A stretch of DNA of 64,000 nt. It comes from Neolewinella aurantiaca (GTDB lineage: Bacteria; Bacteroidota; Bacteroidia; Chitinophagales; Saprospiraceae). The position numbers and the translations under genes were made by a program. Location of the stretch: assembly GCF_008014675.1 (NCBI RefSeq), contig NZ_VOXD01000023.1, positions 1 through 64,000 of the forward strand. Reading direction: 5' to 3'. Below are positions 1 to 64,000 of this stretch, one piece after another (position 1 is the first letter of the stretch; the number at the start of each line of letters is the position of its first letter). The notes beneath the pieces were generated by a model. The model was given only the letters and a program-made list of their open reading frames with translations, was not told the DNA's origin and did not search any database.

Positions 1-3000
1 AACGTCAACGGTGGTAGTGATCAGGTCACAAGCAAGTTCCTCGGCTACAACAGCGTCGTAAGAAGGTACTTCCATACAGTCACCGGACTCATCGGTCGGG
101 AAAGTGATGCGGTAGTCGTGGATACCGATCACGTCGATGATCTGGCTACATACGTTGGTGTTGGTGAAACCAGCTCCGTCGGTAGAAGTGAAGCGACGTG
201 TGATGCGGCCTACGCCACAACTGTTGATCGTTCCGGATACCGTCTGAGTGATGGTTGTACCACAGTTGTCTACACCCGCAGCCTGACCAAACAGTGCGTC
301 GAGTTGAGCGAAAGATGCGTCGGTGATGTCGTTGGGCAGGCTTGCGTTGTAGTCAACACAAGTGATGGTGGTGTTACCAGGAGCAACACAGGTAGGCGCA
401 AGCTTGTCCTCAACGAGAACGTCTAGCCAGCAGAAGTTGCTGTTACCAAGAGCGTCAGTCACTTTGAGGCCAACGCGAACAGTACCAAGATCGTCACAGG
501 TAAGGGTGATCTGAGGACCGTAAAGGCCGATCGGAAGGTCGCTGTCGTTCACACGGGCGATCTCGAGGGTCACACCGGAACAGTCATCGTAAGAACCATT
601 GTCGATGTTCTCAGGCGTCAGTACAGCGAAACCGTTGTTCGCACCGCTGCCAGCGATAGAGATGTTCAGGCCATCCTCACAGATAGCAACAGGAGGAGTA
701 AGATCTTCCACGCGGAAGTCGTAGTCGGTTACACCGGTGTTACCACAAACGTCAGAGTAAGTGTAACGGAGGATGTGAGTACCGGCAGGGATCGCAGAGC
801 TGAGCTCAGGGTTGCCGCCAGGAACTACGGTGAAAGCACCGATTGGAGAAGCAGTGAGGTCGCCGTTGGGGAAGATCTCGGCAGAAACAGTAACGTCACC
901 GTTACAGTTGTCAGACACGCTCACGTCGTCAAGGCGGATGTAAGCAGCACAGATGTTACCGGCGTTGGTGCCGTAAACGAGGGTACCGTCAGCATCAGCT
1001 GGAACGTTAGGACCAACGAAGGTCGGAGCGGTAGTATCGCCTACTTTCACCACCTGGGTGAAGGTGCGGATGTCGCCCGGCTCACACCAGTCGATGACAG
1101 TGTAGGTACGAACGAATTTGTACGTGTTCGGGCAGGTAACGATGCTCGGTCCGTCGGAGTAAGTAACGCCGATGTTGCATACAGCGGTACCGCTGGAGAG
1201 GTTGAAGGTACGGTCACCAATCGCCAGGAATGGGTAGTCGCTGGCACGTGGAGCAGGACGTACTGATGGGTCAGCGCCACAGCTCTCGATCTCAACAACG
1301 TCTTCGATGTTGTCACCGTCCAGATCGTCAAGGGTCGGACGATCGAAGGTGATGGTGTAAGAAGCAGTAACTGATGGGTTTTCTTCGCCGGAAGCAGAAG
1401 CACAAACAGCGATCTCAGTAGCAACGAAGGTGCGCGTGATTACCACGTCGTCACAGTCAGCGTCATCACCATATGCGACAGCGTCGCTTACACATACTTC
1501 AATTTCTTCAGAACATGCATCGGTGAAGGTTGGTACAACCGGAGCGGTAGTACGAGCCAGCAGGCGTGCGCGGAGCGCAGGAGCCATGGTGCCGGGAACG
1601 GTGGCGCCGGTAGAGGCGTCAACAGTGTAGCAGCGGCTAACGCTGGTAGGCAGAGTAGCGAGGTTGTTGCCGTCGAGGTCAACACAAAGCAGGTCGATGT
1701 TGGCCGGAGTAGTAACTACTGCAGGTGGTGTCTTGTCTTCAGCGCGAACAACACCCCAACAAGTCTCGAAGTCAAGACCAACAGAGCTGCCGCCAGAGAA
1801 AACAAAGTCGCTGACAGTCACGAAGCTCTGCTGACCATCGGTAGCGAAGCCATCACCCTGAAGGGTGATCATCAATGTGTTACCAGGCATTACAGCCTCT
1901 TCGATGTCGATAGTACCAGCGTTGGTTACAACTTCATCATCGCTTGTTTCGAAAACAACGTTGCCATCGAAGTCGATGATCAGGAGGTCAACGATGATGT
2001 CAGCGTCAAGGCTGTATTCGGTGGTGAAGGAAACAGTACCTTCTTCAGAGAACTGGTAAGAAACTGAAGCAACGTCGTCGAGGCCAGTACCAGAGGTTAC
2101 GTTAGGAGAAACCATGTTGATTTCGTCATCAGTGAAGATAACGTCAGCATCGTCACCGGATGTTACTGTCCAGTTGCCTTCGGAGAAATCTCCGGTAAAA
2201 CCGTTAGTAGTAGTACCAGAAGAAGTGGTAGAAGTGATCATGTAGTTGAACTCACCACAACCGTCGATGATAGGACCGTTAGAAGGGTCGCTGTCCTGAA
2301 CTACGATGTCGAAGTCGAATGCGTCAAGAAGGCCTACGTTACCAACCAGTACCATTTCAGGAATCACAAGGCCCTGACACTGGTCGTTGAGTGTAAGGTT
2401 GATCTCACCGATACAAGCAAGGTTTGGCTGATCGAAAGTAACAACAACAGATGCAGTTACCTCAATTTCGTTGCCGTTGGCGTCAGTGATAGTGAAAGTT
2501 ACAGTGTTGTTACCGATGTCATCGCCGTCGAAAGTAAGCGGACGATCAGATACAATAGAGATCATGTCGTCGCCACAGTTGTCGGTTACAGTTACGAGGT
2601 CTTCAGCAACCAGTGTCTGGCTGACGTTACCGTCGTTAAGTACAATAACCTGACCGGTTACAACTACATCAGGAGCGATGTTGTCCTCTACTGTTACAGT
2701 TGAAGTACAGGTAGAAGTGTTACCAGCAGCGTCAGTTACTGTAAGGGTAACGGTGTTTTCGCCAATATCAGCACAAGTGAAGTCAGTAATGTCTTCAGAG
2801 AAAGTCACGTCGCCGCAGTTGTCGGTAGAACCACCGTCAAGTACAGAACTCGTTGCATCTTCTTCATCGTCATCCTCTCCTTCAAGAATGGCCATGCCGC
2901 CATTTTCGCCGGAAATAGAGATTTCGTAAGATCCGACAGCCAAACCACCGGCAAAGGTGGTGGTAACCAGGCTGTAATCACCAGGAACGAGAGTAAGTTG

Positions 3001-4089
3001 GATCATCAACTCAGGATCGAGTGAGCCAGAAGCATCATCATCACCTTCGAGGAAGTTGTCACAAGGGGCAGCAGCATCGAAACCTCCTTCGTAAAGTACG
3101 AAGAAGAAATCACCATTGGAGTTCGGAGTCATGCTGATAGTGTACATGTCTTCTGAATCGATAGTGAAGTTGAGCACGTCGTAGTAGTGGTCATCTCCAA
3201 CTGAAGTGGTACAAGTAGTTCCGTTAGCATTGGGGCGGGCGAACTGAGGATCAGTATCGTCCAGTGAACCGGTTACAACCACAGCGGCAGTTCCGGTACC
3301 AGCACCTACACCGTCGAGTGAACCAAGACCCATAGCGTCGAGCTCAACAGTTACATCCGCACAAACAGCGGTAGGAGCAACTGCGTCAACAGCAGTAAGT
3401 CCAACCATACAAGTAGCAGTGTTACCGGAAGCGTCAGCAACGGTCACAGTAGCAGTACCTGTCTCGTCGCAACCGAGAACCGGAGCGTCAAGAGAAACTA
3501 CAATAGCAGCAGAATCTGTGCAGTTGTCAGAAAAGGTAAGGAGCAGAGCAGCGGTGTCAGTAACACTAGCATTGCCCATCTCGTCAACCAAAACTTCAAT
3601 CTCAGACTCACAAGTGAGTACTGGGTCGATGTCATCAACAAGAATAATGGTAGCAGTGTCCTGAATGCTTTCGTTACCTGCAGCATCAACCAAAACACCG
3701 TAGACAACGATACTGTCGTTGCCATTTTCAAGTGGGAAGTGGTTTACTTCAGTAACACGAACAATGATGTCCTCATCTGCCGTACAGTTATCTTCGAAGA
3801 TACCGAGGAAGAAGGGAGCAAGGTCCGGGAAGAAAACATTACCGAAATCAATGATGTCGCTTACCAGGAGATCCTGACCAAGCGCGTTGTCTTCAAGGAA
3901 GGTGCTTCCGGGACAAGGGCAGGCTGGGTTCTGGCTGGAAGAAACAGATACATTGATAAAGTTGGTCTGCATAATGGCCGGGGCTTCGGTGTCCATTAGG
4001 CAAGGGTCCTGTCCAAACAGGTTAAACCCGCTGCAAAGCAGCAAGCATAACAGGCCTATTCGGCCCGTAAAGAAGTAGAAATTTTTCAT
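1..4089 (-). CDS. Giant secreted HYR-repeat protein, N-terminal part (3' end outside window)
   Basis: The minus strand is open from ATG at 4089 to the window edge, 1363 codons without a stop, so the C-terminus lies outside. It starts with a signal peptide (MKNFYFFTGRIGLLCLLLCS..., cleavage likely after the FGQ near residue 27). The rest is Thr/Asp/Val-rich with many copies of an Ig-like HYR (hyalin repeat) pattern: a DNCG motif, then GxxTVTxTVTDAxGN and a closing VEDxxAP. Around residues 270-390 a different module (MYTISMTPNSNGDFFFVLYE) resembles a pre-peptidase-type beta domain followed by Gly/Asp-rich sequence. Such proteins are surface or secreted adhesin-like polypeptides, usually exported by T9SS through a C-terminal sorting domain, which cannot be seen here. 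No catalytic motif was recognised. The many plus-strand open frames over this region are shadows. Confidence 0.88.
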   Translation of the reverse strand, partial: MKNFYFFTGRIGLLCLLLCSGFNLFGQDPCLMDTEAPAIMQTNFINVSVSSSQNPACPCPGSTFLEDNALGQDLLVSDIIDFGNVFFPDLAPFFLGIFEDNCTADEDIIVRVTEVNHFPLENGNDSIVVYGVLVDAAGNESIQDTATIILVDDIDPVLTCESEIEVLVDEMGNASVTDTAALLLTFSDNCTDSAAIVVSLDAPVLGCDETGTATVTVADASGNTATCMVGLTAVDAVAPTAVCADVTVELDAMGLGSLDGVGAGTGTAAVVVTGSLDDTDPQFARPNANGTTCTTSVGDDHYYDVLNFTIDSEDMYTISMTPNSNGDFFFVLYEGGFDAAAPCDNFLEGDDDASGSLDPELMIQLTLVPGDYSLVTTTFAGGLAVGSYEISISGENGGMAILEGEDDDEEDATSSVLDGGSTDNCGDVTFSEDITDFTCADIGENTVTLTVTDAAGNTSTCTSTVTVEDNIAPDVVVTGQVIVLNDGNVSQTLVAEDLVTVTDNCGDDMISIVSDRPLTFDGDDIGNNTVTFTITDANGNEIEVTASVVVTFDQPNLACIGEINLTLNDQCQGLVIPEMVLVGNVGLLDAFDFDIVVQDSDPSNGPIIDGCGEFNYMITSTTSSGTTTNGFTGDFSEGNWTVTSGDDADVIFTDDEINMVSPNVTSGTGLDDVASVSYQFSEEGTVSFTTEYSLDADIIVDLLIIDFDGNVVFETSDDEVVTNAGTIDIEEAVMPGNTLMITLQGDGFATDGQQSFVTVSDFVFSGGSSVGLDFETCWGVVRAEDKTPPAVVTTPANIDLLCVDLDGNNLATLPTSVSRCYTVDASTGATVPGTMAPALRARLLARTTAPVVPTFTDACSEEIEVCVSDAVAYGDDADCDDVVITRTFVATEIAVCASASGEENPSVTASYTITFDRPTLDDLDGDNIEDVVEIESCGADPSVRPAPRASDYPFLAIGDRTFNLSSGTAVCNIGVTYSDGPSIVTCPNTYKFVRTYTVIDWCEPGDIRTFTQVVKVGDTTAPTFVGPNVPADADGTLVYGTNAGNICAAYIRLDDVSVSDNCNGDVTVSAEIFPNGDLTASPIGAFTVVPGGNPELSSAIPAGTHILRYTYSDVCGNTGVTDYDFRVEDLTPPVAICEDGLNISIAGSGANNGFAVLTPENIDNGSYDDCSGVTLEIARVNDSDLPIGLYGPQITLTCDDLGTVRVGLKVTDALGNSNFCWLDVLVEDKLAPTCVAPGNTTITCVDYNASLPNDITDASFAQLDALFGQAAGVDNCGTTITQTVSGTINSCGVGRITRRFTSTDGAGFTNTNVCSQIIDVIGIHDYRITFPTDESGDCMEVPSYDAVVAEELACDLITTTVDV

Positions 4090-4114
4090 AAAGTCGTCAG
4101 TCTGAGATTAAAAA

Positions 4115-4122
4115 CGAAAATA
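4115..4122 (-). promoter_or_regulatory. Candidate -7 box (TATTTTCG) for the HYR protein gene
   Basis: Read on the minus strand this is TATTTTCG, matching the Bacteroidota -7 consensus TAnnTTTG except for one base. It lies 25 nt upstream of the ATG at 4089. The call is by motif and position only. Confidence 0.4.
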
Positions 4123-4295
4123 CCAGTTTATGGGAAAGTCTGGTAGTTGCCGTAAAGGTACTAAGTCTTTTTCTAAAGTTTAGCTGCTTTTGCACAAGAA
4201 ATATCACACTTTTTTGTGATTCTCCTCAATTTAACACTTTATCTCTTCTCTTCAGCAACCTGCCAATTACGTTCTTCTGCCGGCCAACTGATTTT

Positions 4296-4315
4296 TGCAC
4301 CCGCGTGGCAGCGCC
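4296..4315 (-). repeat. Degenerate unit of the GGCGCGG-CGCAGGTGCA repeat
   Basis: TGCACCCGCGTGGCAGCGCC is the reverse complement of a diverged repeat unit, with a two-base insertion and one substitution in the core. It sits in the 291-bp gap (4090-4380) between two minus-strand genes. Nothing else was recognised in that gap apart from the promoter candidate. Confidence 0.4.
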
Positions 4316-4380
4316 CCAAAAAAATCAGGCAGGTATATGTGTAACTGTAATTTCGCATCAGAAAAACAACATTTCATCCT

Positions 4381-5682
4381 CTACATACTGATGCCTAGCC
4401 AGTTCGGGAACAAGACCACTACGATGAGCAAAAAGACCTGAATCACCAGGAAAGGAATAATCCCCTTGTAAAGATGTACGGTTTTCACTTCCGGAGGGGC
4501 AACTCCCTTGAGGTAAAAAAGAGCGAAACCAAAAGGTGGAGAAAGAAAGCTGGTTTGCAGATTAATGCCCAAAAGGATGCCTAACCACACCAAATCTGTA
4601 CCATAACCGATGAAAATCGGCGTCACGACGGGAACAATGATGAAGACAATCTCTATGAAGTCGATGAAAAAACCGGCAACGAAGACTACAATCATTACAA
4701 ACGCCAGAAACTGATACTCCGATAAACCTCCCTGATTTATCAGCCTGACCAGAAACTGGTCTCCGCCCAGTTCCCGGAACACCAGCGAAAAGGTTGTGGC
4801 CCCCAGAAGAATCATGAAGACCATTGCCGTCAGGTGTGTCGTGTCCTGGCAGACGTCCCTGACCGTTGCCCATTTCAGTTTCCCCTGAGTCAGGGTAAGC
4901 AGAACAGCGCCGAAGGCCCCGATGGCAGATGCTTCAGTAGGAGACGCCTTACCTGCGAGGATAGAGCCAAGCACAGCAACAATCAGCAGTAAGGGCAGCA
5001 AAAGGCTTTGCAGCAAATCCTTGAAGAATGCCGGGGTCCAGCCTTTAAGATCATTGTCTCCCCGCGGGAAGAGTTGAGGTTTTAAAATTCCAAGACCTAT
5101 TATATATAGTACATAAGCTCCAACGAGCAATAAACTTGGCCAAAGAGCAGCAGAAAACAGCTTGCCCACCGAAACGCCCAGCACGCTGCCCAGTAACACG
5201 AGCACCACCGACGGAGGTATGATTTGCCCAAGCGTCCCCGAAGCGGCAATCACTCCGGTCGATACCGTAGCTGGATAGCCTCGTTTGAGCATCGGAGGTA
5301 AACTGATGAGCCCCATCGTAATTACCGTTGCACCGACGATCCCTGTACTTGCCGCCAGAAGAGCCCCGACGATGATGACCGAAATCGCCATGCCGCCTCT
5401 GACACGACCGAACAACTCGGTCATCGTTCGTAACATACGCTCCGCGAGGCCGCTTTTTTCCAGCATGATCCCCATAAAGACAAAAAGAGGTACCGCAAGC
5501 AATACAGAATTATCCATCACGCCCATTACCCGGTTCGGCAGCAGCGTCAGCACGACCGGATCAAGGAAACAAAAAGCGTACAGGAGAGACAGGCCTCCGA
5601 GCGTGAATGCAACCGGGTACCCATACAGGACAAGCAGAAAAATACTTACGAAGAGGATAAGGGCAAGAATGGCCAGGCTCAT
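4381..5682 (-). CDS. dctM: TRAP transporter large permease, DctM type
   Basis: This 433-aa, very hydrophobic protein has about 12 predicted membrane segments. It matches the DctM subunit of tripartite ATP-independent periplasmic transporters by full length and by conserved stretches: an early VPLFVFMGIMLEKSG, then GATVITMGLISLPPMLKRGY followed by GVIAASGTLGQIIPPS, and a C-terminal SPPFGFALFYLKGVAP. It would drive Na+-coupled uptake of an organic acid or related solute across the inner membrane. The small subunit lies 84 bp upstream on the same strand. No DctP solute-binding protein gene is next to the pair, so the substrate cannot be inferred. Confidence 0.93.
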   Translation of the reverse strand: MSLAILALILFVSIFLLVLYGYPVAFTLGGLSLLYAFCFLDPVVLTLLPNRVMGVMDNSVLLAVPLFVFMGIMLEKSGLAERMLRTMTELFGRVRGGMAISVIIVGALLAASTGIVGATVITMGLISLPPMLKRGYPATVSTGVIAASGTLGQIIPPSVVLVLLGSVLGVSVGKLFSAALWPSLLLVGAYVLYIIGLGILKPQLFPRGDNDLKGWTPAFFKDLLQSLLLPLLLIVAVLGSILAGKASPTEASAIGAFGAVLLTLTQGKLKWATVRDVCQDTTHLTAMVFMILLGATTFSLVFRELGGDQFLVRLINQGGLSEYQFLAFVMIVVFVAGFFIDFIEIVFIIVPVVTPIFIGYGTDLVWLGILLGINLQTSFLSPPFGFALFYLKGVAPPEVKTVHLYKGIIPFLVIQVFLLIVVVLFPNWLGISM

Positions 5683-5766
5683 AGACGATTGCGTTCGGGA
5701 AGGAGGAAAGAGTCAATGCGTTTAACAGAGGCTCCCGATTCCGGGGGTTAATCAATTACAATAAGC

Positions 5767-6264
5767 TTATTCTTCAGGTGGCTGGCCGGAGTAGGCGCGA
5801 ACGCAGGATGCAATACCCTGCAGAATGAGCAAGGCAGCGGTAAGCGGGATCATTGCTTTAATCGGGAAGAAACTGGTAATACCGTTTGGGTTAGGACTCC
5901 CCTCTCCACTAGCCAGTGCTTCAGCCGCAAAGTTCCAACCCGTAAAAAGCAAAACAATCGCCCAGGGGAGCAAAAACAAAAGGGTGCCGACGAGGTTAAC
6001 AAGCCGCTGGTTGGCAGGGCTGAATTTCTCGTAAAACAAATCGACCCGCACGTGCCGGTCCTGTTGAAGCGTATAGGGAATCCCCAAAAGAAAAATCATC
6101 GCGAAAAGGTGCCAGGAGAGCTCTCCTACCCAAGCCGCAGTCTGGTTAAAAATTGCGCGGAGACTGACGTCGACCACTATCACGAAAATGAGGAGTAGAT
6201 TCAGGTAGCCTGCGGCCTTCCCGATGGTGGCGACAATGGATTCTATCAGAGCTACTGCTTTCAT
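5767..6264 (-). CDS. dctQ: TRAP transporter small permease, DctQ type
   Basis: This 165-aa protein has four predicted membrane segments and the DctQ-type pattern: RAIFNQTAAWVGELSWHLF, then YTLQQDRHVRVDLFYEKFS. It is the small membrane subunit that pairs with DctM and precedes it in one transcription unit. The codons for its last 15 or so residues (QGIASCVRAYSG) contain a copy of the dispersed repeat (5794-5812), read antisense, so the C-terminal tail may have been shaped by that element. The start ATG at 6264 fits the family. The DctP partner must be encoded elsewhere or be absent. Confidence 0.88.
   Translation of the reverse strand: MKAVALIESIVATIGKAAGYLNLLLIFVIVVDVSLRAIFNQTAAWVGELSWHLFAMIFLLGIPYTLQQDRHVRVDLFYEKFSPANQRLVNLVGTLLFLLPWAIVLLFTGWNFAAEALASGEGSPNPNGITSFFPIKAMIPLTAALLILQGIASCVRAYSGQPPEE
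5794..5812 (+). repeat. Dispersed repeat unit inside dctQ
   Basis: GGCGCGAACGCAGGATGCA belongs to the CGCAGGATGCA subtype (one extra A relative to CGCAGGTGCA). The same subtype occurs at 44156 and twice at 60343-60393. It lies in frame within the dctQ coding sequence. Confidence 0.75.
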
Positions 6265-6414
6265 GAAGGCGGAGTATACGTGATCGAGCGGGTGAATTCA
6301 GTTCGTGTCCGCAAACCACAGGCCAACTCATGGGTTAGTGAAGTGTAATGATTGCGTGACCGACTCACAGTCGCCAAAATACCAAATCAGCAACGAATCA
6401 AAGTACCATTTCTC

Positions 6415-7023
6415 ATGCACCACGCAATTACCGGAAATATCGGCTCTGGCAAAACCACCGTTTGCCGCATCTTCGAACGTATGGGCATCCCTGTGTACTA
6501 CGCCGATGCAGCCGCAAAGCGGCTGATGCTGGAAGACGGACAACTAAAGGACAACCTGATTGCAACCTTCGGTGCAGAAACCTACCTGCCCGATGGGAAC
6601 CTCAACCGGAAATGGTTGGCCGAAAAAGCTTTCTCCAACGATGAAGCGCTGGCCACTCTTAACGGATTTGTCCACCCCGCAGTCCATCAGGACGCCGAAC
6701 GCTGGAAGGTGGAGCACGCTGCTGCTCCTTATACCCTCTACGAGGCCGCTATTGTTTTTGAGATCGGCGCTATGAGTCGCTTCGATCAGGTGATCGTAAT
6801 CGCAGCCCCGGAGGCTACCCGTCGTGAGCGCGTCATCGCTCGTGACCAAACAACTCCTGAGGCATTCGCGGCCCGTGCCGCGAAGCAGTGGTCCGATAAA
6901 AAAAAGGAAGCCGCCGCCGACCATATTATCATAAATGACGGTCAGCGGTTACTTTTGCCGCAGGTGCTCCGCTTGCACCGTATTTTAAGTCAGGGTTTCA
7001 ACGGTCATGCAGTACACCCGTAA
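6415..7023 (+). CDS. coaE: Dephospho-CoA kinase
   Basis: CoaE phosphorylates the 3'-hydroxyl of dephospho-CoA, the last step of coenzyme A synthesis, in the cytoplasm. The 202-aa protein has the P-loop GNIGSGKTTV near its start, the DAAAKRL motif (family pattern D..A..L), a lid-like RRERVIARDQTTPEAFAARAAKQWSDKKK and a final ADHIIINDG, all typical of CoaE. The longest open frame begins at 6352, but the ATG at 6415 (MHHAITGNIGSGKTT) places the P-loop at the usual distance from the N-terminus and is preferred. It is divergent from the TRAP genes and 49 bp upstream of a LOG-family gene on the same strand. Confidence 0.93.
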   Translation: MHHAITGNIGSGKTTVCRIFERMGIPVYYADAAAKRLMLEDGQLKDNLIATFGAETYLPDGNLNRKWLAEKAFSNDEALATLNGFVHPAVHQDAERWKVEHAAAPYTLYEAAIVFEIGAMSRFDQVIVIAAPEATRRERVIARDQTTPEAFAARAAKQWSDKKKEAAADHIIINDGQRLLLPQVLRLHRILSQGFNGHAVHP

Positions 7024-7072
7024 CTACAGATCGTACAACTACCTGGTTACTTAATCACCTGATTATTTCCCC

Positions 7073-8212
7073 TTGCCTTCTAAATTTAAACAAGACGCTT
7101 GTCCTATCCTCCGAACGATTGACGAGGAATGGCTCCTTTCCGGAACGAAAGATCTGAAAAACACTACGCTGGTTGACATCGACCTGCGTGCTGTAACCGT
7201 AAAATGGGACAAATACGAAGTCGATGATTCCACCCTCTTCATCGGGTGCGAATTACCGCTGGAAACTGAGATCGAGCTGCGCCGCCGTGGAGCAAATTTT
7301 CTGCACGCTCCGGCCAATCTTCCTTACCGGCCGCTGCGCCGAAACCTTTACACCTGCCTGGAACTCATGGTTGGCTATTCGGTCGAGGAAGACAATAGCA
7401 AGGATCTTGAGATTTACCGCCATTTCGAGTTCGGTAAGCAATGCCCGAGCATCAACGAGGCGCTCTGGCAACGAATCCATGACTTCAGCATCGACGAGGG
7501 ACTGCGGCGCTTACTGAGCTTTGGGAAAGATGGCCTGCCAAAACGCAAAGCCGTAGGCTTTATGGGCGGGCACGGTACCGGCCGGGATACGGAAGATTAC
7601 CGCATGAGCCTTCTTACTGCGAAAAAACTGGCCGAAGCAGGCTATTTCGTAGTCTCAGGCGGTGGCCCCGGGATAATGGAAGCAGCCAACCTGGGGGCTT
7701 ACCTCGCCGGCCGAACAGACGAAGAACTTACATGGGTGTTCGAAACCCTGAAAACAGCCCCGACCTACAGAGATAAGGGCTTTCAGGATGCCGCAATGAA
7801 GATTTTGAAAAGGTTCCCGGAGGGAACCGAAAGCCTGGCCATACCGACCTGGTTTTACGGCCATGAGCCGAGCAACCTTTTTGCGACTTACATCGCTAAA
7901 TACTTCAGTAACAGCATCAGGGAAGACACCCTGCTGGCCATCGCGGTCTACGGCATCGTCTATGCGCCTGGAAGTGCAGGAACTACCCAGGAAATATTTA
8001 TGGACGCCACCCAAAACCACTATGTTACCTTCGACTACGTAAGCCCGATGGTATTTTTGGGGAAGCACCGGTACAGTGTAGAAACCCAGCTTTATCCGGT
8101 ACTGACCCAGCTCGCGGAAGGAAAAGAATACGCTGACTACCTGCATTTAACGGATGATCCCGCCGAAGTTGTTACATTTATTGACAAACACCCACCGCTG
8201 CTCGTCCGTTAA
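7073..8212 (+). CDS. LOG-family protein (nucleotide 5'-monophosphate nucleosidase-like)
   Basis: The 379-aa protein contains a Rossmann-like LOG domain in its second half: GFMGGHGTGR, SGGGPGIMEAANLGAYLAG, then APGSAGTTQEIFMDAT. LOG proteins remove the base from nucleotide 5'-monophosphates (cytokinin-activating Lonely Guy enzymes, bacterial PpnN). The extended N-terminal part of about 150 aa makes it longer than simple LOG proteins and closer to PpnN in layout. The usual PGGxGT motif reads PGSAGT, although the following Glu is kept. No ATG lies near the start: the frame opens at 7055 and the only plausible initiator is TTG at 7073. Cytoplasmic; it follows coaE closely and may be co-transcribed. 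Confidence 0.75.
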   Translation: MPSKFKQDACPILRTIDEEWLLSGTKDLKNTTLVDIDLRAVTVKWDKYEVDDSTLFIGCELPLETEIELRRRGANFLHAPANLPYRPLRRNLYTCLELMVGYSVEEDNSKDLEIYRHFEFGKQCPSINEALWQRIHDFSIDEGLRRLLSFGKDGLPKRKAVGFMGGHGTGRDTEDYRMSLLTAKKLAEAGYFVVSGGGPGIMEAANLGAYLAGRTDEELTWVFETLKTAPTYRDKGFQDAAMKILKRFPEGTESLAIPTWFYGHEPSNLFATYIAKYFSNSIREDTLLAIAVYGIVYAPGSAGTTQEIFMDATQNHYVTFDYVSPMVFLGKHRYSVETQLYPVLTQLAEGKEYADYLHLTDDPAEVVTFIDKHPPLLVR

Positions 8213-8276
8213 AGCAGCAGACTGTTAGTTCGTTAGGCTTTCAGACCTTAGTGCTGGCCCCAAAAAACAACCAACT

Positions 8277-8996
8277 ATGCGTTACACATTCTTGCTCCTG
8301 ATCTTTGCCCTGTTTGCTTCCTGCAACGTATTCAAGTCGGGAAACAGCACCGAAACCGCGGCGATACAGGCTCCACCAACGGGGCTTGAAGGCCCTGCAT
8401 ATGACCCAAGTACAAGTCCGCAACCAGTAAGTATGGCGCCGCCGATGACAACGTCTCCACAGCCGATTCAGGCGGGGACGCAGGTGCAAAGATCCGTTCC
8501 CGCAGGCACGGATCAGCCCCAGGCTTATGGCTCCGTACCAATGAATCCGCAACAAACCGGTAAGGGTACAGATGTTGCTCCTTCAACCTATTCAGCACCT
8601 GCGGCCGCGCAAGCTGCGCCCCAGGCTTATAATTCTACTGCAGCAGCTCCTTCAACGTACGCAGCTCCGGCTCCCAACACAGCGGAAGCAGCTCTGGCTG
8701 AGGTACTTAACGGCGCCTGGGTGAACAGCACCGACTCCGACGAAATAGTGGCTTTCACCCCGGATCACTACCAAACTTACTACCGCGGTGAACTGCTCGT
8801 CGAGGAAGATATGACGTACCACGCTGCCTGCCCCGGCGATTGCAATGGAGGAGAACCTATGGAGATTGCCTGCTTTACCATTTCCGGCCCCGCCGGAACA
8901 GACTGCTATGGCATCATCCGTCTCACTCCCGAAGTATTGGAGTTGAGTTTGCTCGGTATTTCTACCGAGCCTATCGTTTATTATAAGCAGCAATAA
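8277..8996 (+). CDS. Putative lipoprotein with Pro/Ala-rich linker
   Basis: This 239-aa protein begins with a lipoprotein signal (MRYTFLLLIFALFASC, lipid-modified Cys 16). Residues 20-140 form a low-complexity Pro/Ala/Gln/Thr/Tyr linker with recurring APSTY and PQAY motifs. A compact C-terminal domain (about 140-239) has cysteines in YHAACPGDCNGGEP and again in ACF and DCYG, suggesting disulphides. The domain was not recognised. A dispersed repeat unit (8471-8488) lies inside the linker and encodes QAGTQVQ. Function unknown; probably surface- or periplasm-facing. A good terminator follows at 9023-9063. Confidence 0.75.
   Translation: MRYTFLLLIFALFASCNVFKSGNSTETAAIQAPPTGLEGPAYDPSTSPQPVSMAPPMTTSPQPIQAGTQVQRSVPAGTDQPQAYGSVPMNPQQTGKGTDVAPSTYSAPAAAQAAPQAYNSTAAAPSTYAAPAPNTAEAALAEVLNGAWVNSTDSDEIVAFTPDHYQTYYRGELLVEEDMTYHAACPGDCNGGEPMEIACFTISGPAGTDCYGIIRLTPEVLELSLLGISTEPIVYYKQQ
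8471..8488 (+). repeat. Dispersed repeat unit inside the lipoprotein linker
   Basis: GGCGGGGACGCAGGTGCA contains the exact core CGCAGGTGCA and is read in frame as AGTQVQ. Confidence 0.75.
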
Positions 8997-9022
8997 AGCG
9001 TTGTTCCCGAATCTACTACCTG

Positions 9023-9063
9023 ATCTGCAGTAAGCTCCATACCAGCTTGCTGCAGATTTTTTA
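9023..9063 (+). terminator. Rho-independent terminator after the lipoprotein gene
   Basis: The arms ATCTGCAGTAAGCT (9023-9036) and AGCTTGCTGCAGAT (9044-9057) pair almost perfectly around a 7-nt loop and are followed by a run of T. The rest of the 299-bp gap (8997-9295) holds the promoter for the next gene and nothing else recognised. Confidence 0.8.
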
Positions 9064-9264
9064 TTGTACAATTAATCTTAGGAAATTTAAGGATGAGTAA
9101 AAACTGATGTATTTTGATGATCGAAGTTGTGCCTGAAATGTCGTGTGGCCGCTTAAGGGTGGGAAAACAGTACACTAATTTGAGGGTCTTACGGATAAAG
9201 GGTGACCTTACAGTGTTAAATCACAAGACATTTTCGCTCTCCGCTGGATGACAACTACTTAAGC

Positions 9265-9272
9265 TATCTTTG
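9265..9272 (+). promoter_or_regulatory. Candidate -7 promoter box TATCTTTG
   Basis: TATCTTTG matches the Bacteroidota -7 consensus TAnnTTTG and lies 23 nt before the ATG at 9296. The same octamer or a one-base variant precedes several other genes here (22083, 40924, 12822). Confidence 0.6.
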
Positions 9273-9295
9273 CGGGCCCAAACCAATTCACACCA

Positions 9296-11686
9296 ATGAA
9301 GCACTTTTTGCTCCTTAACCTTCTGGCCCTGTCCACCACATTATTTTCACAACTGAACAGCACACTTCGTTCTCAACTCGACTATGATGTAGCCGTGAAC
9401 GACGTGTGGGGCTACGTTGCTCCGGACGGAACAGAATACGCCATCATCGGACTCGACAATGGTATTTCGTTTGTAAGCCTTGCGGACCCCGACAATGCCG
9501 TTGAAGTGGCAAGAATCAACGGTGATAATTCTATCTGGCGGGACATGAAAACCTACGGCGAATACGCTTACAACGTTGCCGACCAGGGCTCCGAAGGAAT
9601 ATCCGCTTTCGACCTGCGTTTCCTCCCGGACAGTGTCCCTTTCAAGAAAACCACGTACCCTGACATCATCGGTAACGGGCGGGAATTCATCCAGGCCCAC
9701 AACCTGTACATCGACACCAATCGCGGACGGTTATACACTGCCGGTGGCAGCCGCCAGATCAACGATGGCGGCATCCTCATTTTTGACCTCACTGCCGACC
9801 CGATGACTCCGACGTACATCGGTAAGGGGCCAGCTACGTACAGTCACGACGTTTACGTTGTAGAAGACACCCTCTATTGCTCCGAGATTTACGACGGAGA
9901 ACTTGCGCTCTACGACATTTCTGACCTCGACAACCCGATCACTCTCGGTACCACCCGTACCCCTTTCAACTTCACCCACAACGCCTGGACGACCGACGAC
10001 CAGCAGTACATCTTCACTACCGATGAGAAGGCGAATGCTCCCGTAGCAGCCTATGACATCCGTGACAAATCCGACATCAAGGAAACCTTCCAGTTCCGGC
10101 CCCTGGGCTCCATCAATACAGGGACCATCCCCCACAACGTGCACGTCATCGATGATTACCTCTCCATCAGCTACTATACTGACGGACTGGTTGTTGCGGA
10201 CGCGAGCAAGCCCGACAACATCATCGAGATAGCCAATTACGATACCTGGCTGGGAAGCAACGGTGGCTTCAACGGAGATTGGGGTGCTTACCCTTTCCTC
10301 CCTTCGGGCCTCACCCTGGTTTCTGACCGGGCCACCGGACTATACGTTGTTGATGTTGACTACAAACGCGCAGCGCGTCTGGAAGGAATCATTACCGACC
10401 TCGACCTCGGCACCCCCATCAACGGTGTAAGCGTGAGCATCAACTCCACGCAGCCAAACGGAACAACAACCAGTGCAATCGGCGAATACAAAACAGGTAT
10501 TGCCGACGGAGGCAGCTTTGAAGTGACCTTTACGGCCGAAAACTACCTTCCCCTGACGGTACCGGTAGACATGGCTAACGATGTTTGCCTGCGCCTCGAC
10601 ACTACCCTCACACCGGCCGTTCGCCGGTACGATATCAGCGTCACGGTAGTAGACGATGAGACCGGAGAGGCTATCCCTAACGCAAGCTTCGTATTCAAAA
10701 ACGAAGAGGAAGACACGTCGGTCGACATGCTCACCAATGCTGACGGTCAGGTTATCATCGACAATGTATTTGAAGGTGATTACGACCTCTACGTTGCGGA
10801 GTGGGGCTACCTCACCATCGGCGAAGAAACGATCAGTCCTTCAACCCTCGAAAACCGCGTTTACCGCCTCACCAGAGGGTACATGGATGACTTCGTTTCC
10901 GACGAAGGATGGACGGCTTCCGACGAAGGTGCCACATCAGGATTTTGGGTGCGTGGAATTCCCGTCGGGACTTTCTTTGGTAATATACCCGGCAGCCCCG
11001 GTTTCGACGCTGCGGGAGACTTCGGCAGCGAAGCCTACGTGACCGGAAATGGCGGCGGTGGCGGCGGAGACGATGACGTCGATGGCGGTACGGTTACCCT
11101 TACCTCCCCGATGTTTCAGGACCTCGGCCTTGCTGACCTTAAGGTCAGTTACCAGTACTGGTTTGCCAACGATGGCGGAGATACTACGCCCGATGATAAC
11201 CTGACCATCAAGATCAGCAACGGGCGTGAAACAGTAGTAGCCAGGGTATACGAAGCCGACGGTGATGCCAGTTGGACTGCGGACTCATTCCTAATTTCCG
11301 ATTTCGTAGAAATCACTGACTCTCTGCAGATTATCGTCGAAACTGATGATTCTGCCCCCAACGGACACATTGTTGAAGCAGCCTTCGACAACTTCCTTGT
11401 GTATGGCCGTACCATCCCGGTAGGAACAGACGATTATGACGCGGCAGGATTCACCGCTTCGGTGTTTCCCAACCCTGCCAGCGAAAGCTTCCAGCTTACC
11501 TTCGATGGCCGTACGTTGAACCAGGCAACGCTCCGCGTTACGGACGTCAACGGTCGCCTCGTATCAGAACAAAAGGTGGACGGAGAAAGCGTTGTATTTG
11601 GTCAGGCGCTGCCCGCCGGAGTTTACTTCGCAGAAGTGTTGGAAGGCACCCGACGGATTTACACCACCAAACTCGTGAAAGAGTAG
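9296..11686 (+). CDS. T9SS-exported LVIVD-repeat (choice-of-anchor B) protein
   Basis: This 796-aa secreted protein has a signal peptide (MKHFLLLNLLALSTTLFSQ). Residues 30-360 form a beta-propeller-like LVIVD region of the choice-of-anchor B type, with repeats such as LALYDISDLDNP and the HNVHVIDDYLSISYYTDG motif. Next come two carboxypeptidase-regulatory-like (CarboxypepD_reg) beta domains (about 362-430 and 445-525), then a jelly-roll-like domain (about 530-705) broken by a Gly/Asp-rich stretch. It ends in a T9SS type A sorting domain (VFPNPASESFQL ... GVYFAEVLEG ... TTKLVKE). It is probably displayed on or released from the cell surface. No active-site motif was seen, and the substrate is unknown. 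Confidence 0.88.
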   Translation: MKHFLLLNLLALSTTLFSQLNSTLRSQLDYDVAVNDVWGYVAPDGTEYAIIGLDNGISFVSLADPDNAVEVARINGDNSIWRDMKTYGEYAYNVADQGSEGISAFDLRFLPDSVPFKKTTYPDIIGNGREFIQAHNLYIDTNRGRLYTAGGSRQINDGGILIFDLTADPMTPTYIGKGPATYSHDVYVVEDTLYCSEIYDGELALYDISDLDNPITLGTTRTPFNFTHNAWTTDDQQYIFTTDEKANAPVAAYDIRDKSDIKETFQFRPLGSINTGTIPHNVHVIDDYLSISYYTDGLVVADASKPDNIIEIANYDTWLGSNGGFNGDWGAYPFLPSGLTLVSDRATGLYVVDVDYKRAARLEGIITDLDLGTPINGVSVSINSTQPNGTTTSAIGEYKTGIADGGSFEVTFTAENYLPLTVPVDMANDVCLRLDTTLTPAVRRYDISVTVVDDETGEAIPNASFVFKNEEEDTSVDMLTNADGQVIIDNVFEGDYDLYVAEWGYLTIGEETISPSTLENRVYRLTRGYMDDFVSDEGWTASDEGATSGFWVRGIPVGTFFGNIPGSPGFDAAGDFGSEAYVTGNGGGGGGDDDVDGGTVTLTSPMFQDLGLADLKVSYQYWFANDGGDTTPDDNLTIKISNGRETVVARVYEADGDASWTADSFLISDFVEITDSLQIIVETDDSAPNGHIVEAAFDNFLVYGRTIPVGTDDYDAAGFTASVFPNPASESFQLTFDGRTLNQATLRVTDVNGRLVSEQKVDGESVVFGQALPAGVYFAEVLEGTRRIYTTKLVKE

Positions 11687-11733
11687 TAACGCCCGTAAGA
11701 AGTAGTTACATTCCAGGCCTGCAGCCTGGTGGA

Positions 11734-11790
11734 GGAGTTGCCCTCCGGGATGACCAATAGTTAGGCAATCCCGGGAGGCAACTCCTTTTT
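11734..11790. terminator. Terminator between convergent genes
   Basis: An inverted repeat, GGAGTTGCC-CTCCGGGAT (11734-11752) with ATCCCGGGAGGCAACTCC (11768-11785), is followed by TTTTT. It separates the plus-strand LVIVD gene (stop 11686) from the minus-strand mnmH (stop 11794) and may serve both directions. Confidence 0.8.
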
Positions 11791-11793
11791 CAT

Positions 11794-12816
11794 TTATCCT
11801 AACTCCATCAACTGGCGGGCGACCTCGGCGGGGTCCTTACTTACCGCCTGAACGGTGGCCACGACCCTGGCTTGTCGTCGTTCTCCGTAGTGGTGATAGG
11901 CTTTATCGTAGTACACCAGTGCGATGCGTGCAGCAGCGGCAAAATCGTTTTCTTCCAGGTATTCGATTGCAGCTTTCAGGTGTTGGCCTCCAAGTTTTTT
12001 CCGGATACGGCTGAAAGAATCCATCAGGTCTTCTTTGGGGTACCGGGCGTAACTTTTAACGAGGTGGTTCACCCGCCATTCCAGCGGTTGATCGAGGGAG
12101 TAAACCGGTGCGGCGCAGAGTCGTTCGTAGAACTCATCGGGCATGTACACGTGGCCGATCATCCGGCTTTCATCTTCCATCCAAACGACCTCGCCCGGAG
12201 GGATGGCCTTCAGCGCGGCGTAGAGCTGATTCTCGAACTCTTCCGAGCTCGGCTGGGGGGCTTCTCCCAGGGCGCCGAACGCAGAACCTTTGTGGTTGGC
12301 CAGGCCTTCCAGATCGACTACAAAAGCTCCCTGCTGCTGCATGGCAAGGAGCACGGGTGTTTTACCCGAGCCGGTGGGGCCGCTCAGTACCCGTAGCTGG
12401 TGGTTATTTTGGGCCAGATACTTACGAATATGATGACGGGCGGCTTTGTAACCTCCCGTAAGCTGGGCTACCTCAAAGCCCGCCCGCTCCAACAACCAGG
12501 CGACACTGCCACTGCGCTGTCCGCCACGCCAGCAATGGACAACCACCTTATTTCCGGGAGCCAGGCGGCGGGCTTCCTCTACGAGCCAACGCATCTTCCC
12601 TCCGGCTATTTCGAGGCCGGAGAGCAGCGCGGCATCCGGGCTGGTTTGTTTGTACAGCGTGCCTACCACGGCTCTTTCCTCGTCCGTAAAAAGTGGAAGG
12701 CTCTTTGCCGCAGGCAGCTTCCCGACAGTATGCTCTCCGGGGGAACGGACATCCAACAGTACATGGTTCGTCCAGTAGGGGTTGGTAAAATATTCTTGAG
12801 GAGTAAGGGTTTGCAT
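11794..12816 (-). CDS. mnmH: tRNA 2-selenouridine synthase
   Basis: MnmH (SelU/YbbB) converts 2-thiouridine at tRNA wobble position 34 to 2-selenouridine through a geranylated intermediate. The 340-aa protein has an N-terminal rhodanese domain (LLDVRSPGEH, catalytic Cys in VVHCWRGGQRSG near residue 95) and a C-terminal P-loop ATPase-like domain starting with GPTGSGKTPVL, as in characterised SelU proteins. Length and domain order are normal. A TATCTTCG box lies only 5 nt upstream of the ATG (12822-12829), suggesting a leaderless or near-leaderless transcript. No selenophosphate synthase gene is in this window. Confidence 0.9.
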   Translation of the reverse strand: MQTLTPQEYFTNPYWTNHVLLDVRSPGEHTVGKLPAAKSLPLFTDEERAVVGTLYKQTSPDAALLSGLEIAGGKMRWLVEEARRLAPGNKVVVHCWRGGQRSGSVAWLLERAGFEVAQLTGGYKAARHHIRKYLAQNNHQLRVLSGPTGSGKTPVLLAMQQQGAFVVDLEGLANHKGSAFGALGEAPQPSSEEFENQLYAALKAIPPGEVVWMEDESRMIGHVYMPDEFYERLCAAPVYSLDQPLEWRVNHLVKSYARYPKEDLMDSFSRIRKKLGGQHLKAAIEYLEENDFAAAARIALVYYDKAYHHYGERRQARVVATVQAVSKDPAEVARQLMELG

Positions 12817-12821
12817 CAGGG

Positions 12822-12829
12822 CGAAGATA
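12822..12829 (-). promoter_or_regulatory. Candidate -7 box TATCTTCG, 5 nt before mnmH start
   Basis: On the minus strand the order is TATCTTCG, five bases, then ATG at 12816. Transcription would start at or very near the initiation codon. The same spacing occurs before the genes starting at 55828 and 60456. Confidence 0.5.
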
Positions 12830-12924
12830 GAACAACAGAGGTGGAGTTTCCTTCCGTACCAGCCCTGGTGATCCTGATACTTACGACATCAGGGTCGTAG
12901 AAAAGGTCGGTGAAGCTACTCTTG

Positions 12925-13000
12925 CGGGGCCGCAGGTGCCAGGCAGGTTGGAAGAGCAACGGCCCTTAAATAAGCCTTGCCCTGCACCTGCGTGTGCGCC
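12925..13000. repeat. Inverted pair of dispersed repeat units
   Basis: A forward unit (GCGGGGCCGCAGGTGCC, ending 12940) and a reverse unit (TGCACCTGCG at 12983-12992, continuing to GCGCC at 13000) face each other, GC-rich ends outward, around a loop of about 42 nt. It occupies the gap between mnmH and the FG-GAP lipoprotein gene and could fold into a long hairpin. Confidence 0.75.
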
Positions 13001-13035
13001 TGAAAAACATTGATTTTACGCAATATTCTTTACGG

Positions 13036-14265
13036 TCAACGGATCTGATTTTCGATAAAGAACAGGTCCGGAGCCTTGTGATTGGGATGTCGGAAAATGT
13101 CATAGTCGCCATCCCCCTCGAAATCGGCAACCCTACCGTTGTAAATCCCATCGGTTTCGATAAGCTTACGTTTCCAAACACCATCGCCTTTATTCAACAT
13201 CACCAGAAGAGGGAAGCTTGTGACCTCAGGATTCAATTCTGCCGCCCCGGAAGGATTAACTCCTGTCACAACATCCATCCGTCCGTCCAGATCCATGTCG
13301 ACAACCTGAAGGGTGTGTACCGCCGGGAGGGCCTCAGCAATTACATGCTTCTCCCAACTGTTTCCAGGCTGTTGCTGATAGTAACTTAACGGGTGACCAG
13401 CCTGGTCACTTCGGGTAATGAAGACCTCCGCTTTGCCGTCTCCATCCACATCTGCGACGGTCACCCGGGTTCCTTCCTCCCCCTCCTGGCCATTCCATTC
13501 ATCATCGATGATCGCAGAGGACCATTCCTCCCGCAAACCGGCTCCGGGGTTCGTGAATACGAAACCGTTTGCAACGATATCCGGCCGGCCGTCCCCGTCG
13601 ATATCACCAACATCCATTCCTTCCAGCAAGGTTTTCAGCTTTATATCAGCAACCATTGCAAAGCCCCCGTTTTCGTCCTGGCGGTAAACCTTCAGTGCCT
13701 TTCCGTTCATGGCCCGAACGGCCAGATCGGGGCGACCGTCACCGTCAAAATCTGCAACGGAAAAGTTCGTAGCGTTACCGCTCATTTTTGCGATAGAACG
13801 CGGATTCCATTCAGGGTTTTCGTACCATATGAGTTCGGATTCATCACGCGAATTCAAGTACCTGACCGCCACAATGTCGACGTTACCATCCCCGTTGATA
13901 TCACTTGCTTCCGGGCTTTGAGCTATGAAATTCCCACTTCCCGCAGGTATTCTGGCAACAATGGTCTCTTCCCATAGTTTTCCTTCATTACTTCCCGTTC
14001 GGAACGCCAGGTAATTACCGCCGGGGTCCTCACAACTATAAATCAGGTCCTGCATACCGTCGTTGGTGACATCCGAGACCGTAAAGCCCTGCCAGCCCTG
14101 GGCGTTGTCTACCACGCGGTGAGCGACAAAATTGAGACGCCTGTTTTTCTTTTGTTCCGGAAGAACTTCCTTTCCGGCATCCGGATCGGAATGCACGTTC
14201 TGATCGCTGCCGCAAGAGACAACCAGTAGAAAGAGGGATGCAAACAGTAACGATTTATAGATCAT
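13036..14265 (-). CDS. FG-GAP/VCBS-repeat lipoprotein
   Basis: This 409-aa protein has a lipoprotein signal (LLVVSCGSDQN, Cys about 18) and at least six repeats of the calcium-binding FG-GAP/VCBS type. Their signatures include DVTNDGMQDL, DINGDGNVD, DFDGDGRPD, DIDGDGRPD, DVDGDGKAE and DMDLDGRMD, spaced 45-60 residues apart, as expected for blades of an integrin-alpha-like beta-propeller. It would be anchored in the outer or inner membrane lipid layer. Function unknown; such proteins often occur with polysaccharide-processing loci, but no such partner is adjacent. A TATCTTTC box on the minus strand (14293-14300) lies 27 nt upstream of the ATG. Confidence 0.85.
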   Translation of the reverse strand: MIYKSLLFASLFLLVVSCGSDQNVHSDPDAGKEVLPEQKKNRRLNFVAHRVVDNAQGWQGFTVSDVTNDGMQDLIYSCEDPGGNYLAFRTGSNEGKLWEETIVARIPAGSGNFIAQSPEASDINGDGNVDIVAVRYLNSRDESELIWYENPEWNPRSIAKMSGNATNFSVADFDGDGRPDLAVRAMNGKALKVYRQDENGGFAMVADIKLKTLLEGMDVGDIDGDGRPDIVANGFVFTNPGAGLREEWSSAIIDDEWNGQEGEEGTRVTVADVDGDGKAEVFITRSDQAGHPLSYYQQQPGNSWEKHVIAEALPAVHTLQVVDMDLDGRMDVVTGVNPSGAAELNPEVTSFPLLVMLNKGDGVWKRKLIETDGIYNGRVADFEGDGDYDIFRHPNHKAPDLFFIENQIR

Positions 14266-14474
14266 AGTAGCCGGGAAATTTGAATAAGAATGGAAAGATA
14301 GAAAGTTTGCAAGCTATCAGCCCGTTAGCCGAACAATGAGGTACATTCAGTAATACCCGTAATGGCCGACGGTATAAAGACGCTGAGAAAGTGCTTATTC
14401 TTTTACTCGCTGTGCTTCGTAACTTTTCGCCTTCTAAAACGTCCTATTTCCGGATGCAGCATCAAAAGCACAAC

Positions 14475-15464
14475 ATGACTACCTGGGCACTGCGCCTGAA
14501 CGAACTTGGTACGAACAGGCACCCCTTTTTTTTTGTGGTCGACTTCGAGCAGAACGATCCCCGCGTCTGGGCTGAAGGTTCGGATGCAGAGGACGTCCCC
14601 CGTTTTTCATTCCGGGACTACCCCGATCCCGGGCCTGCACCTCAGGGCATGCTCCCTCCAAAATTATCAGCGGATCACATAGCAGAAGCCCGGTTCCGAA
14701 AAGCCTTTGACACCGTGCAGGCCGGGCTTCACCGGGGTGATAGCTTTTTGACCAATTTAACCTTTCCGGTACCCGTAGACATCAACTGCACCCTGGAAGA
14801 TATTTACTGGCAAAGTGAAGCTAAATACCGCATTTTATGGCCGGGTAAATTTGTTTGTTTCAGCCCTGAGACCTTCGTCACCATCAATGCCAGTGGTTAC
14901 ATCGAGAGCCGGCCCATGAAAGGTACAGCGCTCGACACCGATAAGGCCCGTGCGGCCCTGCTCAACAGCCGCAAAGAAATCGCTGAACATGCTACCATTG
15001 TCGATTTGATCCGCAACGACCTCAGTCAGGTTGCGAAGAAAGTCAGGGTAACCGATTATCGCTATTTCCATAAAATAGCCACCAGCCGCCGGGGACTGGT
15101 GCAAACGAGCAGTAAAATTGGCGGTCAATTGCCCGCAGCATGGCAAAACCAACTGGGTGATATTCTGGCTACGCTGCTTCCGGCAGGCTCGGTATCCGGA
15201 GCGCCAAAGGCAGCCACTTTAGACATCATCAGGCGGGCCGAAGGCCAGCCGCGGGGCTATTATTGCGGCATCGGCGGGTATTTTGACGGCACAACATTAG
15301 ACACCTGCGTACTGATTCGATTGATCGAAGAGCGCCCCGACGGAAGCCACTTTTTCCGCTCCGGAGGAGGCATTACGGCTCGTAGTAAATGGGAAGAAGA
15401 ATACACTGAACTCAAGGCAAAAGTGCGAATTCCATTGTCTGTTAGCCAATTTTCCCTACATTAG
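14475..15464 (+). CDS. pabB: Aminodeoxychorismate synthase component I
   Basis: PabB converts chorismate and ammonia to 4-amino-4-deoxychorismate for p-aminobenzoate and folate synthesis. The 329-aa protein shows the chorismate-binding core: ESRPMKGT, then VDLIRNDLSQV, then PAGSVSGAPKAATLDIIR and a final GGGITARSKWEEEYTE. It is shorter than E. coli PabB because the N-terminal subdomain is reduced, common for PabB of Bacteroidota. An upstream extension is open from 14391, but the ATG at 14475 (MTTWALRLNELG) fits the family. No PabA glutaminase is adjacent. It is followed after 83 bp by a PabC-like gene, a typical pairing. Confidence 0.9.
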   Translation: MTTWALRLNELGTNRHPFFFVVDFEQNDPRVWAEGSDAEDVPRFSFRDYPDPGPAPQGMLPPKLSADHIAEARFRKAFDTVQAGLHRGDSFLTNLTFPVPVDINCTLEDIYWQSEAKYRILWPGKFVCFSPETFVTINASGYIESRPMKGTALDTDKARAALLNSRKEIAEHATIVDLIRNDLSQVAKKVRVTDYRYFHKIATSRRGLVQTSSKIGGQLPAAWQNQLGDILATLLPAGSVSGAPKAATLDIIRRAEGQPRGYYCGIGGYFDGTTLDTCVLIRLIEERPDGSHFFRSGGGITARSKWEEEYTELKAKVRIPLSVSQFSLH

Positions 15465-15547
15465 AGTCAACAAGCCGGTACTAACGTGCTGGTAAATCGT
15501 TGTTATAAGGGCTCCAAATCCATTATAAACGCTGAGAGACACACTCA

Positions 15548-16183
15548 TTGGCAAAAAATAAAGTCACTCCCCCAATCCTTCTGGAGTCGATCCGTATTAT
15601 GGATGGGCAAATCAATCTGTTGCCTTATCACCAGCGGCGCGTAGACCGGTCGCGGAGAACGTATTACGCTAAATCCCCCGCTCTGAAACTCGACAAGGTC
15701 ATAGAAGGGTTGGATCTTCCAGGCAAGGGACTCTACAAATTGAGAATCGAATACGGAGCAGAGCTGGTAAAGCATGAAATCCTGCCCTATCACCCCAGGA
15801 AAGTAGAAAGCCTCAAGCTCGTAAATGCCGAGAATGTCGCCTATGGCCGTAAATACGCCGACAGAAGCAGTATCCGTAAATGCCTCGAGAAAAAAGGTCA
15901 TTGCGACGATATACTTATGGTTCAGCGCGGCCACCTGACCGATTCGAGCTACGCAAATATTGCGCTCTACGACGGTAGCCACTGGTATACTCCATCGTGG
16001 CCGCTGCTACGGGGTACCCGGCGGGAAATGTTACTGGAGAAAGGAATCATCCGCCCCTCCGTTATTCGTGTTCGAGACCTCAGGTCGTTCCAGTCAATTC
16101 GCCTGATGAACGCAATGCTACTATGGGACGAAGGGCCAGTTATGGACGTTAAAAGCATAATTGGGCAGGACGGAAAGTGGTGA
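15548..16183 (+). CDS. pabC: Aminodeoxychorismate lyase-like class IV aminotransferase
   Basis: This 211-aa protein belongs to the PLP-dependent fold-type IV (branched-chain aminotransferase/4-amino-4-deoxychorismate lyase) family. It has LLPYHQRRVDRSR near the N-terminus, a candidate Schiff-base lysine in the YGRKYADR region, and LTDSSYANIALYDG followed by TPSWPLLRGTRREMLL. Next to pabB it most likely releases pyruvate to form p-aminobenzoate. The start appears to be TTG (15548): the first internal Met (residue 18) would remove conserved N-terminal sequence. At 211 aa it is shorter than many PabC proteins (about 270 aa), matching a compact Bacteroidota form. Confidence 0.8.
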   Translation: MAKNKVTPPILLESIRIMDGQINLLPYHQRRVDRSRRTYYAKSPALKLDKVIEGLDLPGKGLYKLRIEYGAELVKHEILPYHPRKVESLKLVNAENVAYGRKYADRSSIRKCLEKKGHCDDILMVQRGHLTDSSYANIALYDGSHWYTPSWPLLRGTRREMLLEKGIIRPSVIRVRDLRSFQSIRLMNAMLLWDEGPVMDVKSIIGQDGKW

Positions 16184-16214
16184 CAGAGAAATAACGGACC
16201 TTATTAACCCTCTT

Positions 16215-16232
16215 TGCACCTGCGTTCCCGCT
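16215..16232 (-). repeat. Single dispersed repeat unit, intergenic
   Basis: TGCACCTGCGTTCCCGCT, reverse orientation with the exact 10-bp core, lies in the gap after pabC. Confidence 0.65.
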
Positions 16233-16336
16233 ACTTTATTCCGAAAACGAGAATAATAACTCGTTTTTAAAAGTATCAGGACAGTACATGACAGCATAAT
16301 TCTAAAGGTTTCTTACCTTTTCGCAAAATTCGACGC

Positions 16337-17701
16337 ATGCAAAAACTTACTTTAATCTGTTTAACTTTTTTTTTCAGCACACATCTGTGTGCACAAGACA
16401 CAGATTTCAAACCATTGTTTAATGGTAAAGACCTTTCCGGATGGGAACAGTACGGCGGGACGGCGACCTACGAAGCCGTTGACGGCGTACTGGTAGGGAC
16501 AGCAACCAAAAAGACCCCAAATTCGTTTCTGTGCACCGACCGCCCCTACGGTGACTTCGTTCTCACCTTCGAATTCGAAGACAATCCCAACCTGAATTCA
16601 GGGGTGATGTTTCGTGGCCAATGGCGCCAGGAAGAGGACATTCGCCGTATTTACGGTTACCAGATGGAAATTGACCCCAGCCCCAGAGCATACACCGGCG
16701 GTATATACGACGAGCGCCGCCGGGGTTGGCTCTACCCTCTTCACTACAATCCCCCGGCGCGGAAAGCCTATCGTCAGGCAGGCTGGAATACGGCCAGAAT
16801 TGAGGCCATCGGCAATGAATTACGCACCTTCATCAACGGCGTTCCTGCGGCCAATATGGTCGATGATTTTGATGAATCAGGCATGATTTGCCTGCAGGTA
16901 CACAGCATCCCCGACAAGCTGGCGGGAACGCAGGTACGGTGGAAAAATCTCAAGATCAAGGAAGGTGCGACCAAAGCGGATCAATTGCCGGGCGCTAAAT
17001 ACGCTATGCAGGTAAACAACCTCCCCAATACACTCAGTGAATACGAAAAGCGCCACGGATGGCGCTTGCTGTGGGACGGAAAAACCAGCAAAGGATGGCG
17101 AGGAGCCAAACTCGACGAATTCCCCCAAAAGGGTTGGAAAATTGAAAACGGAGAGTTGAGTGTGCTCGCCAGCGACGGAGGTGAAAGCACCAACGGCGGA
17201 GATATCATCACTACCGATCACTTCAGTGATTTCGAGTTGCAATTCGAATTCAAACCCACTAAGGGCGCTAACTCAGGAGTGAAATATTTCGTAGACCCCA
17301 CGCTCAACAAAGGAGCAGGATCGGCCATCGGCCTTGAATTCCAGATCCTTGACGACAAAGTACATCCCGACGCGAAAAAAGGAACCAACGGCAACCGCAC
17401 CGCCGGTTCCCTTTACGACCTGATCACCGCTCAGACGCTTGATACTCCGCGCAATAAGGAAATCAGGATTGGAGACTGGAACCGTGGCCGGATAGTTGTG
17501 AAAGGCGGCCACGTCGAGCACTGGCTCAACGGCTATAAGGTAGTAGAATTCGACCGTTTCAGCCAGATGTTTCGCGCGCTTGTAGCGTACAGCAAGTACA
17601 AATACTGGGAGAACTTCGGCCAGTGGCCCGCAGGGCCGATCTTACTGCAAGACCACGGAGACCTCGTCTCGTTCCGGTCCATCAAGATCAGAGAGTTCTA
17701 G
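16337..17701 (+). CDS. Protein with two DUF1080 (3-keto-disaccharide hydrolase) domains
   Basis: The 454-aa protein has a signal peptide (cleavage near LCAQ, residue 20) and two tandem DUF1080 domains of concanavalin-like fold: residues about 25-208 (FKPLFNGKDLSGWEQYG ... RWKNLKIKEG) and about 240-454 (WRLLWDGKTSKGWRGAK ... VSFRSIKIREF). Members of this family hydrolyse 3-keto-glycosides formed by Gfo/Idh/MocA-type dehydrogenases, and such an enzyme is encoded just downstream. The duplication within one polypeptide is less common than a single domain. It is probably periplasmic. A TACCTTTTCG sequence at 16314-16323 could serve as the -7 region. Confidence 0.87.
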   Translation: MQKLTLICLTFFFSTHLCAQDTDFKPLFNGKDLSGWEQYGGTATYEAVDGVLVGTATKKTPNSFLCTDRPYGDFVLTFEFEDNPNLNSGVMFRGQWRQEEDIRRIYGYQMEIDPSPRAYTGGIYDERRRGWLYPLHYNPPARKAYRQAGWNTARIEAIGNELRTFINGVPAANMVDDFDESGMICLQVHSIPDKLAGTQVRWKNLKIKEGATKADQLPGAKYAMQVNNLPNTLSEYEKRHGWRLLWDGKTSKGWRGAKLDEFPQKGWKIENGELSVLASDGGESTNGGDIITTDHFSDFELQFEFKPTKGANSGVKYFVDPTLNKGAGSAIGLEFQILDDKVHPDAKKGTNGNRTAGSLYDLITAQTLDTPRNKEIRIGDWNRGRIVVKGGHVEHWLNGYKVVEFDRFSQMFRALVAYSKYKYWENFGQWPAGPILLQDHGDLVSFRSIKIREF

Positions 17702-17741
17702 CTTTTATCCTTAAGCTGCCCGCGGGCTGAGGACGATATAC

Positions 17742-17820
17742 GGGCACAGGCCCGAAAAAATCCGTAAGCCTGTGCCCATCAGAATTATTTCAACAGAAAA
17801 GCGCAGCGCCGCTGCGCTTT
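17742..17820 (+). promoter_or_regulatory. Two intercistronic hairpins between the DUF1080 and oxidoreductase genes
   Basis: The first is a 10-bp stem (GGGCACAGGC at 17742-17751 with GCCTGTGCCC at 17768-17777). The second, at 17797-17820, is nearly perfect (AAAGCGCAGC with GCTGCGCTTT) and ends 13 nt before the ATG at 17834. Neither is followed by a T run typical of a terminator, so RNA processing, stability or translational control is possible. Confidence 0.5.
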
Positions 17821-17833
17821 AGATAGCAAGATC

Positions 17834-19150
17834 ATGTCAACAAGAAGAAAATTTTTAAAAACGGCCGCCCTCACCGGGGCGGGGCTCACCATTGGAGCTC
17901 CGGCGATAGGTAAAAACATTCTCGGCGCCAACCGCCGCGTCAATGTGGCGATGTTTGGTGTCAACGGCCGTGGAGGTGCCCTCACTAAGACCTTCGCCAA
18001 GGCCACCGATTCGTGGATTCACGGGATCGGAGATGTCGATTCCAGAGCAGTGGAGAAAACCCAGAAGGCTGTATACGACCTCAAAGGCCACCGCCCTACG
18101 GGCAATCAGGACTTTCGCCGGTTCCTCGACGACCGCGATGTAGATGCCGTAGTAATTGCAACCCCCGATCACTGGCACGCTCCGATGGCCATTATGGCCC
18201 TCGAAGCCGGAAAGGATGTTTACCTCGAAAAACCCTGCAGCCACAACCCTCAGGAGGGTGAATGGCTGGTAGCCAAGCAAAAAAAGACCGGAAAACTGGT
18301 ACAAATGGGTAACCAGACCCGCAGCTCCGTAACCCTGAATAAGATCGTCAAAGAAATCAAGGAAGGCCTGATTGGCGAAGCTTACGCGGGCAAAGCGTGG
18401 TACGCCAACACCCGGGGAGGAATTGGGTCCCCTAAGAAAACGTACCGCCCGGAATGGCTGAACTGGGAGCTTTGGCAGGGCCCTGCCCCCCGAAAAGACT
18501 ACCATGAAGGCTATGTTCACTACAACTGGCACTGGTACTGGGATTACGGTACCGGAGAAATCCTGAACAACGGCACCCACGAAATAGACATGTGCCGCTG
18601 GGCCCTTGGCGTGGACTACCCCACCCGGGTGACCAGTTCAGGAGGTCGCTTTCACTTCAATGACGGATGGGAAGCCTTCGATACGCAGAACGTTGGCTAT
18701 GAGTTTGCCGACAAGAAAACCATCAACTGGGAAGGCCGCAGCTGCAACGGGATGCCGTTCTGGAACCGGGGCCGGGGTTCATTGATTCACGGTACCGAAG
18801 GTACCGTTCTGATGGATCGCCAGGGGTACTGGGTTTATGACCTGAAGGGCAAAGAGATCCGTAAAGAGATGGAAGCTGCGAAATCGGTCAGTATGGATGT
18901 ACGCGGTGGCGGTGGACTCGATGACCTGCATATTCGCAATTTCATATCTGCTATAAACAGCGGCGAGGCCCTCAACAGCCCCATCGACGACGCAAATACC
19001 AGCGTCACGATCTGCCACCTCGGCAACATTGCTCAACGAACGACCGGATCACTCGATCTGGATCCCAAAACAGGAAAGCCTCTCAATAACCCCGCAGCCC
19101 TGGAACTCTGGGGACGGGAGTACGAAAAAGGATGGACGCCTAAAGTGTAA
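17834..19150 (+). CDS. Gfo/Idh/MocA-family oxidoreductase with Tat signal
   Basis: This 438-aa protein starts with a twin-arginine signal (MSTRRKFLKTAALTGAG), which exports a folded, cofactor-loaded enzyme. The NAD(P)-binding Rossmann region follows (VNVAMFGVNGRGGAL), with the VVIATPDHWHA and LEKPCSHNPQEGEWL signatures of the Gfo/Idh/MocA family, then the C-terminal substrate domain (GTHEIDMCRWALG). Paired with the DUF1080 gene 133 bp upstream, it probably oxidises or reduces C3 of a glycoside in the periplasm. A strong terminator follows, closing the two-gene unit. Confidence 0.9.
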   Translation: MSTRRKFLKTAALTGAGLTIGAPAIGKNILGANRRVNVAMFGVNGRGGALTKTFAKATDSWIHGIGDVDSRAVEKTQKAVYDLKGHRPTGNQDFRRFLDDRDVDAVVIATPDHWHAPMAIMALEAGKDVYLEKPCSHNPQEGEWLVAKQKKTGKLVQMGNQTRSSVTLNKIVKEIKEGLIGEAYAGKAWYANTRGGIGSPKKTYRPEWLNWELWQGPAPRKDYHEGYVHYNWHWYWDYGTGEILNNGTHEIDMCRWALGVDYPTRVTSSGGRFHFNDGWEAFDTQNVGYEFADKKTINWEGRSCNGMPFWNRGRGSLIHGTEGTVLMDRQGYWVYDLKGKEIRKEMEAAKSVSMDVRGGGGLDDLHIRNFISAINSGEALNSPIDDANTSVTICHLGNIAQRTTGSLDLDPKTGKPLNNPAALELWGREYEKGWTPKV

Positions 19151-19167
19151 TGCTGCACTTTCCGCAC

Positions 19168-19206
19168 AAAAAAATGCCCCGGAGTATCGCTCCGGGGCAT
19201 TTTTTA
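19168..19206. terminator. Strong terminator after the oxidoreductase gene
   Basis: An 11-bp stem, ATGCCCCGGAG / GCTCCGGGGCAT-like, with a TATC loop is flanked by A7 on the left and T6 on the right, so it can work in both directions. Confidence 0.9.
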
Positions 19207-19231
19207 TGAACCTCCGCCCGTACCGGATCCA

Positions 19232-19249
19232 GGCGCGGACGCAGGTGCA
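19232..19249 (+). repeat. Single dispersed repeat unit, intergenic
   Basis: GGCGCGGACGCAGGTGCA matches the consensus exactly. It lies between the terminator and the convergent alpha/beta hydrolase gene. Confidence 0.75.
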
Positions 19250-19266
19250 TGGTCCGGATGCTGTGC

Positions 19267-20196
19267 TTAGTCGCACCAATCCCCCACAAAGTCGAGAACC
19301 ATACCGGTGTACTCCTCTCTGCGCCAGATGATGTTATGGGCGTGCCAGGCTCCCCAGTCCAGTTTACGCGCAGTAACCACTCCTGGTTTGAAAGCCTTTG
19401 CCAGCTCGTCGAACTGCACCGGATACGTCAGCGTATCGGCAGCGGAGTGCACAAGTAACACGGGAACGTCGATCTTCGGTGCTGCAAGCACAGGACTGAC
19501 TTCATCGAAGTCAACTCCCGCCCGCAAGCTGGTCCAGGCAAATGCGCCGGGCGTTAGTGCATTCAGGCCGGCTCCGTACTCTTTGAGGCCGCGTTCCATC
19601 ACGGCGCTTTCCCAGTCGGCAAACGAGCTTTCGCTGACTACCCATGCTGGCCGTGGAGCTCCCTGGCGGGCAGCAGCCAGTAAAACGGTTGCTCCGCCCC
19701 AACTTTCGCCAAACCAACCGATACGCTCCTGGGCCAGTCCCGTCGTCTGCCGCAGCCAGTCGTTCGCAGCGATCAGGTCGGTAGCTTCGTGGTACCCGCC
19801 GGAGCCGAAGGCCTCCGGTGCCGACTCTCCGTGCCCACGGTGATCGTAGAGCAGCAAAGCACAACCGCAGCTGTCGAATACCGGAGCGTACTTGAGCATA
19901 TTGGCCCGGTTGACACTATACCCGTGAGCCATCACAACCCCGCAACGTACGGTATCGGGCCGGTAGAGCCATCCCTTCAGCGTAATTCCGTCTACAGGGC
20001 TGGCAAAGCTCATCTCCTCCCGTGGAGGTAAATTACGCTGCAAACTGTCCAGGTCCAATTGCCAGCGGTCCTGGTTCATTCGGTAAACCGTAGCGATGTC
20101 GCGATCGGGAGTATTGAGAATAAGGCCGCTGAAAAACCAGGTAATGCCAAGGTATACTACCAGTAGCGCGGCGAGGGAGAACAGTAATTTTCGCAT
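19267..20196 (-). CDS. Alpha/beta hydrolase with N-terminal membrane anchor
   Basis: The 309-aa protein has one N-terminal hydrophobic segment (residues about 4-25), then an alpha/beta-hydrolase fold: an oxyanion region with VVMAHGYSVNRANML, DHRGHGES, the nucleophile elbow GWFGESWGGA (Ser about 166), an acid Asp in HSAADTLTYP and a His in AWHAHNI. This resembles the family of membrane-anchored serine aminopeptidase/acyl-hydrolase-like proteins facing the periplasm. The substrate is unknown. Its upstream neighbour on the same strand is a T9SS protein gene, with a 46-bp gap. Confidence 0.85.
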   Translation of the reverse strand: MRKLLFSLAALLVVYLGITWFFSGLILNTPDRDIATVYRMNQDRWQLDLDSLQRNLPPREEMSFASPVDGITLKGWLYRPDTVRCGVVMAHGYSVNRANMLKYAPVFDSCGCALLLYDHRGHGESAPEAFGSGGYHEATDLIAANDWLRQTTGLAQERIGWFGESWGGATVLLAAARQGAPRPAWVVSESSFADWESAVMERGLKEYGAGLNALTPGAFAWTSLRAGVDFDEVSPVLAAPKIDVPVLLVHSAADTLTYPVQFDELAKAFKPGVVTARKLDWGAWHAHNIIWRREEYTGMVLDFVGDWCD

Positions 20197-20242
20197 GACT
20201 TAACTTAAGCGGGTAAGTTAGAATATTCAGCGCACCCAATCA

Positions 20243-21832
20243 TCATCTCAGCAACATTACAGCGCCCGCAAGGAACCTTTCTTTGCCGTCGTCCATGACA
20301 ACGACGACCGTGTAAACATACAGACCCGGCGCAGCGGCTTCCGTTCCGTGGCGCCCGTCCCAGTCGGTGCCGGTGGCGAGAAGACTGCCCCAGCGGTCGT
20401 AGACCCTGAGGTCGCGGACTTCGACCAGATCTGCTCCTCCGGCGATCATGAAGCGATCGTTGATTCCGTCTCCATTCGGTGAAAACGCCGTAGGCTGATA
20501 CACCTCGTAGTAACTGAGGTTCAACATAACGATGCTGTCGCAGCCCAGACCAGAAACCAGAGGTAAATCATAGGTTCCGGCCACGCTTACCGAATGATAA
20601 TCAATCGCGTAAGTTTCGTCAGGAAAGATTCTGGCGTCGACCGTATCCCGAAGTTCCTCCAGAACGGTCAGCTCCAGCCGTACAATACTGTCACACCCCT
20701 GAAACGAGGATAGCGTATCCACGTAACTCCCGGATTCATAAATTTCCCGGTCGCCTAATCTGAAGAAATCTCCCGGGCAGAGGGTGGCGCTGACGGGAGC
20801 GTCGATAACGGGGATTACGTAAGTAAACTCATCAGACTTCCGGCATCCTGTTCCATCATCGATGACTGCCTGGTAGGTTCCTTCTCCGTAATTTTGGCTG
20901 AGGCGAAAACCCGTTTCTCCTGGCAGCGCAATTCCTTCTTTATACCACTGGCAGGTGAAATTTTCGCGAGCGGGCACCTCGAGTCGGTAATTCGGTGAGC
21001 AGGGGTGGTCCGTCCCGTTAATGCTGAAGTTGAACGACTCCAGTTCATCCAAAAGCAAGTTGTCGAAAAAATAGTAATAGTGCACGTTACTGGGTCGGAG
21101 CTGGCAATCGGGGCCGATAGCGATGGCCGCAATGTTTTCGGTGGGTGTTACTTCGATGAACGCTTTTCTCCAGCCTCCGCCAAAGACAGTAATCACCTTG
21201 CGGGAGCCCAGCCTCACCCAGCCGGGCCCGTTGGTTGGGCAACCGAGCTCTTCGTTGTCCTGCCCGAAGGGCAGGTTATTGCAGTCCGTAGTACCGAAAA
21301 AGGAGATGTTGATGTCTGGAGAGTTTTCGGCTCCCACAAAGCCCAGGTCGAACTCAAAGCGGTAGGTTGTACCAGCCTGGAGAGGTCTCAGCAGGCAGGC
21401 TCCGGCGTATTCCTTCCACGTTGCGCGCGGTTCCGTCTCATCCATGCCGGCGGGGCGGCCGTCGCGGAAGCCTAAGATTCCTTCTCCGTCGGGAAAAGGC
21501 CGGGGCGGAGGCAGGTTGTCCCAGCCCGTCCATCCGCAATCATGGATAAAGTCAGTGGTGGGTTGCGACGCCTGAATCCAAACGTCAGCGCAGTACAGTT
21601 CACTCCGCCCGCCGGGGCAACACTCGATGTCTTCGAAGGAAGGATTGGGGATCAGAGACACCGGTTCGATAACCGCGCAATCGCAATCGGAGTCATTCAG
21701 GTCAATTAGTCCGTCCTGGTCATCATCGATTCCGTTCGCACACTGCTCAGGAGATGCGGTTTGGGCGATTGCCCTCCCTGCGGTGCCAAAGAGCAGCAGA
21801 GCGGCGAAGAAAAGTATTGCTTTGAGGTTCAC
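20243..21832 (-). CDS. T9SS type B secreted protein (gliding-associated C-terminal domain)
   Basis: The mature protein carries a short DQDGLIDLNDSDCDC calcium-loop-like segment, a jelly-roll-like region (about 60-290), two GCDSIV repeats of the kind also found in the 2331-aa protein, and a C-terminal CHU_C/T9SS type B sorting domain (YQPTAFSPNGDGINDRF ... VYDRWGSLLATG). The open frame extends to 21910, but that part is translated through a repeat element. A GTG at 21832 gives a clean signal peptide (MNLKAILFFAALLLFG...AIAQ) and a 529-aa product, so it is preferred. Probably a surface or secreted structural protein; no enzyme motif was found. Confidence 0.85.
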   Translation of the reverse strand: MNLKAILFFAALLLFGTAGRAIAQTASPEQCANGIDDDQDGLIDLNDSDCDCAVIEPVSLIPNPSFEDIECCPGGRSELYCADVWIQASQPTTDFIHDCGWTGWDNLPPPRPFPDGEGILGFRDGRPAGMDETEPRATWKEYAGACLLRPLQAGTTYRFEFDLGFVGAENSPDINISFFGTTDCNNLPFGQDNEELGCPTNGPGWVRLGSRKVITVFGGGWRKAFIEVTPTENIAAIAIGPDCQLRPSNVHYYYFFDNLLLDELESFNFSINGTDHPCSPNYRLEVPARENFTCQWYKEGIALPGETGFRLSQNYGEGTYQAVIDDGTGCRKSDEFTYVIPVIDAPVSATLCPGDFFRLGDREIYESGSYVDTLSSFQGCDSIVRLELTVLEELRDTVDARIFPDETYAIDYHSVSVAGTYDLPLVSGLGCDSIVMLNLSYYEVYQPTAFSPNGDGINDRFMIAGGADLVEVRDLRVYDRWGSLLATGTDWDGRHGTEAAAPGLYVYTVVVVMDDGKERFLAGAVMLLR

Positions 21833-21866
21833 CCGAGTAAGGTAAGTATGATTTTTAAATTCTTCC

Positions 21867-21976
21867 GGCGCGGTCGCAGGTACACTGAAGGCTTTACGAA
21901 ATGCGGACAATCGATCCCTGCTGTGCCCCTTCGGAGCGCCCTCCTTGAACCGCTCCCCTGCACCTGCGACCGCGCC
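21867..21976. repeat. Inverted pair of dispersed repeat units
   Basis: The forward unit GGCGCGGTCGCAGGTACA (21867-21884) and reverse unit TGCACCTGCGACCGCGCC (21959-21976) are nearly perfect inverted copies around a loop of about 74 nt. The pair lies between the divergently oriented T9SS gene (start 21832) and gldG (start 22107). Confidence 0.82.
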
Positions 21977-22082
21977 GCGTGATTAACCCGACACCCCGAT
22001 TATTTTTTGCGCTGCTCCCCTCCGAAAAAGCCATCCGCCCGTCAAAACCCGGTTTAAGGTTCGTTGGGGTAATCCCTGTTTG

Positions 22083-22090
22083 TATCTTCG
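22083..22090 (+). promoter_or_regulatory. Candidate gldG promoter (TATCTTCG)
   Basis: TATCTTCG lies 16 nt upstream of the ATG at 22107, with a TTG (22064-22066) 16 nt further upstream as a possible -33 element. Confidence 0.55.
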
Positions 22091-22106
22091 CGTTCTCTTA
22101 GAACTT

Positions 22107-23834
22107 ATGGCTCAACTCGAACACAAACATCGTACGCAATCATTATTGCAATTCGGACTGGCGCTTGCTCTGCTTGTCATCGTTAATGTACTCGCCAACG
22201 CCCGTTTTGGCGACACGCCTCTGTACGGCGCGCTCGACCTGACGGAAGACAAGCGTTTCACGCTGACCGATAACACCATTGAGCAACTCAATGCCCTGCA
22301 AGAGCCCCTTTTTGTGCGGGTCTTACTGACCGGTAATTTACCTGTGGATTTTCAGCGGTTGGCCGATAAAGCCGAGGAAACACTTATCGATTTTGCTGGC
22401 CACAACGATCTGCTGGAATATGAATTTGCCGATCCGCTGTCCGGCACACCGGAGCAACGCACCGAGCGGCAGAAGAACCTCGCTGAAGAAGGAATTGTCC
22501 CCGAAACCGTGTATTCCGCCGAAAGCGCCGCAGAACGCTCGGCAACCGTCGTCTACCCCTACGCGATCTTCTATTACGGTGGCCGCACCCGCATCGTGCC
22601 GCTTCTTCAGCCTTCACCCCGCGGATTCAATCAGGTTCGCAGATTGAACAAGGCAGAAGCACTCATGGAGTACAATTTCAGCCGCGCCATCGAAAGCCTT
22701 ACCAATAACGATAAGCCGCTCATTGGCTTTACGGTAGCCAACGGAGAAATCCCCCCAGCCAACACCGGAGATTTGGTAAGCGTGCTCCGCAAAGATTATG
22801 AAATCGGTCCGGTTGTTCTCGACAGTTTCGTTTCGATTCCGCAGGACATCAAACTGCTCATCGTTGCCAAACCTACCGTTCCGTTTGAAGATTTCGAGGT
22901 ATTCAAACTCGATCAGTACGTGATGAACGGTGGCAAAATCCTGTGGGCTATCGACAACATCGGGATGGACTACGACTCCCTGCAGGGCCGCAACGAATTC
23001 TACCCTTTACCACGTGAACTGGGCCTCGATGAGCTCTTCTTCAAATACGGCATCCGGATGACACCGGTGCTAGGGCTCGATCTCAGCAACACCCAGATCC
23101 CGATCCGGACGGGCACACCCGGAGGTCAGCCTAAAATTGAGATGACCCCTTTCCCCTACCACGTTCTGGCCGTGCCGCAGGGCGAACACCCGATCATAAA
23201 AAACCTCGACCCGGTCGATCTCCGTTTCCCAACCGTAATCGAAACGGTTAACGACGAAGATCCGGACATCACGAAAACGCTGTTGCTTAAGTCCAGCCCA
23301 CGGTCGCGCCGCAAGCGCCTCCCCTCTTCGATTGACCTCGATGCACAGAAGTACCAATTAGATCTGGACCGATTCAACGAAGACGGCCTGCCGTTCGCTT
23401 ACCTTCTGGAAGGCCGCTTCAAAAGCCCCTACGCCAACCGGCTCAGCAAGGCCAACGAGGAGGCCCTGCGCCAGGGAGGTCTTCCTTTCCGGAAAGAATC
23501 CGACCCGACCCGGATGGTAGTGATTGCCGACGGAGACATCCTGTCTAACCCCGTCATAAAAAACCAGACTTATTCGATGGGCTACAACATCTGGCAGCGG
23601 TTCACCTACGCTAATAAGCCCTTTATTCTTAACGCAATCGAATACCTACTTGACCCTGAAGGTGTTATCAGCGCCCGGGGGAAAGACGTTAAACTTCGCT
23701 TACTCGACCGCGAGGCGGCCCTGGCTGACAGCTTTAAATGGCAAACCATCAACATCCTCGTTCCATTGTTTATTCTGGCTCTTTTCGGGCTGATATTCAA
23801 CCTGCTTCGCCGCCGCAAATACGCGAGAAAATAA
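22107..23834 (+). CDS. gldG: Gliding motility-associated ABC transporter substrate-binding protein GldG
   Basis: GldG is the membrane-attached extracytoplasmic component of the GldA-GldF-GldG ABC system needed for Bacteroidota gliding. The 575-aa product has an N-terminal membrane segment (LALALLVIVNVLANARF), the conserved LDLTEDKRFTLTDNT, and the large DUF4350/ABC-2-type extracytoplasmic domain (VFVRVLLTGNLP-like start, RLNKAEALMEYNFSRAI, ILWAIDNI), ending in a second membrane segment and a basic tail (LLRRRKYARK). The ATG at 22107 is preferred over the frame start at 22080, which lies in the promoter. Neither gldF nor gldA is adjacent; instead a DUF4340 gene follows after 9 bp, a common companion. 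Confidence 0.88.
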   Translation: MAQLEHKHRTQSLLQFGLALALLVIVNVLANARFGDTPLYGALDLTEDKRFTLTDNTIEQLNALQEPLFVRVLLTGNLPVDFQRLADKAEETLIDFAGHNDLLEYEFADPLSGTPEQRTERQKNLAEEGIVPETVYSAESAAERSATVVYPYAIFYYGGRTRIVPLLQPSPRGFNQVRRLNKAEALMEYNFSRAIESLTNNDKPLIGFTVANGEIPPANTGDLVSVLRKDYEIGPVVLDSFVSIPQDIKLLIVAKPTVPFEDFEVFKLDQYVMNGGKILWAIDNIGMDYDSLQGRNEFYPLPRELGLDELFFKYGIRMTPVLGLDLSNTQIPIRTGTPGGQPKIEMTPFPYHVLAVPQGEHPIIKNLDPVDLRFPTVIETVNDEDPDITKTLLLKSSPRSRRKRLPSSIDLDAQKYQLDLDRFNEDGLPFAYLLEGRFKSPYANRLSKANEEALRQGGLPFRKESDPTRMVVIADGDILSNPVIKNQTYSMGYNIWQRFTYANKPFILNAIEYLLDPEGVISARGKDVKLRLLDREAALADSFKWQTINILVPLFILALFGLIFNLLRRRKYARK

Positions 23835-23843
23835 TCTTACCAA

Positions 23844-24860
23844 ATGAACAGAACTCTGATCCTTCTCCTGGCTGTCCTTCTCCTCGGAGGCATTGCCTGG
23901 TGGGCAACCTCCTCCGCCCAAAAACCTGCCTCTGCCGAAGAACGGGCCGAAATCCGTCGCTTTGGTTACCAGAACTTCGACGAGGTCCACAAGATTTTCG
24001 TCGCCGACCGTAAGGGGCACAACGTCACCCTGGTTCGGGGAGGCATCAGTGGTTGGCTTGCCGACGGCAAGCCCGCCAACGACAACATCATGAAAAACCT
24101 GAGTGATGCGGTACAGAACATGGACATTCGCAGCCTTCCTACCGAAAAGGCCAAGCCAAACATGGTCAAAGACCTCGCCACCAACGGCATCCTGGTACAG
24201 TTATTCGATAAAGAAGGAAAGAAACTACGGGGCTACTACCTCGGCAGCGGAACTTACGACGAGCTTGGCACAAACGCCATCGTAGAGGGCAGTGAGGAGC
24301 CCTACGTGGTGCACCTGCCTCACTTTACCGGCAACATCCGCCAGCGTTTTACGCACTGGGACGATGAATGGCGCGACAAGGTATATTTCCGTGTTGACCC
24401 GGAAAACATCGAGTTGTTCAGCATCGAGTACCCCCGCCAGAGAAACAAGAGTTTTAAAATTACCCGCGACGGAGACAAATACGTTGCAGCTCCGTTTTAC
24501 GAGACCGGCCAACCGGTACGGGAGGTTTCCCGTGCTGCCGTGGAAAGCGCTCTTGTCCGCTACGAAAAATACTACATCAACCGGTATCAGAACAACGACA
24601 AAGAAGGAATTGAAGCGGTGAAAGGCATCCTCCCCTTTGCAACTATTACCGTGAAACAAGCCGGCTCTGAAGCTCAGGAAATGCGGGTTTTCCCCAAGTA
24701 CACCAACCATACCTTCACGCAGGACCCCAAAACAGGAGCAGTAACTGAACAAAACGGATTGGAGTCTTACAACGCATACATCAACAACGGGGAAGACTGG
24801 GTGCTGCTAAATGTCGAAACGGCCCAGCAACTGTTTATCGGCTTTGATTCCTTTCAGTAG
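23844..24860 (+). CDS. DUF4340 domain protein
   Basis: This 338-aa protein has a single N-terminal membrane anchor (TLILLLAVLLLGGIAWWA) and an extracytoplasmic DUF4340 domain: WLADGKPANDNIMKNLSDA, followed by YYLGSGTYDELGT and a central YPRQRNKSFKITRDG. DUF4340 proteins often sit with GldG-like ABC subunits, and the 9-bp spacing here indicates one operon. It is probably an accessory of the same envelope complex; its biochemical role is not established. Confidence 0.85.
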   Translation: MNRTLILLLAVLLLGGIAWWATSSAQKPASAEERAEIRRFGYQNFDEVHKIFVADRKGHNVTLVRGGISGWLADGKPANDNIMKNLSDAVQNMDIRSLPTEKAKPNMVKDLATNGILVQLFDKEGKKLRGYYLGSGTYDELGTNAIVEGSEEPYVVHLPHFTGNIRQRFTHWDDEWRDKVYFRVDPENIELFSIEYPRQRNKSFKITRDGDKYVAAPFYETGQPVREVSRAAVESALVRYEKYYINRYQNNDKEGIEAVKGILPFATITVKQAGSEAQEMRVFPKYTNHTFTQDPKTGAVTEQNGLESYNAYINNGEDWVLLNVETAQQLFIGFDSFQ

Positions 24861-24896
24861 GCAGAGCACTATTCTGATAGAAAAAACGACATTTGC

Positions 24897-25005
24897 TACC
24901 TTTGCATTGACAACCTGTTAACAAGAATTCAGTATCCATTGGGCGAGTTCTCACGTTTGTAGGTTGATCTTTGCATCGACGACAACGAAAATACCCGTAC
25001 TTTCG
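24897..25005 (+). promoter_or_regulatory. Two candidate -7 boxes upstream of the DUF1573 gene
   Basis: TACCTTTG (24897-24904) and TACTTTCG (24998-25005) both resemble TAnnTTTG. The second lies 40 nt before the ATG at 25046. The first could start a longer leader. Confidence 0.4.
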
Positions 25006-25045
25006 CAGTCTCAAAATTAACTAACGGATCAAATAACTATCCACT

Positions 25046-25561
25046 ATGCTTAAGCAATTCCTTTCCATCACTGCCGTGTGCGCGCTTGCTTTTACCACTT
25101 TCAGCTGCCAGTCCGGTGGTAACGACGCTGTTCGCGACGCTGCCCGCCAGACCGTTGAGACGGTAACTCCTCCTGCTGCACCAACTGCTCCTCAGCCGAA
25201 CGTAGCTGTGCCATCCGGCCCCGTTACTACTGTTGCTTTCGCAGACAACGGCACGTTCGATTTCGGTACAGTAACTGAAGGTGAGATCGTATCTCATACT
25301 TTCAGCTTCACCAACACCGGTTCCGAGCCCCTGATCATCTCCGACGCTAAAGGTAGCTGTGGTTGTACAGTACCTTCTAAGCCAACCGCTCCTATCGCTC
25401 CGGGCGAGGATGGCGAAATCACCGTTCAGTTCAACTCTAAGAACAAGAAAGGTGCACGTAACCAGAAAGTTACTGTAACTGCCAACACCAACCCTGCGCA
25501 GAGCTTCATCTACCTGACTGGTACCGTGAACCCCGACCCCAACGCCGGCACCCAGAAGTAA
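25046..25561 (+). CDS. DUF1573 lipoprotein
   Basis: This 171-aa protein has a lipoprotein signal (FTTFSCQSGGND, Cys about 21), an Ala/Pro/Thr linker to about residue 65, and one DUF1573 Ig-like domain (about 70-165) with the signature FDFGTVTEGEIVSHTFSF and the cysteine motif SCGCTVP. Single-domain DUF1573 lipoproteins are abundant in Bacteroidota, and their role is not known in detail. Its own promoter and terminator suggest a monocistronic gene. Codon choice is biased towards few synonymous codons, which may reflect high expression. Confidence 0.9.
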   Translation: MLKQFLSITAVCALAFTTFSCQSGGNDAVRDAARQTVETVTPPAAPTAPQPNVAVPSGPVTTVAFADNGTFDFGTVTEGEIVSHTFSFTNTGSEPLIISDAKGSCGCTVPSKPTAPIAPGEDGEITVQFNSKNKKGARNQKVTVTANTNPAQSFIYLTGTVNPDPNAGTQK

Positions 25562-25589
25562 TTCTTCCGGGCCACAAGGCTAACGACTG

Positions 25590-25632
25590 AAAAGCGCTCC
25601 GTTCGGAATTTCCGGGCGGAGCGCTTTCTTTT
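25590..25632 (+). terminator. Terminator after the DUF1573 gene
   Basis: The arms AAAGCGCTCCG and CGGAGCGCTTT pair perfectly around a 15-nt loop and are followed by CTTTT. Confidence 0.85.
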
Positions 25633-25718
25633 ACCCGGCACAGTACAGAGGCAACAAGTTCTTTTATTTGGCAACTCCCGTCCAAAACCGTACGTTACAA
25701 CCCAACAATACTCCGTTC

Positions 25719-26273
25719 ATGAAAAAACCAATCAAAACCGGCACCATGCTTTTGGCGGAACCATTTATGTTGGACCCCAATTTTAAGCGCGCCGCTATCC
25801 TCCTAGTTGATCACGGCGAAGACGGAAGCATTGGCTTCATTCTGAACCGTGAGAGCGAGGTGAGAATTGATCATCTCGTTGATGACTTCCCTGAGTTTGA
25901 AGCACCGGTTTACATCGGCGGCCCGGTGGGCCGCGATACGGTACATTACCTGCACCGCAGAGGTGACCTGATTGAAGGTAGTGACCCCGTTGCGCGGGGG
26001 ATTTGGTGGGGTGGAGATTACGAACGCCTGAAGTTCCTAATCCGGCAAGGGCTGATGACTCCCTCCGACGTGAGGTTTTTCGTCGGCTATAGTGGCTGGT
26101 CTGAAAACCAACTGGAACAGGAGATGGTTAACGGAAGCTGGGTTCCGGCGGCAATGGACCCTAACTACGTTTTCAGGTCTCCCCCAGACACCCTCTGGAG
26201 CCAGGTGATGCACCACAAGGGAAACGCCTTTTCAGTAATTGCTGATATGAAAGACGAAGCGAAATTCAACTGA
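25719..26273 (+). CDS. YqgE/AlgH family protein
   Basis: The 184-aa product has the full YqgE/AlgH signature: GTMLLAEPFMLDPNFKRA, LLVDHGEDGSIGFILN, VYIGGPVGRDTVHYLH, then FVGYSGWSENQLEQE and GSWVPAAMD. Proteins of this conserved fold are often annotated as regulators (AlgH), but their molecular activity is unsettled. The ATG at 25719 (MKKPIKTGTMLL) is preferred over the longer frame from 25668. Cytoplasmic, with no signal peptide. Confidence 0.92.
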   Translation: MKKPIKTGTMLLAEPFMLDPNFKRAAILLVDHGEDGSIGFILNRESEVRIDHLVDDFPEFEAPVYIGGPVGRDTVHYLHRRGDLIEGSDPVARGIWWGGDYERLKFLIRQGLMTPSDVRFFVGYSGWSENQLEQEMVNGSWVPAAMDPNYVFRSPPDTLWSQVMHHKGNAFSVIADMKDEAKFN

Positions 26274-26316
26274 TTTACTGAGATTGGCTCTCAAATCGTG
26301 TCAGCCAGAACATCCT

Positions 26317-26781
26317 TTACCGTCTTCTTTTTTTCTGCCGGAACTTTGGCTTAGTCCATTCTTCTTTTTGTGCGAACTCTACAATCGCCTTCATGAAGGC
26401 GGCCATAGATAAAAACACGAGGTACCCAAAAGTGATGACGAAGTAAATCCACTGGTAGCTGCCTGCTTCCCTGATGCTCATTCCGCTGAACGCCCAGGCC
26501 AGTAGCCCGGAACCCAGCGCAAGCCCCAGAAACGAGTAAATGCTCCGCCCCCAGTATTTCATCAGGTTCTCCGCTGATGCACTCATGATAGCATTCAGAA
26601 GGGAAAAAAACAGGAGAAAACTCGCGGCACACATCCACGGCCATTTACTCGTAATCGCATCCTCGGCGGCCAGAGAAAAGACAGAGCCGAGGAGAATGAA
26701 TACGAAAACGGCAGCCAGCGCACCGCCTGCCTGATATAAAGGATCTATTTTTCTCTCGAAGATCGACGTGTTGTCCGTCAT
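26317..26781 (-). CDS. Four-helix membrane protein of unknown function
   Basis: The 154-aa protein has four hydrophobic segments (residues about 18-40, 48-68, 80-102, 108-130) and a very basic C-terminal tail (KPKFRQKKRRR), which should face the cytoplasm. No family was recognised. It is divergent from the WbqC gene, with 42 bp between the two starts. Confidence 0.7.
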   Translation of the reverse strand: MTDNTSIFERKIDPLYQAGGALAAVFVFILLGSVFSLAAEDAITSKWPWMCAASFLLFFSLLNAIMSASAENLMKYWGRSIYSFLGLALGSGLLAWAFSGMSIREAGSYQWIYFVITFGYLVFLSMAAFMKAIVEFAQKEEWTKPKFRQKKRRR

Positions 26782-26785
26782 AACT

Positions 26786-26793
26786 TATTTTTG
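26786..26793 (+). promoter_or_regulatory. Candidate -7 box TATTTTTG for the WbqC gene
   Basis: TATTTTTG fits TAnnTTTG and ends 30 nt before the ATG at 26824. Confidence 0.45.
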
Positions 26794-26823
26794 CCCACCT
26801 AACACGGAAGGTCGATTATTGTT

Positions 26824-27417
26824 ATGAAAAAACCAACTCCACTGCTCACCACCACTGCTTATTTCCCTCCGGCTCATTGGCTTACCGGGGCGCGGGACGC
26901 AGGTGCATGGTTGGTTGAAGGGCACGAGAACTACCAGAAAGGCGGCCAACGTAACCGTTGTCTTATCGCCGGCCCAAACGGCACTCAAACTCTGAGTGTT
27001 CCGCTTGAGAAAGGCAAACATAACCGCAAACCAGTCCGGGAAGTCCGCATCAGTTACCGCAATGACTGGTGGCGCGAGCACGAGCAAAGCATCCGTACCG
27101 CCTACGGTCGTTCACCTTTTTACGAGTATTACGCCGAAGAGATATTTGCCGTCCCCCGGAGTCATCCGGAGACGCTATGGGAGCTCAATCAGCAAATCAC
27201 CAGCACCATTGTGCGCCTGTTACAATGGCCGGTCCTTCCGGAAACGACCGAAGACTTCATCTTCCCCGATACTCCGGGATACCAACGCCCCGGGGAATTA
27301 CCCGCCGGGCTCTCCCCCTACCCCCAGGTATTTACCGACCGGCACGGGTACCTGGCCCGGTTATCGGTGCTTGACGCATTGTTCTGCCTCGGCCCGGGGC
27401 TCACCACGAAGGTGTAA
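26824..27417 (+). CDS. WbqC family protein
   Basis: This 197-aa cytoplasmic protein has the WbqC family pattern: TAYFPPAHWL, HENYQKGGQRNRCLIAGPNG and IRTAYGRSPFYEYYAEE. WbqC-like proteins are linked to surface polysaccharide or glycolipid gene clusters, but the exact reaction is not established. A dispersed repeat unit is read in frame at residues about 22-28 (GARDAGAW) without changing the spacing between conserved blocks, so it is a substitution within the family frame rather than an added segment. Confidence 0.85.
   Translation: MKKPTPLLTTTAYFPPAHWLTGARDAGAWLVEGHENYQKGGQRNRCLIAGPNGTQTLSVPLEKGKHNRKPVREVRISYRNDWWREHEQSIRTAYGRSPFYEYYAEEIFAVPRSHPETLWELNQQITSTIVRLLQWPVLPETTEDFIFPDTPGYQRPGELPAGLSPYPQVFTDRHGYLARLSVLDALFCLGPGLTTKV
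26889..26907 (+). repeat. Dispersed repeat unit inside the WbqC gene
   Basis: GGCGCGGGACGCAGGTGCA has the exact core plus one extra G in the spacer, followed by TGGTTGGTT as in the extended consensus. Confidence 0.75.
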
Positions 27418-27595
27418 ATAGCAAATTGCACGAACGAAAACACAGGAGCCCCTGTGCTACGAGAGATGGACCTCCGACCCTGGACACTCGCCACATTTGC
27501 GTCGATTCCTGCAATTTGTTGTTCATACATCACGAAGTAAGGTCCGATCGTTGTGTCCGGAAATAATTACCTTACCCTCCAACAACGACCACTGT

Positions 27596-29290
27596 ATGCG
27601 CTTACTTCTCATTTGTCTGCTTTCTTTCGGCCTCCTTACCACTTGCCGGGAAGTACCTCAACTCGATTACACCGCCGAGAAAACCGGAACGTTTGCTCAG
27701 GCGGCCATTGCCGGCCCTCACCCCAAAGCAACCGAAGTAGGTCTCGAAGTCCTTAAGAACGGAGGAAATGCAATCGATGCAGCAGTAGCCGCGCAGTTCG
27801 CTATGGCCGTTGTGTACCCCAGGGCAGGCAACATCGGGGGCGGTGGTTTCCTGGTGTACCGCGACAAAGACGGCAACTCAGAAACGCTTGATTACAGAGA
27901 ACGTGCTCCCGCTGCCGCTGATCGTGATATGTACCTCGACGAGGAAGGCAACGTCATTCCAGGCCTCAGCACTCTTGGCCACCGGGCCGTCGGCGTCCCC
28001 GGAACCGTAGCAGGAATCGAAGCGATGCACCAAAAGCACGGCTCCAAACCATGGGGAGAGCTCGTCTCCTATGCCATTGATCTGGCCGAAAACGGATTCC
28101 GGCTCAGCCAGGCTGAGGTAGACCGCCTGAAGCGCTACCACGACGACTTTGTGAAATTCAACGACAACAGTCCGTTTCTTGACACGCTTTCGGTGGAAGG
28201 GACTCTTGTTCAGCAACCTGAGCTTGCCGCTACCCTTTCCCGTATTCGTGATAACGGTGCAAAAGGCTTCTACACTGGTAAGACCGCCGACCTCCTCGTT
28301 GCCGAAATGAAATCGGGCGGCGGGTTGATCACCCACGAAGACCTGGTAAACTACGAAGCCACCTGGCGAACGCCCATCCGCAAAGCCTACAAAGACTACG
28401 AGATCATCTCCATGCCGCCCAGCAGCAGCGGCGGAGTTGCCCTGGCCCAAATGGTCGAGATGCTCGAAGCCTATCCGCTCGCTGAATATGGATTCCAGTC
28501 AGCCAAAGCGGTACAGGTGACCGCCGAAGCAATGCGCCGTGCTTACGCCGACCGCGCCGAATACCTTGGCGACAGCGATTACTACCACGTACCAATCGAC
28601 TCCCTGCTCAACGACGAGTACCTCGCCGGCAGAATGGCCGACTTCAGAACGGATTCCGCCGGCTCGTCTGACTTCATCGGTGCTGGCCTGAACGCGGTTC
28701 GGGAGACCTACGAGACAACCCACATCAGCATTATCGACGCCCAGGGCAACGCCGTATCGATCACGACTACCCTGAACGGTAATTTTGGCAGCAAAGTAAT
28801 CGTTGATGGTGCCGGTTTTTTCCTCAACAACGAAATGGACGACTTCAGCGCAAAGCCCGGCGTGCCAAATATGTTTGGCCTCGTGGGCAAAGAAGCAAAT
28901 GCCATTCAGCCTGGCAAACGCATGCTTTCCAGCATGACCCCCACCATCGTCGAGAAAGACGGTGAATTATTTATGGTTCTCGGTGCTCCCGGCGGGTCCA
29001 CCATCATTACCGCAGTCCTGCAAACCTTGCTTAACGTGGTAGAGTTCGAAATGCCGCTTGCCGAAGCAGTCGATGCTCCCCGGTTTCATCACCAGTGGCT
29101 ACCTGACGTGATTCTCCACGAGAAGACAGCACTCGGCAACGGCGTCAAAGAAGAACTGGCGGATATGGGCTACGAGTTCCGCGAAGTAAAGTACATGGCA
29201 GTCATTAAAGCACTCCAGCGGATGCAAGACGGCTCCATCTCCGCAGCGGCAGATAAGCGTAATCCCGACGACGACGTAGCAGGCTATTAA
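27596..29290 (+). CDS. ggt: Gamma-glutamyltransferase lipoprotein
   Basis: GGT cleaves gamma-glutamyl bonds (for example of glutathione) and transfers the glutamyl group to water or amino acids. The 564-aa precursor has a lipoprotein signal (MRLLLICLLSFGLLTTC). The large-subunit region begins at AAIAGPHPKATEVGLEVL. The autoprocessing and nucleophile Thr lies in YETTHISIIDAQGNAVS, and the small subunit has GNFGSKV, LNNEMDDF, GKRMLSSMTPTIV and GAPGGSTIITAV. The upstream extension to 27497 lacks family similarity, so the ATG at 27596 is used. Membrane-anchored in the periplasm or on the surface. The next gene starts within about 80 bp. Confidence 0.93.
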   Translation: MRLLLICLLSFGLLTTCREVPQLDYTAEKTGTFAQAAIAGPHPKATEVGLEVLKNGGNAIDAAVAAQFAMAVVYPRAGNIGGGGFLVYRDKDGNSETLDYRERAPAAADRDMYLDEEGNVIPGLSTLGHRAVGVPGTVAGIEAMHQKHGSKPWGELVSYAIDLAENGFRLSQAEVDRLKRYHDDFVKFNDNSPFLDTLSVEGTLVQQPELAATLSRIRDNGAKGFYTGKTADLLVAEMKSGGGLITHEDLVNYEATWRTPIRKAYKDYEIISMPPSSSGGVALAQMVEMLEAYPLAEYGFQSAKAVQVTAEAMRRAYADRAEYLGDSDYYHVPIDSLLNDEYLAGRMADFRTDSAGSSDFIGAGLNAVRETYETTHISIIDAQGNAVSITTTLNGNFGSKVIVDGAGFFLNNEMDDFSAKPGVPNMFGLVGKEANAIQPGKRMLSSMTPTIVEKDGELFMVLGAPGGSTIITAVLQTLLNVVEFEMPLAEAVDAPRFHHQWLPDVILHEKTALGNGVKEELADMGYEFREVKYMAVIKALQRMQDGSISAAADKRNPDDDVAGY

Positions 29291-29366
29291 AAGCATCGTC
29301 GGGCTCAGGTGATCGCCACAGCCACAACAGGAAAGCAAGGACTTCAACGCCGCAAAGACAATCGCC

Positions 29367-30812
29367 ATTTCCCAAAGAACCATCACTCCTCTCCTGCACT
29401 TCAGGGATCTTTCCCTGGCCCGGAACAATACCACTGTCCTTCATCAGATCAACTGGACGGTACGGCCAGGCGAACACTGGCTCGTTTCCGGAGGAAACGG
29501 AGCAGGTAAAAGTACCCTCGCGGAAGCCATCACGGGCAAGCACCGGATACGCTCAGGTATCCGGACCTGGCCCGCCATTCAAAACCGATACTCCGGGGCA
29601 ATCCGCCTTATCTCCTTTACCGACTCTTCCCGCTTGTTCAGCAACGCCAACGCCGTTCATTATTACCAACAAAGATTCAACGCTTTCGACTCCGATGGCC
29701 ACCTGACCGTGCGCGACTATCTCCTGGCTAACGGGCACGACGACAATTCCGCCCGTGCCACCCTCGCCAGTCTTGGCGCTGAGCATTTACTGAACCTGGA
29801 ACGGATCAAACTCTCCAGCGGGCAAACCAGAAAATTGCTACTCGCTAAAGCGCTTGCCGGCCAACCTGAGCTCCTCATCATCGACAACCCCTACCTCGGT
29901 CTCGATGCGCCCAGCCGGCATCAGCTCAATGAGATTCTGACTGCACTCACCGCAAAGAACAAGACCAGTCTCATCCTGATTGCCAATTCCGAAAATCCCC
30001 CTGCCTGCATCTCGCATCGCCTTCATCTGCATAAAGGACGGGTAATCAGTTCAGGTCCGGAATCAAGTTCTCCCGGGCAAGCGCCTTCTCCGGATAAAGA
30101 CATCTTCATCGACGAAGCGATACTTCGTCGTTTCAGCAAGGAACCAACTTCGCCGCCGTATGATTCAGTGATAAAACTGCAGGACGTCAGCGTCAGCTAC
30201 GGCGACAAACCGGTGCTCGATAAGCTCAACTGGGTCGTCGGCACCGGAGAAAAATGGCTCGTATCGGGCAACAACGGCAGTGGTAAGTCGACTTTGCTCA
30301 GCCTCATTTATGCGGATCATCCGCAGGCGTACGCCAACCAAATATACCTTTTCGACCATCGCAGGGGACGAGGAGAAAGCATCTGGGACATTAAGCGGCG
30401 AATCGGATTTACATCTCCGGAGTTACACAGTTTCTTCGACGGCAGCCTTACGGCCCGTCAAGTGATCCTCAGCGGCTTAAATGATAATTTCCGTCCGCCC
30501 GCACGGGTAACGCCCCAACAATCTGAACTGCTGCAGGGTCTCCTCGACTTCTCCCGGCTCGATGACACCGATACCAAAACCTTCCGCCAGTTCTCCACCG
30601 GTGAGCAGCGCCTCCTGCTCCTGCTGAGAGCTTTGATAAAGGTCCCACCCGTGTTACTGCTGGATGAGCCCTTCCAGGGGCTCGACCCGGCAACCATACA
30701 ACGCTGCCGCCACCTGTTGGATGCAGTGCTCACCCCCCAACAAACACTCATCTTCATTTCGCATTTTCGCGAGGAAGTTCCGGAAACGGTCACGAAAGAA
30801 TTAAAACTGTAA
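29367..30812 (+). CDS. ModF/PhrA-like twin ATP-binding cassette protein with no canonical start codon
   Basis: The protein has two ABC ATPase domains without membrane segments, as in E. coli ModF: Walker A GGNGAGKST (first, at 29490) and GNNGSGKSTL (second), signatures LSSGQTRKLLLAKAL and FSTGEQRLLLLLRAL, Walker B LLIIDNP and VLLLDEP. The second domain contains the ModF-like stretch RRGRGESIWDIKRRIGF. An ATG lies at 29634, but that would delete the first Walker A. The frame is open from 29313 and has no ATG, GTG or TTG before Walker A. The best guess is ATT at 29367, giving 481 aa, close to ModF (490 aa). Probably a soluble ATPase; molybdate linkage is not supported by neighbours. Confidence 0.72.
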   Translation: MSQRTITPLLHFRDLSLARNNTTVLHQINWTVRPGEHWLVSGGNGAGKSTLAEAITGKHRIRSGIRTWPAIQNRYSGAIRLISFTDSSRLFSNANAVHYYQQRFNAFDSDGHLTVRDYLLANGHDDNSARATLASLGAEHLLNLERIKLSSGQTRKLLLAKALAGQPELLIIDNPYLGLDAPSRHQLNEILTALTAKNKTSLILIANSENPPACISHRLHLHKGRVISSGPESSSPGQAPSPDKDIFIDEAILRRFSKEPTSPPYDSVIKLQDVSVSYGDKPVLDKLNWVVGTGEKWLVSGNNGSGKSTLLSLIYADHPQAYANQIYLFDHRRGRGESIWDIKRRIGFTSPELHSFFDGSLTARQVILSGLNDNFRPPARVTPQQSELLQGLLDFSRLDDTDTKTFRQFSTGEQRLLLLLRALIKVPPVLLLDEPFQGLDPATIQRCRHLLDAVLTPQQTLIFISHFREEVPETVTKELKL

Positions 30813-30844
30813 CCGCAGTCCGGGAACGATTCAACATTTACCTC

Positions 30845-30889
30845 AAAAAAAAAGTCATCCCGGGTGGCTTGTGCCAGACCGGGATGACT
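30845..30889 (-). terminator. Terminator of the aminotransferase gene
   Basis: On the minus strand, an 11-bp stem (AGTCATCCCGG at 30853-30863 pairing with CCGGGATGACT at 30879-30889) is followed by nine T residues. Confidence 0.85.
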
Positions 30890-30941
30890 CATCTTTATCT
30901 ACGTTGCCCTTAGAACCAAGGCCTCGTTTTGCGGGCTCGGT

Positions 30942-32150
30942 TTAAGACAGTGCTTCAAGTGCCTTCTTGATCCGGGCAACAGCTTCCGTCAACTGCTCTT
31001 CAGAAGCAGCGTAGCTGATCCGGATACAGGTAGGAGCTCCGAAGGAGCTACCGCCTACGGTCGCAACGTGCGCTTCCATCAGAAGGTACTCGCTGAGATC
31101 ATCGGAGTTGGAAATGGTAAATTCTCCGTTAGACTTACCGAAGAAGGCAGCGACGTCGGGAAATATGTAGAAAGCCCCTTGTGGGCGGTTAACTTTCAGA
31201 CCTTCGATGGCGCTCAGTCCTTCGATGATGAGCTCGCGGCGCTTTTCGAAAGCGGCACGCATATCTTCGGTTGGCTTCAGGCTCGAGTTCAAAGCGTGGG
31301 CACCGGCGGCCTGCGCAATACTGTTTGCTCCGGAAGTATTCTGTCCCTGGAGCTTGGAGCAGGCTTTGGCGATCTCGAGTGGAGCACCGATGTAACCAAG
31401 TCTCCAGCCGGTCATTGCGAAGCCTTTGGAGAAACCGTTTACGGTGATGGTACGGTCTTTAACTTCTGGCATAGTGCCGATGCTGGCATGCTTACCGGTG
31501 AAGTTGATGTGCTCGTAGATTTCGTCAGCCACCACGTAAACGTGGGGGTACTTACCGAGCATGGTTGCGATGGCGGCGAGTTCGTCTTTGGTGTAGACCG
31601 AACCGGTCGGGTTACACGGAGAAGAGAACAGGATGAATTTGGTCTTGTCGGTAATGGCCGCCTCAATCGCTTCGGCGCTCACTTTGTAGTCGTCTTCGAT
31701 GCCTGCGCCTACGACGAGGGGAACACCTCCGGCCACCTTCACGATAGCAGAGTAGCTCACCCAGTACGGGGCCAGGATGACAACTTCGTCGCCTTCGTTG
31801 AGCATAGCCATCGCTACGTTGGCCAGCGATTGCTTGGCACCCGTGGAAACTACGATCTGGGCCGGAGCATAGTCCAAACCGTTTTCCCGTTTGAACTTGT
31901 CGGAGACAGCCTGACGCAACTCGGCTGTACCGGGTACTGGGGTGTACTTTGTGTCTCCGGCATCAAGTGCTGCTTTGGCAGCATCTTTGATGTGTACGGG
32001 TGTATCAAAATCGGGTTCTCCGAGACTGAGACTAATCACGTCGTGCCCCTGGGCCTTAACCTCACGACCCAGCTGAGCCATTTTCAGGGTAGCGGATTCT
32101 TTCATGCGCAAAACGCGGTCGCTCAGAGGAGAAGTTTTTGTAGTAGACAT
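30942..32150 (-). CDS. Class I/II pyridoxal-phosphate aminotransferase (aspartate aminotransferase type)
   Basis: The 402-aa protein has the I-gamma subgroup aspartate aminotransferase pattern: SLSLGEPDFDTP, GDTKYTPVPGTAELRQAV, NPTGSVYT, VVADEIYEHI, the PLP lysine in NGFSKGFAMTGWRLGY, and a final SSFGAPTCIRISYA. It would exchange amino groups between aspartate (or related amino acids) and 2-oxoglutarate in the cytoplasm. The ATG at 32150 (MSTTKTSPLSDRV) is chosen over an in-frame ATG at 32216, which lies upstream of the promoter-like box. Confidence 0.92.
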   Translation of the reverse strand: MSTTKTSPLSDRVLRMKESATLKMAQLGREVKAQGHDVISLSLGEPDFDTPVHIKDAAKAALDAGDTKYTPVPGTAELRQAVSDKFKRENGLDYAPAQIVVSTGAKQSLANVAMAMLNEGDEVVILAPYWVSYSAIVKVAGGVPLVVGAGIEDDYKVSAEAIEAAITDKTKFILFSSPCNPTGSVYTKDELAAIATMLGKYPHVYVVADEIYEHINFTGKHASIGTMPEVKDRTITVNGFSKGFAMTGWRLGYIGAPLEIAKACSKLQGQNTSGANSIAQAAGAHALNSSLKPTEDMRAAFEKRRELIIEGLSAIEGLKVNRPQGAFYIFPDVAAFFGKSNGEFTISNSDDLSEYLLMEAHVATVGGSSFGAPTCIRISYAASEEQLTEAVARIKKALEALS

Positions 32151-32192
32151 TTTTATTTCTTGGGGGGAGTGTGGTAAGATTTTAAAACTGTG

Positions 32193-32200
32193 CGAAGTTA
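32193..32200 (-). promoter_or_regulatory. Candidate -7 box TAACTTCG for the aminotransferase gene
   Basis: On the minus strand TAACTTCG lies 42 nt upstream of the ATG at 32150 and fits the TAnnTTYG pattern used elsewhere in the window. Confidence 0.45.
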
Positions 32201-32265
32201 GTGTTTCTGACTCCACATTTACGCACCACTATTTCAATATTTGTACGGTGGCTAATTGTTTTTTT

Positions 32266-32283
32266 GGCGCGGCCGCGGGTGCA
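32266..32283 (+). repeat. Dispersed repeat unit in the 419-bp gap 32151-32569
   Basis: GGCGCGGCCGCGGGTGCA differs by one base in the core. A fragment CGCAGGTG also occurs at 32401, and an imperfect inverted repeat around AGCGCT (32443-32456 with 32523-32534) lies nearby. No gene was recognised in this gap. Confidence 0.65.
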
Positions 32284-32569
32284 AAGAAGGTTGAGAGCAA
32301 CCTCTCCCCTGCCCACGTGTCGTTTCAGGATATCCACCCAAACCGGAGTGTTTCAGGACAATTAGCGCGAAACTAGCGCGGTTTCCGGCGAGGCAAAAAA
32401 CGCAGGTGAAGCCTTAGCTTCGGCGAGGCTTTTCAACGAAGTCAGGAGCAGCGCTGGCAAGTTTTGAAGTCCCCCTCGAAGGAGCAACGAAGTTAAACCA
32501 CTCTGACTTGGGAATCACTGGCTGAGCGCTCCTGCCCGATCATCCTTGTGGGTCAAAATGGATGTTCTG

Positions 32570-35500
32570 CTAGCGCAGCAGCACGAAGTCTCCCAATTTG
32601 CGCATTACCGTACCGTCTACCAGCTCCAGTTCCAGTTCCCAGATGAAAACCTGAGGATTCATCAGCCGGCCATCGAGCCGGCCATCCCAACCAAAGTTGT
32701 CGGTCTCCCGCAGGGGGTCGGTGTTGAGGTCGTACATCAACTCTCCCCACCGGTCGTAGACCTTGAAATTCAACAAACCCTGCACCTGCGATCCCGCATA
32801 AGGCCGAAACAGTTCGTTGCTCGTATCTCCATTGGGGCTGAAGGCCGTTGGTACGTAAACGTCTACCTGGCCATCGACCGTAATGACTACGAAGTCCGTT
32901 GCCGAGCACCCTTCTTCATCGAGAATCTGCAACCGGTAAGTCTGAGACTCCAACGGGCTCACACGGATGAAACTATCATTCGTAGTTGGGGGCAGCGGAC
33001 CGCTGCTGGTCCAGAGCAAGGTGTCCCAGTTCTGGAACGTAGTGATAAAACTGAGGTCGATACTGTCGCCAAGATTGATGGTGGTGTCTTCCCTCAGATT
33101 CACTTCAGGGTCAGGGCCCATCAGCACCTCGAATGTTTCCAGAAATGAGCAGCCATCGGCACCTATAACTTCTAACGTATAACTCCCTACGGGCAAGCCT
33201 TCGTAATTGGTTCGTTCCGTAAGCAGTCCACTGTCCAGCCGGTACCGGAAAGGTCCGGTTCCGTTCTGAACCCCGGTAATTTCAACCGCTCCGTCCCGGT
33301 CCTGTTCGCAGGCGGGCTGGTCTACCTCCAGCGAGAGTCCTGCTATCTGAACCGCCTCCCGCTGCAACTCTATGCTGTCCAGGGTTTCACAACCGTTCAC
33401 TTCATCGGTGACTTTAAGGTAGTAATACCCCGGCTCCCGGCCTCTGACCAGATAAGGATCATTGGTTGTGATGATGTCACCAGCTTCGCTGGTCCAGACA
33501 GGATCGAACCGCGGTCCGTTGCTGCTTCCCCGGCCATCAATTGCAGCCTGCACCCGGTCACAATTCAACACCTCCGGCTCCCGCAGGATCACAACCGGCT
33601 CCGCAAAATCAGACCCGACCAGAGTAAAGGTCGTATCCTGGCAACCGTTGCCCAGGTCTACTGTAATCAGGGTATATTCTCCATCGGCGAAGATGACCTG
33701 TTCGGTTTCTCTGCCCAATAAACTATCCGCCGCGTTGAACCATCGGTAGCGATAATTGATTGCCAACGAGGCCGGGTTTAATTCCAACGCGAAACTGTCG
33801 CGCAGGCAGGTAAACTCAAGCGGAGGCTCGATAACGGGCGACGGAACGGTAAAGTCTTCACTGACAACTGCCACCAAAGTATCGCGGCAGCCGTTGCGCT
33901 GCTGAGTCACGACCAGTTGATAAGGCCCCGAAACAGTTACGGGCAGATCATCAGGTCTCGTCTGGGGTTCGAGTGTAAGGTCGCCCGGCCCTGTCCACTG
34001 GAAATCGACCGTACTTACAGCCTGATTTGTCCGGCCATCCAGTAATACTTCCTCGCGGTTACAATCGAGTCGGGTGCCCAGAGGGGCAGACACCGTAGCC
34101 ACGGGAGCGATGGTGTCTGCAGTAACGAGGAGAATGTCGGCGCCGGTACAGCCGCTTACAGGATCGGTAACGGTGAGCAGGTAGCGCCCCGTAGCGGCCA
34201 CCACGGGCGTTTGGTTGAACGTGCCGGATACGATCCGGCCATCCATTGTGGTCCATTCGTAAGTGCTCAGCCCGCTGATGGTTGTTCCCTCGCCAAAGAG
34301 TTCTACCTGGCTGCGCGAGCAGGTCAGCGTCGTATCGTTACCAGCGGTAACGATGGGTGCTGACACGTCGCGGAAGATGATAACACTGTCGGTAGCTGAG
34401 CAGGAGTTTCCGGGATCCGTTACGGTAAACAGGTAGGTATCCGGTTGGAAGATCGTTGCTACCATCGAATCGGCATTGCCGATAAAAAAGCCCGTCCTCG
34501 ACATCCATTCAACCTGAGGCTCGCGGCCGTTTACAAGGTCTGCTTCTCCGGTTACAAGCAAAGAATCCAGTTCGCAGAAAAAAGTATCCGCAGCGCTGAT
34601 GGTCAACGTGGGCACATCGAGGTCTGCGGTCACGTCAACCGTAAAGTCGTTTTCACAGCCGTTCAGCGTATCCTGAATGTAGAAGCGGAATGTTCCGCTC
34701 CCGGTAACTTCCAGGATTCCTGGCCCTACTTCGGGTAGGGATTCGTTGCCGGTAGCAAGCACTTCTTCCCAACCGTAGTTGATGTTTGGCCGGGTGATGT
34801 CCTCGCCGTAAAGCAACAGTGTATCCCGGGCGCAATTGACGCTTGTGTCGGGATACGGAATTACCACCGGTAGCGCTTCGTCTACTTCTACCCGGACATC
34901 AGCAACCGAGCGGCATCCATTCACGGTATCCATTACCATAAGCTGGTAATCTCCGCCACACCGGACGATGGGATTGAGTACGTTTGTCCCCTCCAGGCAC
35001 GCAACGGAAGGGCCACCGCTCCAGCGGTAAACGTACCGGTTGCCGAGGCTGGAGTTGATGCCATCCAGCACCCTGCGCTTATTGTCGCAGTCCAGCAATC
35101 TTTCGGGTCCGGCATCAGCGATTGGGACAATGGTATCGTAGCGTACCATAACGCTATCGATCACCACGCACGAGCTGAGGGTGTTCGTGGTCTCAAGCTG
35201 GTACAAGCCTCCGATCGAGACCCGTAAGCTGTCGCGGTCAGCTCCCACCAGTGTATTCCCGTTGGGGCCGATCCAGCGGTAGGTAAAAGGGAAGGGAGGC
35301 TCGGGAGCAGGTTCCCAAAGCAGGACATCGGTGATTTTACAACTAAGTTCCTGGTCGGGGCCGGCGTTGTCGGCTGGTACCTGTCGGCTGTCCGTTACGG
35401 TTGCCGTCGCCCGGCCCTGCAGGCCAAACTGATTGATCACCACGATGGTGTAGTCTCCGGTTTCAGTTACGGGCAGGCGCGTTTCTGTTTCCCCGGGCAC

Positions 35501-38500
35501 AACCGATTCGTTGCGGCGCCAGGTGTAGGTACACCCCTGGCATGGGTCCCGGAAAGTGGCTTCTAAAAACACGGTGTCCTGAACACAGCTCAGGCTCGTA
35601 TCCCTCAGACGAGGAAAGGGCGGACAGGGCAAGCGCGTGGCCTCCACCGAATCAGTCACACTGCAACCGTTACCTGTATTGGTTACCTCTACATTGTATA
35701 CGCCCTGGTGTCCGATCCTGACGGTATCGTAGTCTGCATCCGCCACCAGAGCGGGACCCATCCACGCGAAGGTGTAATCACCGGGAATGTCCGGAATAAC
35801 GGCGAGCTTGAAGTCCGTCGTATCGCAGGGGATAACGGCTGAAGTAAAGTCTAAACCAGGAACTGTCAAGTCGTTGACTATCCGAACATTACTCACACTG
35901 GAGCAACCGGTTTCACGCTGGGTAACGCGTAGCAGATAAATCCCACCACTGGTTACCTCGGCGGTAATCGATTGGCTGAGGGTATCATCGGCCGTATTGG
36001 TCCAGACATAGTCGAACAGCGGGCCGGAAGAGCTGCCCGCTCCGTCCAGGGTTACACTCGGGAAATAACAACTTACCGTATCGCGGTCTCCGGCTTCGGA
36101 TACAGGACTGATCAGGTTCCGCGTCACCTCTACGAATGCGGTATCGGTTTGACCAGAGACGAGATTATTCACCACAAAAGCGTATTGCCCCGGGGTAAAT
36201 ACCGTGAGTTCCCGATCGGTAGCTCCGGGCTGAGTTGTTGCTCCTGCGGGGATGATCCATTCCGTCATCACATTCGGCCCGGGCACCGGGAATGATACAG
36301 TGGCATCCAGTTCGACCAACGATCTTGCACAAGTGATACTATCGGGTGGAACGACGATGGCCAGCGCGGGGCAATCGGCGGAGACAACAATGCGGGCAGT
36401 ATCGAGGCAACTTTCGTTGAAATTACCCAGCACAAGCGTGTACTCTCCGGGCAGGCTGACGGTCGGTCGCATCCCGACCAGGCCGACGGGTTCCCCGTCC
36501 CGAAACCAGCGCACGACCGGAGCATCGGTACCTGCGCTTCGGTCGAGGCGGGTGAGCCCCGTCTCGCAGTCCAGAAAGGCAGAGTCCGGCAAGAGAGCGA
36601 CCACGCTGTTGTCGGCGAGTTCAATCGTGACCGAATCCCGCGTCTGGCACCCTGTTTCCAGGTTGACGACCGAGTAATAGTAGGTTCCCGGACAGTAAGC
36701 CCACGTCAAATTGGTGTCCCGGGCCGGAGAGAGACAGGGCCCGGACCAATTTTGCAGGTTATCGTAACTCAGGTTAGTGGCCCTTGCGTCCAGGGCCACC
36801 GAATCGACGAAGCAGTCGAAGTCGAGCGGCAGCTCGATCCGGATACGCGGTGTATCGAGACGGGAGAGCACCCTTGTCCGGTCGGTTGATACACATCCGT
36901 TGTCGGTGTCCGTCACTGTGAATTCAAAATAACCACCGGGGTCTTCTACGAAAAAGCTGACCAGGCGGCCCAGGGTGTCATTCGGTTCGCTGAGGCGAAC
37001 CCAACTGTAGCGCATTTCCGGTCCGATGCTGGAGGAGCCTCCTCCCAGCAGGAATTCGTTGTTATAGCAGTTTATTTCGAGGGTGTCCGGGCCCGCTGCG
37101 GCCACCGGCCGCAGTGTATCGGCGGGCGCAATTATCGTTCGCGTTGCTGCGCAACGACTGATGGTATCCACCGCCGTAAGGGTATAGCTTCCCGCCCGGG
37201 TGGCCACGTACGTACTGGCCGTTCCGATCGTATCCGCGGCATTCTCATAGGTCCAGTAAAATTCCTGGCCGTTAGCGGAGGAGCTGCCAGAAGCATCGAG
37301 CAGTCGTTCCGGGAAATAACACGACAGGGGCGCGGTCGCAGGTGCAAGGGAGAGGTTGGAAGGAGAAATATCCTGAACCACGGTAAACATTGTATCGTTG
37401 CTGCAACCGCTACGGCGGTTCGTAACCGTCAGCGTATAGGTTCCCGGGCAATCGGTCACAAACACCGGACCGGAAGCTTCGCCCGGTAAGCATCCGCCCG
37501 ACCAACGGTAATCCAGGAAGCTATTGTTCGGTTGCAGCGTATCACCCACCAGGGTAATTTCGGTCGTTTCGCAGTTGAGCAATTCGTTACCGCCGAAGAA
37601 GGTTACTGGTGTCAGGGTGTCGATTCCCATTGCGAAGAAGGTATCCAGCCGGCAACCGGAAAAGGCGTTCTCGATGGTGAGGTTGTACACGCCCGGGGCA
37701 TCGACGGTGATTCCGGGCCCATCGGCTGCGCCGATGATGTTACCGCCGGCCGGGCTAACCCAGGTGTAGTCATACAGCGGCCCCAGCGAATCCGGCGTAG
37801 CAAGGATGCCCGGTGTCGGGTTCCGGCAGGAGATGAAGTTACACGGCTCGTTCAATCCGTCGCATTGCACCTGCGTCAGCGCCAGTTCTGCCTCTACCTC
37901 GAAACGAAAGTCTTCCACCAGGATGCTGTCTTTAACCGTACACCCCACCCCGCGGGTCTGATTGGACAACTCGTAGAAGTACAACCCGGCGGTATCTGCG
38001 GTGAAACTGCGTAGAAAACTCAGGTCGTTGCCTTCCACATCCGTCCATACTCCCCGGTTCAGGTATTCAAAAGTGCTCTGCGAGGCATCCATCAAAAGCG
38101 TCGGGCTGTCACAGGTAAGGCCAGGGCCAACCGGTTGAAAAACGATTTCAGGGTTGAGCACTACGAGGTCGAGCATCACCGTAGAATCGCAGCCGTTGGC
38201 TGCGGGTATGGTGCGGGTGTAGTTGCCCGTTGTGGTAAAAGCCTCCGCTCCGATCATAAAAGCGTCGCCTGCGCAAACGGCAGCCAAGGTATCCTTTTCG
38301 ATGGGCGGAGCAACGCTCAGGTTTAGTGTAACCACGCTGTCACACCCCAGAAACGAAGGGATCGTGTCGATGTAAGTTCCCGGAGAGTTGTAAACGTTGC
38401 TCCCCTGAACGTACACGGCTTCGGCGCAAATAGTCGTGTCTTTGGTTTCGAACAGGGTTTCGACGATCTCAAGGTCAAGTACGACAACGCTGTCGCAACC

Positions 38501-39565
38501 GGCCCGACCGGCAAGTTCGATGGTACGTACTCCGGTGGTAAAATAATCCGTATCACCAACGCGGTAAACACCTCCCTGGCAAAGTTTCACTTCCAGCATG
38601 GTGGGCTCCGGAATCGGGTAAAGGTTCACCTCCTGGCAAACAGGAGTAAGGTCTCCGCAAAATGCCGGTTGCACGCTTGCAAAATCAGCCCGCAATTCAT
38701 CAAAAGTCAGGCTTCCGTCCAGGGTAACCTGGTCCAGTTCACCGAGTCGGTAACTTAACCCGCAGATTTCATAGCTCCCAGCCGGGAGGTTGCCCAGGTT
38801 GACGTTGTCTTGCAGCATGAACACCGAATCGTTACGCGCAACCGCAAAAGTGTATCCGTACAACGCGGCGTCGGGTCGGGGCTGGCGGTAACGAGGGGTA
38901 AGGCCCAGCGGTATACTCATCGATTCTTCGCAAAATTCGAGATTAGGGATGGGTTCCAGTTCTCCGGCATTGGCAAAACAACACGGCCCTTCACTGTTGA
39001 GGTCGTCGCAAAACTCCAGCAAAATATAGGTAATCCTCCCCTCCTGCCCGGTCCGGGCGGTATTGAAGCTGAAGGTCCAGTCACCGTTTACCGGACCGTT
39101 GTTAAAGTCTTCGAAACAGCCCGTTGCCGGGAGGTAACTTCCCTGCGACAGCCCGAAGGCCGGCCAGTTGTAAGGATCGTTGTTGTTCCATTGGCCGGGG
39201 GCACTGCCATCCGGGTCTGCGCCTTCGGCGCAGGTGTTGAAGTCTATGAACCAGCGTGCCAGGTTGGTAGGTGGTCGTGTCTGACTATTCACCGGCCCAA
39301 CCAGCTCGACTGACTGCCCGGCAGGACTCGTTACCGTCATCGTGAAGTCGTACACGTAGCTGTGCTGGAAGTAAACCGTGATGCCGCAAAGCCCCTGCGC
39401 GGGGTCGGCCAGATCATTGTTCAGGTAATTTTCGATCGAGACGGCTACCTCCGTTAATCCCTGGTTACCAATCGCGATGGTATCGGTGTAGCCACACCGC
39501 TGCCCCCAGGCAAAAGAGGACAGCCCGCAGAGCAGGAGGAGGTGTAGTAGTTTATGGGGCAACAT
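32570..39565 (-). CDS. 2331-aa T9SS type B adhesin: P-domain, 18 PKD-like repeats, SprB repeat
   Basis: A signal peptide (to about residue 21, SSFAWGQ) is followed by a proprotein-convertase-type P domain (about 25-185; YVYDFTMTVTSPAG, NGPVNGDWTF). Next are three short GCDSVV repeats (about 345-480), then 18 repeats of roughly 80-90 aa of PKD/Ig-like type, each starting with a pattern like AGPD...L.C followed by a Y.W strand. A SprB-like repeat (GTGPFRYRLDSG ... GLPVGSYTLEVIGADGCS) and a C-terminal CHU_C/T9SS type B sorting domain (VPTAFSPNGDTSNELF ... VYDRWGELMYDL) complete it. The design is that of a cell-surface filamentous adhesin. Three dispersed repeat units lie in its coding sequence. 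No catalytic domain was seen. Confidence 0.9.
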   Translation of the reverse strand: MLPHKLLHLLLLCGLSSFAWGQRCGYTDTIAIGNQGLTEVAVSIENYLNNDLADPAQGLCGITVYFQHSYVYDFTMTVTSPAGQSVELVGPVNSQTRPPTNLARWFIDFNTCAEGADPDGSAPGQWNNNDPYNWPAFGLSQGSYLPATGCFEDFNNGPVNGDWTFSFNTARTGQEGRITYILLEFCDDLNSEGPCCFANAGELEPIPNLEFCEESMSIPLGLTPRYRQPRPDAALYGYTFAVARNDSVFMLQDNVNLGNLPAGSYEICGLSYRLGELDQVTLDGSLTFDELRADFASVQPAFCGDLTPVCQEVNLYPIPEPTMLEVKLCQGGVYRVGDTDYFTTGVRTIELAGRAGCDSVVVLDLEIVETLFETKDTTICAEAVYVQGSNVYNSPGTYIDTIPSFLGCDSVVTLNLSVAPPIEKDTLAAVCAGDAFMIGAEAFTTTGNYTRTIPAANGCDSTVMLDLVVLNPEIVFQPVGPGLTCDSPTLLMDASQSTFEYLNRGVWTDVEGNDLSFLRSFTADTAGLYFYELSNQTRGVGCTVKDSILVEDFRFEVEAELALTQVQCDGLNEPCNFISCRNPTPGILATPDSLGPLYDYTWVSPAGGNIIGAADGPGITVDAPGVYNLTIENAFSGCRLDTFFAMGIDTLTPVTFFGGNELLNCETTEITLVGDTLQPNNSFLDYRWSGGCLPGEASGPVFVTDCPGTYTLTVTNRRSGCSNDTMFTVVQDISPSNLSLAPATAPLSCYFPERLLDASGSSSANGQEFYWTYENAADTIGTASTYVATRAGSYTLTAVDTISRCAATRTIIAPADTLRPVAAAGPDTLEINCYNNEFLLGGGSSSIGPEMRYSWVRLSEPNDTLGRLVSFFVEDPGGYFEFTVTDTDNGCVSTDRTRVLSRLDTPRIRIELPLDFDCFVDSVALDARATNLSYDNLQNWSGPCLSPARDTNLTWAYCPGTYYYSVVNLETGCQTRDSVTIELADNSVVALLPDSAFLDCETGLTRLDRSAGTDAPVVRWFRDGEPVGLVGMRPTVSLPGEYTLVLGNFNESCLDTARIVVSADCPALAIVVPPDSITCARSLVELDATVSFPVPGPNVMTEWIIPAGATTQPGATDRELTVFTPGQYAFVVNNLVSGQTDTAFVEVTRNLISPVSEAGDRDTVSCYFPSVTLDGAGSSSGPLFDYVWTNTADDTLSQSITAEVTSGGIYLLRVTQRETGCSSVSNVRIVNDLTVPGLDFTSAVIPCDTTDFKLAVIPDIPGDYTFAWMGPALVADADYDTVRIGHQGVYNVEVTNTGNGCSVTDSVEATRLPCPPFPRLRDTSLSCVQDTVFLEATFRDPCQGCTYTWRRNESVVPGETETRLPVTETGDYTIVVINQFGLQGRATATVTDSRQVPADNAGPDQELSCKITDVLLWEPAPEPPFPFTYRWIGPNGNTLVGADRDSLRVSIGGLYQLETTNTLSSCVVIDSVMVRYDTIVPIADAGPERLLDCDNKRRVLDGINSSLGNRYVYRWSGGPSVACLEGTNVLNPIVRCGGDYQLMVMDTVNGCRSVADVRVEVDEALPVVIPYPDTSVNCARDTLLLYGEDITRPNINYGWEEVLATGNESLPEVGPGILEVTGSGTFRFYIQDTLNGCENDFTVDVTADLDVPTLTISAADTFFCELDSLLVTGEADLVNGREPQVEWMSRTGFFIGNADSMVATIFQPDTYLFTVTDPGNSCSATDSVIIFRDVSAPIVTAGNDTTLTCSRSQVELFGEGTTISGLSTYEWTTMDGRIVSGTFNQTPVVAATGRYLLTVTDPVSGCTGADILLVTADTIAPVATVSAPLGTRLDCNREEVLLDGRTNQAVSTVDFQWTGPGDLTLEPQTRPDDLPVTVSGPYQLVVTQQRNGCRDTLVAVVSEDFTVPSPVIEPPLEFTCLRDSFALELNPASLAINYRYRWFNAADSLLGRETEQVIFADGEYTLITVDLGNGCQDTTFTLVGSDFAEPVVILREPEVLNCDRVQAAIDGRGSSNGPRFDPVWTSEAGDIITTNDPYLVRGREPGYYYLKVTDEVNGCETLDSIELQREAVQIAGLSLEVDQPACEQDRDGAVEITGVQNGTGPFRYRLDSGLLTERTNYEGLPVGSYTLEVIGADGCSFLETFEVLMGPDPEVNLREDTTINLGDSIDLSFITTFQNWDTLLWTSSGPLPPTTNDSFIRVSPLESQTYRLQILDEEGCSATDFVVITVDGQVDVYVPTAFSPNGDTSNELFRPYAGSQVQGLLNFKVYDRWGELMYDLNTDPLRETDNFGWDGRLDGRLMNPQVFIWELELELVDGTVMRKLGDFVLLR
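32781..32797 (-). repeat. Dispersed repeat unit in the adhesin sorting domain
   Basis: TGCACCTGCGATCCCGC, exact core in reverse orientation, is read as AGSQVQ within the C-terminal sorting domain. Confidence 0.7.
37329..37346 (+). repeat. Dispersed repeat unit at an adhesin repeat boundary
   Basis: GGCGCGGTCGCAGGTGCA is an exact consensus copy. On the coding strand it gives LAPATAP at the start of one PKD-like repeat. Confidence 0.78.
37866..37883 (-). repeat. Dispersed repeat unit inside the adhesin gene
   Basis: TGCACCTGCGTCAGCGCC, exact core in reverse orientation, encodes ALTQVQ at the start of a linker in the PKD-like array. Confidence 0.75.
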
Positions 39566-39640
39566 TGGCGGTAAAACGCTTAGGATAAGGGATTGATTGT
39601 AAAGGTAGAGGTTAGATCTTTAGCTGATGAATGGCTTTGG

Positions 39641-40906
39641 TTATTTCACCGGGCTCACCTTTATACGTCCAGTTTTCAGCCTTACTTCCAGTTCTCCGTC
39701 CCTGACGTCGTCGGGGTCGACAATCAGGCGTCCTTCCTGGCTCACGAGAGCGTACCCACGGGCAAGCGTGGTTTCCGGTCTGAGAGCGGTCAGGAGTTGC
39801 TCGAGGTGATTGAGTTGGTCGCTGGCCGAGGCAAGAGCGGCCGGGGGAATCCGCTTCAGGTCTGCTTCCAACCGGTCTGTCCTGAAAGTTTCGGCGGTCA
39901 GCGCAGACCGGGCGGCCTGGTGGTTGGCCTGCGCAAGCCGGTCGAGCCGGGGCGACTCCCAACCAGTAATCTGGTGGCCCGACTGCGCAATGCGCCGCCC
40001 CAGTTGCAGAACCCTGCCCTCGGTCGCTACCAGTCGTTCGATCAGGAATACGGCCGCAGCAGTTGGTGTTTTCAGGCTCCGGTGAGCGATGCGGTCCAGC
40101 ACGCTTTCATCGGTTTCGTGGCCGATTCCTACGATTACGGGCAGGCCGTGTTCCGCTACTGCCCGGCAGAGTTGTTCTTCGTCGAAAGCGGCGAGATCGG
40201 TACGTCCGCCGCCACCACGGACAATCACTACGGCATCAAAGCGATCAGACCAGTTTCTTCCAATTTCCCGGAGGCGACGGATAATTTCGGGGCTGGCCTG
40301 AACGCCCTGCATCGCGGCGGTGAATACTTTTAGTTTGAACTGATAGCCGTACGGGTTGGCTTCCAGCTGCTGGCGGAAGTCGGCGAGGCCCGCGGCCGTA
40401 TCCGAAGAGATGATCGCCAGGCGCTGCGGAGCCAGCGCCAGAGGTAAACGTCCGTTACGCTCCAGCAGGTCTTCGGCCGAAAGGCGCTCAAGGGTCAGTT
40501 GCCGGCGGCGCTCAAGTTCGCCGATGGTGAAGGCCGGGTCGACATCCTCAACGGAGAGGCGCAGCCCGAACCGCTCGTGGAAAGTGGCGTTTACGCGTAT
40601 CCTGACCGACATTCCTTGCTGGAAGAGCCCATCGACGAGCGGCTTGCCGTAGTTGAGGCGGAGGTCCCGGACTTTCGTGGCCCACACCACGCCTTCCATC
40701 TGGGCGACGATCTGATCGGTATCCGGGTCTTTTTGTACCAAACTCAACCACTGATGGCCACGCGACTCATTTACCTGCGCCAGCTCTGCGGCCACCCACA
40801 CCGGCTCGGGCATATTCAGAGCAAATACCCTGCGGATGAAGTTAGTTAAGTCGGCTAGCTGGTAAGTTTCGGGAGTCAATTTGATGTTTTGAGAGGCAAA
40901 CGCCAC
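39641..40906 (-). CDS. xseA: Exodeoxyribonuclease VII large subunit
   Basis: XseA with XseB forms exonuclease VII, which degrades single-stranded DNA in both directions. The 421-aa protein has the N-terminal OB-fold (VWVAAELAQVNESRGHQWLSLV), LAIISSDTAAGLADF, VVIVRGGGGRTDLAAFD, IGHETDESVLDRIAHRSLKTPTA and the C-terminal LARGYALVS with its closing beta strand. Initiation is at GTG (40906). A TATCTTTG box lies 17 nt upstream. The small subunit gene xseB was not seen in the window. Confidence 0.93.
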   Translation of the reverse strand: MAFASQNIKLTPETYQLADLTNFIRRVFALNMPEPVWVAAELAQVNESRGHQWLSLVQKDPDTDQIVAQMEGVVWATKVRDLRLNYGKPLVDGLFQQGMSVRIRVNATFHERFGLRLSVEDVDPAFTIGELERRRQLTLERLSAEDLLERNGRLPLALAPQRLAIISSDTAAGLADFRQQLEANPYGYQFKLKVFTAAMQGVQASPEIIRRLREIGRNWSDRFDAVVIVRGGGGRTDLAAFDEEQLCRAVAEHGLPVIVGIGHETDESVLDRIAHRSLKTPTAAAVFLIERLVATEGRVLQLGRRIAQSGHQITGWESPRLDRLAQANHQAARSALTAETFRTDRLEADLKRIPPAALASASDQLNHLEQLLTALRPETTLARGYALVSQEGRLIVDPDDVRDGELEVRLKTGRIKVSPVK

Positions 40907-40923
40907 AGGTTAGTTCCGGCCGC

Positions 40924-40931
40924 CAAAGATA
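40924..40931 (-). promoter_or_regulatory. Candidate xseA promoter box TATCTTTG
   Basis: Read on the minus strand, TATCTTTG lies 17 nt upstream of the GTG start at 40906 and matches the consensus fully. Confidence 0.6.
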
Positions 40932-41017
40932 ATCACCGAAGCAACTTTTAGCTAAACACGCTCACGTTGGTTTTCTCCTCCCCCACCGCATAAGGGTGAA
41001 ATGTTCCTGTATGGGGT

Positions 41018-41055
41018 AAAAAAAAGGAAGCCCGGGCTCAACGCCCAGGCTTTCC
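41018..41055 (-). terminator. Orphan minus-strand terminator
   Basis: A GC-rich stem (GGAAGCCCGGGC at 41026-41037 with GCCCAGGCTTTCC at 41043-41055) is preceded on the plus strand by eight A residues, so on the minus strand it ends in T8. No minus-strand gene lies directly upstream of it (41056-41415). The 509-bp gap 40907-41415 also holds a repeat pair and a 12-codon open frame, ATG 41086 to stop 41124, beginning MKNLILC. Confidence 0.6.
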
Positions 41056-41212
41056 TGTAAAACACCTAAAACCCATATTCATATCATGAAAAACCTAATT
41101 CTTTGTGTACTTCCCGGCAGATAGTTTGCTAAATAAGCTTTCTTCCTCCGGGAGACGCTGTTATGACGGCAGGTTTGAAAAAAGGTAACAGGTATTTTAA
41201 TTTTTTTTTCCG

Positions 41213-41310
41213 GGCGGGGCCGCAGGTGCCGGGTAAAAGGATGAGAAGCAGAGCTTTTATAAGAGGCAAAAATGGCTCTTCCAACCTTTTCTGCACCTGC
41301 GTTGAGCGCC
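41213..41310. repeat. Inverted pair of dispersed repeat units
   Basis: A forward unit GGCGGGGCCGCAGGTGCC (41213-41230) and reverse unit TGCACCTGCGTTGAGCGCC (41292-41310) flank a loop of about 61 nt. The arms continue into partly complementary AAAAGG and CCTTTT. Confidence 0.78.
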
Positions 41311-41415
41311 GTCGGTCGATACAATGCGGACCTTTATCGGATAAGCAGAAATATGTTTAAACCACATGGCCTCAGGAAACCTTATATTGCCACATCATTA
41401 AAACAATAAAGACCC

Positions 41416-42381
41416 ATGGATTTACCCATTGCAGTACTTGGCTTTCTTGCCTTCTTTGCCTTCCTTATCTTTAACGGTGCATTTTTCACCGTCAAGCAAC
41501 AGTCAATGGCTGTGCTCGAGCGACTTGGTAAGTTTCAAAGTATCAAAGGGCCCGGCCTTCATTTTAAAATTCCGTTTGTAGACAAAGTCGCGGGAAAAAT
41601 GAGCCTCAAAGTTCGCCAGCTCGACGTAAACGTAGAGACAAAAACGAAGGACAATGTATTTGTAAAACTCAAAGTAGGCGTTCAGTATGTAGTTGGTGAA
41701 GACAGTGTGTTCGATGCCTTTTACAAACTAGCCAACCCAGACGAGCAAATCAACTCTTACATCTTTGATGTTGTACGGGCAGAAGTGCCGAAAATGAAAC
41801 TCGACGATGTTTTCGAGCGTAAAGACGACATCGCCAACGCGATCAAATCCGAATTGCAAGACGCCATGGAGAGTTATGGCTACAATATTGTAAGAGCTCT
41901 CGTAACCGATATCGACCCGGACGCGACCGTTAAATCAGCAATGAACCGGATCAACGCTGCAGAACGCGAGAAACTCGCCGCTGAGTACGAAGCAGAAGCC
42001 GATCGCATCCGCATCGTTGCCAAGGCCAAGGCCGAAGCCGAATCCAAGCGCCTTCAGGGTCAGGGTATCGCCGATCAGCGTCGTGAGATCGCAAAAGGTC
42101 TTGAGGAATCGGTAGACATTCTTAACTCCGTAGGCATCAACAGCCAGGAAGCCTCAGCACTGATCGTCGTTACCCAGCACTACGATACGTTGCAGAGCAT
42201 GGGCGAGAACGTGAACTCTAACCTCATCATGCTGCCCAACTCTCCGAACGCCGGCTCCGACATGCTGAGCCAGATGACGGCCAGTTTCATCGCCAGCCAG
42301 CAGATGGGCGAAGAGATGAAGACCGCTACCGATGCTATCAAAGCAAAAAAGGTGAAAGAGAAGATCGAACTTAAGCGATAG
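41416..42381 (+). CDS. SPFH/band-7 (QmcA/paraslipin-like) membrane protein
   Basis: This 321-aa protein has one N-terminal membrane segment (LAVLGFLAFFAFLIFNG-like) followed by an SPFH domain (VKQQSMAVLERLGKF, GPGLHFKIPFVDKV, VKLKVGVQYVV) and a long coiled-coil helix rich in Ala/Glu/Lys (AAEREKLAAEYEAEADRI). Such proteins form ring-like oligomers in the inner membrane and organise membrane proteases or microdomains. The usual companion NfeD gene is not adjacent. A kinase-like gene begins 27 bp downstream on the same strand. Confidence 0.9.
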   Translation: MDLPIAVLGFLAFFAFLIFNGAFFTVKQQSMAVLERLGKFQSIKGPGLHFKIPFVDKVAGKMSLKVRQLDVNVETKTKDNVFVKLKVGVQYVVGEDSVFDAFYKLANPDEQINSYIFDVVRAEVPKMKLDDVFERKDDIANAIKSELQDAMESYGYNIVRALVTDIDPDATVKSAMNRINAAEREKLAAEYEAEADRIRIVAKAKAEAESKRLQGQGIADQRREIAKGLEESVDILNSVGINSQEASALIVVTQHYDTLQSMGENVNSNLIMLPNSPNAGSDMLSQMTASFIASQQMGEEMKTATDAIKAKKVKEKIELKR

Positions 42382-42408
42382 TACCTCAAAGCCACTTTAC
42401 GAGCTCGA

Positions 42409-42918
42409 ATGACCATTTTAGTTACCGGTCCTGAATCTTCAGGCAAAACCACCCTTGCCAGGGACCTTGCCTGGGCACTCGACGGAACCTATGTAGCCGA
42501 AGCCGCCCGGGACTATCTGGAAGAACGCGACGGTAAGTATTCCGAAACCGATCTGCCCGCAATATGGGACAGACAGAAGAAAGCCGAAGACGCAGCACGT
42601 GCGTCTTCGGCTTCTTTTGTGGTTTGTGACACCGGGCCGGAAGTGATCCGCATCTGGGCCGAGGTGAAGTATGGCCTTTGTCCTCATGACGTGCTGGAAG
42701 CATCCCTCAACCGGCATTATGACCTGATTCTGCTCTGTCGCCCTGATCTGCCCTGGGAACCAGATCCGCTGCGGGAAGCCCGGGACCAACAGGAACGCGA
42801 AGACCTGTTAGAACGTTACCGGAAAGTACTGGCCGACCGGCCATATCAGGAAATTTACGGCAAAGCACGGCTCTTCAGGGCGCTCCGAATTACACAAGAA
42901 ATGAACGCCCGGATTTAG
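42409..42918 (+). CDS. NadR-like P-loop kinase
   Basis: The 169-aa cytoplasmic protein has a P-loop (LVTGPESSGKTTLARDLA) and the NadR ribosylnicotinamide-kinase-type features: EAARDYLEERDGKYSETDL, VVCDTGPEVIRIWAEVKYG and the LID-like DLPWEPDPLREARDQQERE. It lacks a nucleotidyltransferase domain. Nicotinamide riboside phosphorylation is the likely activity, from family similarity only. Its TAG stop (42916-42918) overlaps the TAA stop of the convergent lipoprotein gene. Confidence 0.83.
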   Translation: MTILVTGPESSGKTTLARDLAWALDGTYVAEAARDYLEERDGKYSETDLPAIWDRQKKAEDAARASSASFVVCDTGPEVIRIWAEVKYGLCPHDVLEASLNRHYDLILLCRPDLPWEPDPLREARDQQEREDLLERYRKVLADRPYQEIYGKARLFRALRITQEMNARI

Positions 42919-43976
42919 AAGCCTAACTTCATCACCTCGCCGTGGTACTCTCCGCGCAGGTTTGCCCCACGGAAGGACTCAAAATCGAAGCGGATACTGA
43001 ACTCGTCTCCTTCGATGTACACAAGAGTTTCTCCGGTATCCATTGGTTCGTCGTCGAGAGCTGTTCCCGTCCTGAAGTCCATCTGGCGGCAAAAGTAAGA
43101 GCCAGTTACCTGCCCTGTGTTTATCTCTCTGAAATAACCGTTAAAGGTTTCAAACGTGTTGCTGATCTTATGTCGGCCGGATTCTAAATCTCCTCCGCTA
43201 CTATTGGCAAGGGCCAACAGCATTACGTCACTCTCTCCCAAAAGATCTTCGGCATTGTGAACAGGTTCTTCCGTCAAATAGAGGCGGTAATAATTGCTGT
43301 ATGGAACCAGGTATGCGTTTGTTAAAGCAAAAGATTCTTCGTCACGCAGCATATAATTCTCTCCGGAAAAATCTTCCGGGCTGACCTCCTCTGCTTCGGG
43401 GCTGACGGGGTTAACCGGTACCAGAGGTCCCGTGAAGGTTCCGCGAAAAGTATGCCGTGGATTCGCATTATGCAGAATATCTACCTCAACGAGGTATTCC
43501 CCATCCTGAGCGGAAATTGTGACGGTACTGCCGCTATCGAACCTCAGGTCGCGCAGCAAATAACTTCCGGCGGATACGATGTAACTGGTTTCGGTACCGG
43601 CATCAAGCAAAGAGCCATCGCTGACCCGGAACTCCCCTACCGGTACAGGGTTATCTGATTGCAACAGAATTGCTGCGGTAGGCTCGGGGACCTCGTTGCG
43701 GAGATTGTCGTTATCCAGAACATCGCTTTCGGTTAGTACGAGGTGATGCTGGAAAGTTTGCCCGTCGGGCATAGCAGTTGTGCGGACATAGGCATAAAAT
43801 AAGTCTACTTCTATGTAGCCGAATTTGAAGTTGGTGGAAGCGGACGGTTCGTCGGGTTCTGTGATTTGCCCGGCGTCGCCGGGCGTTCGGATGATGAAAT
43901 CTTCAGATTCCTCAATACAGGAAAAGGATGAGATGCAGAGTAGTGAGAACAGGATGGTCCGGGTAAAAAACGACAT
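42915..43976 (-). CDS. Putative lipoprotein of unknown function
   Basis: This 353-aa protein has a lipoprotein signal (LFSLLCISSFSCIEES, Cys about 20). The body is predicted mostly beta, with acidic stretches and one internal Pro/Glu-rich linker (VNPVSPEAEEVSPEDF) separating two halves of similar character. No family was recognised. The ATG at 43976 gives the better signal peptide; the frame is open to 44009. The gene is tail to tail with the kinase gene and the two overlap by 4 nt. Confidence 0.75.
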   Translation of the reverse strand: MSFFTRTILFSLLCISSFSCIEESEDFIIRTPGDAGQITEPDEPSASTNFKFGYIEVDLFYAYVRTTAMPDGQTFQHHLVLTESDVLDNDNLRNEVPEPTAAILLQSDNPVPVGEFRVSDGSLLDAGTETSYIVSAGSYLLRDLRFDSGSTVTISAQDGEYLVEVDILHNANPRHTFRGTFTGPLVPVNPVSPEAEEVSPEDFSGENYMLRDEESFALTNAYLVPYSNYYRLYLTEEPVHNAEDLLGESDVMLLALANSSGGDLESGRHKISNTFETFNGYFREINTGQVTGSYFCRQMDFRTGTALDDEPMDTGETLVYIEGDEFSIRFDFESFRGANLRGEYHGEVMKLGF

Positions 43977-44147
43977 AAAACTGGGGTTTAGGTTTCTGAA
44001 AAAACTCAAGCCTGAAGCAGCAAGAGTGGTTTAGGATCAGGAAGTTAGTGGTTTTCGGTCTTTACACACAAGCACAAACCATGAATTTTCAATCATTTAA
44101 ATAAATTTTAAGGCTACAGTCCTGATAATCTTTTCATTGATCGGAGC

Positions 44148-44497
44148 GGCGCGGGCGCAGGATGCAAACAAGGTTTCTCGAACAGGGTACTGATCAGATT
44201 ATCGCTCAACCCCCACCCCAACCCGTGAGCTTCGCTGCTGCCTTCGGCGGTCCCACGGGGGATGGGCTAGTGAAAACGCTACGCGTTTTGGGTTGCAAGC
44301 TCTTAGGCGGTGACTATGATCTCGAGCTAAAAGCTTAAAATCGAATCCTATGCGTCAGCCCTGCCCCTCCCGGCCTCCCCACACCGCTGCGCTGGGGAGG
44401 AGCAATCTCGACAATCTGGTTTGCGCCCTTCTGAACAGGGTACTGATCAAGTGTAAAAACCGTGCCGTTCAACCAAGCCTGTACCTGCGATTGCGCC
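44148..44497. repeat. Expanded inverted repeat pair with a 253-bp insertion-like segment
   Basis: A forward unit GGCGCGGGCGCAGGATGCA (44148-44166) and reverse unit TGTACCTGCGATTGCGCC (44480-44497) are far apart for a pair. Between them GAACAGGGTACTGATCA occurs twice (44180-44196 and 44433-44449). Removing one copy plus the 236 bp between them would leave a loop of about 60 nt, as in the other pairs. The gap 43977-44685 contains no recognisable gene. Confidence 0.7.
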
Positions 44498-44685
44498 AAA
44501 AAATCCTCTTATTGGGAGGGGGGATAAAACAGGTTAGCGGGGTATACTCCATGTTTAGTTTAAGTTAATTTTTCTCATCTGCAACCAATCCGCTTTTTAT
44601 CTCGTAAGTAAATGCAACAAATTTGCAACGCGGCTGCTCCTTGTGGAGAGCTGATGTTGACACACCCACACAATTACCTCATTTG

Positions 44686-46902
44686 ATGCACCAATACATT
44701 ATCCTCTCCCTTTCTTTTTTCGCCTGTTTGCCGCTCTTCGGTCAATCCGTTAACGGTGTTGTAACCGACGAAGCAGGCAACAGCCTGCCCGGAGCCTACG
44801 TTTTCTGGCACGCAGGTGACGCACATACCCATACCGACAATGCTGGTCGTTTTGACCTCCCCGGGGTGAGTACGGGAGATACGCTGCACATCAGTTTTAT
44901 CGGCCATACGGGACGCGACCTTATCGTTCCCGAAAACGCAAACGATCTGGCTATCGTCCTGCAGTCCGGGAGCCTTGACTTACGGGAAATTGTGGTCGGC
45001 AGCTCTGACCGCCCGCAGCGTATAATATCCGGCATCGATCTGGCCGTGAGGCCTGTTAATTCCAGTCAGGAAATTTTGAGAAGCGTTCCCGGCTTATTCA
45101 TCGGTCAGCACGCCGGAGGAGGAAAAGCAGAGCAGATTTTTCTGCGTGGCTTCGATATCGATCACGGTACGGACATCGCGATTTCGGTGGACGGGATGCC
45201 GGTAAATATGGTATCCCACGCTCATGGTCAGGGTTACGCAGACCTTCACTTTCTTATCCCCGAAGCTATTGGAGCCGTGGACTTCGAAAAAGGGCTTTAC
45301 GATGCGAATCAGGGCAATTTTGCTACCGCAGGCCACGTAGACTTTCAGACAAAAGATCGTTCCGGTGGCAGTTTCGTGAAGTTGGAAGCCGGAAGCTTCG
45401 GCAACCTGAGGACCGTAGCGCAGCTCGATATCCTGTCCGGCAAGAATCACAATGCTTATGTGCTCGGAGAATACAAAGTGGCCGACGGCCCGTTTGAGTC
45501 TCCTCAGAATTTCAGCCGTGGCAACCTTTTTGCCAAATACACCGGTTTGCTGCGGGATGCAGATAAACTGAGTGTTTCCCTGAGCCACTTTTCCAGCAAC
45601 TGGGACGCCAGCGGCCAGATACCAGAACGTGCCGTTGCCTCTGGACTGATCGGTCGGTTCGGTGCTATCGATGATACCGAAGGAGGCGAAACCAGCCGTA
45701 GTAACCTGATTGTGGGATACACCCGCGAAATTGACGGCGCAACGTTCATCAAAAATACTTTCTCGTACACCCGGTATGATTTCGAGCTGTTCAGCAACTT
45801 CACCTTCTTTCTGGATGATCCGGAGTTCGGCGATCAGATTCGACAGCAGGAGAGCCGTGATATAATTTACGCACAATCCGTCCTCCACCATAACACCAAC
45901 CTTGGGGGAACGACCGTTGAAACCAGAATCGGCGCGGGGCTGAGAAGTGACCGTACCGACGACAGTTCGCTGGCCAACACCATTAACCGCACAACCGTAC
46001 AGAACTACATCCAACGGGGCGACGTAAGCGAAGACAACTTCAACCTATTCGCAGATGCACGCTTTGAATTCGGAAGGCTCAGCTTACAGCCCGGGGTTCG
46101 GCTCGACCACTTCCGGTTTGGATACCGCGACTTGCTGGCGACAGAATACACCAACGCTTCGGTCAACAAAACGCGCGTTTCTCCCAAACTCAAAACCACT
46201 TACAGGTTGTCCCCGGACAGTCGTTTGTTTCTCAACGCCGGTACGGGCTTCCACTCCAACGATAGCCGCCTGGCCAACACCAGCCAGATAAGCGGCATGA
46301 CGCCTCCTGCATACGGAGTGGACCTCGGTCTGGAAACCAAGCTGCTGCCCCGCCTGATCATGAACACCGCGCTTTGGTACCTTTTCCTCGAGCAGGAGTT
46401 TGTCTATGTCGGCGATGCCGGAATTGTTGAACCCTCAGGGAGAACCAGGCGCTTTGGAGCAGACATGAGCCTTCGGTACCAGATGACCGATTGGTTATTC
46501 GGAGACCTCGACGCGACCTACTCGCACGCCCGCTCGATAGACGATGAAGAAGGAGAGAACCTCATTCCTCTTGCGCCCCGGTTGACACTTGCCGGCGGTT
46601 TAAGCGTAAAAGCCCAAAACCTTACCAGTGGACTCCGTTTCCGCTTCCTCGGCGACCGCCCCGCAAACGAAGACTACAGCCTTACGGCGGAGGGTTATCT
46701 GGTCGCCGACGCAAACATTGCTTATACCCTGGGCAGGTTCACGTTTGGTGTTCTGGTAGAAAATATCGGCAACGAAAAATGGAACGAGGCTCAATTCGCT
46801 ACAGAGTCAAGACTGTTTGACGAAGCTGTGCCGGTAGAGGAAATCCACTTTACCCCCGGAGCTCCCCGCTCGGTGCTAACCACCTTAAAATTGAGCTTTT
46901 AA
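44686..46902 (+). CDS. TonB-dependent receptor
   Basis: The 738-aa outer-membrane protein has a signal peptide (LSLSFFACLPLFGQ), an N-terminal CarboxypepD_reg-like domain (VNGVVTDEAGNSLPGAYV ... LHISFIGH), a plug domain (SSQEILRSVPGLFIGQHAGGG, IFLRGFDIDHGTDIAISVDG) and a 22-strand-type barrel ending in an aromatic residue (SVLTTLKLSF). It imports a ligand using the proton-motive force. The plug has the His-containing stretch VNMVSHAHGQGYADLHF. No SusD partner is present, which argues against a glycan-uptake SusCD pair. The ATG at 44686 gives the signal peptide. Confidence 0.92.
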   Translation: MHQYIILSLSFFACLPLFGQSVNGVVTDEAGNSLPGAYVFWHAGDAHTHTDNAGRFDLPGVSTGDTLHISFIGHTGRDLIVPENANDLAIVLQSGSLDLREIVVGSSDRPQRIISGIDLAVRPVNSSQEILRSVPGLFIGQHAGGGKAEQIFLRGFDIDHGTDIAISVDGMPVNMVSHAHGQGYADLHFLIPEAIGAVDFEKGLYDANQGNFATAGHVDFQTKDRSGGSFVKLEAGSFGNLRTVAQLDILSGKNHNAYVLGEYKVADGPFESPQNFSRGNLFAKYTGLLRDADKLSVSLSHFSSNWDASGQIPERAVASGLIGRFGAIDDTEGGETSRSNLIVGYTREIDGATFIKNTFSYTRYDFELFSNFTFFLDDPEFGDQIRQQESRDIIYAQSVLHHNTNLGGTTVETRIGAGLRSDRTDDSSLANTINRTTVQNYIQRGDVSEDNFNLFADARFEFGRLSLQPGVRLDHFRFGYRDLLATEYTNASVNKTRVSPKLKTTYRLSPDSRLFLNAGTGFHSNDSRLANTSQISGMTPPAYGVDLGLETKLLPRLIMNTALWYLFLEQEFVYVGDAGIVEPSGRTRRFGADMSLRYQMTDWLFGDLDATYSHARSIDDEEGENLIPLAPRLTLAGGLSVKAQNLTSGLRFRFLGDRPANEDYSLTAEGYLVADANIAYTLGRFTFGVLVENIGNEKWNEAQFATESRLFDEAVPVEEIHFTPGAPRSVLTTLKLSF

Positions 46903-47048
46903 CAATTCATACATCATTGGAAAATAATTTTTTATAAAAAACACCGATTAGTAAAACCGGCCACTGCGGTCTTTACGTACCTGAACGAGCTACAGCTCTG
47001 GTTGTACGAATTACTCAAATAATTTACTAATCGCTTTAATCCAAATTC

Positions 47049-48830
47049 ATGAGATTACCCATACAATTCAAATGGGTGTTGTCCGCAGTGGTCTTATCGC
47101 TCTCTTTCAGCCTGATGGCTTCTTCCCACCGGGAAGCTCCGCTGATTGCCGACGATCCGCTTGCCGACAATACCGACGTTTACGCCTTCCGCAGCCCTGA
47201 TGACCCCAACACCATCACGATTCTGGCCAATTACATTCCGATGCAATTGCCCCAGGGAGGCCCGAACTACTACACTTTTGGCGAAGACATCCGCTACGAG
47301 ATTCACATCGACAACGACGCCAGTACTCCTGGCGATGACGTTACTTACCGCCTGACCTTTACCCGGACAAACCAGGACCCGACGACATTCTTCAACATTC
47401 GTCTCGGAGCGCAGAACATCCGTGCTACCTACACGCTTGAGCGTAGCATAGCGGGAGGAGCCTTTACGACAATCTTTGAAGACGGTGTTGTACCGGCTTA
47501 CAACATCGGCCCACGTTCGATCGAGAGCGCGGTTGGCCTTGACAGCACCTACGCTGAATTAATGGCGAATGCCATTGGCACAGCAACTACGGGTGAAACC
47601 GTATTTGCAGGCCCGGTAGACGATCCTTTCTACGTAGACCTTGGCGGCATCTTTGACCTGGGCGACAGCCCTCGCCAGGGAGACGACATCAACAGCCGTG
47701 ATGGTTTGGCTCAGTTCAACTGTCATACTATTGCGCTCCAGATTCCGATCAGCACACTGCTGAAAACCGGCGCTGCTGCGCAGCCCGCCAACATTCTTGA
47801 CGGCGATTACGTGATCGGTGTGTGGGCATCTGCCAGCCGCCCGGCAACAAAGACCCTCGTTGCTGCTACGGCAAACGTGCCCGGCAGTTCTTCCGTCGAA
47901 GGTGAGTGGGTTCAGGTATCCCGTCTCGGTATGCCGCTGACTAACGAAGCCGTAATTCCGGTAGGCATGAAAGATTACTGGAATTCCCTTTCACCTTATG
48001 ATGAAATCAGTGACACTCTGCTCGATCAGTACTTCTACAACCCTGAGCTAGCGCTGTACATGGATGACGATCAGTTTGGCGGAGCCGTACCTGCTTTCGG
48101 CCCTCTGCGCATCCAGACAGCCAGCCCAACGGCTGTTGGAAACATTGACTTCACAAATGGTGCGGATGGTCTCTTCGCCCTTACTGACCCGGCATTTGCA
48201 GACCTCATCGCCGGCTCTGCTTTCGACCCTGCCGTTGGCTTCCAGTCACTGCTTCTTCCCGGCCCGGGTAAACCGCGTTCGGTTGATCTTTGGCCGATCT
48301 TCCACACAGGTGCTCCGAACCTTGCTCCGTACCAACTTGCCACGGGCAAGACCCCGGGCAACCCCTTCACACCCGGTAAGCCATTCATCAACAATTTCCT
48401 GCCTAACGGTGGCGACATGCTTCGCCTGAACATGGCAACGCCGGTTACCCCGCGCGACGATGAGAACTTCTCCAGTCTTGGCCTCGTACAAGCAGCTGCT
48501 ATTGGCCTCACCGTAGCTCCGTTCAACACTACTACCGACCTGGAAATGATTCCGAACATGGACGGATTCCCCAACGGCCGTCGCCTTGAGGATGATGTAA
48601 CCCGCATTGAGTTGCAGGCAGTTTCGGGAGTAGTGCTCGCGGCAGTAGGTCTGTTCTACGACGATTACGATCTGGCCGGAGGCGGAAGCCCCGTTACCGA
48701 CAACCTCGTGGGTGTACTTGGTTACACTACAGAAGTTGAGGAGAACGACAAGCCCTTTACCGCTACGTTCCCCTACGTTGCTGCGCCATGGCGTGGAACC
48801 GTCGTTAACCACACCAATATCGGCAACTAG
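47049..48830 (+). CDS. DUF4331 protein, paralogue 1 (no sorting domain)
   Basis: The 593-aa protein has a signal peptide and then the conserved SHREAPLIADDPLADNTDVYAF start of DUF4331, an uncharacterised secreted family rich in beta strands. It is paralogous to the next gene over almost its full length; the second halves are nearly identical in protein sequence. Unlike its neighbour, it ends shortly after the FPY motif (APWRGTVVNHTNIGN) without a T9SS sorting domain. It may therefore stay in the periplasm, or may have lost its terminus. Located between a TonB receptor and its paralogue. Confidence 0.88.
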   Translation: MRLPIQFKWVLSAVVLSLSFSLMASSHREAPLIADDPLADNTDVYAFRSPDDPNTITILANYIPMQLPQGGPNYYTFGEDIRYEIHIDNDASTPGDDVTYRLTFTRTNQDPTTFFNIRLGAQNIRATYTLERSIAGGAFTTIFEDGVVPAYNIGPRSIESAVGLDSTYAELMANAIGTATTGETVFAGPVDDPFYVDLGGIFDLGDSPRQGDDINSRDGLAQFNCHTIALQIPISTLLKTGAAAQPANILDGDYVIGVWASASRPATKTLVAATANVPGSSSVEGEWVQVSRLGMPLTNEAVIPVGMKDYWNSLSPYDEISDTLLDQYFYNPELALYMDDDQFGGAVPAFGPLRIQTASPTAVGNIDFTNGADGLFALTDPAFADLIAGSAFDPAVGFQSLLLPGPGKPRSVDLWPIFHTGAPNLAPYQLATGKTPGNPFTPGKPFINNFLPNGGDMLRLNMATPVTPRDDENFSSLGLVQAAAIGLTVAPFNTTTDLEMIPNMDGFPNGRRLEDDVTRIELQAVSGVVLAAVGLFYDDYDLAGGGSPVTDNLVGVLGYTTEVEENDKPFTATFPYVAAPWRGTVVNHTNIGN

Positions 48831-48956
48831 TAATAACCGTTTTGGGTCATTAAACTCCGGTTTCTGCAGTTTTTAATCGCTGCGGGCTGAAGTACAATTA
48901 TCCTCACAGTGCATGAGGCCAGCCCTCAGGTTGCCGACCAAACCATAACATTGACC

Positions 48957-48986
48957 GCCCGGGCGCAAGTTTGCTTCCGCCCGGGC
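48957..48986 (+). promoter_or_regulatory. GC-rich hairpin just upstream of the second DUF4331 gene
   Basis: GCCCGGGCG (48957-48965) pairs with CGCCCGGGC (48978-48986), ending 16 nt before the ATG at 49003. There is no T run, so it could be a leader or processing element rather than a terminator. Confidence 0.5.
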
Positions 48987-49002
48987 TCATCATAAAGAAT
49001 AA

Positions 49003-51078
49003 ATGAAAAACAATTATATCCACAAATGCGCATTCGCGCTGCTGGGGATGCTGATGAGCGTATCGCTCTTCGCCTCCAGCCACCGGGAAGCCCCCCTCAT
49101 TGCGGACGATCCCGTTGCCGACAACGTTGACGTCTACGCCTTTCGTAGCCCCGATGATCCTGGCACCGTAACCCTGATCGCGACTTATATTCCCGGTCAG
49201 TTGCCTCACGGCGGCCCCAACTATTACCACTTCGGAGAAGATATCCGTTACGAGATCCACATCGACAACGACGTCTCCACCCCGGGAGATGATGTTCTTT
49301 ACCGCTTCACCTTTACCAGAACGAACGAAGATCCAAGCACCTTCTTCAACATTCGTTTGGGTAAGGAAAACCTGAAGACGACTTACCGTCTCGAACGCAT
49401 TACCAACGGCGGCAACAACGTCGATGTAATCGTAGAGAATGGTGTTGTCCCTGCTCCGAACATCGGCCCGCGCTCCATCGAAAGTGAAGTCGGTTTGAAT
49501 CAGGACAGCTACGAAGCATACTCCAACAGCGCAATTACCACCGCGACTACGGGAGAAACCGTGTTCGCCGGCCCTGTAGACGATCCTTTCTTCGTTGATC
49601 TGGGAGGCATCTTCGACCTCGGCGATGCGCCACGTCAGGATGGTGACCCGATCGACGGGTTGGCTTGCTTCAATACCAGCGCCCTGGTACTGAAAGTTCC
49701 AATTCAGGCACTGCTGCCAGGCGAGGCTAACTTCCCGGCAGAGAGCATTCTTGACCCTACCCACGTAATCGGAGTTTGGGCTTCTTCCAGTCGCCCGGCC
49801 ATTCGCACCCTGCAAACTGATGGTTCCAAGCCTGCCGTAGACGGCGACTTTGTGCAGGTATCTCGCTTGGGTATGCCGCTCACCAACGAAGCTGTCATAC
49901 CGATTGGGATGAAGGATTACTGGAATGCTATTACGCCATACGACGAACTGGCCGACACCTTACTGGACCGCTACTTCTACAACCCAGAGCTTGCGCTCTA
50001 TATGGACGACGATCAGTTTGGTGGTGCCGTACCGGCATTTGCCCCACTGCGCGTGCAGACAGCAAGCCCGACGGCGGTTGGCGACATTGACTTCTCCAAC
50101 GGAGCTGATGGCCTCTTCGCCCTTACCGACCCTGCGTTTGAAGACCTCATTGCAGGCTCCGCATTTGACGCAGCGGTTGGCTTCCAGTCGCTTCTTCTTC
50201 CTGGCCCGGGCAAGCCCCGTTCCGTAGACCTTTGGCCGATCTTCCACACGGGTGCTCCTAACCTCGCTCCGTACCAACTGGCTACCGGCAAAACTGCTGG
50301 CAATCCGTTTACCGCTGGTAAACCTTTCATCCACAACTTCCTGCCCAACGGCGGCGATATGTTGCGCTTGAATATGGCCGTTCCCCCTACCCCACGTGAC
50401 GATCCTAATTTCTCCAGCCTCGGTCTGGTACAAGCGGCGGCCATCGGTTTGACCGTAGCACCGTTCAATACCACCACCGACCTGGAAATGATCCCTAATA
50501 TGGACGGTTTCCCCAACGGCCGTCGTCTTGAAGACGACGTGACCCGGATCGAGCTGCAGGCAGTTGCGGGGGTAGTACTTGCTGCCGTCGGCCTGTTCTA
50601 CGACGACTACGATTTGGAGAACGGTGGCAGCCCGGTTACCCCCGGCCTTACCAACGTACTCGGTTACACCACCGGTGTTGAAGCCAACGACAAACCGTTC
50701 CGCAGCGACTTCCCTTACCTGGCCCTTCCGGCAAGTGGCAAAGGAGAATGTTCCGGTGCGATATCTACCGTTTCCAACGATTTTTTCGAAACCGGCATGG
50801 GAGCAAGTGCGCCTAACGTGGTGGGCGTAAACTTCCCCAACCCGTTCCAGTCTCAGACTACGATCAAGCTCCGGGTTCGTGAAACAACCGCTGTTTCCAT
50901 TGAGATGTACGACATCAACGGTCGGATGCTGAAACAACTTGCCCGGGAAAGCTTCCCGGCTGGTGAGCACCTCATCCCCGTCAATGTTTCCGGTGTACCG
51001 CAGGGCACCTACCTGGCTGTGGTGAAGAGTGGTTCGGGTCGAATTCTTCAGACAATCCGAATGATCAAATCCAACTAG
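49003..51078 (+). CDS. DUF4331 protein, paralogue 2, with T9SS type A sorting domain
   Basis: This 691-aa protein has a signal peptide followed by the DUF4331 region (SHREAPLIADDPVADNVDVYAF ... NDKPFRSDFPY). About 120 extra C-terminal residues end in a T9SS type A (Por-like) sorting domain: GVNFPNPFQSQTTIKLRV, VSIEMYDINGRMLKQL, GTYLAVVKSG. It should therefore cross the outer membrane. It arose by tandem duplication with the preceding gene. The operon-like order receptor, DUF4331, DUF4331, TPR lipoprotein suggests a shared envelope function, possibly in binding or processing a compound imported by the receptor. Confidence 0.9.
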   Translation: MKNNYIHKCAFALLGMLMSVSLFASSHREAPLIADDPVADNVDVYAFRSPDDPGTVTLIATYIPGQLPHGGPNYYHFGEDIRYEIHIDNDVSTPGDDVLYRFTFTRTNEDPSTFFNIRLGKENLKTTYRLERITNGGNNVDVIVENGVVPAPNIGPRSIESEVGLNQDSYEAYSNSAITTATTGETVFAGPVDDPFFVDLGGIFDLGDAPRQDGDPIDGLACFNTSALVLKVPIQALLPGEANFPAESILDPTHVIGVWASSSRPAIRTLQTDGSKPAVDGDFVQVSRLGMPLTNEAVIPIGMKDYWNAITPYDELADTLLDRYFYNPELALYMDDDQFGGAVPAFAPLRVQTASPTAVGDIDFSNGADGLFALTDPAFEDLIAGSAFDAAVGFQSLLLPGPGKPRSVDLWPIFHTGAPNLAPYQLATGKTAGNPFTAGKPFIHNFLPNGGDMLRLNMAVPPTPRDDPNFSSLGLVQAAAIGLTVAPFNTTTDLEMIPNMDGFPNGRRLEDDVTRIELQAVAGVVLAAVGLFYDDYDLENGGSPVTPGLTNVLGYTTGVEANDKPFRSDFPYLALPASGKGECSGAISTVSNDFFETGMGASAPNVVGVNFPNPFQSQTTIKLRVRETTAVSIEMYDINGRMLKQLARESFPAGEHLIPVNVSGVPQGTYLAVVKSGSGRILQTIRMIKSN

Positions 51079-51134
51079 TACAGTTTTCCCGTATCTGAAT
51101 CACCACCATAATGATTCAGGTATCACTACCAATT

Positions 51135-51175
51135 ACAGAGGGGTACCAGGATACGATCTCCTCCCCCTCTGTTTT
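51135..51175 (+). terminator. Terminator 1 after the DUF4331 pair
   Basis: ACAGAGGGG (51135-51143) pairs with CCCCTCTGT (51164-51172), followed by TTTC. Confidence 0.6.
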
Positions 51176-51201
51176 CAAAAACGACAACCTACTCAATTAG
51201 G

Positions 51202-51254
51202 CAGCGTGGCTAAATCTTTCAGATATGACTGATTTACCACGCTGTTATTTTTTG
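51202..51254 (+). terminator. Terminator 2 after the DUF4331 pair
   Basis: A long interrupted stem (CAGCGTGG..TAAATC with GATTTA..CCACGCTG) is followed by TTATTTTTTG. Two hairpins in tandem separate the pair from the TPR gene. Confidence 0.75.
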
Positions 51255-51299
51255 AGACAAGCAGTACCAAAATCACTAACATTTAAAATTGAGTAGAAA

Positions 51300-52541
51300 A
51301 TGAAAAAAGTAAGTTTATCCTCCCTCTTCTTCCTCCTTTTGCTTGCCATCAGCCTGTCCTCATGCGGTGATGGCCAGGACGCGACAAATGGCAAATCCGC
51401 CGTTAACGACGTAGAGATCCCCGCTTTGCTCCCGCGCCCCGTCGCCCTTCAAAATGCCGTGGAATGGGACAAAACCCAGAGCAGTTACATGCAACTCAGC
51501 AGTGATCTGCGCCTGAAAGACGAATATGCCATCGAGCCCCGGATCACGCTGGCACAGATTTTTGCCAACGAAGCACGGGTGACCGGAGAACACGGGCACT
51601 ACTACCCCGCCGCCCTGAAAATGGTGAATGAAGCCCTGGAAATCAACAAAGGCCTGAACCCCGATCAGGAATTTCTGGCCCTATCGACCAAAGCAAGCGT
51701 ACAGCTTTCACAGCATGACTTTAAAGATGCACTCGAAACGGCGAAGCGCGCCATCGCCCTCAACCCTTACAACGCACAGATTTACGGTGCATTGATTGAC
51801 GCAAACGTGGAACTGGGCAATTACGAAGATGCCGTTGCGGCATCCGACAAAATGGTCAAAACGCGCCCCGACCTTCGTTCATACTCCCGGGTTTCTTACC
51901 TCCGTGAAATCCATGGTGATATTCCCGGAGCGATCAAAGCCATGCAGATGGCCGTAAATGCTGGTGCGCCAGGTTACGAATCTACCGCATGGGCCCGACT
52001 GACCCTTGGCGAACTTTACCACCGCTACGGAGAGCCGGAAAAGGCTAAAAAACAATACCAGTCTATTCTGGTAGAACGCCCAAAGTACCCATTCGCCATC
52101 GCTGCACTTGCAGAGCTGGAAATGGACAATAAGAACTACGACGAGGCCGAAAAGCTGCTCGACGAAGCAGCTGGCATCATCCCTGAGGTTGGTTACTATA
52201 TCCAGCTCGCTGAACTGTACAAAGCCACCGGACGGGAGGAAGAAATGAAAACCAAGGAAGAAGAGATCTTCGAGATGCTACAGGATGATGTAGACTCCGG
52301 CCATAACATGGATCTCGAATACGCTTTCTTTTACCGTGATCACTTTGGAGATTACGACAAAGCGCTCGACTATACTAAAAAAGAGTACGAAAAGCGCCCC
52401 GCGAATATTGACGTGAACCGAATGATGGCCAGCCTGTACCTGAAAAAAGGTATGGATTCCGAAGCCGCATCATTTCTTGAAAAAGCCAACGCCACACAGT
52501 CCAAGCACCCTGAACTCCAGGAATTACTGGCGGCCAGATAG
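51300..52541 (+). CDS. TPR-repeat lipoprotein
   Basis: The 413-aa protein has a lipoprotein signal (LLLAISLSSCGDGQD) and an array of tetratricopeptide repeats across residues about 95-410, for example LALSTKASVQLSQHDFKDALETAKRAIALNP, with A/Y and P positions in the right places. TPRs mediate protein-protein contacts. It would act in the periplasm or at the outer membrane, probably with the DUF4331 proteins or the receptor upstream, although its own terminator and the preceding terminators suggest separate transcription. Confidence 0.85.
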   Translation: MKKVSLSSLFFLLLLAISLSSCGDGQDATNGKSAVNDVEIPALLPRPVALQNAVEWDKTQSSYMQLSSDLRLKDEYAIEPRITLAQIFANEARVTGEHGHYYPAALKMVNEALEINKGLNPDQEFLALSTKASVQLSQHDFKDALETAKRAIALNPYNAQIYGALIDANVELGNYEDAVAASDKMVKTRPDLRSYSRVSYLREIHGDIPGAIKAMQMAVNAGAPGYESTAWARLTLGELYHRYGEPEKAKKQYQSILVERPKYPFAIAALAELEMDNKNYDEAEKLLDEAAGIIPEVGYYIQLAELYKATGREEEMKTKEEEIFEMLQDDVDSGHNMDLEYAFFYRDHFGDYDKALDYTKKEYEKRPANIDVNRMMASLYLKKGMDSEAASFLEKANATQSKHPELQELLAAR

Positions 52542-52576
52542 TTTTCCCTATATTTATTTTTAAACAACACTTTTGG

Positions 52577-52618
52577 AGCACCGGAGCAATGACTACCTCA
52601 TTATCCGGTGCTTTTCTT
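52577..52618 (+). terminator. Terminator after the TPR lipoprotein gene
   Basis: AGCACCGGA (52577-52585) pairs with TCCGGTGCT (52604-52612), followed by TTTCTTT. Confidence 0.75.
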
Positions 52619-52699
52619 TATCCCTGTTACAATGTAACAGATAAGCACGAGCCTCGTAACCTTTCCCCAGGCTTTGTGCACCGGGGTGCAATTGTTTGT

Positions 52700-53320
52700 C
52701 TACTGTAGTTTTTGTTCCACCACCGCCCAGATCGCATCCGAAATATCGATCGGATCGCCGCTGGCATCGATGATGTGAATGTTCTCTCCTTCTCCAAAAT
52801 GCTCAAAGGCAAGGTGAAAAGACTCCCGGACATGGGTTAGCTTTTCCCTGGTCTCAAAGAGTTCATGCTCTTCGCCTCTGGCGGCAATCCGCTGCATGCT
52901 TATTTCCGGGTCCAGGTCGAGAAATATGGTGATATCTGCGGGCAGTGTCCGCTTCGCAAGCATATTGAGAGAGGCGATCCATCCCGGATCGGCAAACTCA
53001 CTCTGGTAGGCGAGCGAACTGAAATAATAGCGGCTGGCGATCACCTGATAACCTTCTTCGAGTTTCCGCAAAAGCCCTTCCTCCGGATGGTAAAGGTGTT
53101 CGATGCGGTCAGCGGCAAAAAGCGCAGCGACGGTTTTGGGGTCGGCTGCTACCTTTTTTTGAAGGATAGAACGGAGAAATTTCCCGGTCGGCAATTCAGT
53201 TGGTTCGGCAGTAAGGTAGCAGGCAGCTCCCCCACTCTGCAACCGGTCTTTCAGCATCTCGATCTGGGTTGTCTTACCTGAGCCATCGAGGCCTTCAATT
53301 ACAATAAAGAGTGGTTGCAT
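52700..53320 (-). CDS. tmk: Thymidylate kinase
   Basis: Tmk phosphorylates dTMP to dTDP. The 206-aa protein has the P-loop IEGLDGSGKTTQ, TAEPTELPTGKFLRSIL, FAADRIEHL and a C-terminal beta-alpha unit. In the usual DRYxxSxxAYQ motif, the first residue is Ser (ASRYYFSSLAYQS), so the Asp that normally contacts substrate phosphate is replaced. Overall length and order match the family. An 11-base G run lies 42 nt upstream of its start. Confidence 0.88.
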   Translation of the reverse strand: MQPLFIVIEGLDGSGKTTQIEMLKDRLQSGGAACYLTAEPTELPTGKFLRSILQKKVAADPKTVAALFAADRIEHLYHPEEGLLRKLEEGYQVIASRYYFSSLAYQSEFADPGWIASLNMLAKRTLPADITIFLDLDPEISMQRIAARGEEHELFETREKLTHVRESFHLAFEHFGEGENIHIIDASGDPIDISDAIWAVVEQKLQ

Positions 53321-53361
53321 CAGCTGTCCTTGTAGTATAGAAAATTCCCTGCCGGCTTAGC

Positions 53362-53372
53362 GGGGGGGGGGG
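53362..53372. repeat. Homopolymeric G tract (11 bases)
   Basis: G11 lies between the tmk start (53320) and the stop of the upstream fusion gene (53384). In this position it could affect tmk expression by slippage, or it may be an assembly-sensitive site. Confidence 0.7.
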
Positions 53373-53383
53373 TATTTGCGAAA

Positions 53384-55828
53384 TTATTCCTCTTCGGCAA
53401 ATCGGTTCCGGCCCGAGCGGTCGACAAGAGTAGAACTGGCCTGCTGCGTTCCCTGAATGACCATATCAAGGATGTTGACGTGAGCTGGCTGGGTGATCAT
53501 AAATTCGATAGCCCGGGCTACATCAGGGGAACGGAGAGGTTGAAAATCCTCATAGATTTTGGCCCGTTCCGCATCGCCGTCGTAGCGCACTACGGAGAAC
53601 TCAGTTTCTTCCACCATCGCAGGACAAATCTGACCTACCCTGATGCCGTGTTTAACCAGATCGATACGCATCGCCCGGGTGAGGGCATCGACGGCGTGTT
53701 TGGTGGCGCAATAAACGTTTCCGTTGGGATAGACTTCCTTGCCCGCCGTACTGCACACATTGATGATCATTCCGGAGCGGCGTTCCACCATTACCGGGCT
53801 GATGGCCCGGGTGAGGTACAGTAATCCCTTCAGGTTTACGTCGATCATCTCGTCCCAATGATCAAGTTGCCCCTCATGAATCGGGTCTACGCCCTTGGCC
53901 TTGCCGGCGTTATTGACGAGCACATCGATGTTTTGCCACGCTCCGGCAAGGCGGGCCGGCAGGCTGCTCACAGCTTCCCGGTCGGTAACGTCAAGCGGAA
54001 TCAGTAGCGTTTCCGTTTGGTGTGCGTTGAGGAGTTCTTCCCCTAGTTCTTCGAGCCGCTCGTTGCGGCGGCCGATCAGGATCAGACGAAAGCCCTCGAC
54101 AGCCAGGCACCTTGCGGTGGCCCTGCCGATACCACTGGTTGCGCCCGTGATTAGAACGGTTTTGCCGGCTCCTTTAGGTGGCGCGGGCGCAGGTGCAGGG
54201 GTGGGTTCAGGAACCCGGTCCCGTTCGGCGATCATTGCTTCCAGGGAAGCGATGTTTTGTTTCAGGGCCGCGAGCGCATCTTCTTCAGCCGGGGTTGCAG
54301 CAGTAACCAGCGAAATAGCCGCAAATGCTTTGCGGTTAGCAGCCGTGTTGAATGCCGAATTGATGGCCGTAGCGGTTTTAAAAGCAATTCTCGCCCCCTC
54401 GTACTCTCCGCGCTGGTGCAACAAAACTGCGAGCTCGTACTGCGCGTAGGCGTGAGAAGGGTCGATCGCCAGGCCCTTGCGCAGCACCTTGATGGCTTTC
54501 CCCTGCCGGCCCACCGGGCCGGCGAGCAGGAGCGCGTAGCGATAGAATGCATCGGGGTTGGGCTCTTTGTCTTTTGTGGCGCGACGCAGGTAGGCTGCGG
54601 CTTCGAGGAAGTCTTCGGCGAAGTGATCCGCCAGCAGAATACCCAGGCGGTAGTTCAGGTCGGGGTAAAAGGGCTCGATGTCTGAGAGTTGCTCCCAGTT
54701 TTCGCGGGCGCTCTGGTAGTCTCCCGCACTGAGGTAAAGCTCTCCGTTGAGGTAAAGCGCATCCGGATGATCAGGGTGTTTGGCCAGCAACGCTTCAGTT
54801 TCGCGGCGGGCAGCCGCTGCGTCTTCGGTGGAAGTGGCCAACAGGAGAGCGTAGTGGTAATGCAGCTTGTGATGATCGGGCAGGGCGTCACGCCCTGCAT
54901 TGAGCAGTTCGAGCGCTGAGGTGGCGTCACCTTCGTCGTGCATACTCCAGGCGCGCTCTATCCAGATGTTGGCCTGCTCGGCAGGCGACATCTCCTGAGC
55001 GGAAGCATCCGTTCCTTCCTGCTTTGCGGGCTCGCCGGTAATGCCGGAGGTTATTTCCGGTGCTTCAGCATCTAAGTTGTCGGAGGTCATGGGGTAGTTG
55101 GTTTGGGGCTGATCTGTAGGTTCGGGGATGTCCGCTTCGTCATCCTCACTTTGCACCTGCGGTTGCGCCTCATCATCCTGCCCGGCCATGCCCAGCATTT
55201 CCAGCCCGGGAATACCCGAGAGGTCCATCGGAGCTGCGTTTTCAAAGTCTTTCAATTCTTCCCACAACTTTGGTCGTTCCGCGAAGATGAAGAGCTGGTG
55301 GTAATGATCGGCTGCAAACTGAGCTTCGGTAAGGGCCCAGCCATCTTTGATCTGGCGCAGCAGTTCTTCCATCTGAACGCTGGTTTCCCTGATTTTGCGT
55401 TTGTACTTTACGAAAGCTTCGCCTCCTCCGAGGTCGTCGTCCGGCTTACGGAGTTTGATATAGCGGTCTTCCCAGTAATTAACGTAGTACATCAGTTCCT
55501 GCTGACTGGCCAGGCTCGTCTGGGTGGAAATAACTTCGTCCTGCAGTTCATCGTAGGCATGAGAACGGATGAAGACGGGCAAAACTTCACGGTCGGAGCC
55601 AAAAATCTCCTGTCCCCTCAACATGCAGTTCGAGTTGGTCAGGAAATCACTGGAGATAAGGACCACCACCGGCCCCTCGGTATCTTTCAACAAATCGGCC
55701 AGGACCGGGCCTTCGTTGGACTTGCCGACACTTACATGGACGAAACTGACATGACTAGCCAGATCCGCCGCAATTCGGTGAGCAGTTGTCTGGTTATCGG
55801 TAACGTAAGCGAGGGTGATGGTAAGCAT
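53384..55828 (-). CDS. TIR-like / TPR / short-chain dehydrogenase fusion protein
   Basis: This 814-aa cytoplasmic protein joins three modules. Residues 1-150: a TIR-like domain (LTITLAYVTDNQTTAHRIAA, VVVLISSDFLTNSNC) plus a helical extension. Residues about 270-500: TPR repeats (ALYLNGELYLSAGDYQSARENWE, HAYAQYELAVLLHQRGEY). Residues about 555-800: a classical SDR with TGATSGIGRATA, NNAG, active-site Ser in CSTAGK and YCATK, most like the YdfG-type 3-hydroxy acid dehydrogenases. The linkers are Glu/Asp/Pro-rich and Pro/Ala-rich, and each contains one dispersed repeat unit. Start: ATG 55828, because the frame upstream begins with TTG at 55837 inside the promoter box. The function of the fusion is unknown. 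Confidence 0.85.
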   Translation of the reverse strand: MLTITLAYVTDNQTTAHRIAADLASHVSFVHVSVGKSNEGPVLADLLKDTEGPVVVLISSDFLTNSNCMLRGQEIFGSDREVLPVFIRSHAYDELQDEVISTQTSLASQQELMYYVNYWEDRYIKLRKPDDDLGGGEAFVKYKRKIRETSVQMEELLRQIKDGWALTEAQFAADHYHQLFIFAERPKLWEELKDFENAAPMDLSGIPGLEMLGMAGQDDEAQPQVQSEDDEADIPEPTDQPQTNYPMTSDNLDAEAPEITSGITGEPAKQEGTDASAQEMSPAEQANIWIERAWSMHDEGDATSALELLNAGRDALPDHHKLHYHYALLLATSTEDAAAARRETEALLAKHPDHPDALYLNGELYLSAGDYQSARENWEQLSDIEPFYPDLNYRLGILLADHFAEDFLEAAAYLRRATKDKEPNPDAFYRYALLLAGPVGRQGKAIKVLRKGLAIDPSHAYAQYELAVLLHQRGEYEGARIAFKTATAINSAFNTAANRKAFAAISLVTAATPAEEDALAALKQNIASLEAMIAERDRVPEPTPAPAPAPPKGAGKTVLITGATSGIGRATARCLAVEGFRLILIGRRNERLEELGEELLNAHQTETLLIPLDVTDREAVSSLPARLAGAWQNIDVLVNNAGKAKGVDPIHEGQLDHWDEMIDVNLKGLLYLTRAISPVMVERRSGMIINVCSTAGKEVYPNGNVYCATKHAVDALTRAMRIDLVKHGIRVGQICPAMVEETEFSVVRYDGDAERAKIYEDFQPLRSPDVARAIEFMITQPAHVNILDMVIQGTQQASSTLVDRSGRNRFAEEE
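54180..54197 (+). repeat. Dispersed repeat unit in the linker before the SDR domain
   Basis: GGCGCGGGCGCAGGTGCA, exact consensus, is read on the coding strand as TPAPAPAP. It is followed by GGGGTGGGTT, as in the extended consensus. Confidence 0.78.
55152..55169 (-). repeat. Dispersed repeat unit in the linker after the TIR-like domain
   Basis: TGCACCTGCGGTTGCGCC, exact core in reverse orientation, is read as EAQPQVQ in the acidic linker. Confidence 0.75.
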
Positions 55829-55833
55829 GGGGC

Positions 55834-55841
55834 GCAAGATA
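55834..55841 (-). promoter_or_regulatory. Candidate -7 box TATCTTGC, 5 nt before the TIR-TPR-SDR start
   Basis: On the minus strand TATCTTGC, five bases, then ATG. The spacing equals that of mnmH (12822) and of the GH26 gene (60443). Confidence 0.45.
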
Positions 55842-56082
55842 GAATACGGGCGGGCATTATTGAAGATTTTAGGGCGACAATCGTGGCGGAACGATCAGGA
55901 TTCCCCGGCAGACCACCGAGCGCTACCGGCAACCTGAATAAGGGATTTCATCAAACCGCACCGTCTCAAAGACTATACAAGCGATGAAAAAATCACGCTA
56001 TCCACCAACGTTAGCTGAGTACAGTCCGTCTACCCCATCAAAGCCCGGACTTACACCAACCTACCAATCTAAAAAATCACCA

Positions 56083-57402
56083 ATGAATCGACTATTTACC
56101 CTGGCCCTTCTGGCCTTACTCGCCATCACCCTTTCCGGTTGTATCGAAGAGACCTGTAACGAACGCCGCTCCGTCAGCAGCTTCGAACCGGTAACTACTA
56201 CTTCGGGAGAATGGCGCAACAACTCAACCTTTGGTTGCTTCGCACCGCAGCCCGTTTGCAACACCTCCGGGTTCTACGTTTACGGCGATTACCTCTTCAT
56301 GGTAGAGCAAAACGAAGGGCTGCACATCTATGACAATTCCGACTCCGACAACCCACGCCCGATAACCTTCATGGACGCCCCCGGAGGCCAGGGCATAGCT
56401 GTACGGAACGACATTCTGTACATCAATCAGTACACTGACCTTGTGGCCTTCAGCCTAGACAATCCCGAAAAACCCGAATTGGTAGGTCGTACCGAAGATG
56501 TGTTCGAGCCTTATAGTGTATTCGCTCAGGTTTTGCCGGACGGAGACTTCGTAATTGACTGGATCCCGACCGGTGAGCGCCGCACGATCGACTGCGACAA
56601 CTTCAATTTCAGTCAGAATGTGTTCTGGGAAGATGACGTTGCATGGGGTGCGAACGTGGAAGCTGTTCGGGCTGACTTCAGCAATAGCGCCTTCGCTAAC
56701 ACCAGTACGGGTAGCCCCAGCCCGGATGTTGTCGGCCAAGGTGGTAGTCTTGCCCGCTTCACAATCAGCAACGGAACCCTCTACGCAGTGGATGATTCCC
56801 GCCTGAAAGTTTTCGATCTCTCCGACGCCGAAAACCCGGTGTACGCAGATCAGGTAAACCTCGGCTGGGGTATCGAGACCATCTTCCCTTACGAAGACAA
56901 ACTCTTCATCGGGTCTACCACCGGAATGCATATCTACGATGCCTCCAACCCGACTGCGCCTGAGCACCTTTCCACCTTCGAGCACGTACTCAGCTGCGAC
57001 CCCGTGGTTGTAGCCAATGACCTGGCCTACGTCACCCTCTGGGGCGGCCGCGACTGTGGCAGTGTTGGTGACCAACTGGAAATCATCGACGTCAGCGACG
57101 CCCGCAACCCGCGCTCCTTGCAGATTACACCTATGAGCAGCAGCCACGGCCTCGGCGTTGCCGAGGGCAAACTCTTCCTCTGCGCCCAGTGGGAAGGCCT
57201 CAAGGTATTCGACCTCACCGACGAGGGGCTGCTCGGAGAGCAACTCTCCGTTATAGACAACATCAACGCACGCGACGTCATCGTCCTGCCGGCCAATAAC
57301 GAACTGATCGTCCTCGGCTACGCATCCGACGGTGTACAGCAGTACGACTACACCGATCAGGGACAGCTGACTCCGACAAGCAGAATAAACCTCTGCGATT
57401 AA
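56083..57402 (+). CDS. LVIVD-repeat lipoprotein
   Basis: This 439-aa lipoprotein (signal ALLAITLSGC) consists of a beta-propeller of LVIVD-type repeats, such as LHIYDNSDSDNPRPITFMD, LKVFDLSDAENPVYADQV, MHIYDASNPTAPEHLSTF and LEIIDVSDARNPRSLQ. The family is found on cell surfaces of Bacteroidota, often with T9SS or glycan-related proteins, but has no assigned enzymatic function. The start at 56083 is chosen because the longer frame from 55984 has no signal sequence at its N-terminus. A strong terminator follows at 57465-57514. Confidence 0.85.
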   Translation: MNRLFTLALLALLAITLSGCIEETCNERRSVSSFEPVTTTSGEWRNNSTFGCFAPQPVCNTSGFYVYGDYLFMVEQNEGLHIYDNSDSDNPRPITFMDAPGGQGIAVRNDILYINQYTDLVAFSLDNPEKPELVGRTEDVFEPYSVFAQVLPDGDFVIDWIPTGERRTIDCDNFNFSQNVFWEDDVAWGANVEAVRADFSNSAFANTSTGSPSPDVVGQGGSLARFTISNGTLYAVDDSRLKVFDLSDAENPVYADQVNLGWGIETIFPYEDKLFIGSTTGMHIYDASNPTAPEHLSTFEHVLSCDPVVVANDLAYVTLWGGRDCGSVGDQLEIIDVSDARNPRSLQITPMSSSHGLGVAEGKLFLCAQWEGLKVFDLTDEGLLGEQLSVIDNINARDVIVLPANNELIVLGYASDGVQQYDYTDQGQLTPTSRINLCD

Positions 57403-57464
57403 ACTCACCCGGAGGCGAGCTTCAGTCACTTCCATGTAGTGTTTCTCTCTCCTCCCAAAACAGT

Positions 57465-57514
57465 ATTCAGCGTTCAGGCCGAGCAATAACCCGCCGCCTG
57501 AACGCTGAATGTTT
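57465..57514 (+). terminator. Hairpin after the LVIVD lipoprotein gene
   Basis: A perfect 15-bp stem (ATTCAGCGTTCAGGC at 57465-57479 with GCCTGAACGCTGAAT at 57496-57510) is followed by GTTT. Confidence 0.7.
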
Positions 57515-57540
57515 AACTTGCCAGTCGAACTCAATTCTGT

Positions 57541-58359
57541 ATGCGCACTCTCCTACTTATTTTCGTCCTTGGTCTGGTTTGCCCGACAGCCTCCGCACAA
57601 CCTGCGGCAGAGCAGTATATCGATATCGTCCAACTTTTTAAGGGCGATCCGGTAGAAGGTACAATTCTTACGTACGAATACAACACAAAAGTGATCATCG
57701 TAACGGAAAACGGAACGGTACGTGAGCTGCCGTGGGAAAACGTAAAGCGGGTACAGTTCAGGCAGGACCACAGCCGAAAATCCGCCATCCGACAGAAAAG
57801 GGAGGAATATCTACCCGAAAAGGAACCGCTCAGCACGCCCTCCCGAAAGCTCAGGCACCAGATCACAAGTGCAGTCACTTTTGGCAGAGTTACCAACCCC
57901 AATCTGAATTTTGGTTTACCGTCAACTACGATCGGTGGCGGAGTTGCTTATCATCTGCTTTACGATATACCCGTTGCCACCCTAGGGTTTGGCCTGGACC
58001 TGAACCTGATGAACCACCAGCGGAGGGAGAACGTACTGGCGGCCACCCTACTTGCTGAAAGAGCACTGGGGCAAGGGCGCTTCCGCCCTCTCATCCGTAT
58101 GGAGACAGGTCCCTCTTTCCCCTTCGGAGGAAGTGAAGAGGGAGGCGAAGAGATCACTTCACGATCAATCTCGATCCTCTACCATCCCGCGGTTGGCGTC
58201 GAGATCACCCCCCGCAACGGTGGTTGGGGTAAAATGACCATCGACGTGGGCTACCGGTTCCTCAACAGTAAGTTCGAACTTACCACCGCGAGCCTCGACG
58301 TGGTGGAGCGAAACGTGAACTACCGCAGGCTCACCCTTAGGGGAGGCATGCGGTTTTGA
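57541..58359 (+). CDS. Secreted beta-barrel-like protein of unknown function
   Basis: This 272-aa protein has a signal peptide (VLGLVCPTASAQ), a short N-terminal domain of alternating strands (residues 25-75: DIVQLFKGDPVEGTILTY), a basic hinge (FRQDHSRKSAIRQKREEY), and a C-terminal region with strands typical of a small outer-membrane barrel that ends in Phe (RRLTLRGGMRF). It is 68 bp upstream of the ECF sigma gene and may be transcribed with it. Confidence 0.7.
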   Translation: MRTLLLIFVLGLVCPTASAQPAAEQYIDIVQLFKGDPVEGTILTYEYNTKVIIVTENGTVRELPWENVKRVQFRQDHSRKSAIRQKREEYLPEKEPLSTPSRKLRHQITSAVTFGRVTNPNLNFGLPSTTIGGGVAYHLLYDIPVATLGFGLDLNLMNHQRRENVLAATLLAERALGQGRFRPLIRMETGPSFPFGGSEEGGEEITSRSISILYHPAVGVEITPRNGGWGKMTIDVGYRFLNSKFELTTASLDVVERNVNYRRLTLRGGMRF

Positions 58360-58427
58360 CCTCGTAACGCTGGCACTGGCCAGCAATTTCATTAGCTCAC
58401 TCCGAAGTCTACAATAACCATTCCGAT

Positions 58428-58979
58428 TTGCTTTTCCCCGACGAAAAATCACTGGTAACAGCCTGTCTGGCCGGAGACCGCAGGGCCCAGGAGGCTTTTT
58501 ACCGGCGGTTCGCGCCGGCAGCCCTGGTCGTTTGCCGCCGGTACGCAAACGGCCGGGACGAAGCAATGGAACTTCTCAACGGAGGGATGATGAAGGTCTT
58601 TCAGAAACTCGACAAATTCCGTTGGGAAGGAAGCCTCGAAGGCTGGGTGAAGCGCCTTGTATTCCGAAGCACCATCGATCAGTTCCGGGCGGGCAAACAA
58701 CGGCCAACGTTGGAGATTGCTGACTGGGACACCCCTTCGGAGGCCACCGTCACTCAGTCGCTCTACGCCGAGGACCTCTGCCGGATCATTGATCTCCTGC
58801 CTGAAACGAGCAAAGAAGTTTTCTGGCTCTTTGCCGTAGAGGGCTATAACCATGCCGAGATCGCCAACCAACTAAATTTCAGTGAAGGCAATAGCCGCTG
58901 GCACCTGAACAAAGCACGACAAATTTTGCGCAAGAAACTGCAATCTCAATCATTTAAACCCAACCGCTATGCAGGCTAA
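58428..58979 (+). CDS. ECF-type RNA polymerase sigma factor
   Basis: The 183-aa protein has sigma region 2 (AQEAFYRRFAPAALVVCRRY ... MMKVFQKLDKFRWEG, then WVKRLVFRSTIDQFR) and region 4 with its helix-turn-helix (LLPETSKEVFWLFAVEGYNH ... EIANQLNFSEGNSRWHLNKARQ). Initiation appears to be TTG at 58428, because no ATG precedes region 2. The last 11 bases overlap the start of the next gene, so the two are translationally coupled, as is usual for a sigma factor and its regulator. Confidence 0.9.
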   Translation: MLFPDEKSLVTACLAGDRRAQEAFYRRFAPAALVVCRRYANGRDEAMELLNGGMMKVFQKLDKFRWEGSLEGWVKRLVFRSTIDQFRAGKQRPTLEIADWDTPSEATVTQSLYAEDLCRIIDLLPETSKEVFWLFAVEGYNHAEIANQLNFSEGNSRWHLNKARQILRKKLQSQSFKPNRYAG

Positions 58980-60294
58980 AAAGGAACAGCAATGGACCGA
59001 CGACGCCGCCTTCTGGGATGAAGCGTGGGCGGACATGAACGGACGGCTCGACGCCGCGCCGCCCTCACGCGAACGCAGCTTCGTCTGGTGGCCCTTCTTC
59101 CTCGTCTTTTCTGCAGCAATTGCGCTTGCGGTTTACTTGGCGGCCTTCCCTAGCGATGATCAGGATCAGCCGCTTAGCCCCACAACCAACACAGGGCCGG
59201 AGGTTGTGAATACCGATGGAGAAAATACCGTCGCAACAAAGCCCCTCAAGAAAACAATCGTCCGCAATGAGGAATTGAAGGAAAGAAGTTCAGAGGCAAG
59301 TATGAAGCCAGGTGAAAGCCAGGCCCTTGCCAGTTCGTCTTCGCCGGATCGCCCGGTCTTTTCAGCGCCTGAGCCCGCTGCGGCTTCCGCCCCGTCTTCG
59401 CCGGATGTTCTCCCTCAGCCAGGCCAGCCGGAAACCTTAAGGCTCCCTGCCACACGGGTAGCCTCCACCACCGAAACTGCGAACGGCGACAAGCCCGCAC
59501 CACCGAATAGCAATGACGTGCAGGAGCAACGCAAGCCCATCGCGGCAAGCCCCGCTCTCCCTTCATCCGGGATGGTAGTGGAGCCAACCAAACAGGATCA
59601 AAAAGCATTGCTGCCCTTCAAAAGCGAACCGCATCGTTACCGTAATCCGCTGACATTTGCCATCGCCGGCACCACTGGTCTGAACCCAGTACCACCTGGT
59701 ATTTCATTAGGGTTTGGTTACCGCATTAAGAACGGCGGAAGGGTTTCTTTTCCCCTCTCCGTACGGTACCGTTTCGATGAGATTGAGGTTAAGGACTCCC
59801 CCCTCAATGCACTTCTTGAGAGTGATTTATCGGTAGGAAGCCCGGTGAACGGAAGTTCTGATTTATTGCTGATTCCAGAGACGATCAGTTCGCATGCGCT
59901 GGAAATCAGCGCCGGAGCCGCCTGGGAGGCCACCCCACGCCTGCGATTCGTTTCTGGTCTTGCAGCGGCTTACCACATGGAGAGCTTTATCAACTTCGCG
60001 GGAAATACCAATTCATCCTTCAACGGCCAGTTGGTCTCGTTCGAAAATTATGATGTTTACAGCCTGAATTCATCCCGCAGTGCTGACCTGTTGGAATCCC
60101 TGACGCAAGACGGCGTAGCACCCGATTTCAGCCGGTGGGCCTTTCGGGCCCACCTTGGCGTAGCTTACGACCTTACGCCCCGGTTCGGGGCGCAACTGAA
60201 GCTGACCCGGCTGATCGCACAACCCGACCGTACAGGAATCATTCAACTGCAGAACAACCAGCTTGAATTCGGGGTGAGCTACCGGTTCAGGTAG
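58969..60294 (+). CDS. Membrane-anchored protein with Pro-rich linker and outer-membrane barrel domain, sigma partner
   Basis: The 441-aa protein begins with a short cytoplasmic part containing WTDDAAFWDEAWADMNGRLDA (about 40 aa), then one membrane helix (WWPFFLVFSAAIALAVYLAA, residues about 44-63). Next is a long Pro/Ser/Ala/Thr-rich linker (about 65-215) and a C-terminal region of about 220 aa of outer-membrane-barrel character (LGFGYRIKNGG, LEISAGAAWEA, LEFGVSYRFR). The start overlaps the sigma gene by 11 nt. The short N-terminus facing the sigma factor could act as an anti-sigma part, and the linker could span the periplasm. This is inferred from context; no experiment is known to me. Confidence 0.75.
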   Translation: MQAKKEQQWTDDAAFWDEAWADMNGRLDAAPPSRERSFVWWPFFLVFSAAIALAVYLAAFPSDDQDQPLSPTTNTGPEVVNTDGENTVATKPLKKTIVRNEELKERSSEASMKPGESQALASSSSPDRPVFSAPEPAAASAPSSPDVLPQPGQPETLRLPATRVASTTETANGDKPAPPNSNDVQEQRKPIAASPALPSSGMVVEPTKQDQKALLPFKSEPHRYRNPLTFAIAGTTGLNPVPPGISLGFGYRIKNGGRVSFPLSVRYRFDEIEVKDSPLNALLESDLSVGSPVNGSSDLLLIPETISSHALEISAGAAWEATPRLRFVSGLAAAYHMESFINFAGNTNSSFNGQLVSFENYDVYSLNSSRSADLLESLTQDGVAPDFSRWAFRAHLGVAYDLTPRFGAQLKLTRLIAQPDRTGIIQLQNNQLEFGVSYRFR

Positions 60295-60342
60295 TCAGGT
60301 AAACCGGTTTACCGGCACTGAGCCAAGCCGTTCAACCACCCC

Positions 60343-60393
60343 TGCATCCTGCGTTCGCGCCGCCTTCTTATTCGGGCGCGTACGCAGGATGCA
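60343..60393. repeat. Inverted pair of dispersed repeat units, head-to-head
   Basis: TGCATCCTGCGTTCGCGCC (reverse) and GGCGCGTACGCAGGATGCA (forward) are close inverted copies with GC-rich ends facing inward and a loop of about 12 nt. This polarity is opposite to the other pairs. It lies between the barrel gene and the GH26 gene. Confidence 0.8.
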
Positions 60394-60442
60394 AAGATTG
60401 TTTTTGGAGGAGCAAAGTTCGGCAGGCCCGGCAGGAAAGTCC

Positions 60443-60450
60443 CATCTTCG
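60443..60450 (+). promoter_or_regulatory. Candidate -7 box CATCTTCG, 5 nt before the GH26 start
   Basis: CATCTTCG, five bases, ATG (60456). It resembles the boxes with the same spacing at 12822 and 55834. Confidence 0.35.
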
Positions 60451-60455
60451 CGTCC

Positions 60456-61511
60456 ATGCCGATTGATCATAACGCCACACCGGCCACCCGGGCCTTGTAC
60501 GACTTCCTGCTTCGCAACGCCAAAGGCCCTACCCTTTTCGGGCATCAGGACGCACTGGCTTACGGCGTAAACTGGAAAGACTTTCATGAGTTCCGAACCG
60601 ACGTTCACGACGTATCGGGCAAACATCCTGCGGTTTTCGGGTGGGACATCGGCAAGATTGGCCCCCGGCCCAGCAACCTCGACCTTGTCGACTTCAGGCA
60701 GATGCGTTTCTGGATGCGCGAAGTTTACCGCAGGGGCGGCATCAATACGGTAAGCTGGCACGCCAACAATTTCCTGGGCGGAGACGCCTGGGCGGTGGGT
60801 ACGCCCACCGTTGCGGCCATCCTTCCCGGAGGAAGCCATCATCAAGCATACCGGGACAAACTTGAATTGATCGCCGGGTTTCTCCGCAAGGTCTCCTCGG
60901 GGCCACCGGATTACCTGCCTGTACCCATCATTTTCCGACCGTTCCACGAGCATACGGGCCACTGGTTTTGGTGGGGAAAACCGCACGCCTCTTCAGCTGA
61001 GTACATCAGGCTCTGGAGGTTCACTGTCCGGTTTTTACGCGACGAGCAGCAGCTTCATCACCTCCTCTGGTGCTACTCTACGGACATTGTCGACAACGAA
61101 ACTGAATACCTCGAGTACTACCCCGGAGACGACTTCGTCGATATCCTTGGCCTCGATGATTACCACGACGTCGGGGAAAAAGAAGACACCAAAAGACTCA
61201 CCGCCCGCCTCAATATGCTCGTCGGTCTGGCAGAACGAAAAGGGAAAGTAGCCGCACTCACCGAAACGGGCTACGAGGCAACCCCGAAGCCCGACTGGTG
61301 GACGCAGAGCCTCCTAAAAAGCATCGTAGCCGATCCGGTCGCCTCCCGGATCGCATGGGCCCTCGTCTGGCGCAACGATAACAAACAGCACCATTACGCG
61401 CCCTACCCTGAGCACCTCAGCGCCGAAGATTTCAAGGTTTTTGCCGCCAATGAAGAAGTAATGATGCTGGATGAACTGCCAGTAATTTATCCGCAGGATA
61501 AACCAGTGTGA
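60456..61511 (+). CDS. Glycoside hydrolase family 26 (beta-mannanase-like)
   Basis: The 351-aa protein shows the GH26 TIM-barrel pattern: TLFGHQDALAYG, FGWDIGKIG, VSWHANNFLGGD, the acid/base Glu in IFRPFHEHTGHWFWWG and the nucleophile Glu in ALTETGYEA. The family cleaves beta-1,4-mannans and some beta-1,3/1,4 glucans. No signal peptide is present, so the product is either cytoplasmic or has lost its signal; a cytoplasmic mannan-oligosaccharide hydrolase is possible. No other polysaccharide-utilisation genes are adjacent. Confidence 0.88.
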   Translation: MPIDHNATPATRALYDFLLRNAKGPTLFGHQDALAYGVNWKDFHEFRTDVHDVSGKHPAVFGWDIGKIGPRPSNLDLVDFRQMRFWMREVYRRGGINTVSWHANNFLGGDAWAVGTPTVAAILPGGSHHQAYRDKLELIAGFLRKVSSGPPDYLPVPIIFRPFHEHTGHWFWWGKPHASSAEYIRLWRFTVRFLRDEQQLHHLLWCYSTDIVDNETEYLEYYPGDDFVDILGLDDYHDVGEKEDTKRLTARLNMLVGLAERKGKVAALTETGYEATPKPDWWTQSLLKSIVADPVASRIAWALVWRNDNKQHHYAPYPEHLSAEDFKVFAANEEVMMLDELPVIYPQDKPV

Positions 61512-61605
61512 GATTCGTCTCCAGGCCAGTTGGCACCATCAGGCTCAACGCTCGTATATGCTGGCCCAATCAGGGCTTCAGGCTTTAATTCAGAGGGTTG
61601 TCGAT

Positions 61606-61953
61606 TCAGCTGTCCAGGAGATCATCGTAGAGATCGACCTTCACTTCGCGGGATGTCCCGAATTGGTAGAGCCCCATGATGAAGAGCAGTTGACCGACAA
61701 AACTCGTGAGCCCCGTGAGGCTGAACAACCAGGTGACCGGGGAAATGTCGAGACTTCCATTCATCATCATCACCCTGATCATTGCGTTGACCAGCGAGCC
61801 TACCATCAGCAGTGCTGATCCCGCCACCAGAATCGAAACACCTTTTTTGCCTTTATGGCGCCCCTGAACTTGTGTGCACACCACGAAGGTTGCGATTGAC
61901 AGCACCGGCCAGAGAAACTGCATGGCGGATGACAGAATATTCAGGGAGTCCAT
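61606..61953 (-). CDS. Small membrane protein downstream of the ABC exporter
   Basis: This 115-aa protein has three hydrophobic segments (residues about 11-28, 39-62, 75-95) and a short acidic C-terminus (DLYDDLLDS). No family was recognised. It begins 22 bp after the permease gene stop and is probably the last gene of that operon. Confidence 0.7.
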   Translation of the reverse strand: MDSLNILSSAMQFLWPVLSIATFVVCTQVQGRHKGKKGVSILVAGSALLMVGSLVNAMIRVMMMNGSLDISPVTWLFSLTGLTSFVGQLLFIMGLYQFGTSREVKVDLYDDLLDS

Positions 61954-61975
61954 AGTATTGGGTTTATGTAGTTTG

Positions 61976-63253
61976 TCAACTGTGTGTCAGGGTGTCGGCA
62001 ATGTCCGTCCGGGCGGCCTGCACCGCAGGAATGACGGCGGCGAGAAAACCGATGAAGAGCGCTGCGGCGAATAACCAAACTTCCTCGGTCAGAAAGCGGG
62101 TTGCAGAAACAGTGTACCTGAAATCATCCTGCACGTTGGCGGCCAGCAGGGCCATAATGGCATGGCTCAGCAGAATGCCGAGCACGTAACCGATCACAGC
62201 GACCATCAGTCCCTCCATTACGATGAGGAAGAAGAGCTTTTTACGTCCTGCGCCCATCGTTCGCATCAAAGCAAGTTCGTAGCGTCGCTCGCGGAGAGAG
62301 GTGAACAAGGCGATGAAAATGCTAAGCGCTGAAACTACCGTTATGGCGAGCACCAGAATACCGAGGATGCGTTGCCCGGAGTCGAATTGCCGGCGTACTT
62401 CGCTGATTTCGTAGGCGGGGTTGGCGGCCAGCAATTCGGTATTCTCGTTCAGGTTACGCGGGAAGTTCAGGGCCTGAAAACTGCTGGCATTGCGGTACCT
62501 GACCAGCAGGCTGGTAATTTCCTGCTCGGGGTCTTCCTCCGTCAGCGGCGTGGGTGCGTGGTCGTGGGTATGATCGTGCCCGGCGTGGTCATGGTTCTCG
62601 TGGTCTGCATCATCTCCGTTGTGTGTCTCGTGAGAATGCCAGTAAGTTTGGTTCGTTGTCAGCACAAGCTGGTCCATTACCGTACCGCTGGGAGCCAGGA
62701 TTCCCACGACGGTGAAATCATCGTCGTGTTCGATGTTGTTCTCATCGCCTTCATCGATGATGCCGTGATTCGATTTGAACTTACTGCCCAGGGTAAGCCC
62801 GTTGACCCGGGCAACTTCCTCTCCTACCACGACTTCGAAATCGTGCTGCCAGAGCCCGCCTTCGGCCAGTTCGGCGCCGTACCAATCGAGTATCTTGGGG
62901 ATCGTTCCTACAATGCGGTAGCCACGGTAGCTGTCTCCGACGGAGAGAGGAACAACGTCTTCAACGATCGGATGTTTGGGATTGAAAAAGGCCTTTACCT
63001 GGCCGAGTTTGATGTTACCGGTTGCGTAACCGACGTGGTACATACTGTTCAGGGTGAGCTCGAGTGGACTCCCTTTGGCACCCACGACAAGGTCGATACC
63101 TGCGAGGTTGTTATCGAACTGTTCATCGGCTTGTTCCCGCAGGGAAAGGAGCAGAGAAATCAGCCCGATACTGAGGGCGAAGAGCAGCACACTCAATAGT
63201 GCGTTGAGGGGCTTGAAGGTGAGATTTTTCCAGCTGAGGCGTAGCAGGTTCAT
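61976..63253 (-). CDS. FtsX-type ABC exporter permease with a His-rich extracytoplasmic loop
   Basis: The 425-aa permease has the MacB/LolC-like layout: an N-terminal membrane helix, a large periplasmic domain (about 45-290), and three C-terminal helices with the FtsX core (ALFTSLRERRYELALMRTMGAGR ... IPAVQAARTDIADTL). The periplasmic domain has a Gly/Asp/His stretch with at least nine His in about 30 residues (TYWHSHETHNG, DHENHDHAGHDHTHDHAP), a likely metal-binding loop. It overlaps the ATPase gene by 4 nt. Metal- or lipoprotein-related export is inferred only. Confidence 0.88.
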   Translation of the reverse strand: MNLLRLSWKNLTFKPLNALLSVLLFALSIGLISLLLSLREQADEQFDNNLAGIDLVVGAKGSPLELTLNSMYHVGYATGNIKLGQVKAFFNPKHPIVEDVVPLSVGDSYRGYRIVGTIPKILDWYGAELAEGGLWQHDFEVVVGEEVARVNGLTLGSKFKSNHGIIDEGDENNIEHDDDFTVVGILAPSGTVMDQLVLTTNQTYWHSHETHNGDDADHENHDHAGHDHTHDHAPTPLTEEDPEQEITSLLVRYRNASSFQALNFPRNLNENTELLAANPAYEISEVRRQFDSGQRILGILVLAITVVSALSIFIALFTSLRERRYELALMRTMGAGRKKLFFLIVMEGLMVAVIGYVLGILLSHAIMALLAANVQDDFRYTVSATRFLTEEVWLFAAALFIGFLAAVIPAVQAARTDIADTLTHS

Positions 63254-63876
63254 AGTTTCGTCTGTTGGGGGATGATGCCCGTTAGGCGATTATCATGAGT
63301 AACGATGAGCAAAGTGGCCTTAACCGCTTCGGCCTGCCGCTGCAACAGCTGAATAACTTGCCGGGTGTTGTCATCATCAAGGGCAGAGGTAGGTTCATCG
63401 GCAAAAATGACGGCAGGCTGGTTAATAATTGCCCGGGCAATGGCTGCCCGCTGCTGCTGACCAACGCTGAGCTTGCCGGGCAAAGCGTTTCCTTTGCCGC
63501 CCAGATCCAGCTCTTCCAGTAGCCCATCGATGCGCGGCCGGTCGATGGGTTTACCGGCAAGTTGCTGCGCGATGGCCAGGTTCTCCCTAACGCTGAGTGC
63601 GCGGATAAAATGAGCCGTCTGAAAAATCATCCCGACGTTCTGGCCGCGGAAGTAATCCAGCTCAGCGCCCGATAGTTCGTTGAGATTCTGGCCATTGATG
63701 ACAACGGAGCCCGTTGCGGGCTTCCGCAAACCGGCAAGCAACTGAAGCATGGTGGTTTTTCCGCTTCCCGACTTACCAAGCAGCAGACGAGTCTCTCCGG
63801 CCGGGCAAACCAGGTCGGGAAATTTCAGAACCTCACCGCCAGGATAGGTAAAACTTAAATTGGTAGAACTTAACAT
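63250..63876 (-). CDS. LolD/MacB-type ABC transporter ATPase
   Basis: This 208-aa cytoplasmic ATPase has Walker A GKSGSGKTTML, the Q-loop QTAHFIRALSVRENL, signature LSVGQQQRAAIARAI, Walker B PAVIFADEPTSALD and a His switch (IVTHDN), all typical of LolD-like subunits. The ATG at 63876 (MLSSTNLSFTYPG) is preferred over the frame start at 63918. Its stop overlaps the permease start (ATGA type), so the two are translationally coupled. Confidence 0.92.
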   Translation of the reverse strand: MLSSTNLSFTYPGGEVLKFPDLVCPAGETRLLLGKSGSGKTTMLQLLAGLRKPATGSVVINGQNLNELSGAELDYFRGQNVGMIFQTAHFIRALSVRENLAIAQQLAGKPIDRPRIDGLLEELDLGGKGNALPGKLSVGQQQRAAIARAIINQPAVIFADEPTSALDDDNTRQVIQLLQRQAEAVKATLLIVTHDNRLTGIIPQQTKL

Positions 63877-63941
63877 GATTTTGATTGGGCGAGGCAAGAT
63901 AGGACAAGCATTTAGCATTTAGCAATTATGCCCTCTTGATT

Positions 63942-64000
63942 TCAGGGTATGTCCGCCAGAACCCGGTTGTTCAGCTCCCTGCGGTAGAGCGCCCGGTGGT
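63942..64000 (-). CDS. C-terminal tail of a gene beyond the right edge
   Basis: The minus strand reads HRALYRRELNNRVLADIP followed by TGA (63942-63944), with the upstream part outside the window. Its codon use looks protein-like, but the fragment is too short to identify. Confidence 0.4.
   Translation of the reverse strand, partial: HRALYRRELNNRVLADIP

Follow-up and report, generated by a model that had tools for sequence, protein, structure and literature searches.

Repeat Units at the Locus

Twenty-two units of a dispersed repeat lie on both strands of the window, i.e., the whole analysed stretch of 64,000 nucleotides (64 kb) of Neolewinella aurantiaca. The units are as follows.

5794..5812, +: +1 variant unit GGCGCGAACGCAGGATGCA, within called gene 5767-6264 (-)
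8471..8488, +: unit GGCGGGGACGCAGGTGCA (35.6 bits), intergenic, convergent pair with 8594
8594..8611, -: unit TGCGCGGCCGCAGGTGCT (24.6 bits), close to the 5′ end of called gene 8541-8996 (+)
12923..12940, +: intergenic unit, convergent with the one at 12983
12983..13000, -: intergenic unit, convergent with the one at 12923
16215..16232, -: unit, intergenic
19232..19249, +: unit with the exact 18-mer consensus, intergenic
21867..21884, +: unit convergent with the one at 21959, at the 5′ end of called gene 20243-21910 (-)
21959..21976, -: unit with the exact 18-mer consensus, intergenic, convergent pair with 21867
26890..26907, +: unit within called gene 26824-27417 (+); orthologue in relative G006 gapless, without the motif
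32266..32283, +: unit, intergenic
32781..32798, -: unit within the 2331-aa gene 32570-39565 (-); orthologue in relative G008 gapless, CGCAGGTTCA
37329..37346, +: unit within the same 2331-aa gene; 28/28 identical in G008, flanks 78%
37866..37883, -: unit within the same 2331-aa gene
41213..41230, +: intergenic unit, convergent with the one at 41292
41292..41309, -: intergenic unit, convergent with the one at 41213
44148..44166, +: +1 variant unit, intergenic
44480..44497, -: unit, intergenic
54180..54197, +: unit within gene 53384-55828 (-); seven relatives aligned, six gapless with substitutions only, G017 with a 3-base gap
55152..55169, -: unit within gene 53384-55828 (-)
60343..60361, -: +1 variant unit, divergent pair with 60375
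60375..60393, +: +1 variant unit, divergent pair with 60343

The exact core CGCAGGTGCA occurs 12 times in the window, against a mean of 0.12 and a maximum of 2 in 100 shuffles. When up to three mismatches were allowed, GGCGCGGNCGCAGGTGCA was found 16 times (0.29 expected). A weight matrix detected 18 sites above 14 bits, and four further units bear the +1 variant CGCAGGATGCA. The motif in this species is ~28 bp long, GGCGCGGn CGCAGGTGCA AAGnnnGGTT. In the tail 3′ of the core, G is found at +12 and +16, G or T at +17, and T at +18 and +19. The extended consensus spans ~28-35 bp, and conservation fades by about +30.

These results confirm the dispersed family of at least 21 units in both orientations that the initial annotation had described. 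Twenty of its 21 positions agree with the sequence, and the other, 12925, is better placed at 12923. The position 26889 includes one extra spacer base, the 18-mer frame beginning at 26890, and the unit 8594-8611 (-) had been overlooked. The start of the reported interval, 4296, is only a weak match (CGCGGGTGCA). The downstream continuation NGGNNGGTT is present, but weaker.

Abundance and Placement in the Genome

In the 6.0-Mb genome that contains the window (G000), CGCAGGTGCA occurs 1,134 times, with 581 forward and 553 reverse copies, whereas the reversed control gave 2 and 0. Thus, the core is not at chance frequency in the genome. Uptake sequences are expected to number in the hundreds or thousands, well beyond chance, and to lie on both strands and in genes as well as gaps; the repeat has these properties. 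Above 14 bits, 140 sites were detected in 464 kb of the genome (~0.3 per kb) and none in the reversed sequence. Called genes contain 67 of the 140; the other 73 lie in the ~14% of sequence outside genes. Position classes were assigned to 139 sites, the one left out having no neighbour gene: 43 copies lie in gene interiors, and 25, 39, and 8 in divergent, tandem, and convergent gaps, respectively. The spacing of the clusters is somewhat evener than random (CV 0.75 versus 0.90), 2.1% of 2,000 simulations being as even.

Some in-gene copies translate as APA/AGA-rich linkers, which codon or amino-acid bias could produce. However, this explanation is refuted by the copies outside genes (73 of 140) and by the reversed control (0 against 140). 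In addition, the exact 17-mer, present in 20 of the 21 genomes of the genus, was found in none of the 39 genomes of other genera. An artefact of bias therefore has practically no probability.

Orientation at Gene Ends and Close Pairs

At 5′ gene ends of G000, 17 copies are opposite to the gene (reverse complement) and 3 are in the same orientation; at 3′ ends, 4 are in the same and none in the opposite orientation. The opposite-to-same ratio at 5′ ends was 6:1 in G017, 3:1 in G007, and 2:1 in G001, but 0:3 in G011. Seventeen G000 copies lie reversed within the 5′-terminal 100 nt of called genes, and several reversed 5′-end copies encode signal-peptide-like N-termini (L-C-T-C-x-x-A-Q).

The 140 sites of G000 include 15 neighbour pairs closer than 250 bp, with distances of 39-221 bp, and 12 of these are convergent. 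Close pairs in G011 are mainly divergent (7 of 11), and G001, G007, and G017 have none. When 23 stretches were folded, the folds were heterogeneous (energies without shuffles) and no shared hairpin was found. No match in the window was obtained with Rfam at gathering thresholds.

The convergent pairs, which could fold, and the reversed copies at gene starts, several of them in signal-peptide-like N-termini, would fit a regulatory or structural RNA element such as a terminator, a promoter element, or a signal-peptide coding block. However, the repeat is found in both orientations, in all gap types and in gene interiors (43 of 139), most copies lack a close partner, and Rfam gave no match in the window. 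We consider an RNA element extremely unlikely. A signal-peptide block explains merely some of the reversed 5′-end copies.

Versions of the Repeat in Neolewinella

CGCAGGTGCA is the version of the window's clade, and CGGAGCGCAGG is that of G001 and G007. The G011 version, CAAAGTAGCA, occurs 1,344 times (16 in the control) and at most 12 times in each of the other 20 genomes. In G017, 219 copies of CGCAGGAGCA are mixed with 213 of CGCAGGTGCA. The versions are not exclusive in G007 (210 CGGAGCGCAGG and 123 CGCAGGTGCA). Three or more versions of the signal are clear in the genus, and a fourth is mixed. Exact-core counts vary by as much as two orders of magnitude among the 21 congeners. Cultured species with the motif include N. 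persica, N. agarilytica, and N. lacunae.

Held-out tests backed five of the six sampled matrices; the G004 matrix was weak (7 hits versus 2 in the control). Among the five matrices other than that of G011, all 10 pairs were closer than 400 column shuffles with one short gap permitted, and the seeds for G017 and G004 were picked from G000-like matches, which favours likeness to G000. The G011 matrix resembles those of G000, G017, and G004 (a likeness reached by 1, 0, and 1 of 400 shuffles), but not measurably those of G001 and G007 (80 and 37 of 400).

On a ComEC tree, which represents one gene and has long branches for G011 and the outgroup, sister pairs have versions in common (G001 and G007, 100/100; G004 and G017, 99/99). 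The dialects follow phylogeny with one exception, G012, which has 518 copies of CGCAGGTGCA yet lies outside the CGCAGGTGCA-rich clade.

Other genera: k-mer excess was analyzed in nine of ten sampled genomes with 13-40 kb each (G024 was left out as too short), and then in one genome from each of five genera (G021, G023, G025, G033, and G038) with 60-120 kb. The frequent k-mers, viewed in context in G021, G023, G025, G033, and G034, had no comparable extended consensus or were gene-family repeats. The method is insensitive, as 80 kb of G017 did not reveal the version of that genome, and signals may occur in other genera. G023 contains an AT-rich dispersed repeat around CTTAAACTTA.

IMG/VR contigs: the motif was present in 18 stretches chosen for it, which may be of viral, proviral, or host origin, and this occurrence speaks against an uptake sequence. 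Further sites had a density of 0.10 per kb in these stretches, compared with 0.18 per kb in 52 named genome loci. Several of the stretches have site spacing in common.

Turnover of the In-Gene Copies

The comparison was restricted to HSPs longer than 300 bp in which 40 columns flanked the site to the left and to the right, a set from which an insertion ending an HSP would escape. In these, 9 sites of the own genome gave 23 site-by-genome comparisons. With loci of the same genome merged, 21 of the 23 were gapless and differed by substitutions. Comparisons from the relatives' own sites were gapless in 20 of 23 cases. The alignable comparisons were all coding and none was non-coding, although intergenic copies make up about half. 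Mean identity was 0.84 in the site versus 0.73 in the flank, and the site exceeded the flank at 7 of the 9. Thus, the genic copies turn over by substitution, not by insertion.

REP/BIME elements are dispersed, occur in many copies, and are paired in places, as is the Neolewinella repeat. The initial annotation had offered a REP/BIME element mobilised by a transposase and a miniature transposon with these units as terminal repeats. The consensus of ~28-35 bp, the convergent pairs, and the enrichment in gaps agree with such an element spread by insertion. However, for the genic copies both origins are rejected because 21 of the 23 orthologue alignments are gapless and differ by substitutions; no insertion footprint, as expected for the arrival of a MITE, is seen in genes. 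The lineage versions also contradict them, as does the presence of copies in genes (67 of 140), REP/BIME elements being almost wholly extragenic. The 23 folded stretches had no common hairpin of the palindromic REP type (without shuffle control). The interior between paired copies, at distances of 39-221 bp, is not conserved beyond about +30, which argues against a miniature element. Insertion spread is therefore very unlikely.

The main rival is a protein-bound architectural or recombination site: the motif would be bound by a chromosome-associated protein (a nucleoid organiser, a condensin loader, or a recombination hotspot/Chi-like factor), with a specificity drifting between species. The long graded footprint, the dispersal over genes and gaps in the sampled genome, and the conservation above the flanks are consistent with this, and the dialects could mirror coevolution with a DNA-binding protein. 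However, oriented recombination and segregation signals show strand bias, whereas each of two 200-kb stretches has 30 sites on the + and 31 on the - strand. The strong differences in copy count among congeners also argue against such a site. Moreover, the motif information among selected sites is 29.7 bits, far above the ~12.6 bits that by our own arithmetic suffice at a density of one marked site in ~3 kb, and thus above what selection on single sites to be findable would require; this excess is as expected of drive. We regard a chromosome-protein site as rather unlikely.

A Candidate DNA Uptake Sequence

Abundance, occurrence on both strands and in genes and gaps, turnover by substitution, and lineage dialects are hallmarks of DNA uptake sequences, namely the DUS of Neisseriaceae and the USS of Pasteurellaceae. 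They point to the uptake- or recombination-type signal that the initial annotation had merely named. The repeat probably serves the genus Neolewinella as a DNA uptake sequence for self-recognition, distributed over the whole genome. To our knowledge, self-specific uptake via a genomic tag is established in two proteobacterial families only. We propose the Neolewinella signal as a third such system, in Bacteroidota and unrelated to DUS and USS.

Genes for DNA import (ComEC, HHH_3, and DprA), which an uptake sequence calls for, are present in the own genome. ComEC was found in 56 of 60 genomes and HHH_3 in 21 of 22; since these include relatives without the exact motif, the two are not diagnostic. 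Among the papers listed by our literature search, there was no uptake or transformation experiment on Neolewinella. The protein following comEC is a CarboxypepD_reg protein with a T9SS tail below the cut-off, a lead for the receptor only. A relative of it adjoins comEC in G011, and none was found in 20 kb around the G001 comEC.

Neisseriaceae DUS: as described in the reports cited, DUS resemble the repeat in their thousand-plus copies, lineage dialects, and conservation above permissive surroundings (PMC3630211, PMC2397512). One of the dialects, wadDUS, has a one-base insertion, and S. muelleri carries two DUS dialects in one genome, comparable to G017 (PMC3630211, PMC2397512). Recent DUS copies are reported to face orthologues with many mismatches, comparable to the window unit at 26890 (PMC3630211, PMC2397512). 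In contrast, the Neolewinella density of ~0.3 per kb is lower than that reported for DUS (PMC3630211). By eye no relation between the sequences is apparent, and the Neolewinella footprint is ~28 bp versus 10-13 for DUS as described. Neolewinella also belongs to another phylum, and its repeat is a candidate uptake sequence.

Pasteurellaceae USS: a strong core with a weaker extended flank is described for USS, as found here, and its two dialects follow phylogeny, as the Neolewinella dialects do (PMC2346458, PMC12616744). In most genomes tested in the cited report, USS is in reverse complement at 5′ gene ends and direct at 3′ ends (PMC2346458). In Neolewinella, the 5′-end orientation varies: reversed copies outnumber direct ones in G000, G017, G007, and G001, and none of the three copies in G011 is reversed. 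The USS cores, AAGTGCGGT and ACAAGCGGT, differ from the motif, as does the phylum.

Riemerella: natural transformation in this genus of the same phylum is reported to need ComEC, an HhH protein, and DprA (PMC8459023, PMC7965970, PMC8383284), families with members in Neolewinella. R. columbina (Bacteroidota) prefers its own DNA, and the cited account gives no convincing tag (PMC7965970). The outer-membrane step is attributed to proteins without similarity to well-known machinery (PMC8459023). The candidate DUS/USS k-mers described include ones of low complexity (AAAAATAAAA, 301 copies versus 56 expected), and these accounts, as far as they go, show no dialect family, unlike Neolewinella (PMC8459023, PMC7965970, PMC8383284).

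In the proposed mechanism, free double-stranded DNA with the ~28-bp motif would be recognised by a putative receptor at the cell surface or in the periplasm, and binding to the motif would promote entry of this DNA. ComEC, the HhH protein, and DprA would then pass the imported DNA on to recombination. Because tagged fragments would be imported and recombined more often, chance near-matches would drift to the consensus where the gene or gap tolerates it, i.e., in gaps, linkers, and signal peptides. When the receptor of a lineage changes, the set of copies would follow, giving rise to dialects. The receptor, the uptake bias, and the drive are the parts of this model that we infer. We see about an even chance that the signal is an independently evolved uptake sequence, the first in Bacteroidota, whose dialects act as species barriers to recombination and whose receptor differs from the pilins of Neisseria and Pasteurellaceae and may be an outer-membrane protein or one exported by the T9SS.

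The versions across Neolewinella represent a natural experiment. If the uptake-sequence reading is true, receptor and dialect would be expected to evolve together, and the 21 genomes could be used to find the receptor. Uptake signals, and the species barriers that result from them, would then arise repeatedly.

Abundance and Structure of the Repeat

The initial annotation described a dispersed family of short units, and this family proved real and far above chance. The exact 10-mer CGCAGGTGCA occurs 12 times in the window against 0.12 expected, and an 18-mer with up to three mismatches gave 16 matches against 0.29 expected. By weight matrix, 18 window sites exceeded 14 bits, and four more units carry the +1 variant CGCAGGATGCA; the 21 units first listed became 22, with one unit beyond that list. 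Both members of the divergent pair at 60343-60393 are the +1 variant. Across the 6.0-Mb genome (G000), CGCAGGTGCA was detected 581 + 553 times and the reversed pattern 2 + 0 times. In a 464-kb sample of G000 (the window and two 200-kb stretches), 140 sites exceeded 14 bits, about one per 3.3 kb, and the reversed control gave 0.

A consensus was built from 93 exact sites. The core CGCAGGTGCA occupies positions 0 to 9, preceded by GGCGCGGn at -8 to -1 and a weakly T-rich segment at -15 to -11, and followed by AAG at 10 to 12. Weaker positions are G (16), G/T (17) and T (18-19), and the purine-rich tail fades by about +30. The selected sites carry 29.7 bits of information in total. The motif is not palindromic, and no common hairpin was found among 23 folded stretches.

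Other repeats were also observed:

Window 44180-44449: stretch of about 236 bp between 17-nt direct repeats GAACAGGGTACTGATCA (44180-44196 and 44433-44449), lying between two motif units; its part 44208-44372 recurs in at least 13 further places of the genome at 88-99% identity. It is taken as a small mobile element and had no match in the plasmid collection.
Window 47049-48830 and 49003-51078: adjoining paralogous genes with blocks 73-79% identical.
G000 contig C28, 1-80000 (L011-L014): strong excess of CTCCCGACTC, a 10-mer, together with its shifted forms (16 counted, 0.1 expected), clustered copies possibly included.
L018 5807-5935: another short dispersed repeat, in many places of G005, a genome of the genus.
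L219-L222 (contig C1 of G023, another genus): AT-rich dispersed repeat around CTTAAACTTA, present six times within 103 kb where 0.2 would be expected.

Placement and Orientation

The strands are used equally: the window has 9 sites on either strand, and each 200-kb stretch has 30 on the plus and 31 on the minus strand. By our own hexamer-based caller, genes cover about 86% of the sequence, and 67 of the 140 sites lie in called genes. Within genes the exact core uses five of the six frames, and its Arg-Arg-Cys frame was used in 0 of 44 cases. At gene 5′ ends of G000 the reverse complement prevails (17 vs 3 direct; 16 vs 4 at a different threshold in 400 kb), and 3′ ends carry direct copies (4 vs 0). 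Many 5′ copies encode signal-peptide-like segments ending in C-T-C-x-x-A-Q. Neighbours less than 250 bp apart are convergent in 12 of 15 pairs, and cluster spacing is slightly evener than random (CV 0.75 vs 0.90; 2.1% of simulations).

Comparison of Orthologous Sites

Orthologous DNA from relatives was analyzed for the window and one 20-kb stretch. Nine in-gene sites of G000 were each compared with one to seven genomes, and 21 of the 23 comparisons were gapless over the 28-bp site. Mean identity was 0.84 in the site and 0.73 in the flanks, the site being higher at seven of nine. Starting from the relatives' own sites, 20 of 23 comparisons were gapless. At 54180, where seven species were aligned, six were gapless with substitutions and one (G017) had a 3-base gap. 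At 26890, the gapless orthologue had no trace of the motif. All alignable copies were genic (intergenic copies aligned, 0), and the gapless result holds for genic copies only, because HSP ends may conceal insertions.

Distribution and Dialects

The 17-mer GCGCGGNCGCAGGTGCA is present, at 2 to 581 copies, in 20 of the 21 genomes that represent the genus. With this version alone counted, all 39 genomes from other genera in the same family or order lacked it. Among 52 stretches of named records with a 26-mer version, 48 are labelled Lewinella or Neolewinella, three 'Bacteroidia bacterium' and one 'Saprospiraceae bacterium'. IMG/VR contigs also carry the motif (L262, L263, L255, L257, L265 and others); several have the same site spacing and may therefore be viruses, proviruses or pieces of host DNA that are related to one another.

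Versions differ between lineages. CAAAGTAGCA reaches at most 12 copies in each of the 20 genomes other than G011, and CGCAGGAGCA peaks in G017. Matrices were trained on half of the loci and scored on the other half; that of G004 was weak.

Motif copies and held-out matches by genome (controls in brackets)
Genome; copies; held-out matches
G000; see text; 63 and 64 (1 and 1)
G011; CAAAGTAGCA 1,344 (16), CGCAGGTGCA 11 (11); 29 and 26 (0 and 0)
G001; CGGAGCGCAGG 510 (1), CGCAGGTGCA 28 (15); 11 and 12 (0 and 0)
G007; CGGAGCGCAGG 210 (0), CGCAGGTGCA 123; 10 and 9 (1 and 1)
G015; CGGAGCGCAGG 120, CGCAGGTGCA 364; -
G017; CGCAGGAGCA 219 (14), CGCAGGTGCA 213; 19 and 12 (0 and 0)
G004; CGCAGGAGCA 114 (21), CGCAGGTGCA 61; 4 and 3 (2 and 0)

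Matrices were compared with one short gap allowed and 400 column shuffles per pair. The five non-G011 matrices were mutually alike (0 of 400 shuffles as similar in all 10 pairs). The G011 matrix resembled those of G000, G017 and G004 (1, 0 and 1 of 400) and had no measurable likeness to those of G001 and G007 (80 and 37 of 400). Inspection by eye shows GGC and then C..AG..GCAA.G in both G011 and G000, offset by two bases.

In a ComEC protein tree, G001 and G007, and G004 and G017, are sister pairs. The CGCAGGTGCA-rich genomes G000, G002, G003, G005, G006, G008, G010 and G018 form a single clade, with G012 (518 CGCAGGTGCA copies) outside it; the placement of G011 and of the outgroup, both on long branches, is unsure.

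A Candidate DNA Uptake Sequence

This combination of traits matches what DNA uptake sequences show, and by this analogy the motif is a candidate uptake (self-recognition) signal. Published work describes, for the DNA uptake sequence (DUS) of Neisseriaceae, dialects that include a one-base-insertion form and one genome with two dialects at once (PMC3630211), conservation above permissive surroundings, and recent copies opposite orthologues with many mismatches (PMC2397512); for the uptake signal (USS) of Pasteurellaceae, it describes biased orientation at gene ends (PMC2346458).

G000 has open frames for ComEC (715 aa) and DprA (407 aa), and a 474-aa frame with two HhH matches. In Riemerella, of the same phylum, genes of these kinds are required for transformation (PMC8459023). 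They are no proof of uptake, being common in relatives that lack the exact motif. Beside comEC, L213 encodes (10212-14192) a 1326-aa protein that combines CarboxypepD_reg with a T9SS tail scoring below the cut-off; a relative (33% identity) adjoins comEC in G011, and none was found in the 20 kb around comEC of G001.

No uptake sequence of this kind was found described for Bacteroidota in the literature covered, many subscription papers and preprints lying outside it. The nearest precedent is the k-mer table of R. columbina, which favours its own DNA; in the portion available, its authors suggest low-complexity k-mers as possible tags (PMC7965970).

Several observations count against uptake. 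The motif is less dense than the DUS in Neisseriaceae, versions are mixed in some genomes, and copies occur on IMG/VR contigs. Furthermore, G011 has no 5′-end orientation bias and most of its close pairs diverge; in three other genomes such pairs are absent. The units might instead be sites of a chromosome-bound protein with drifting specificity, which we consider rather improbable.

By our own arithmetic, marking one site per about 3 kb needs about 12.6 bits. Since the information in the motif is well above this, biased uptake with drive fits better than selection on each site.
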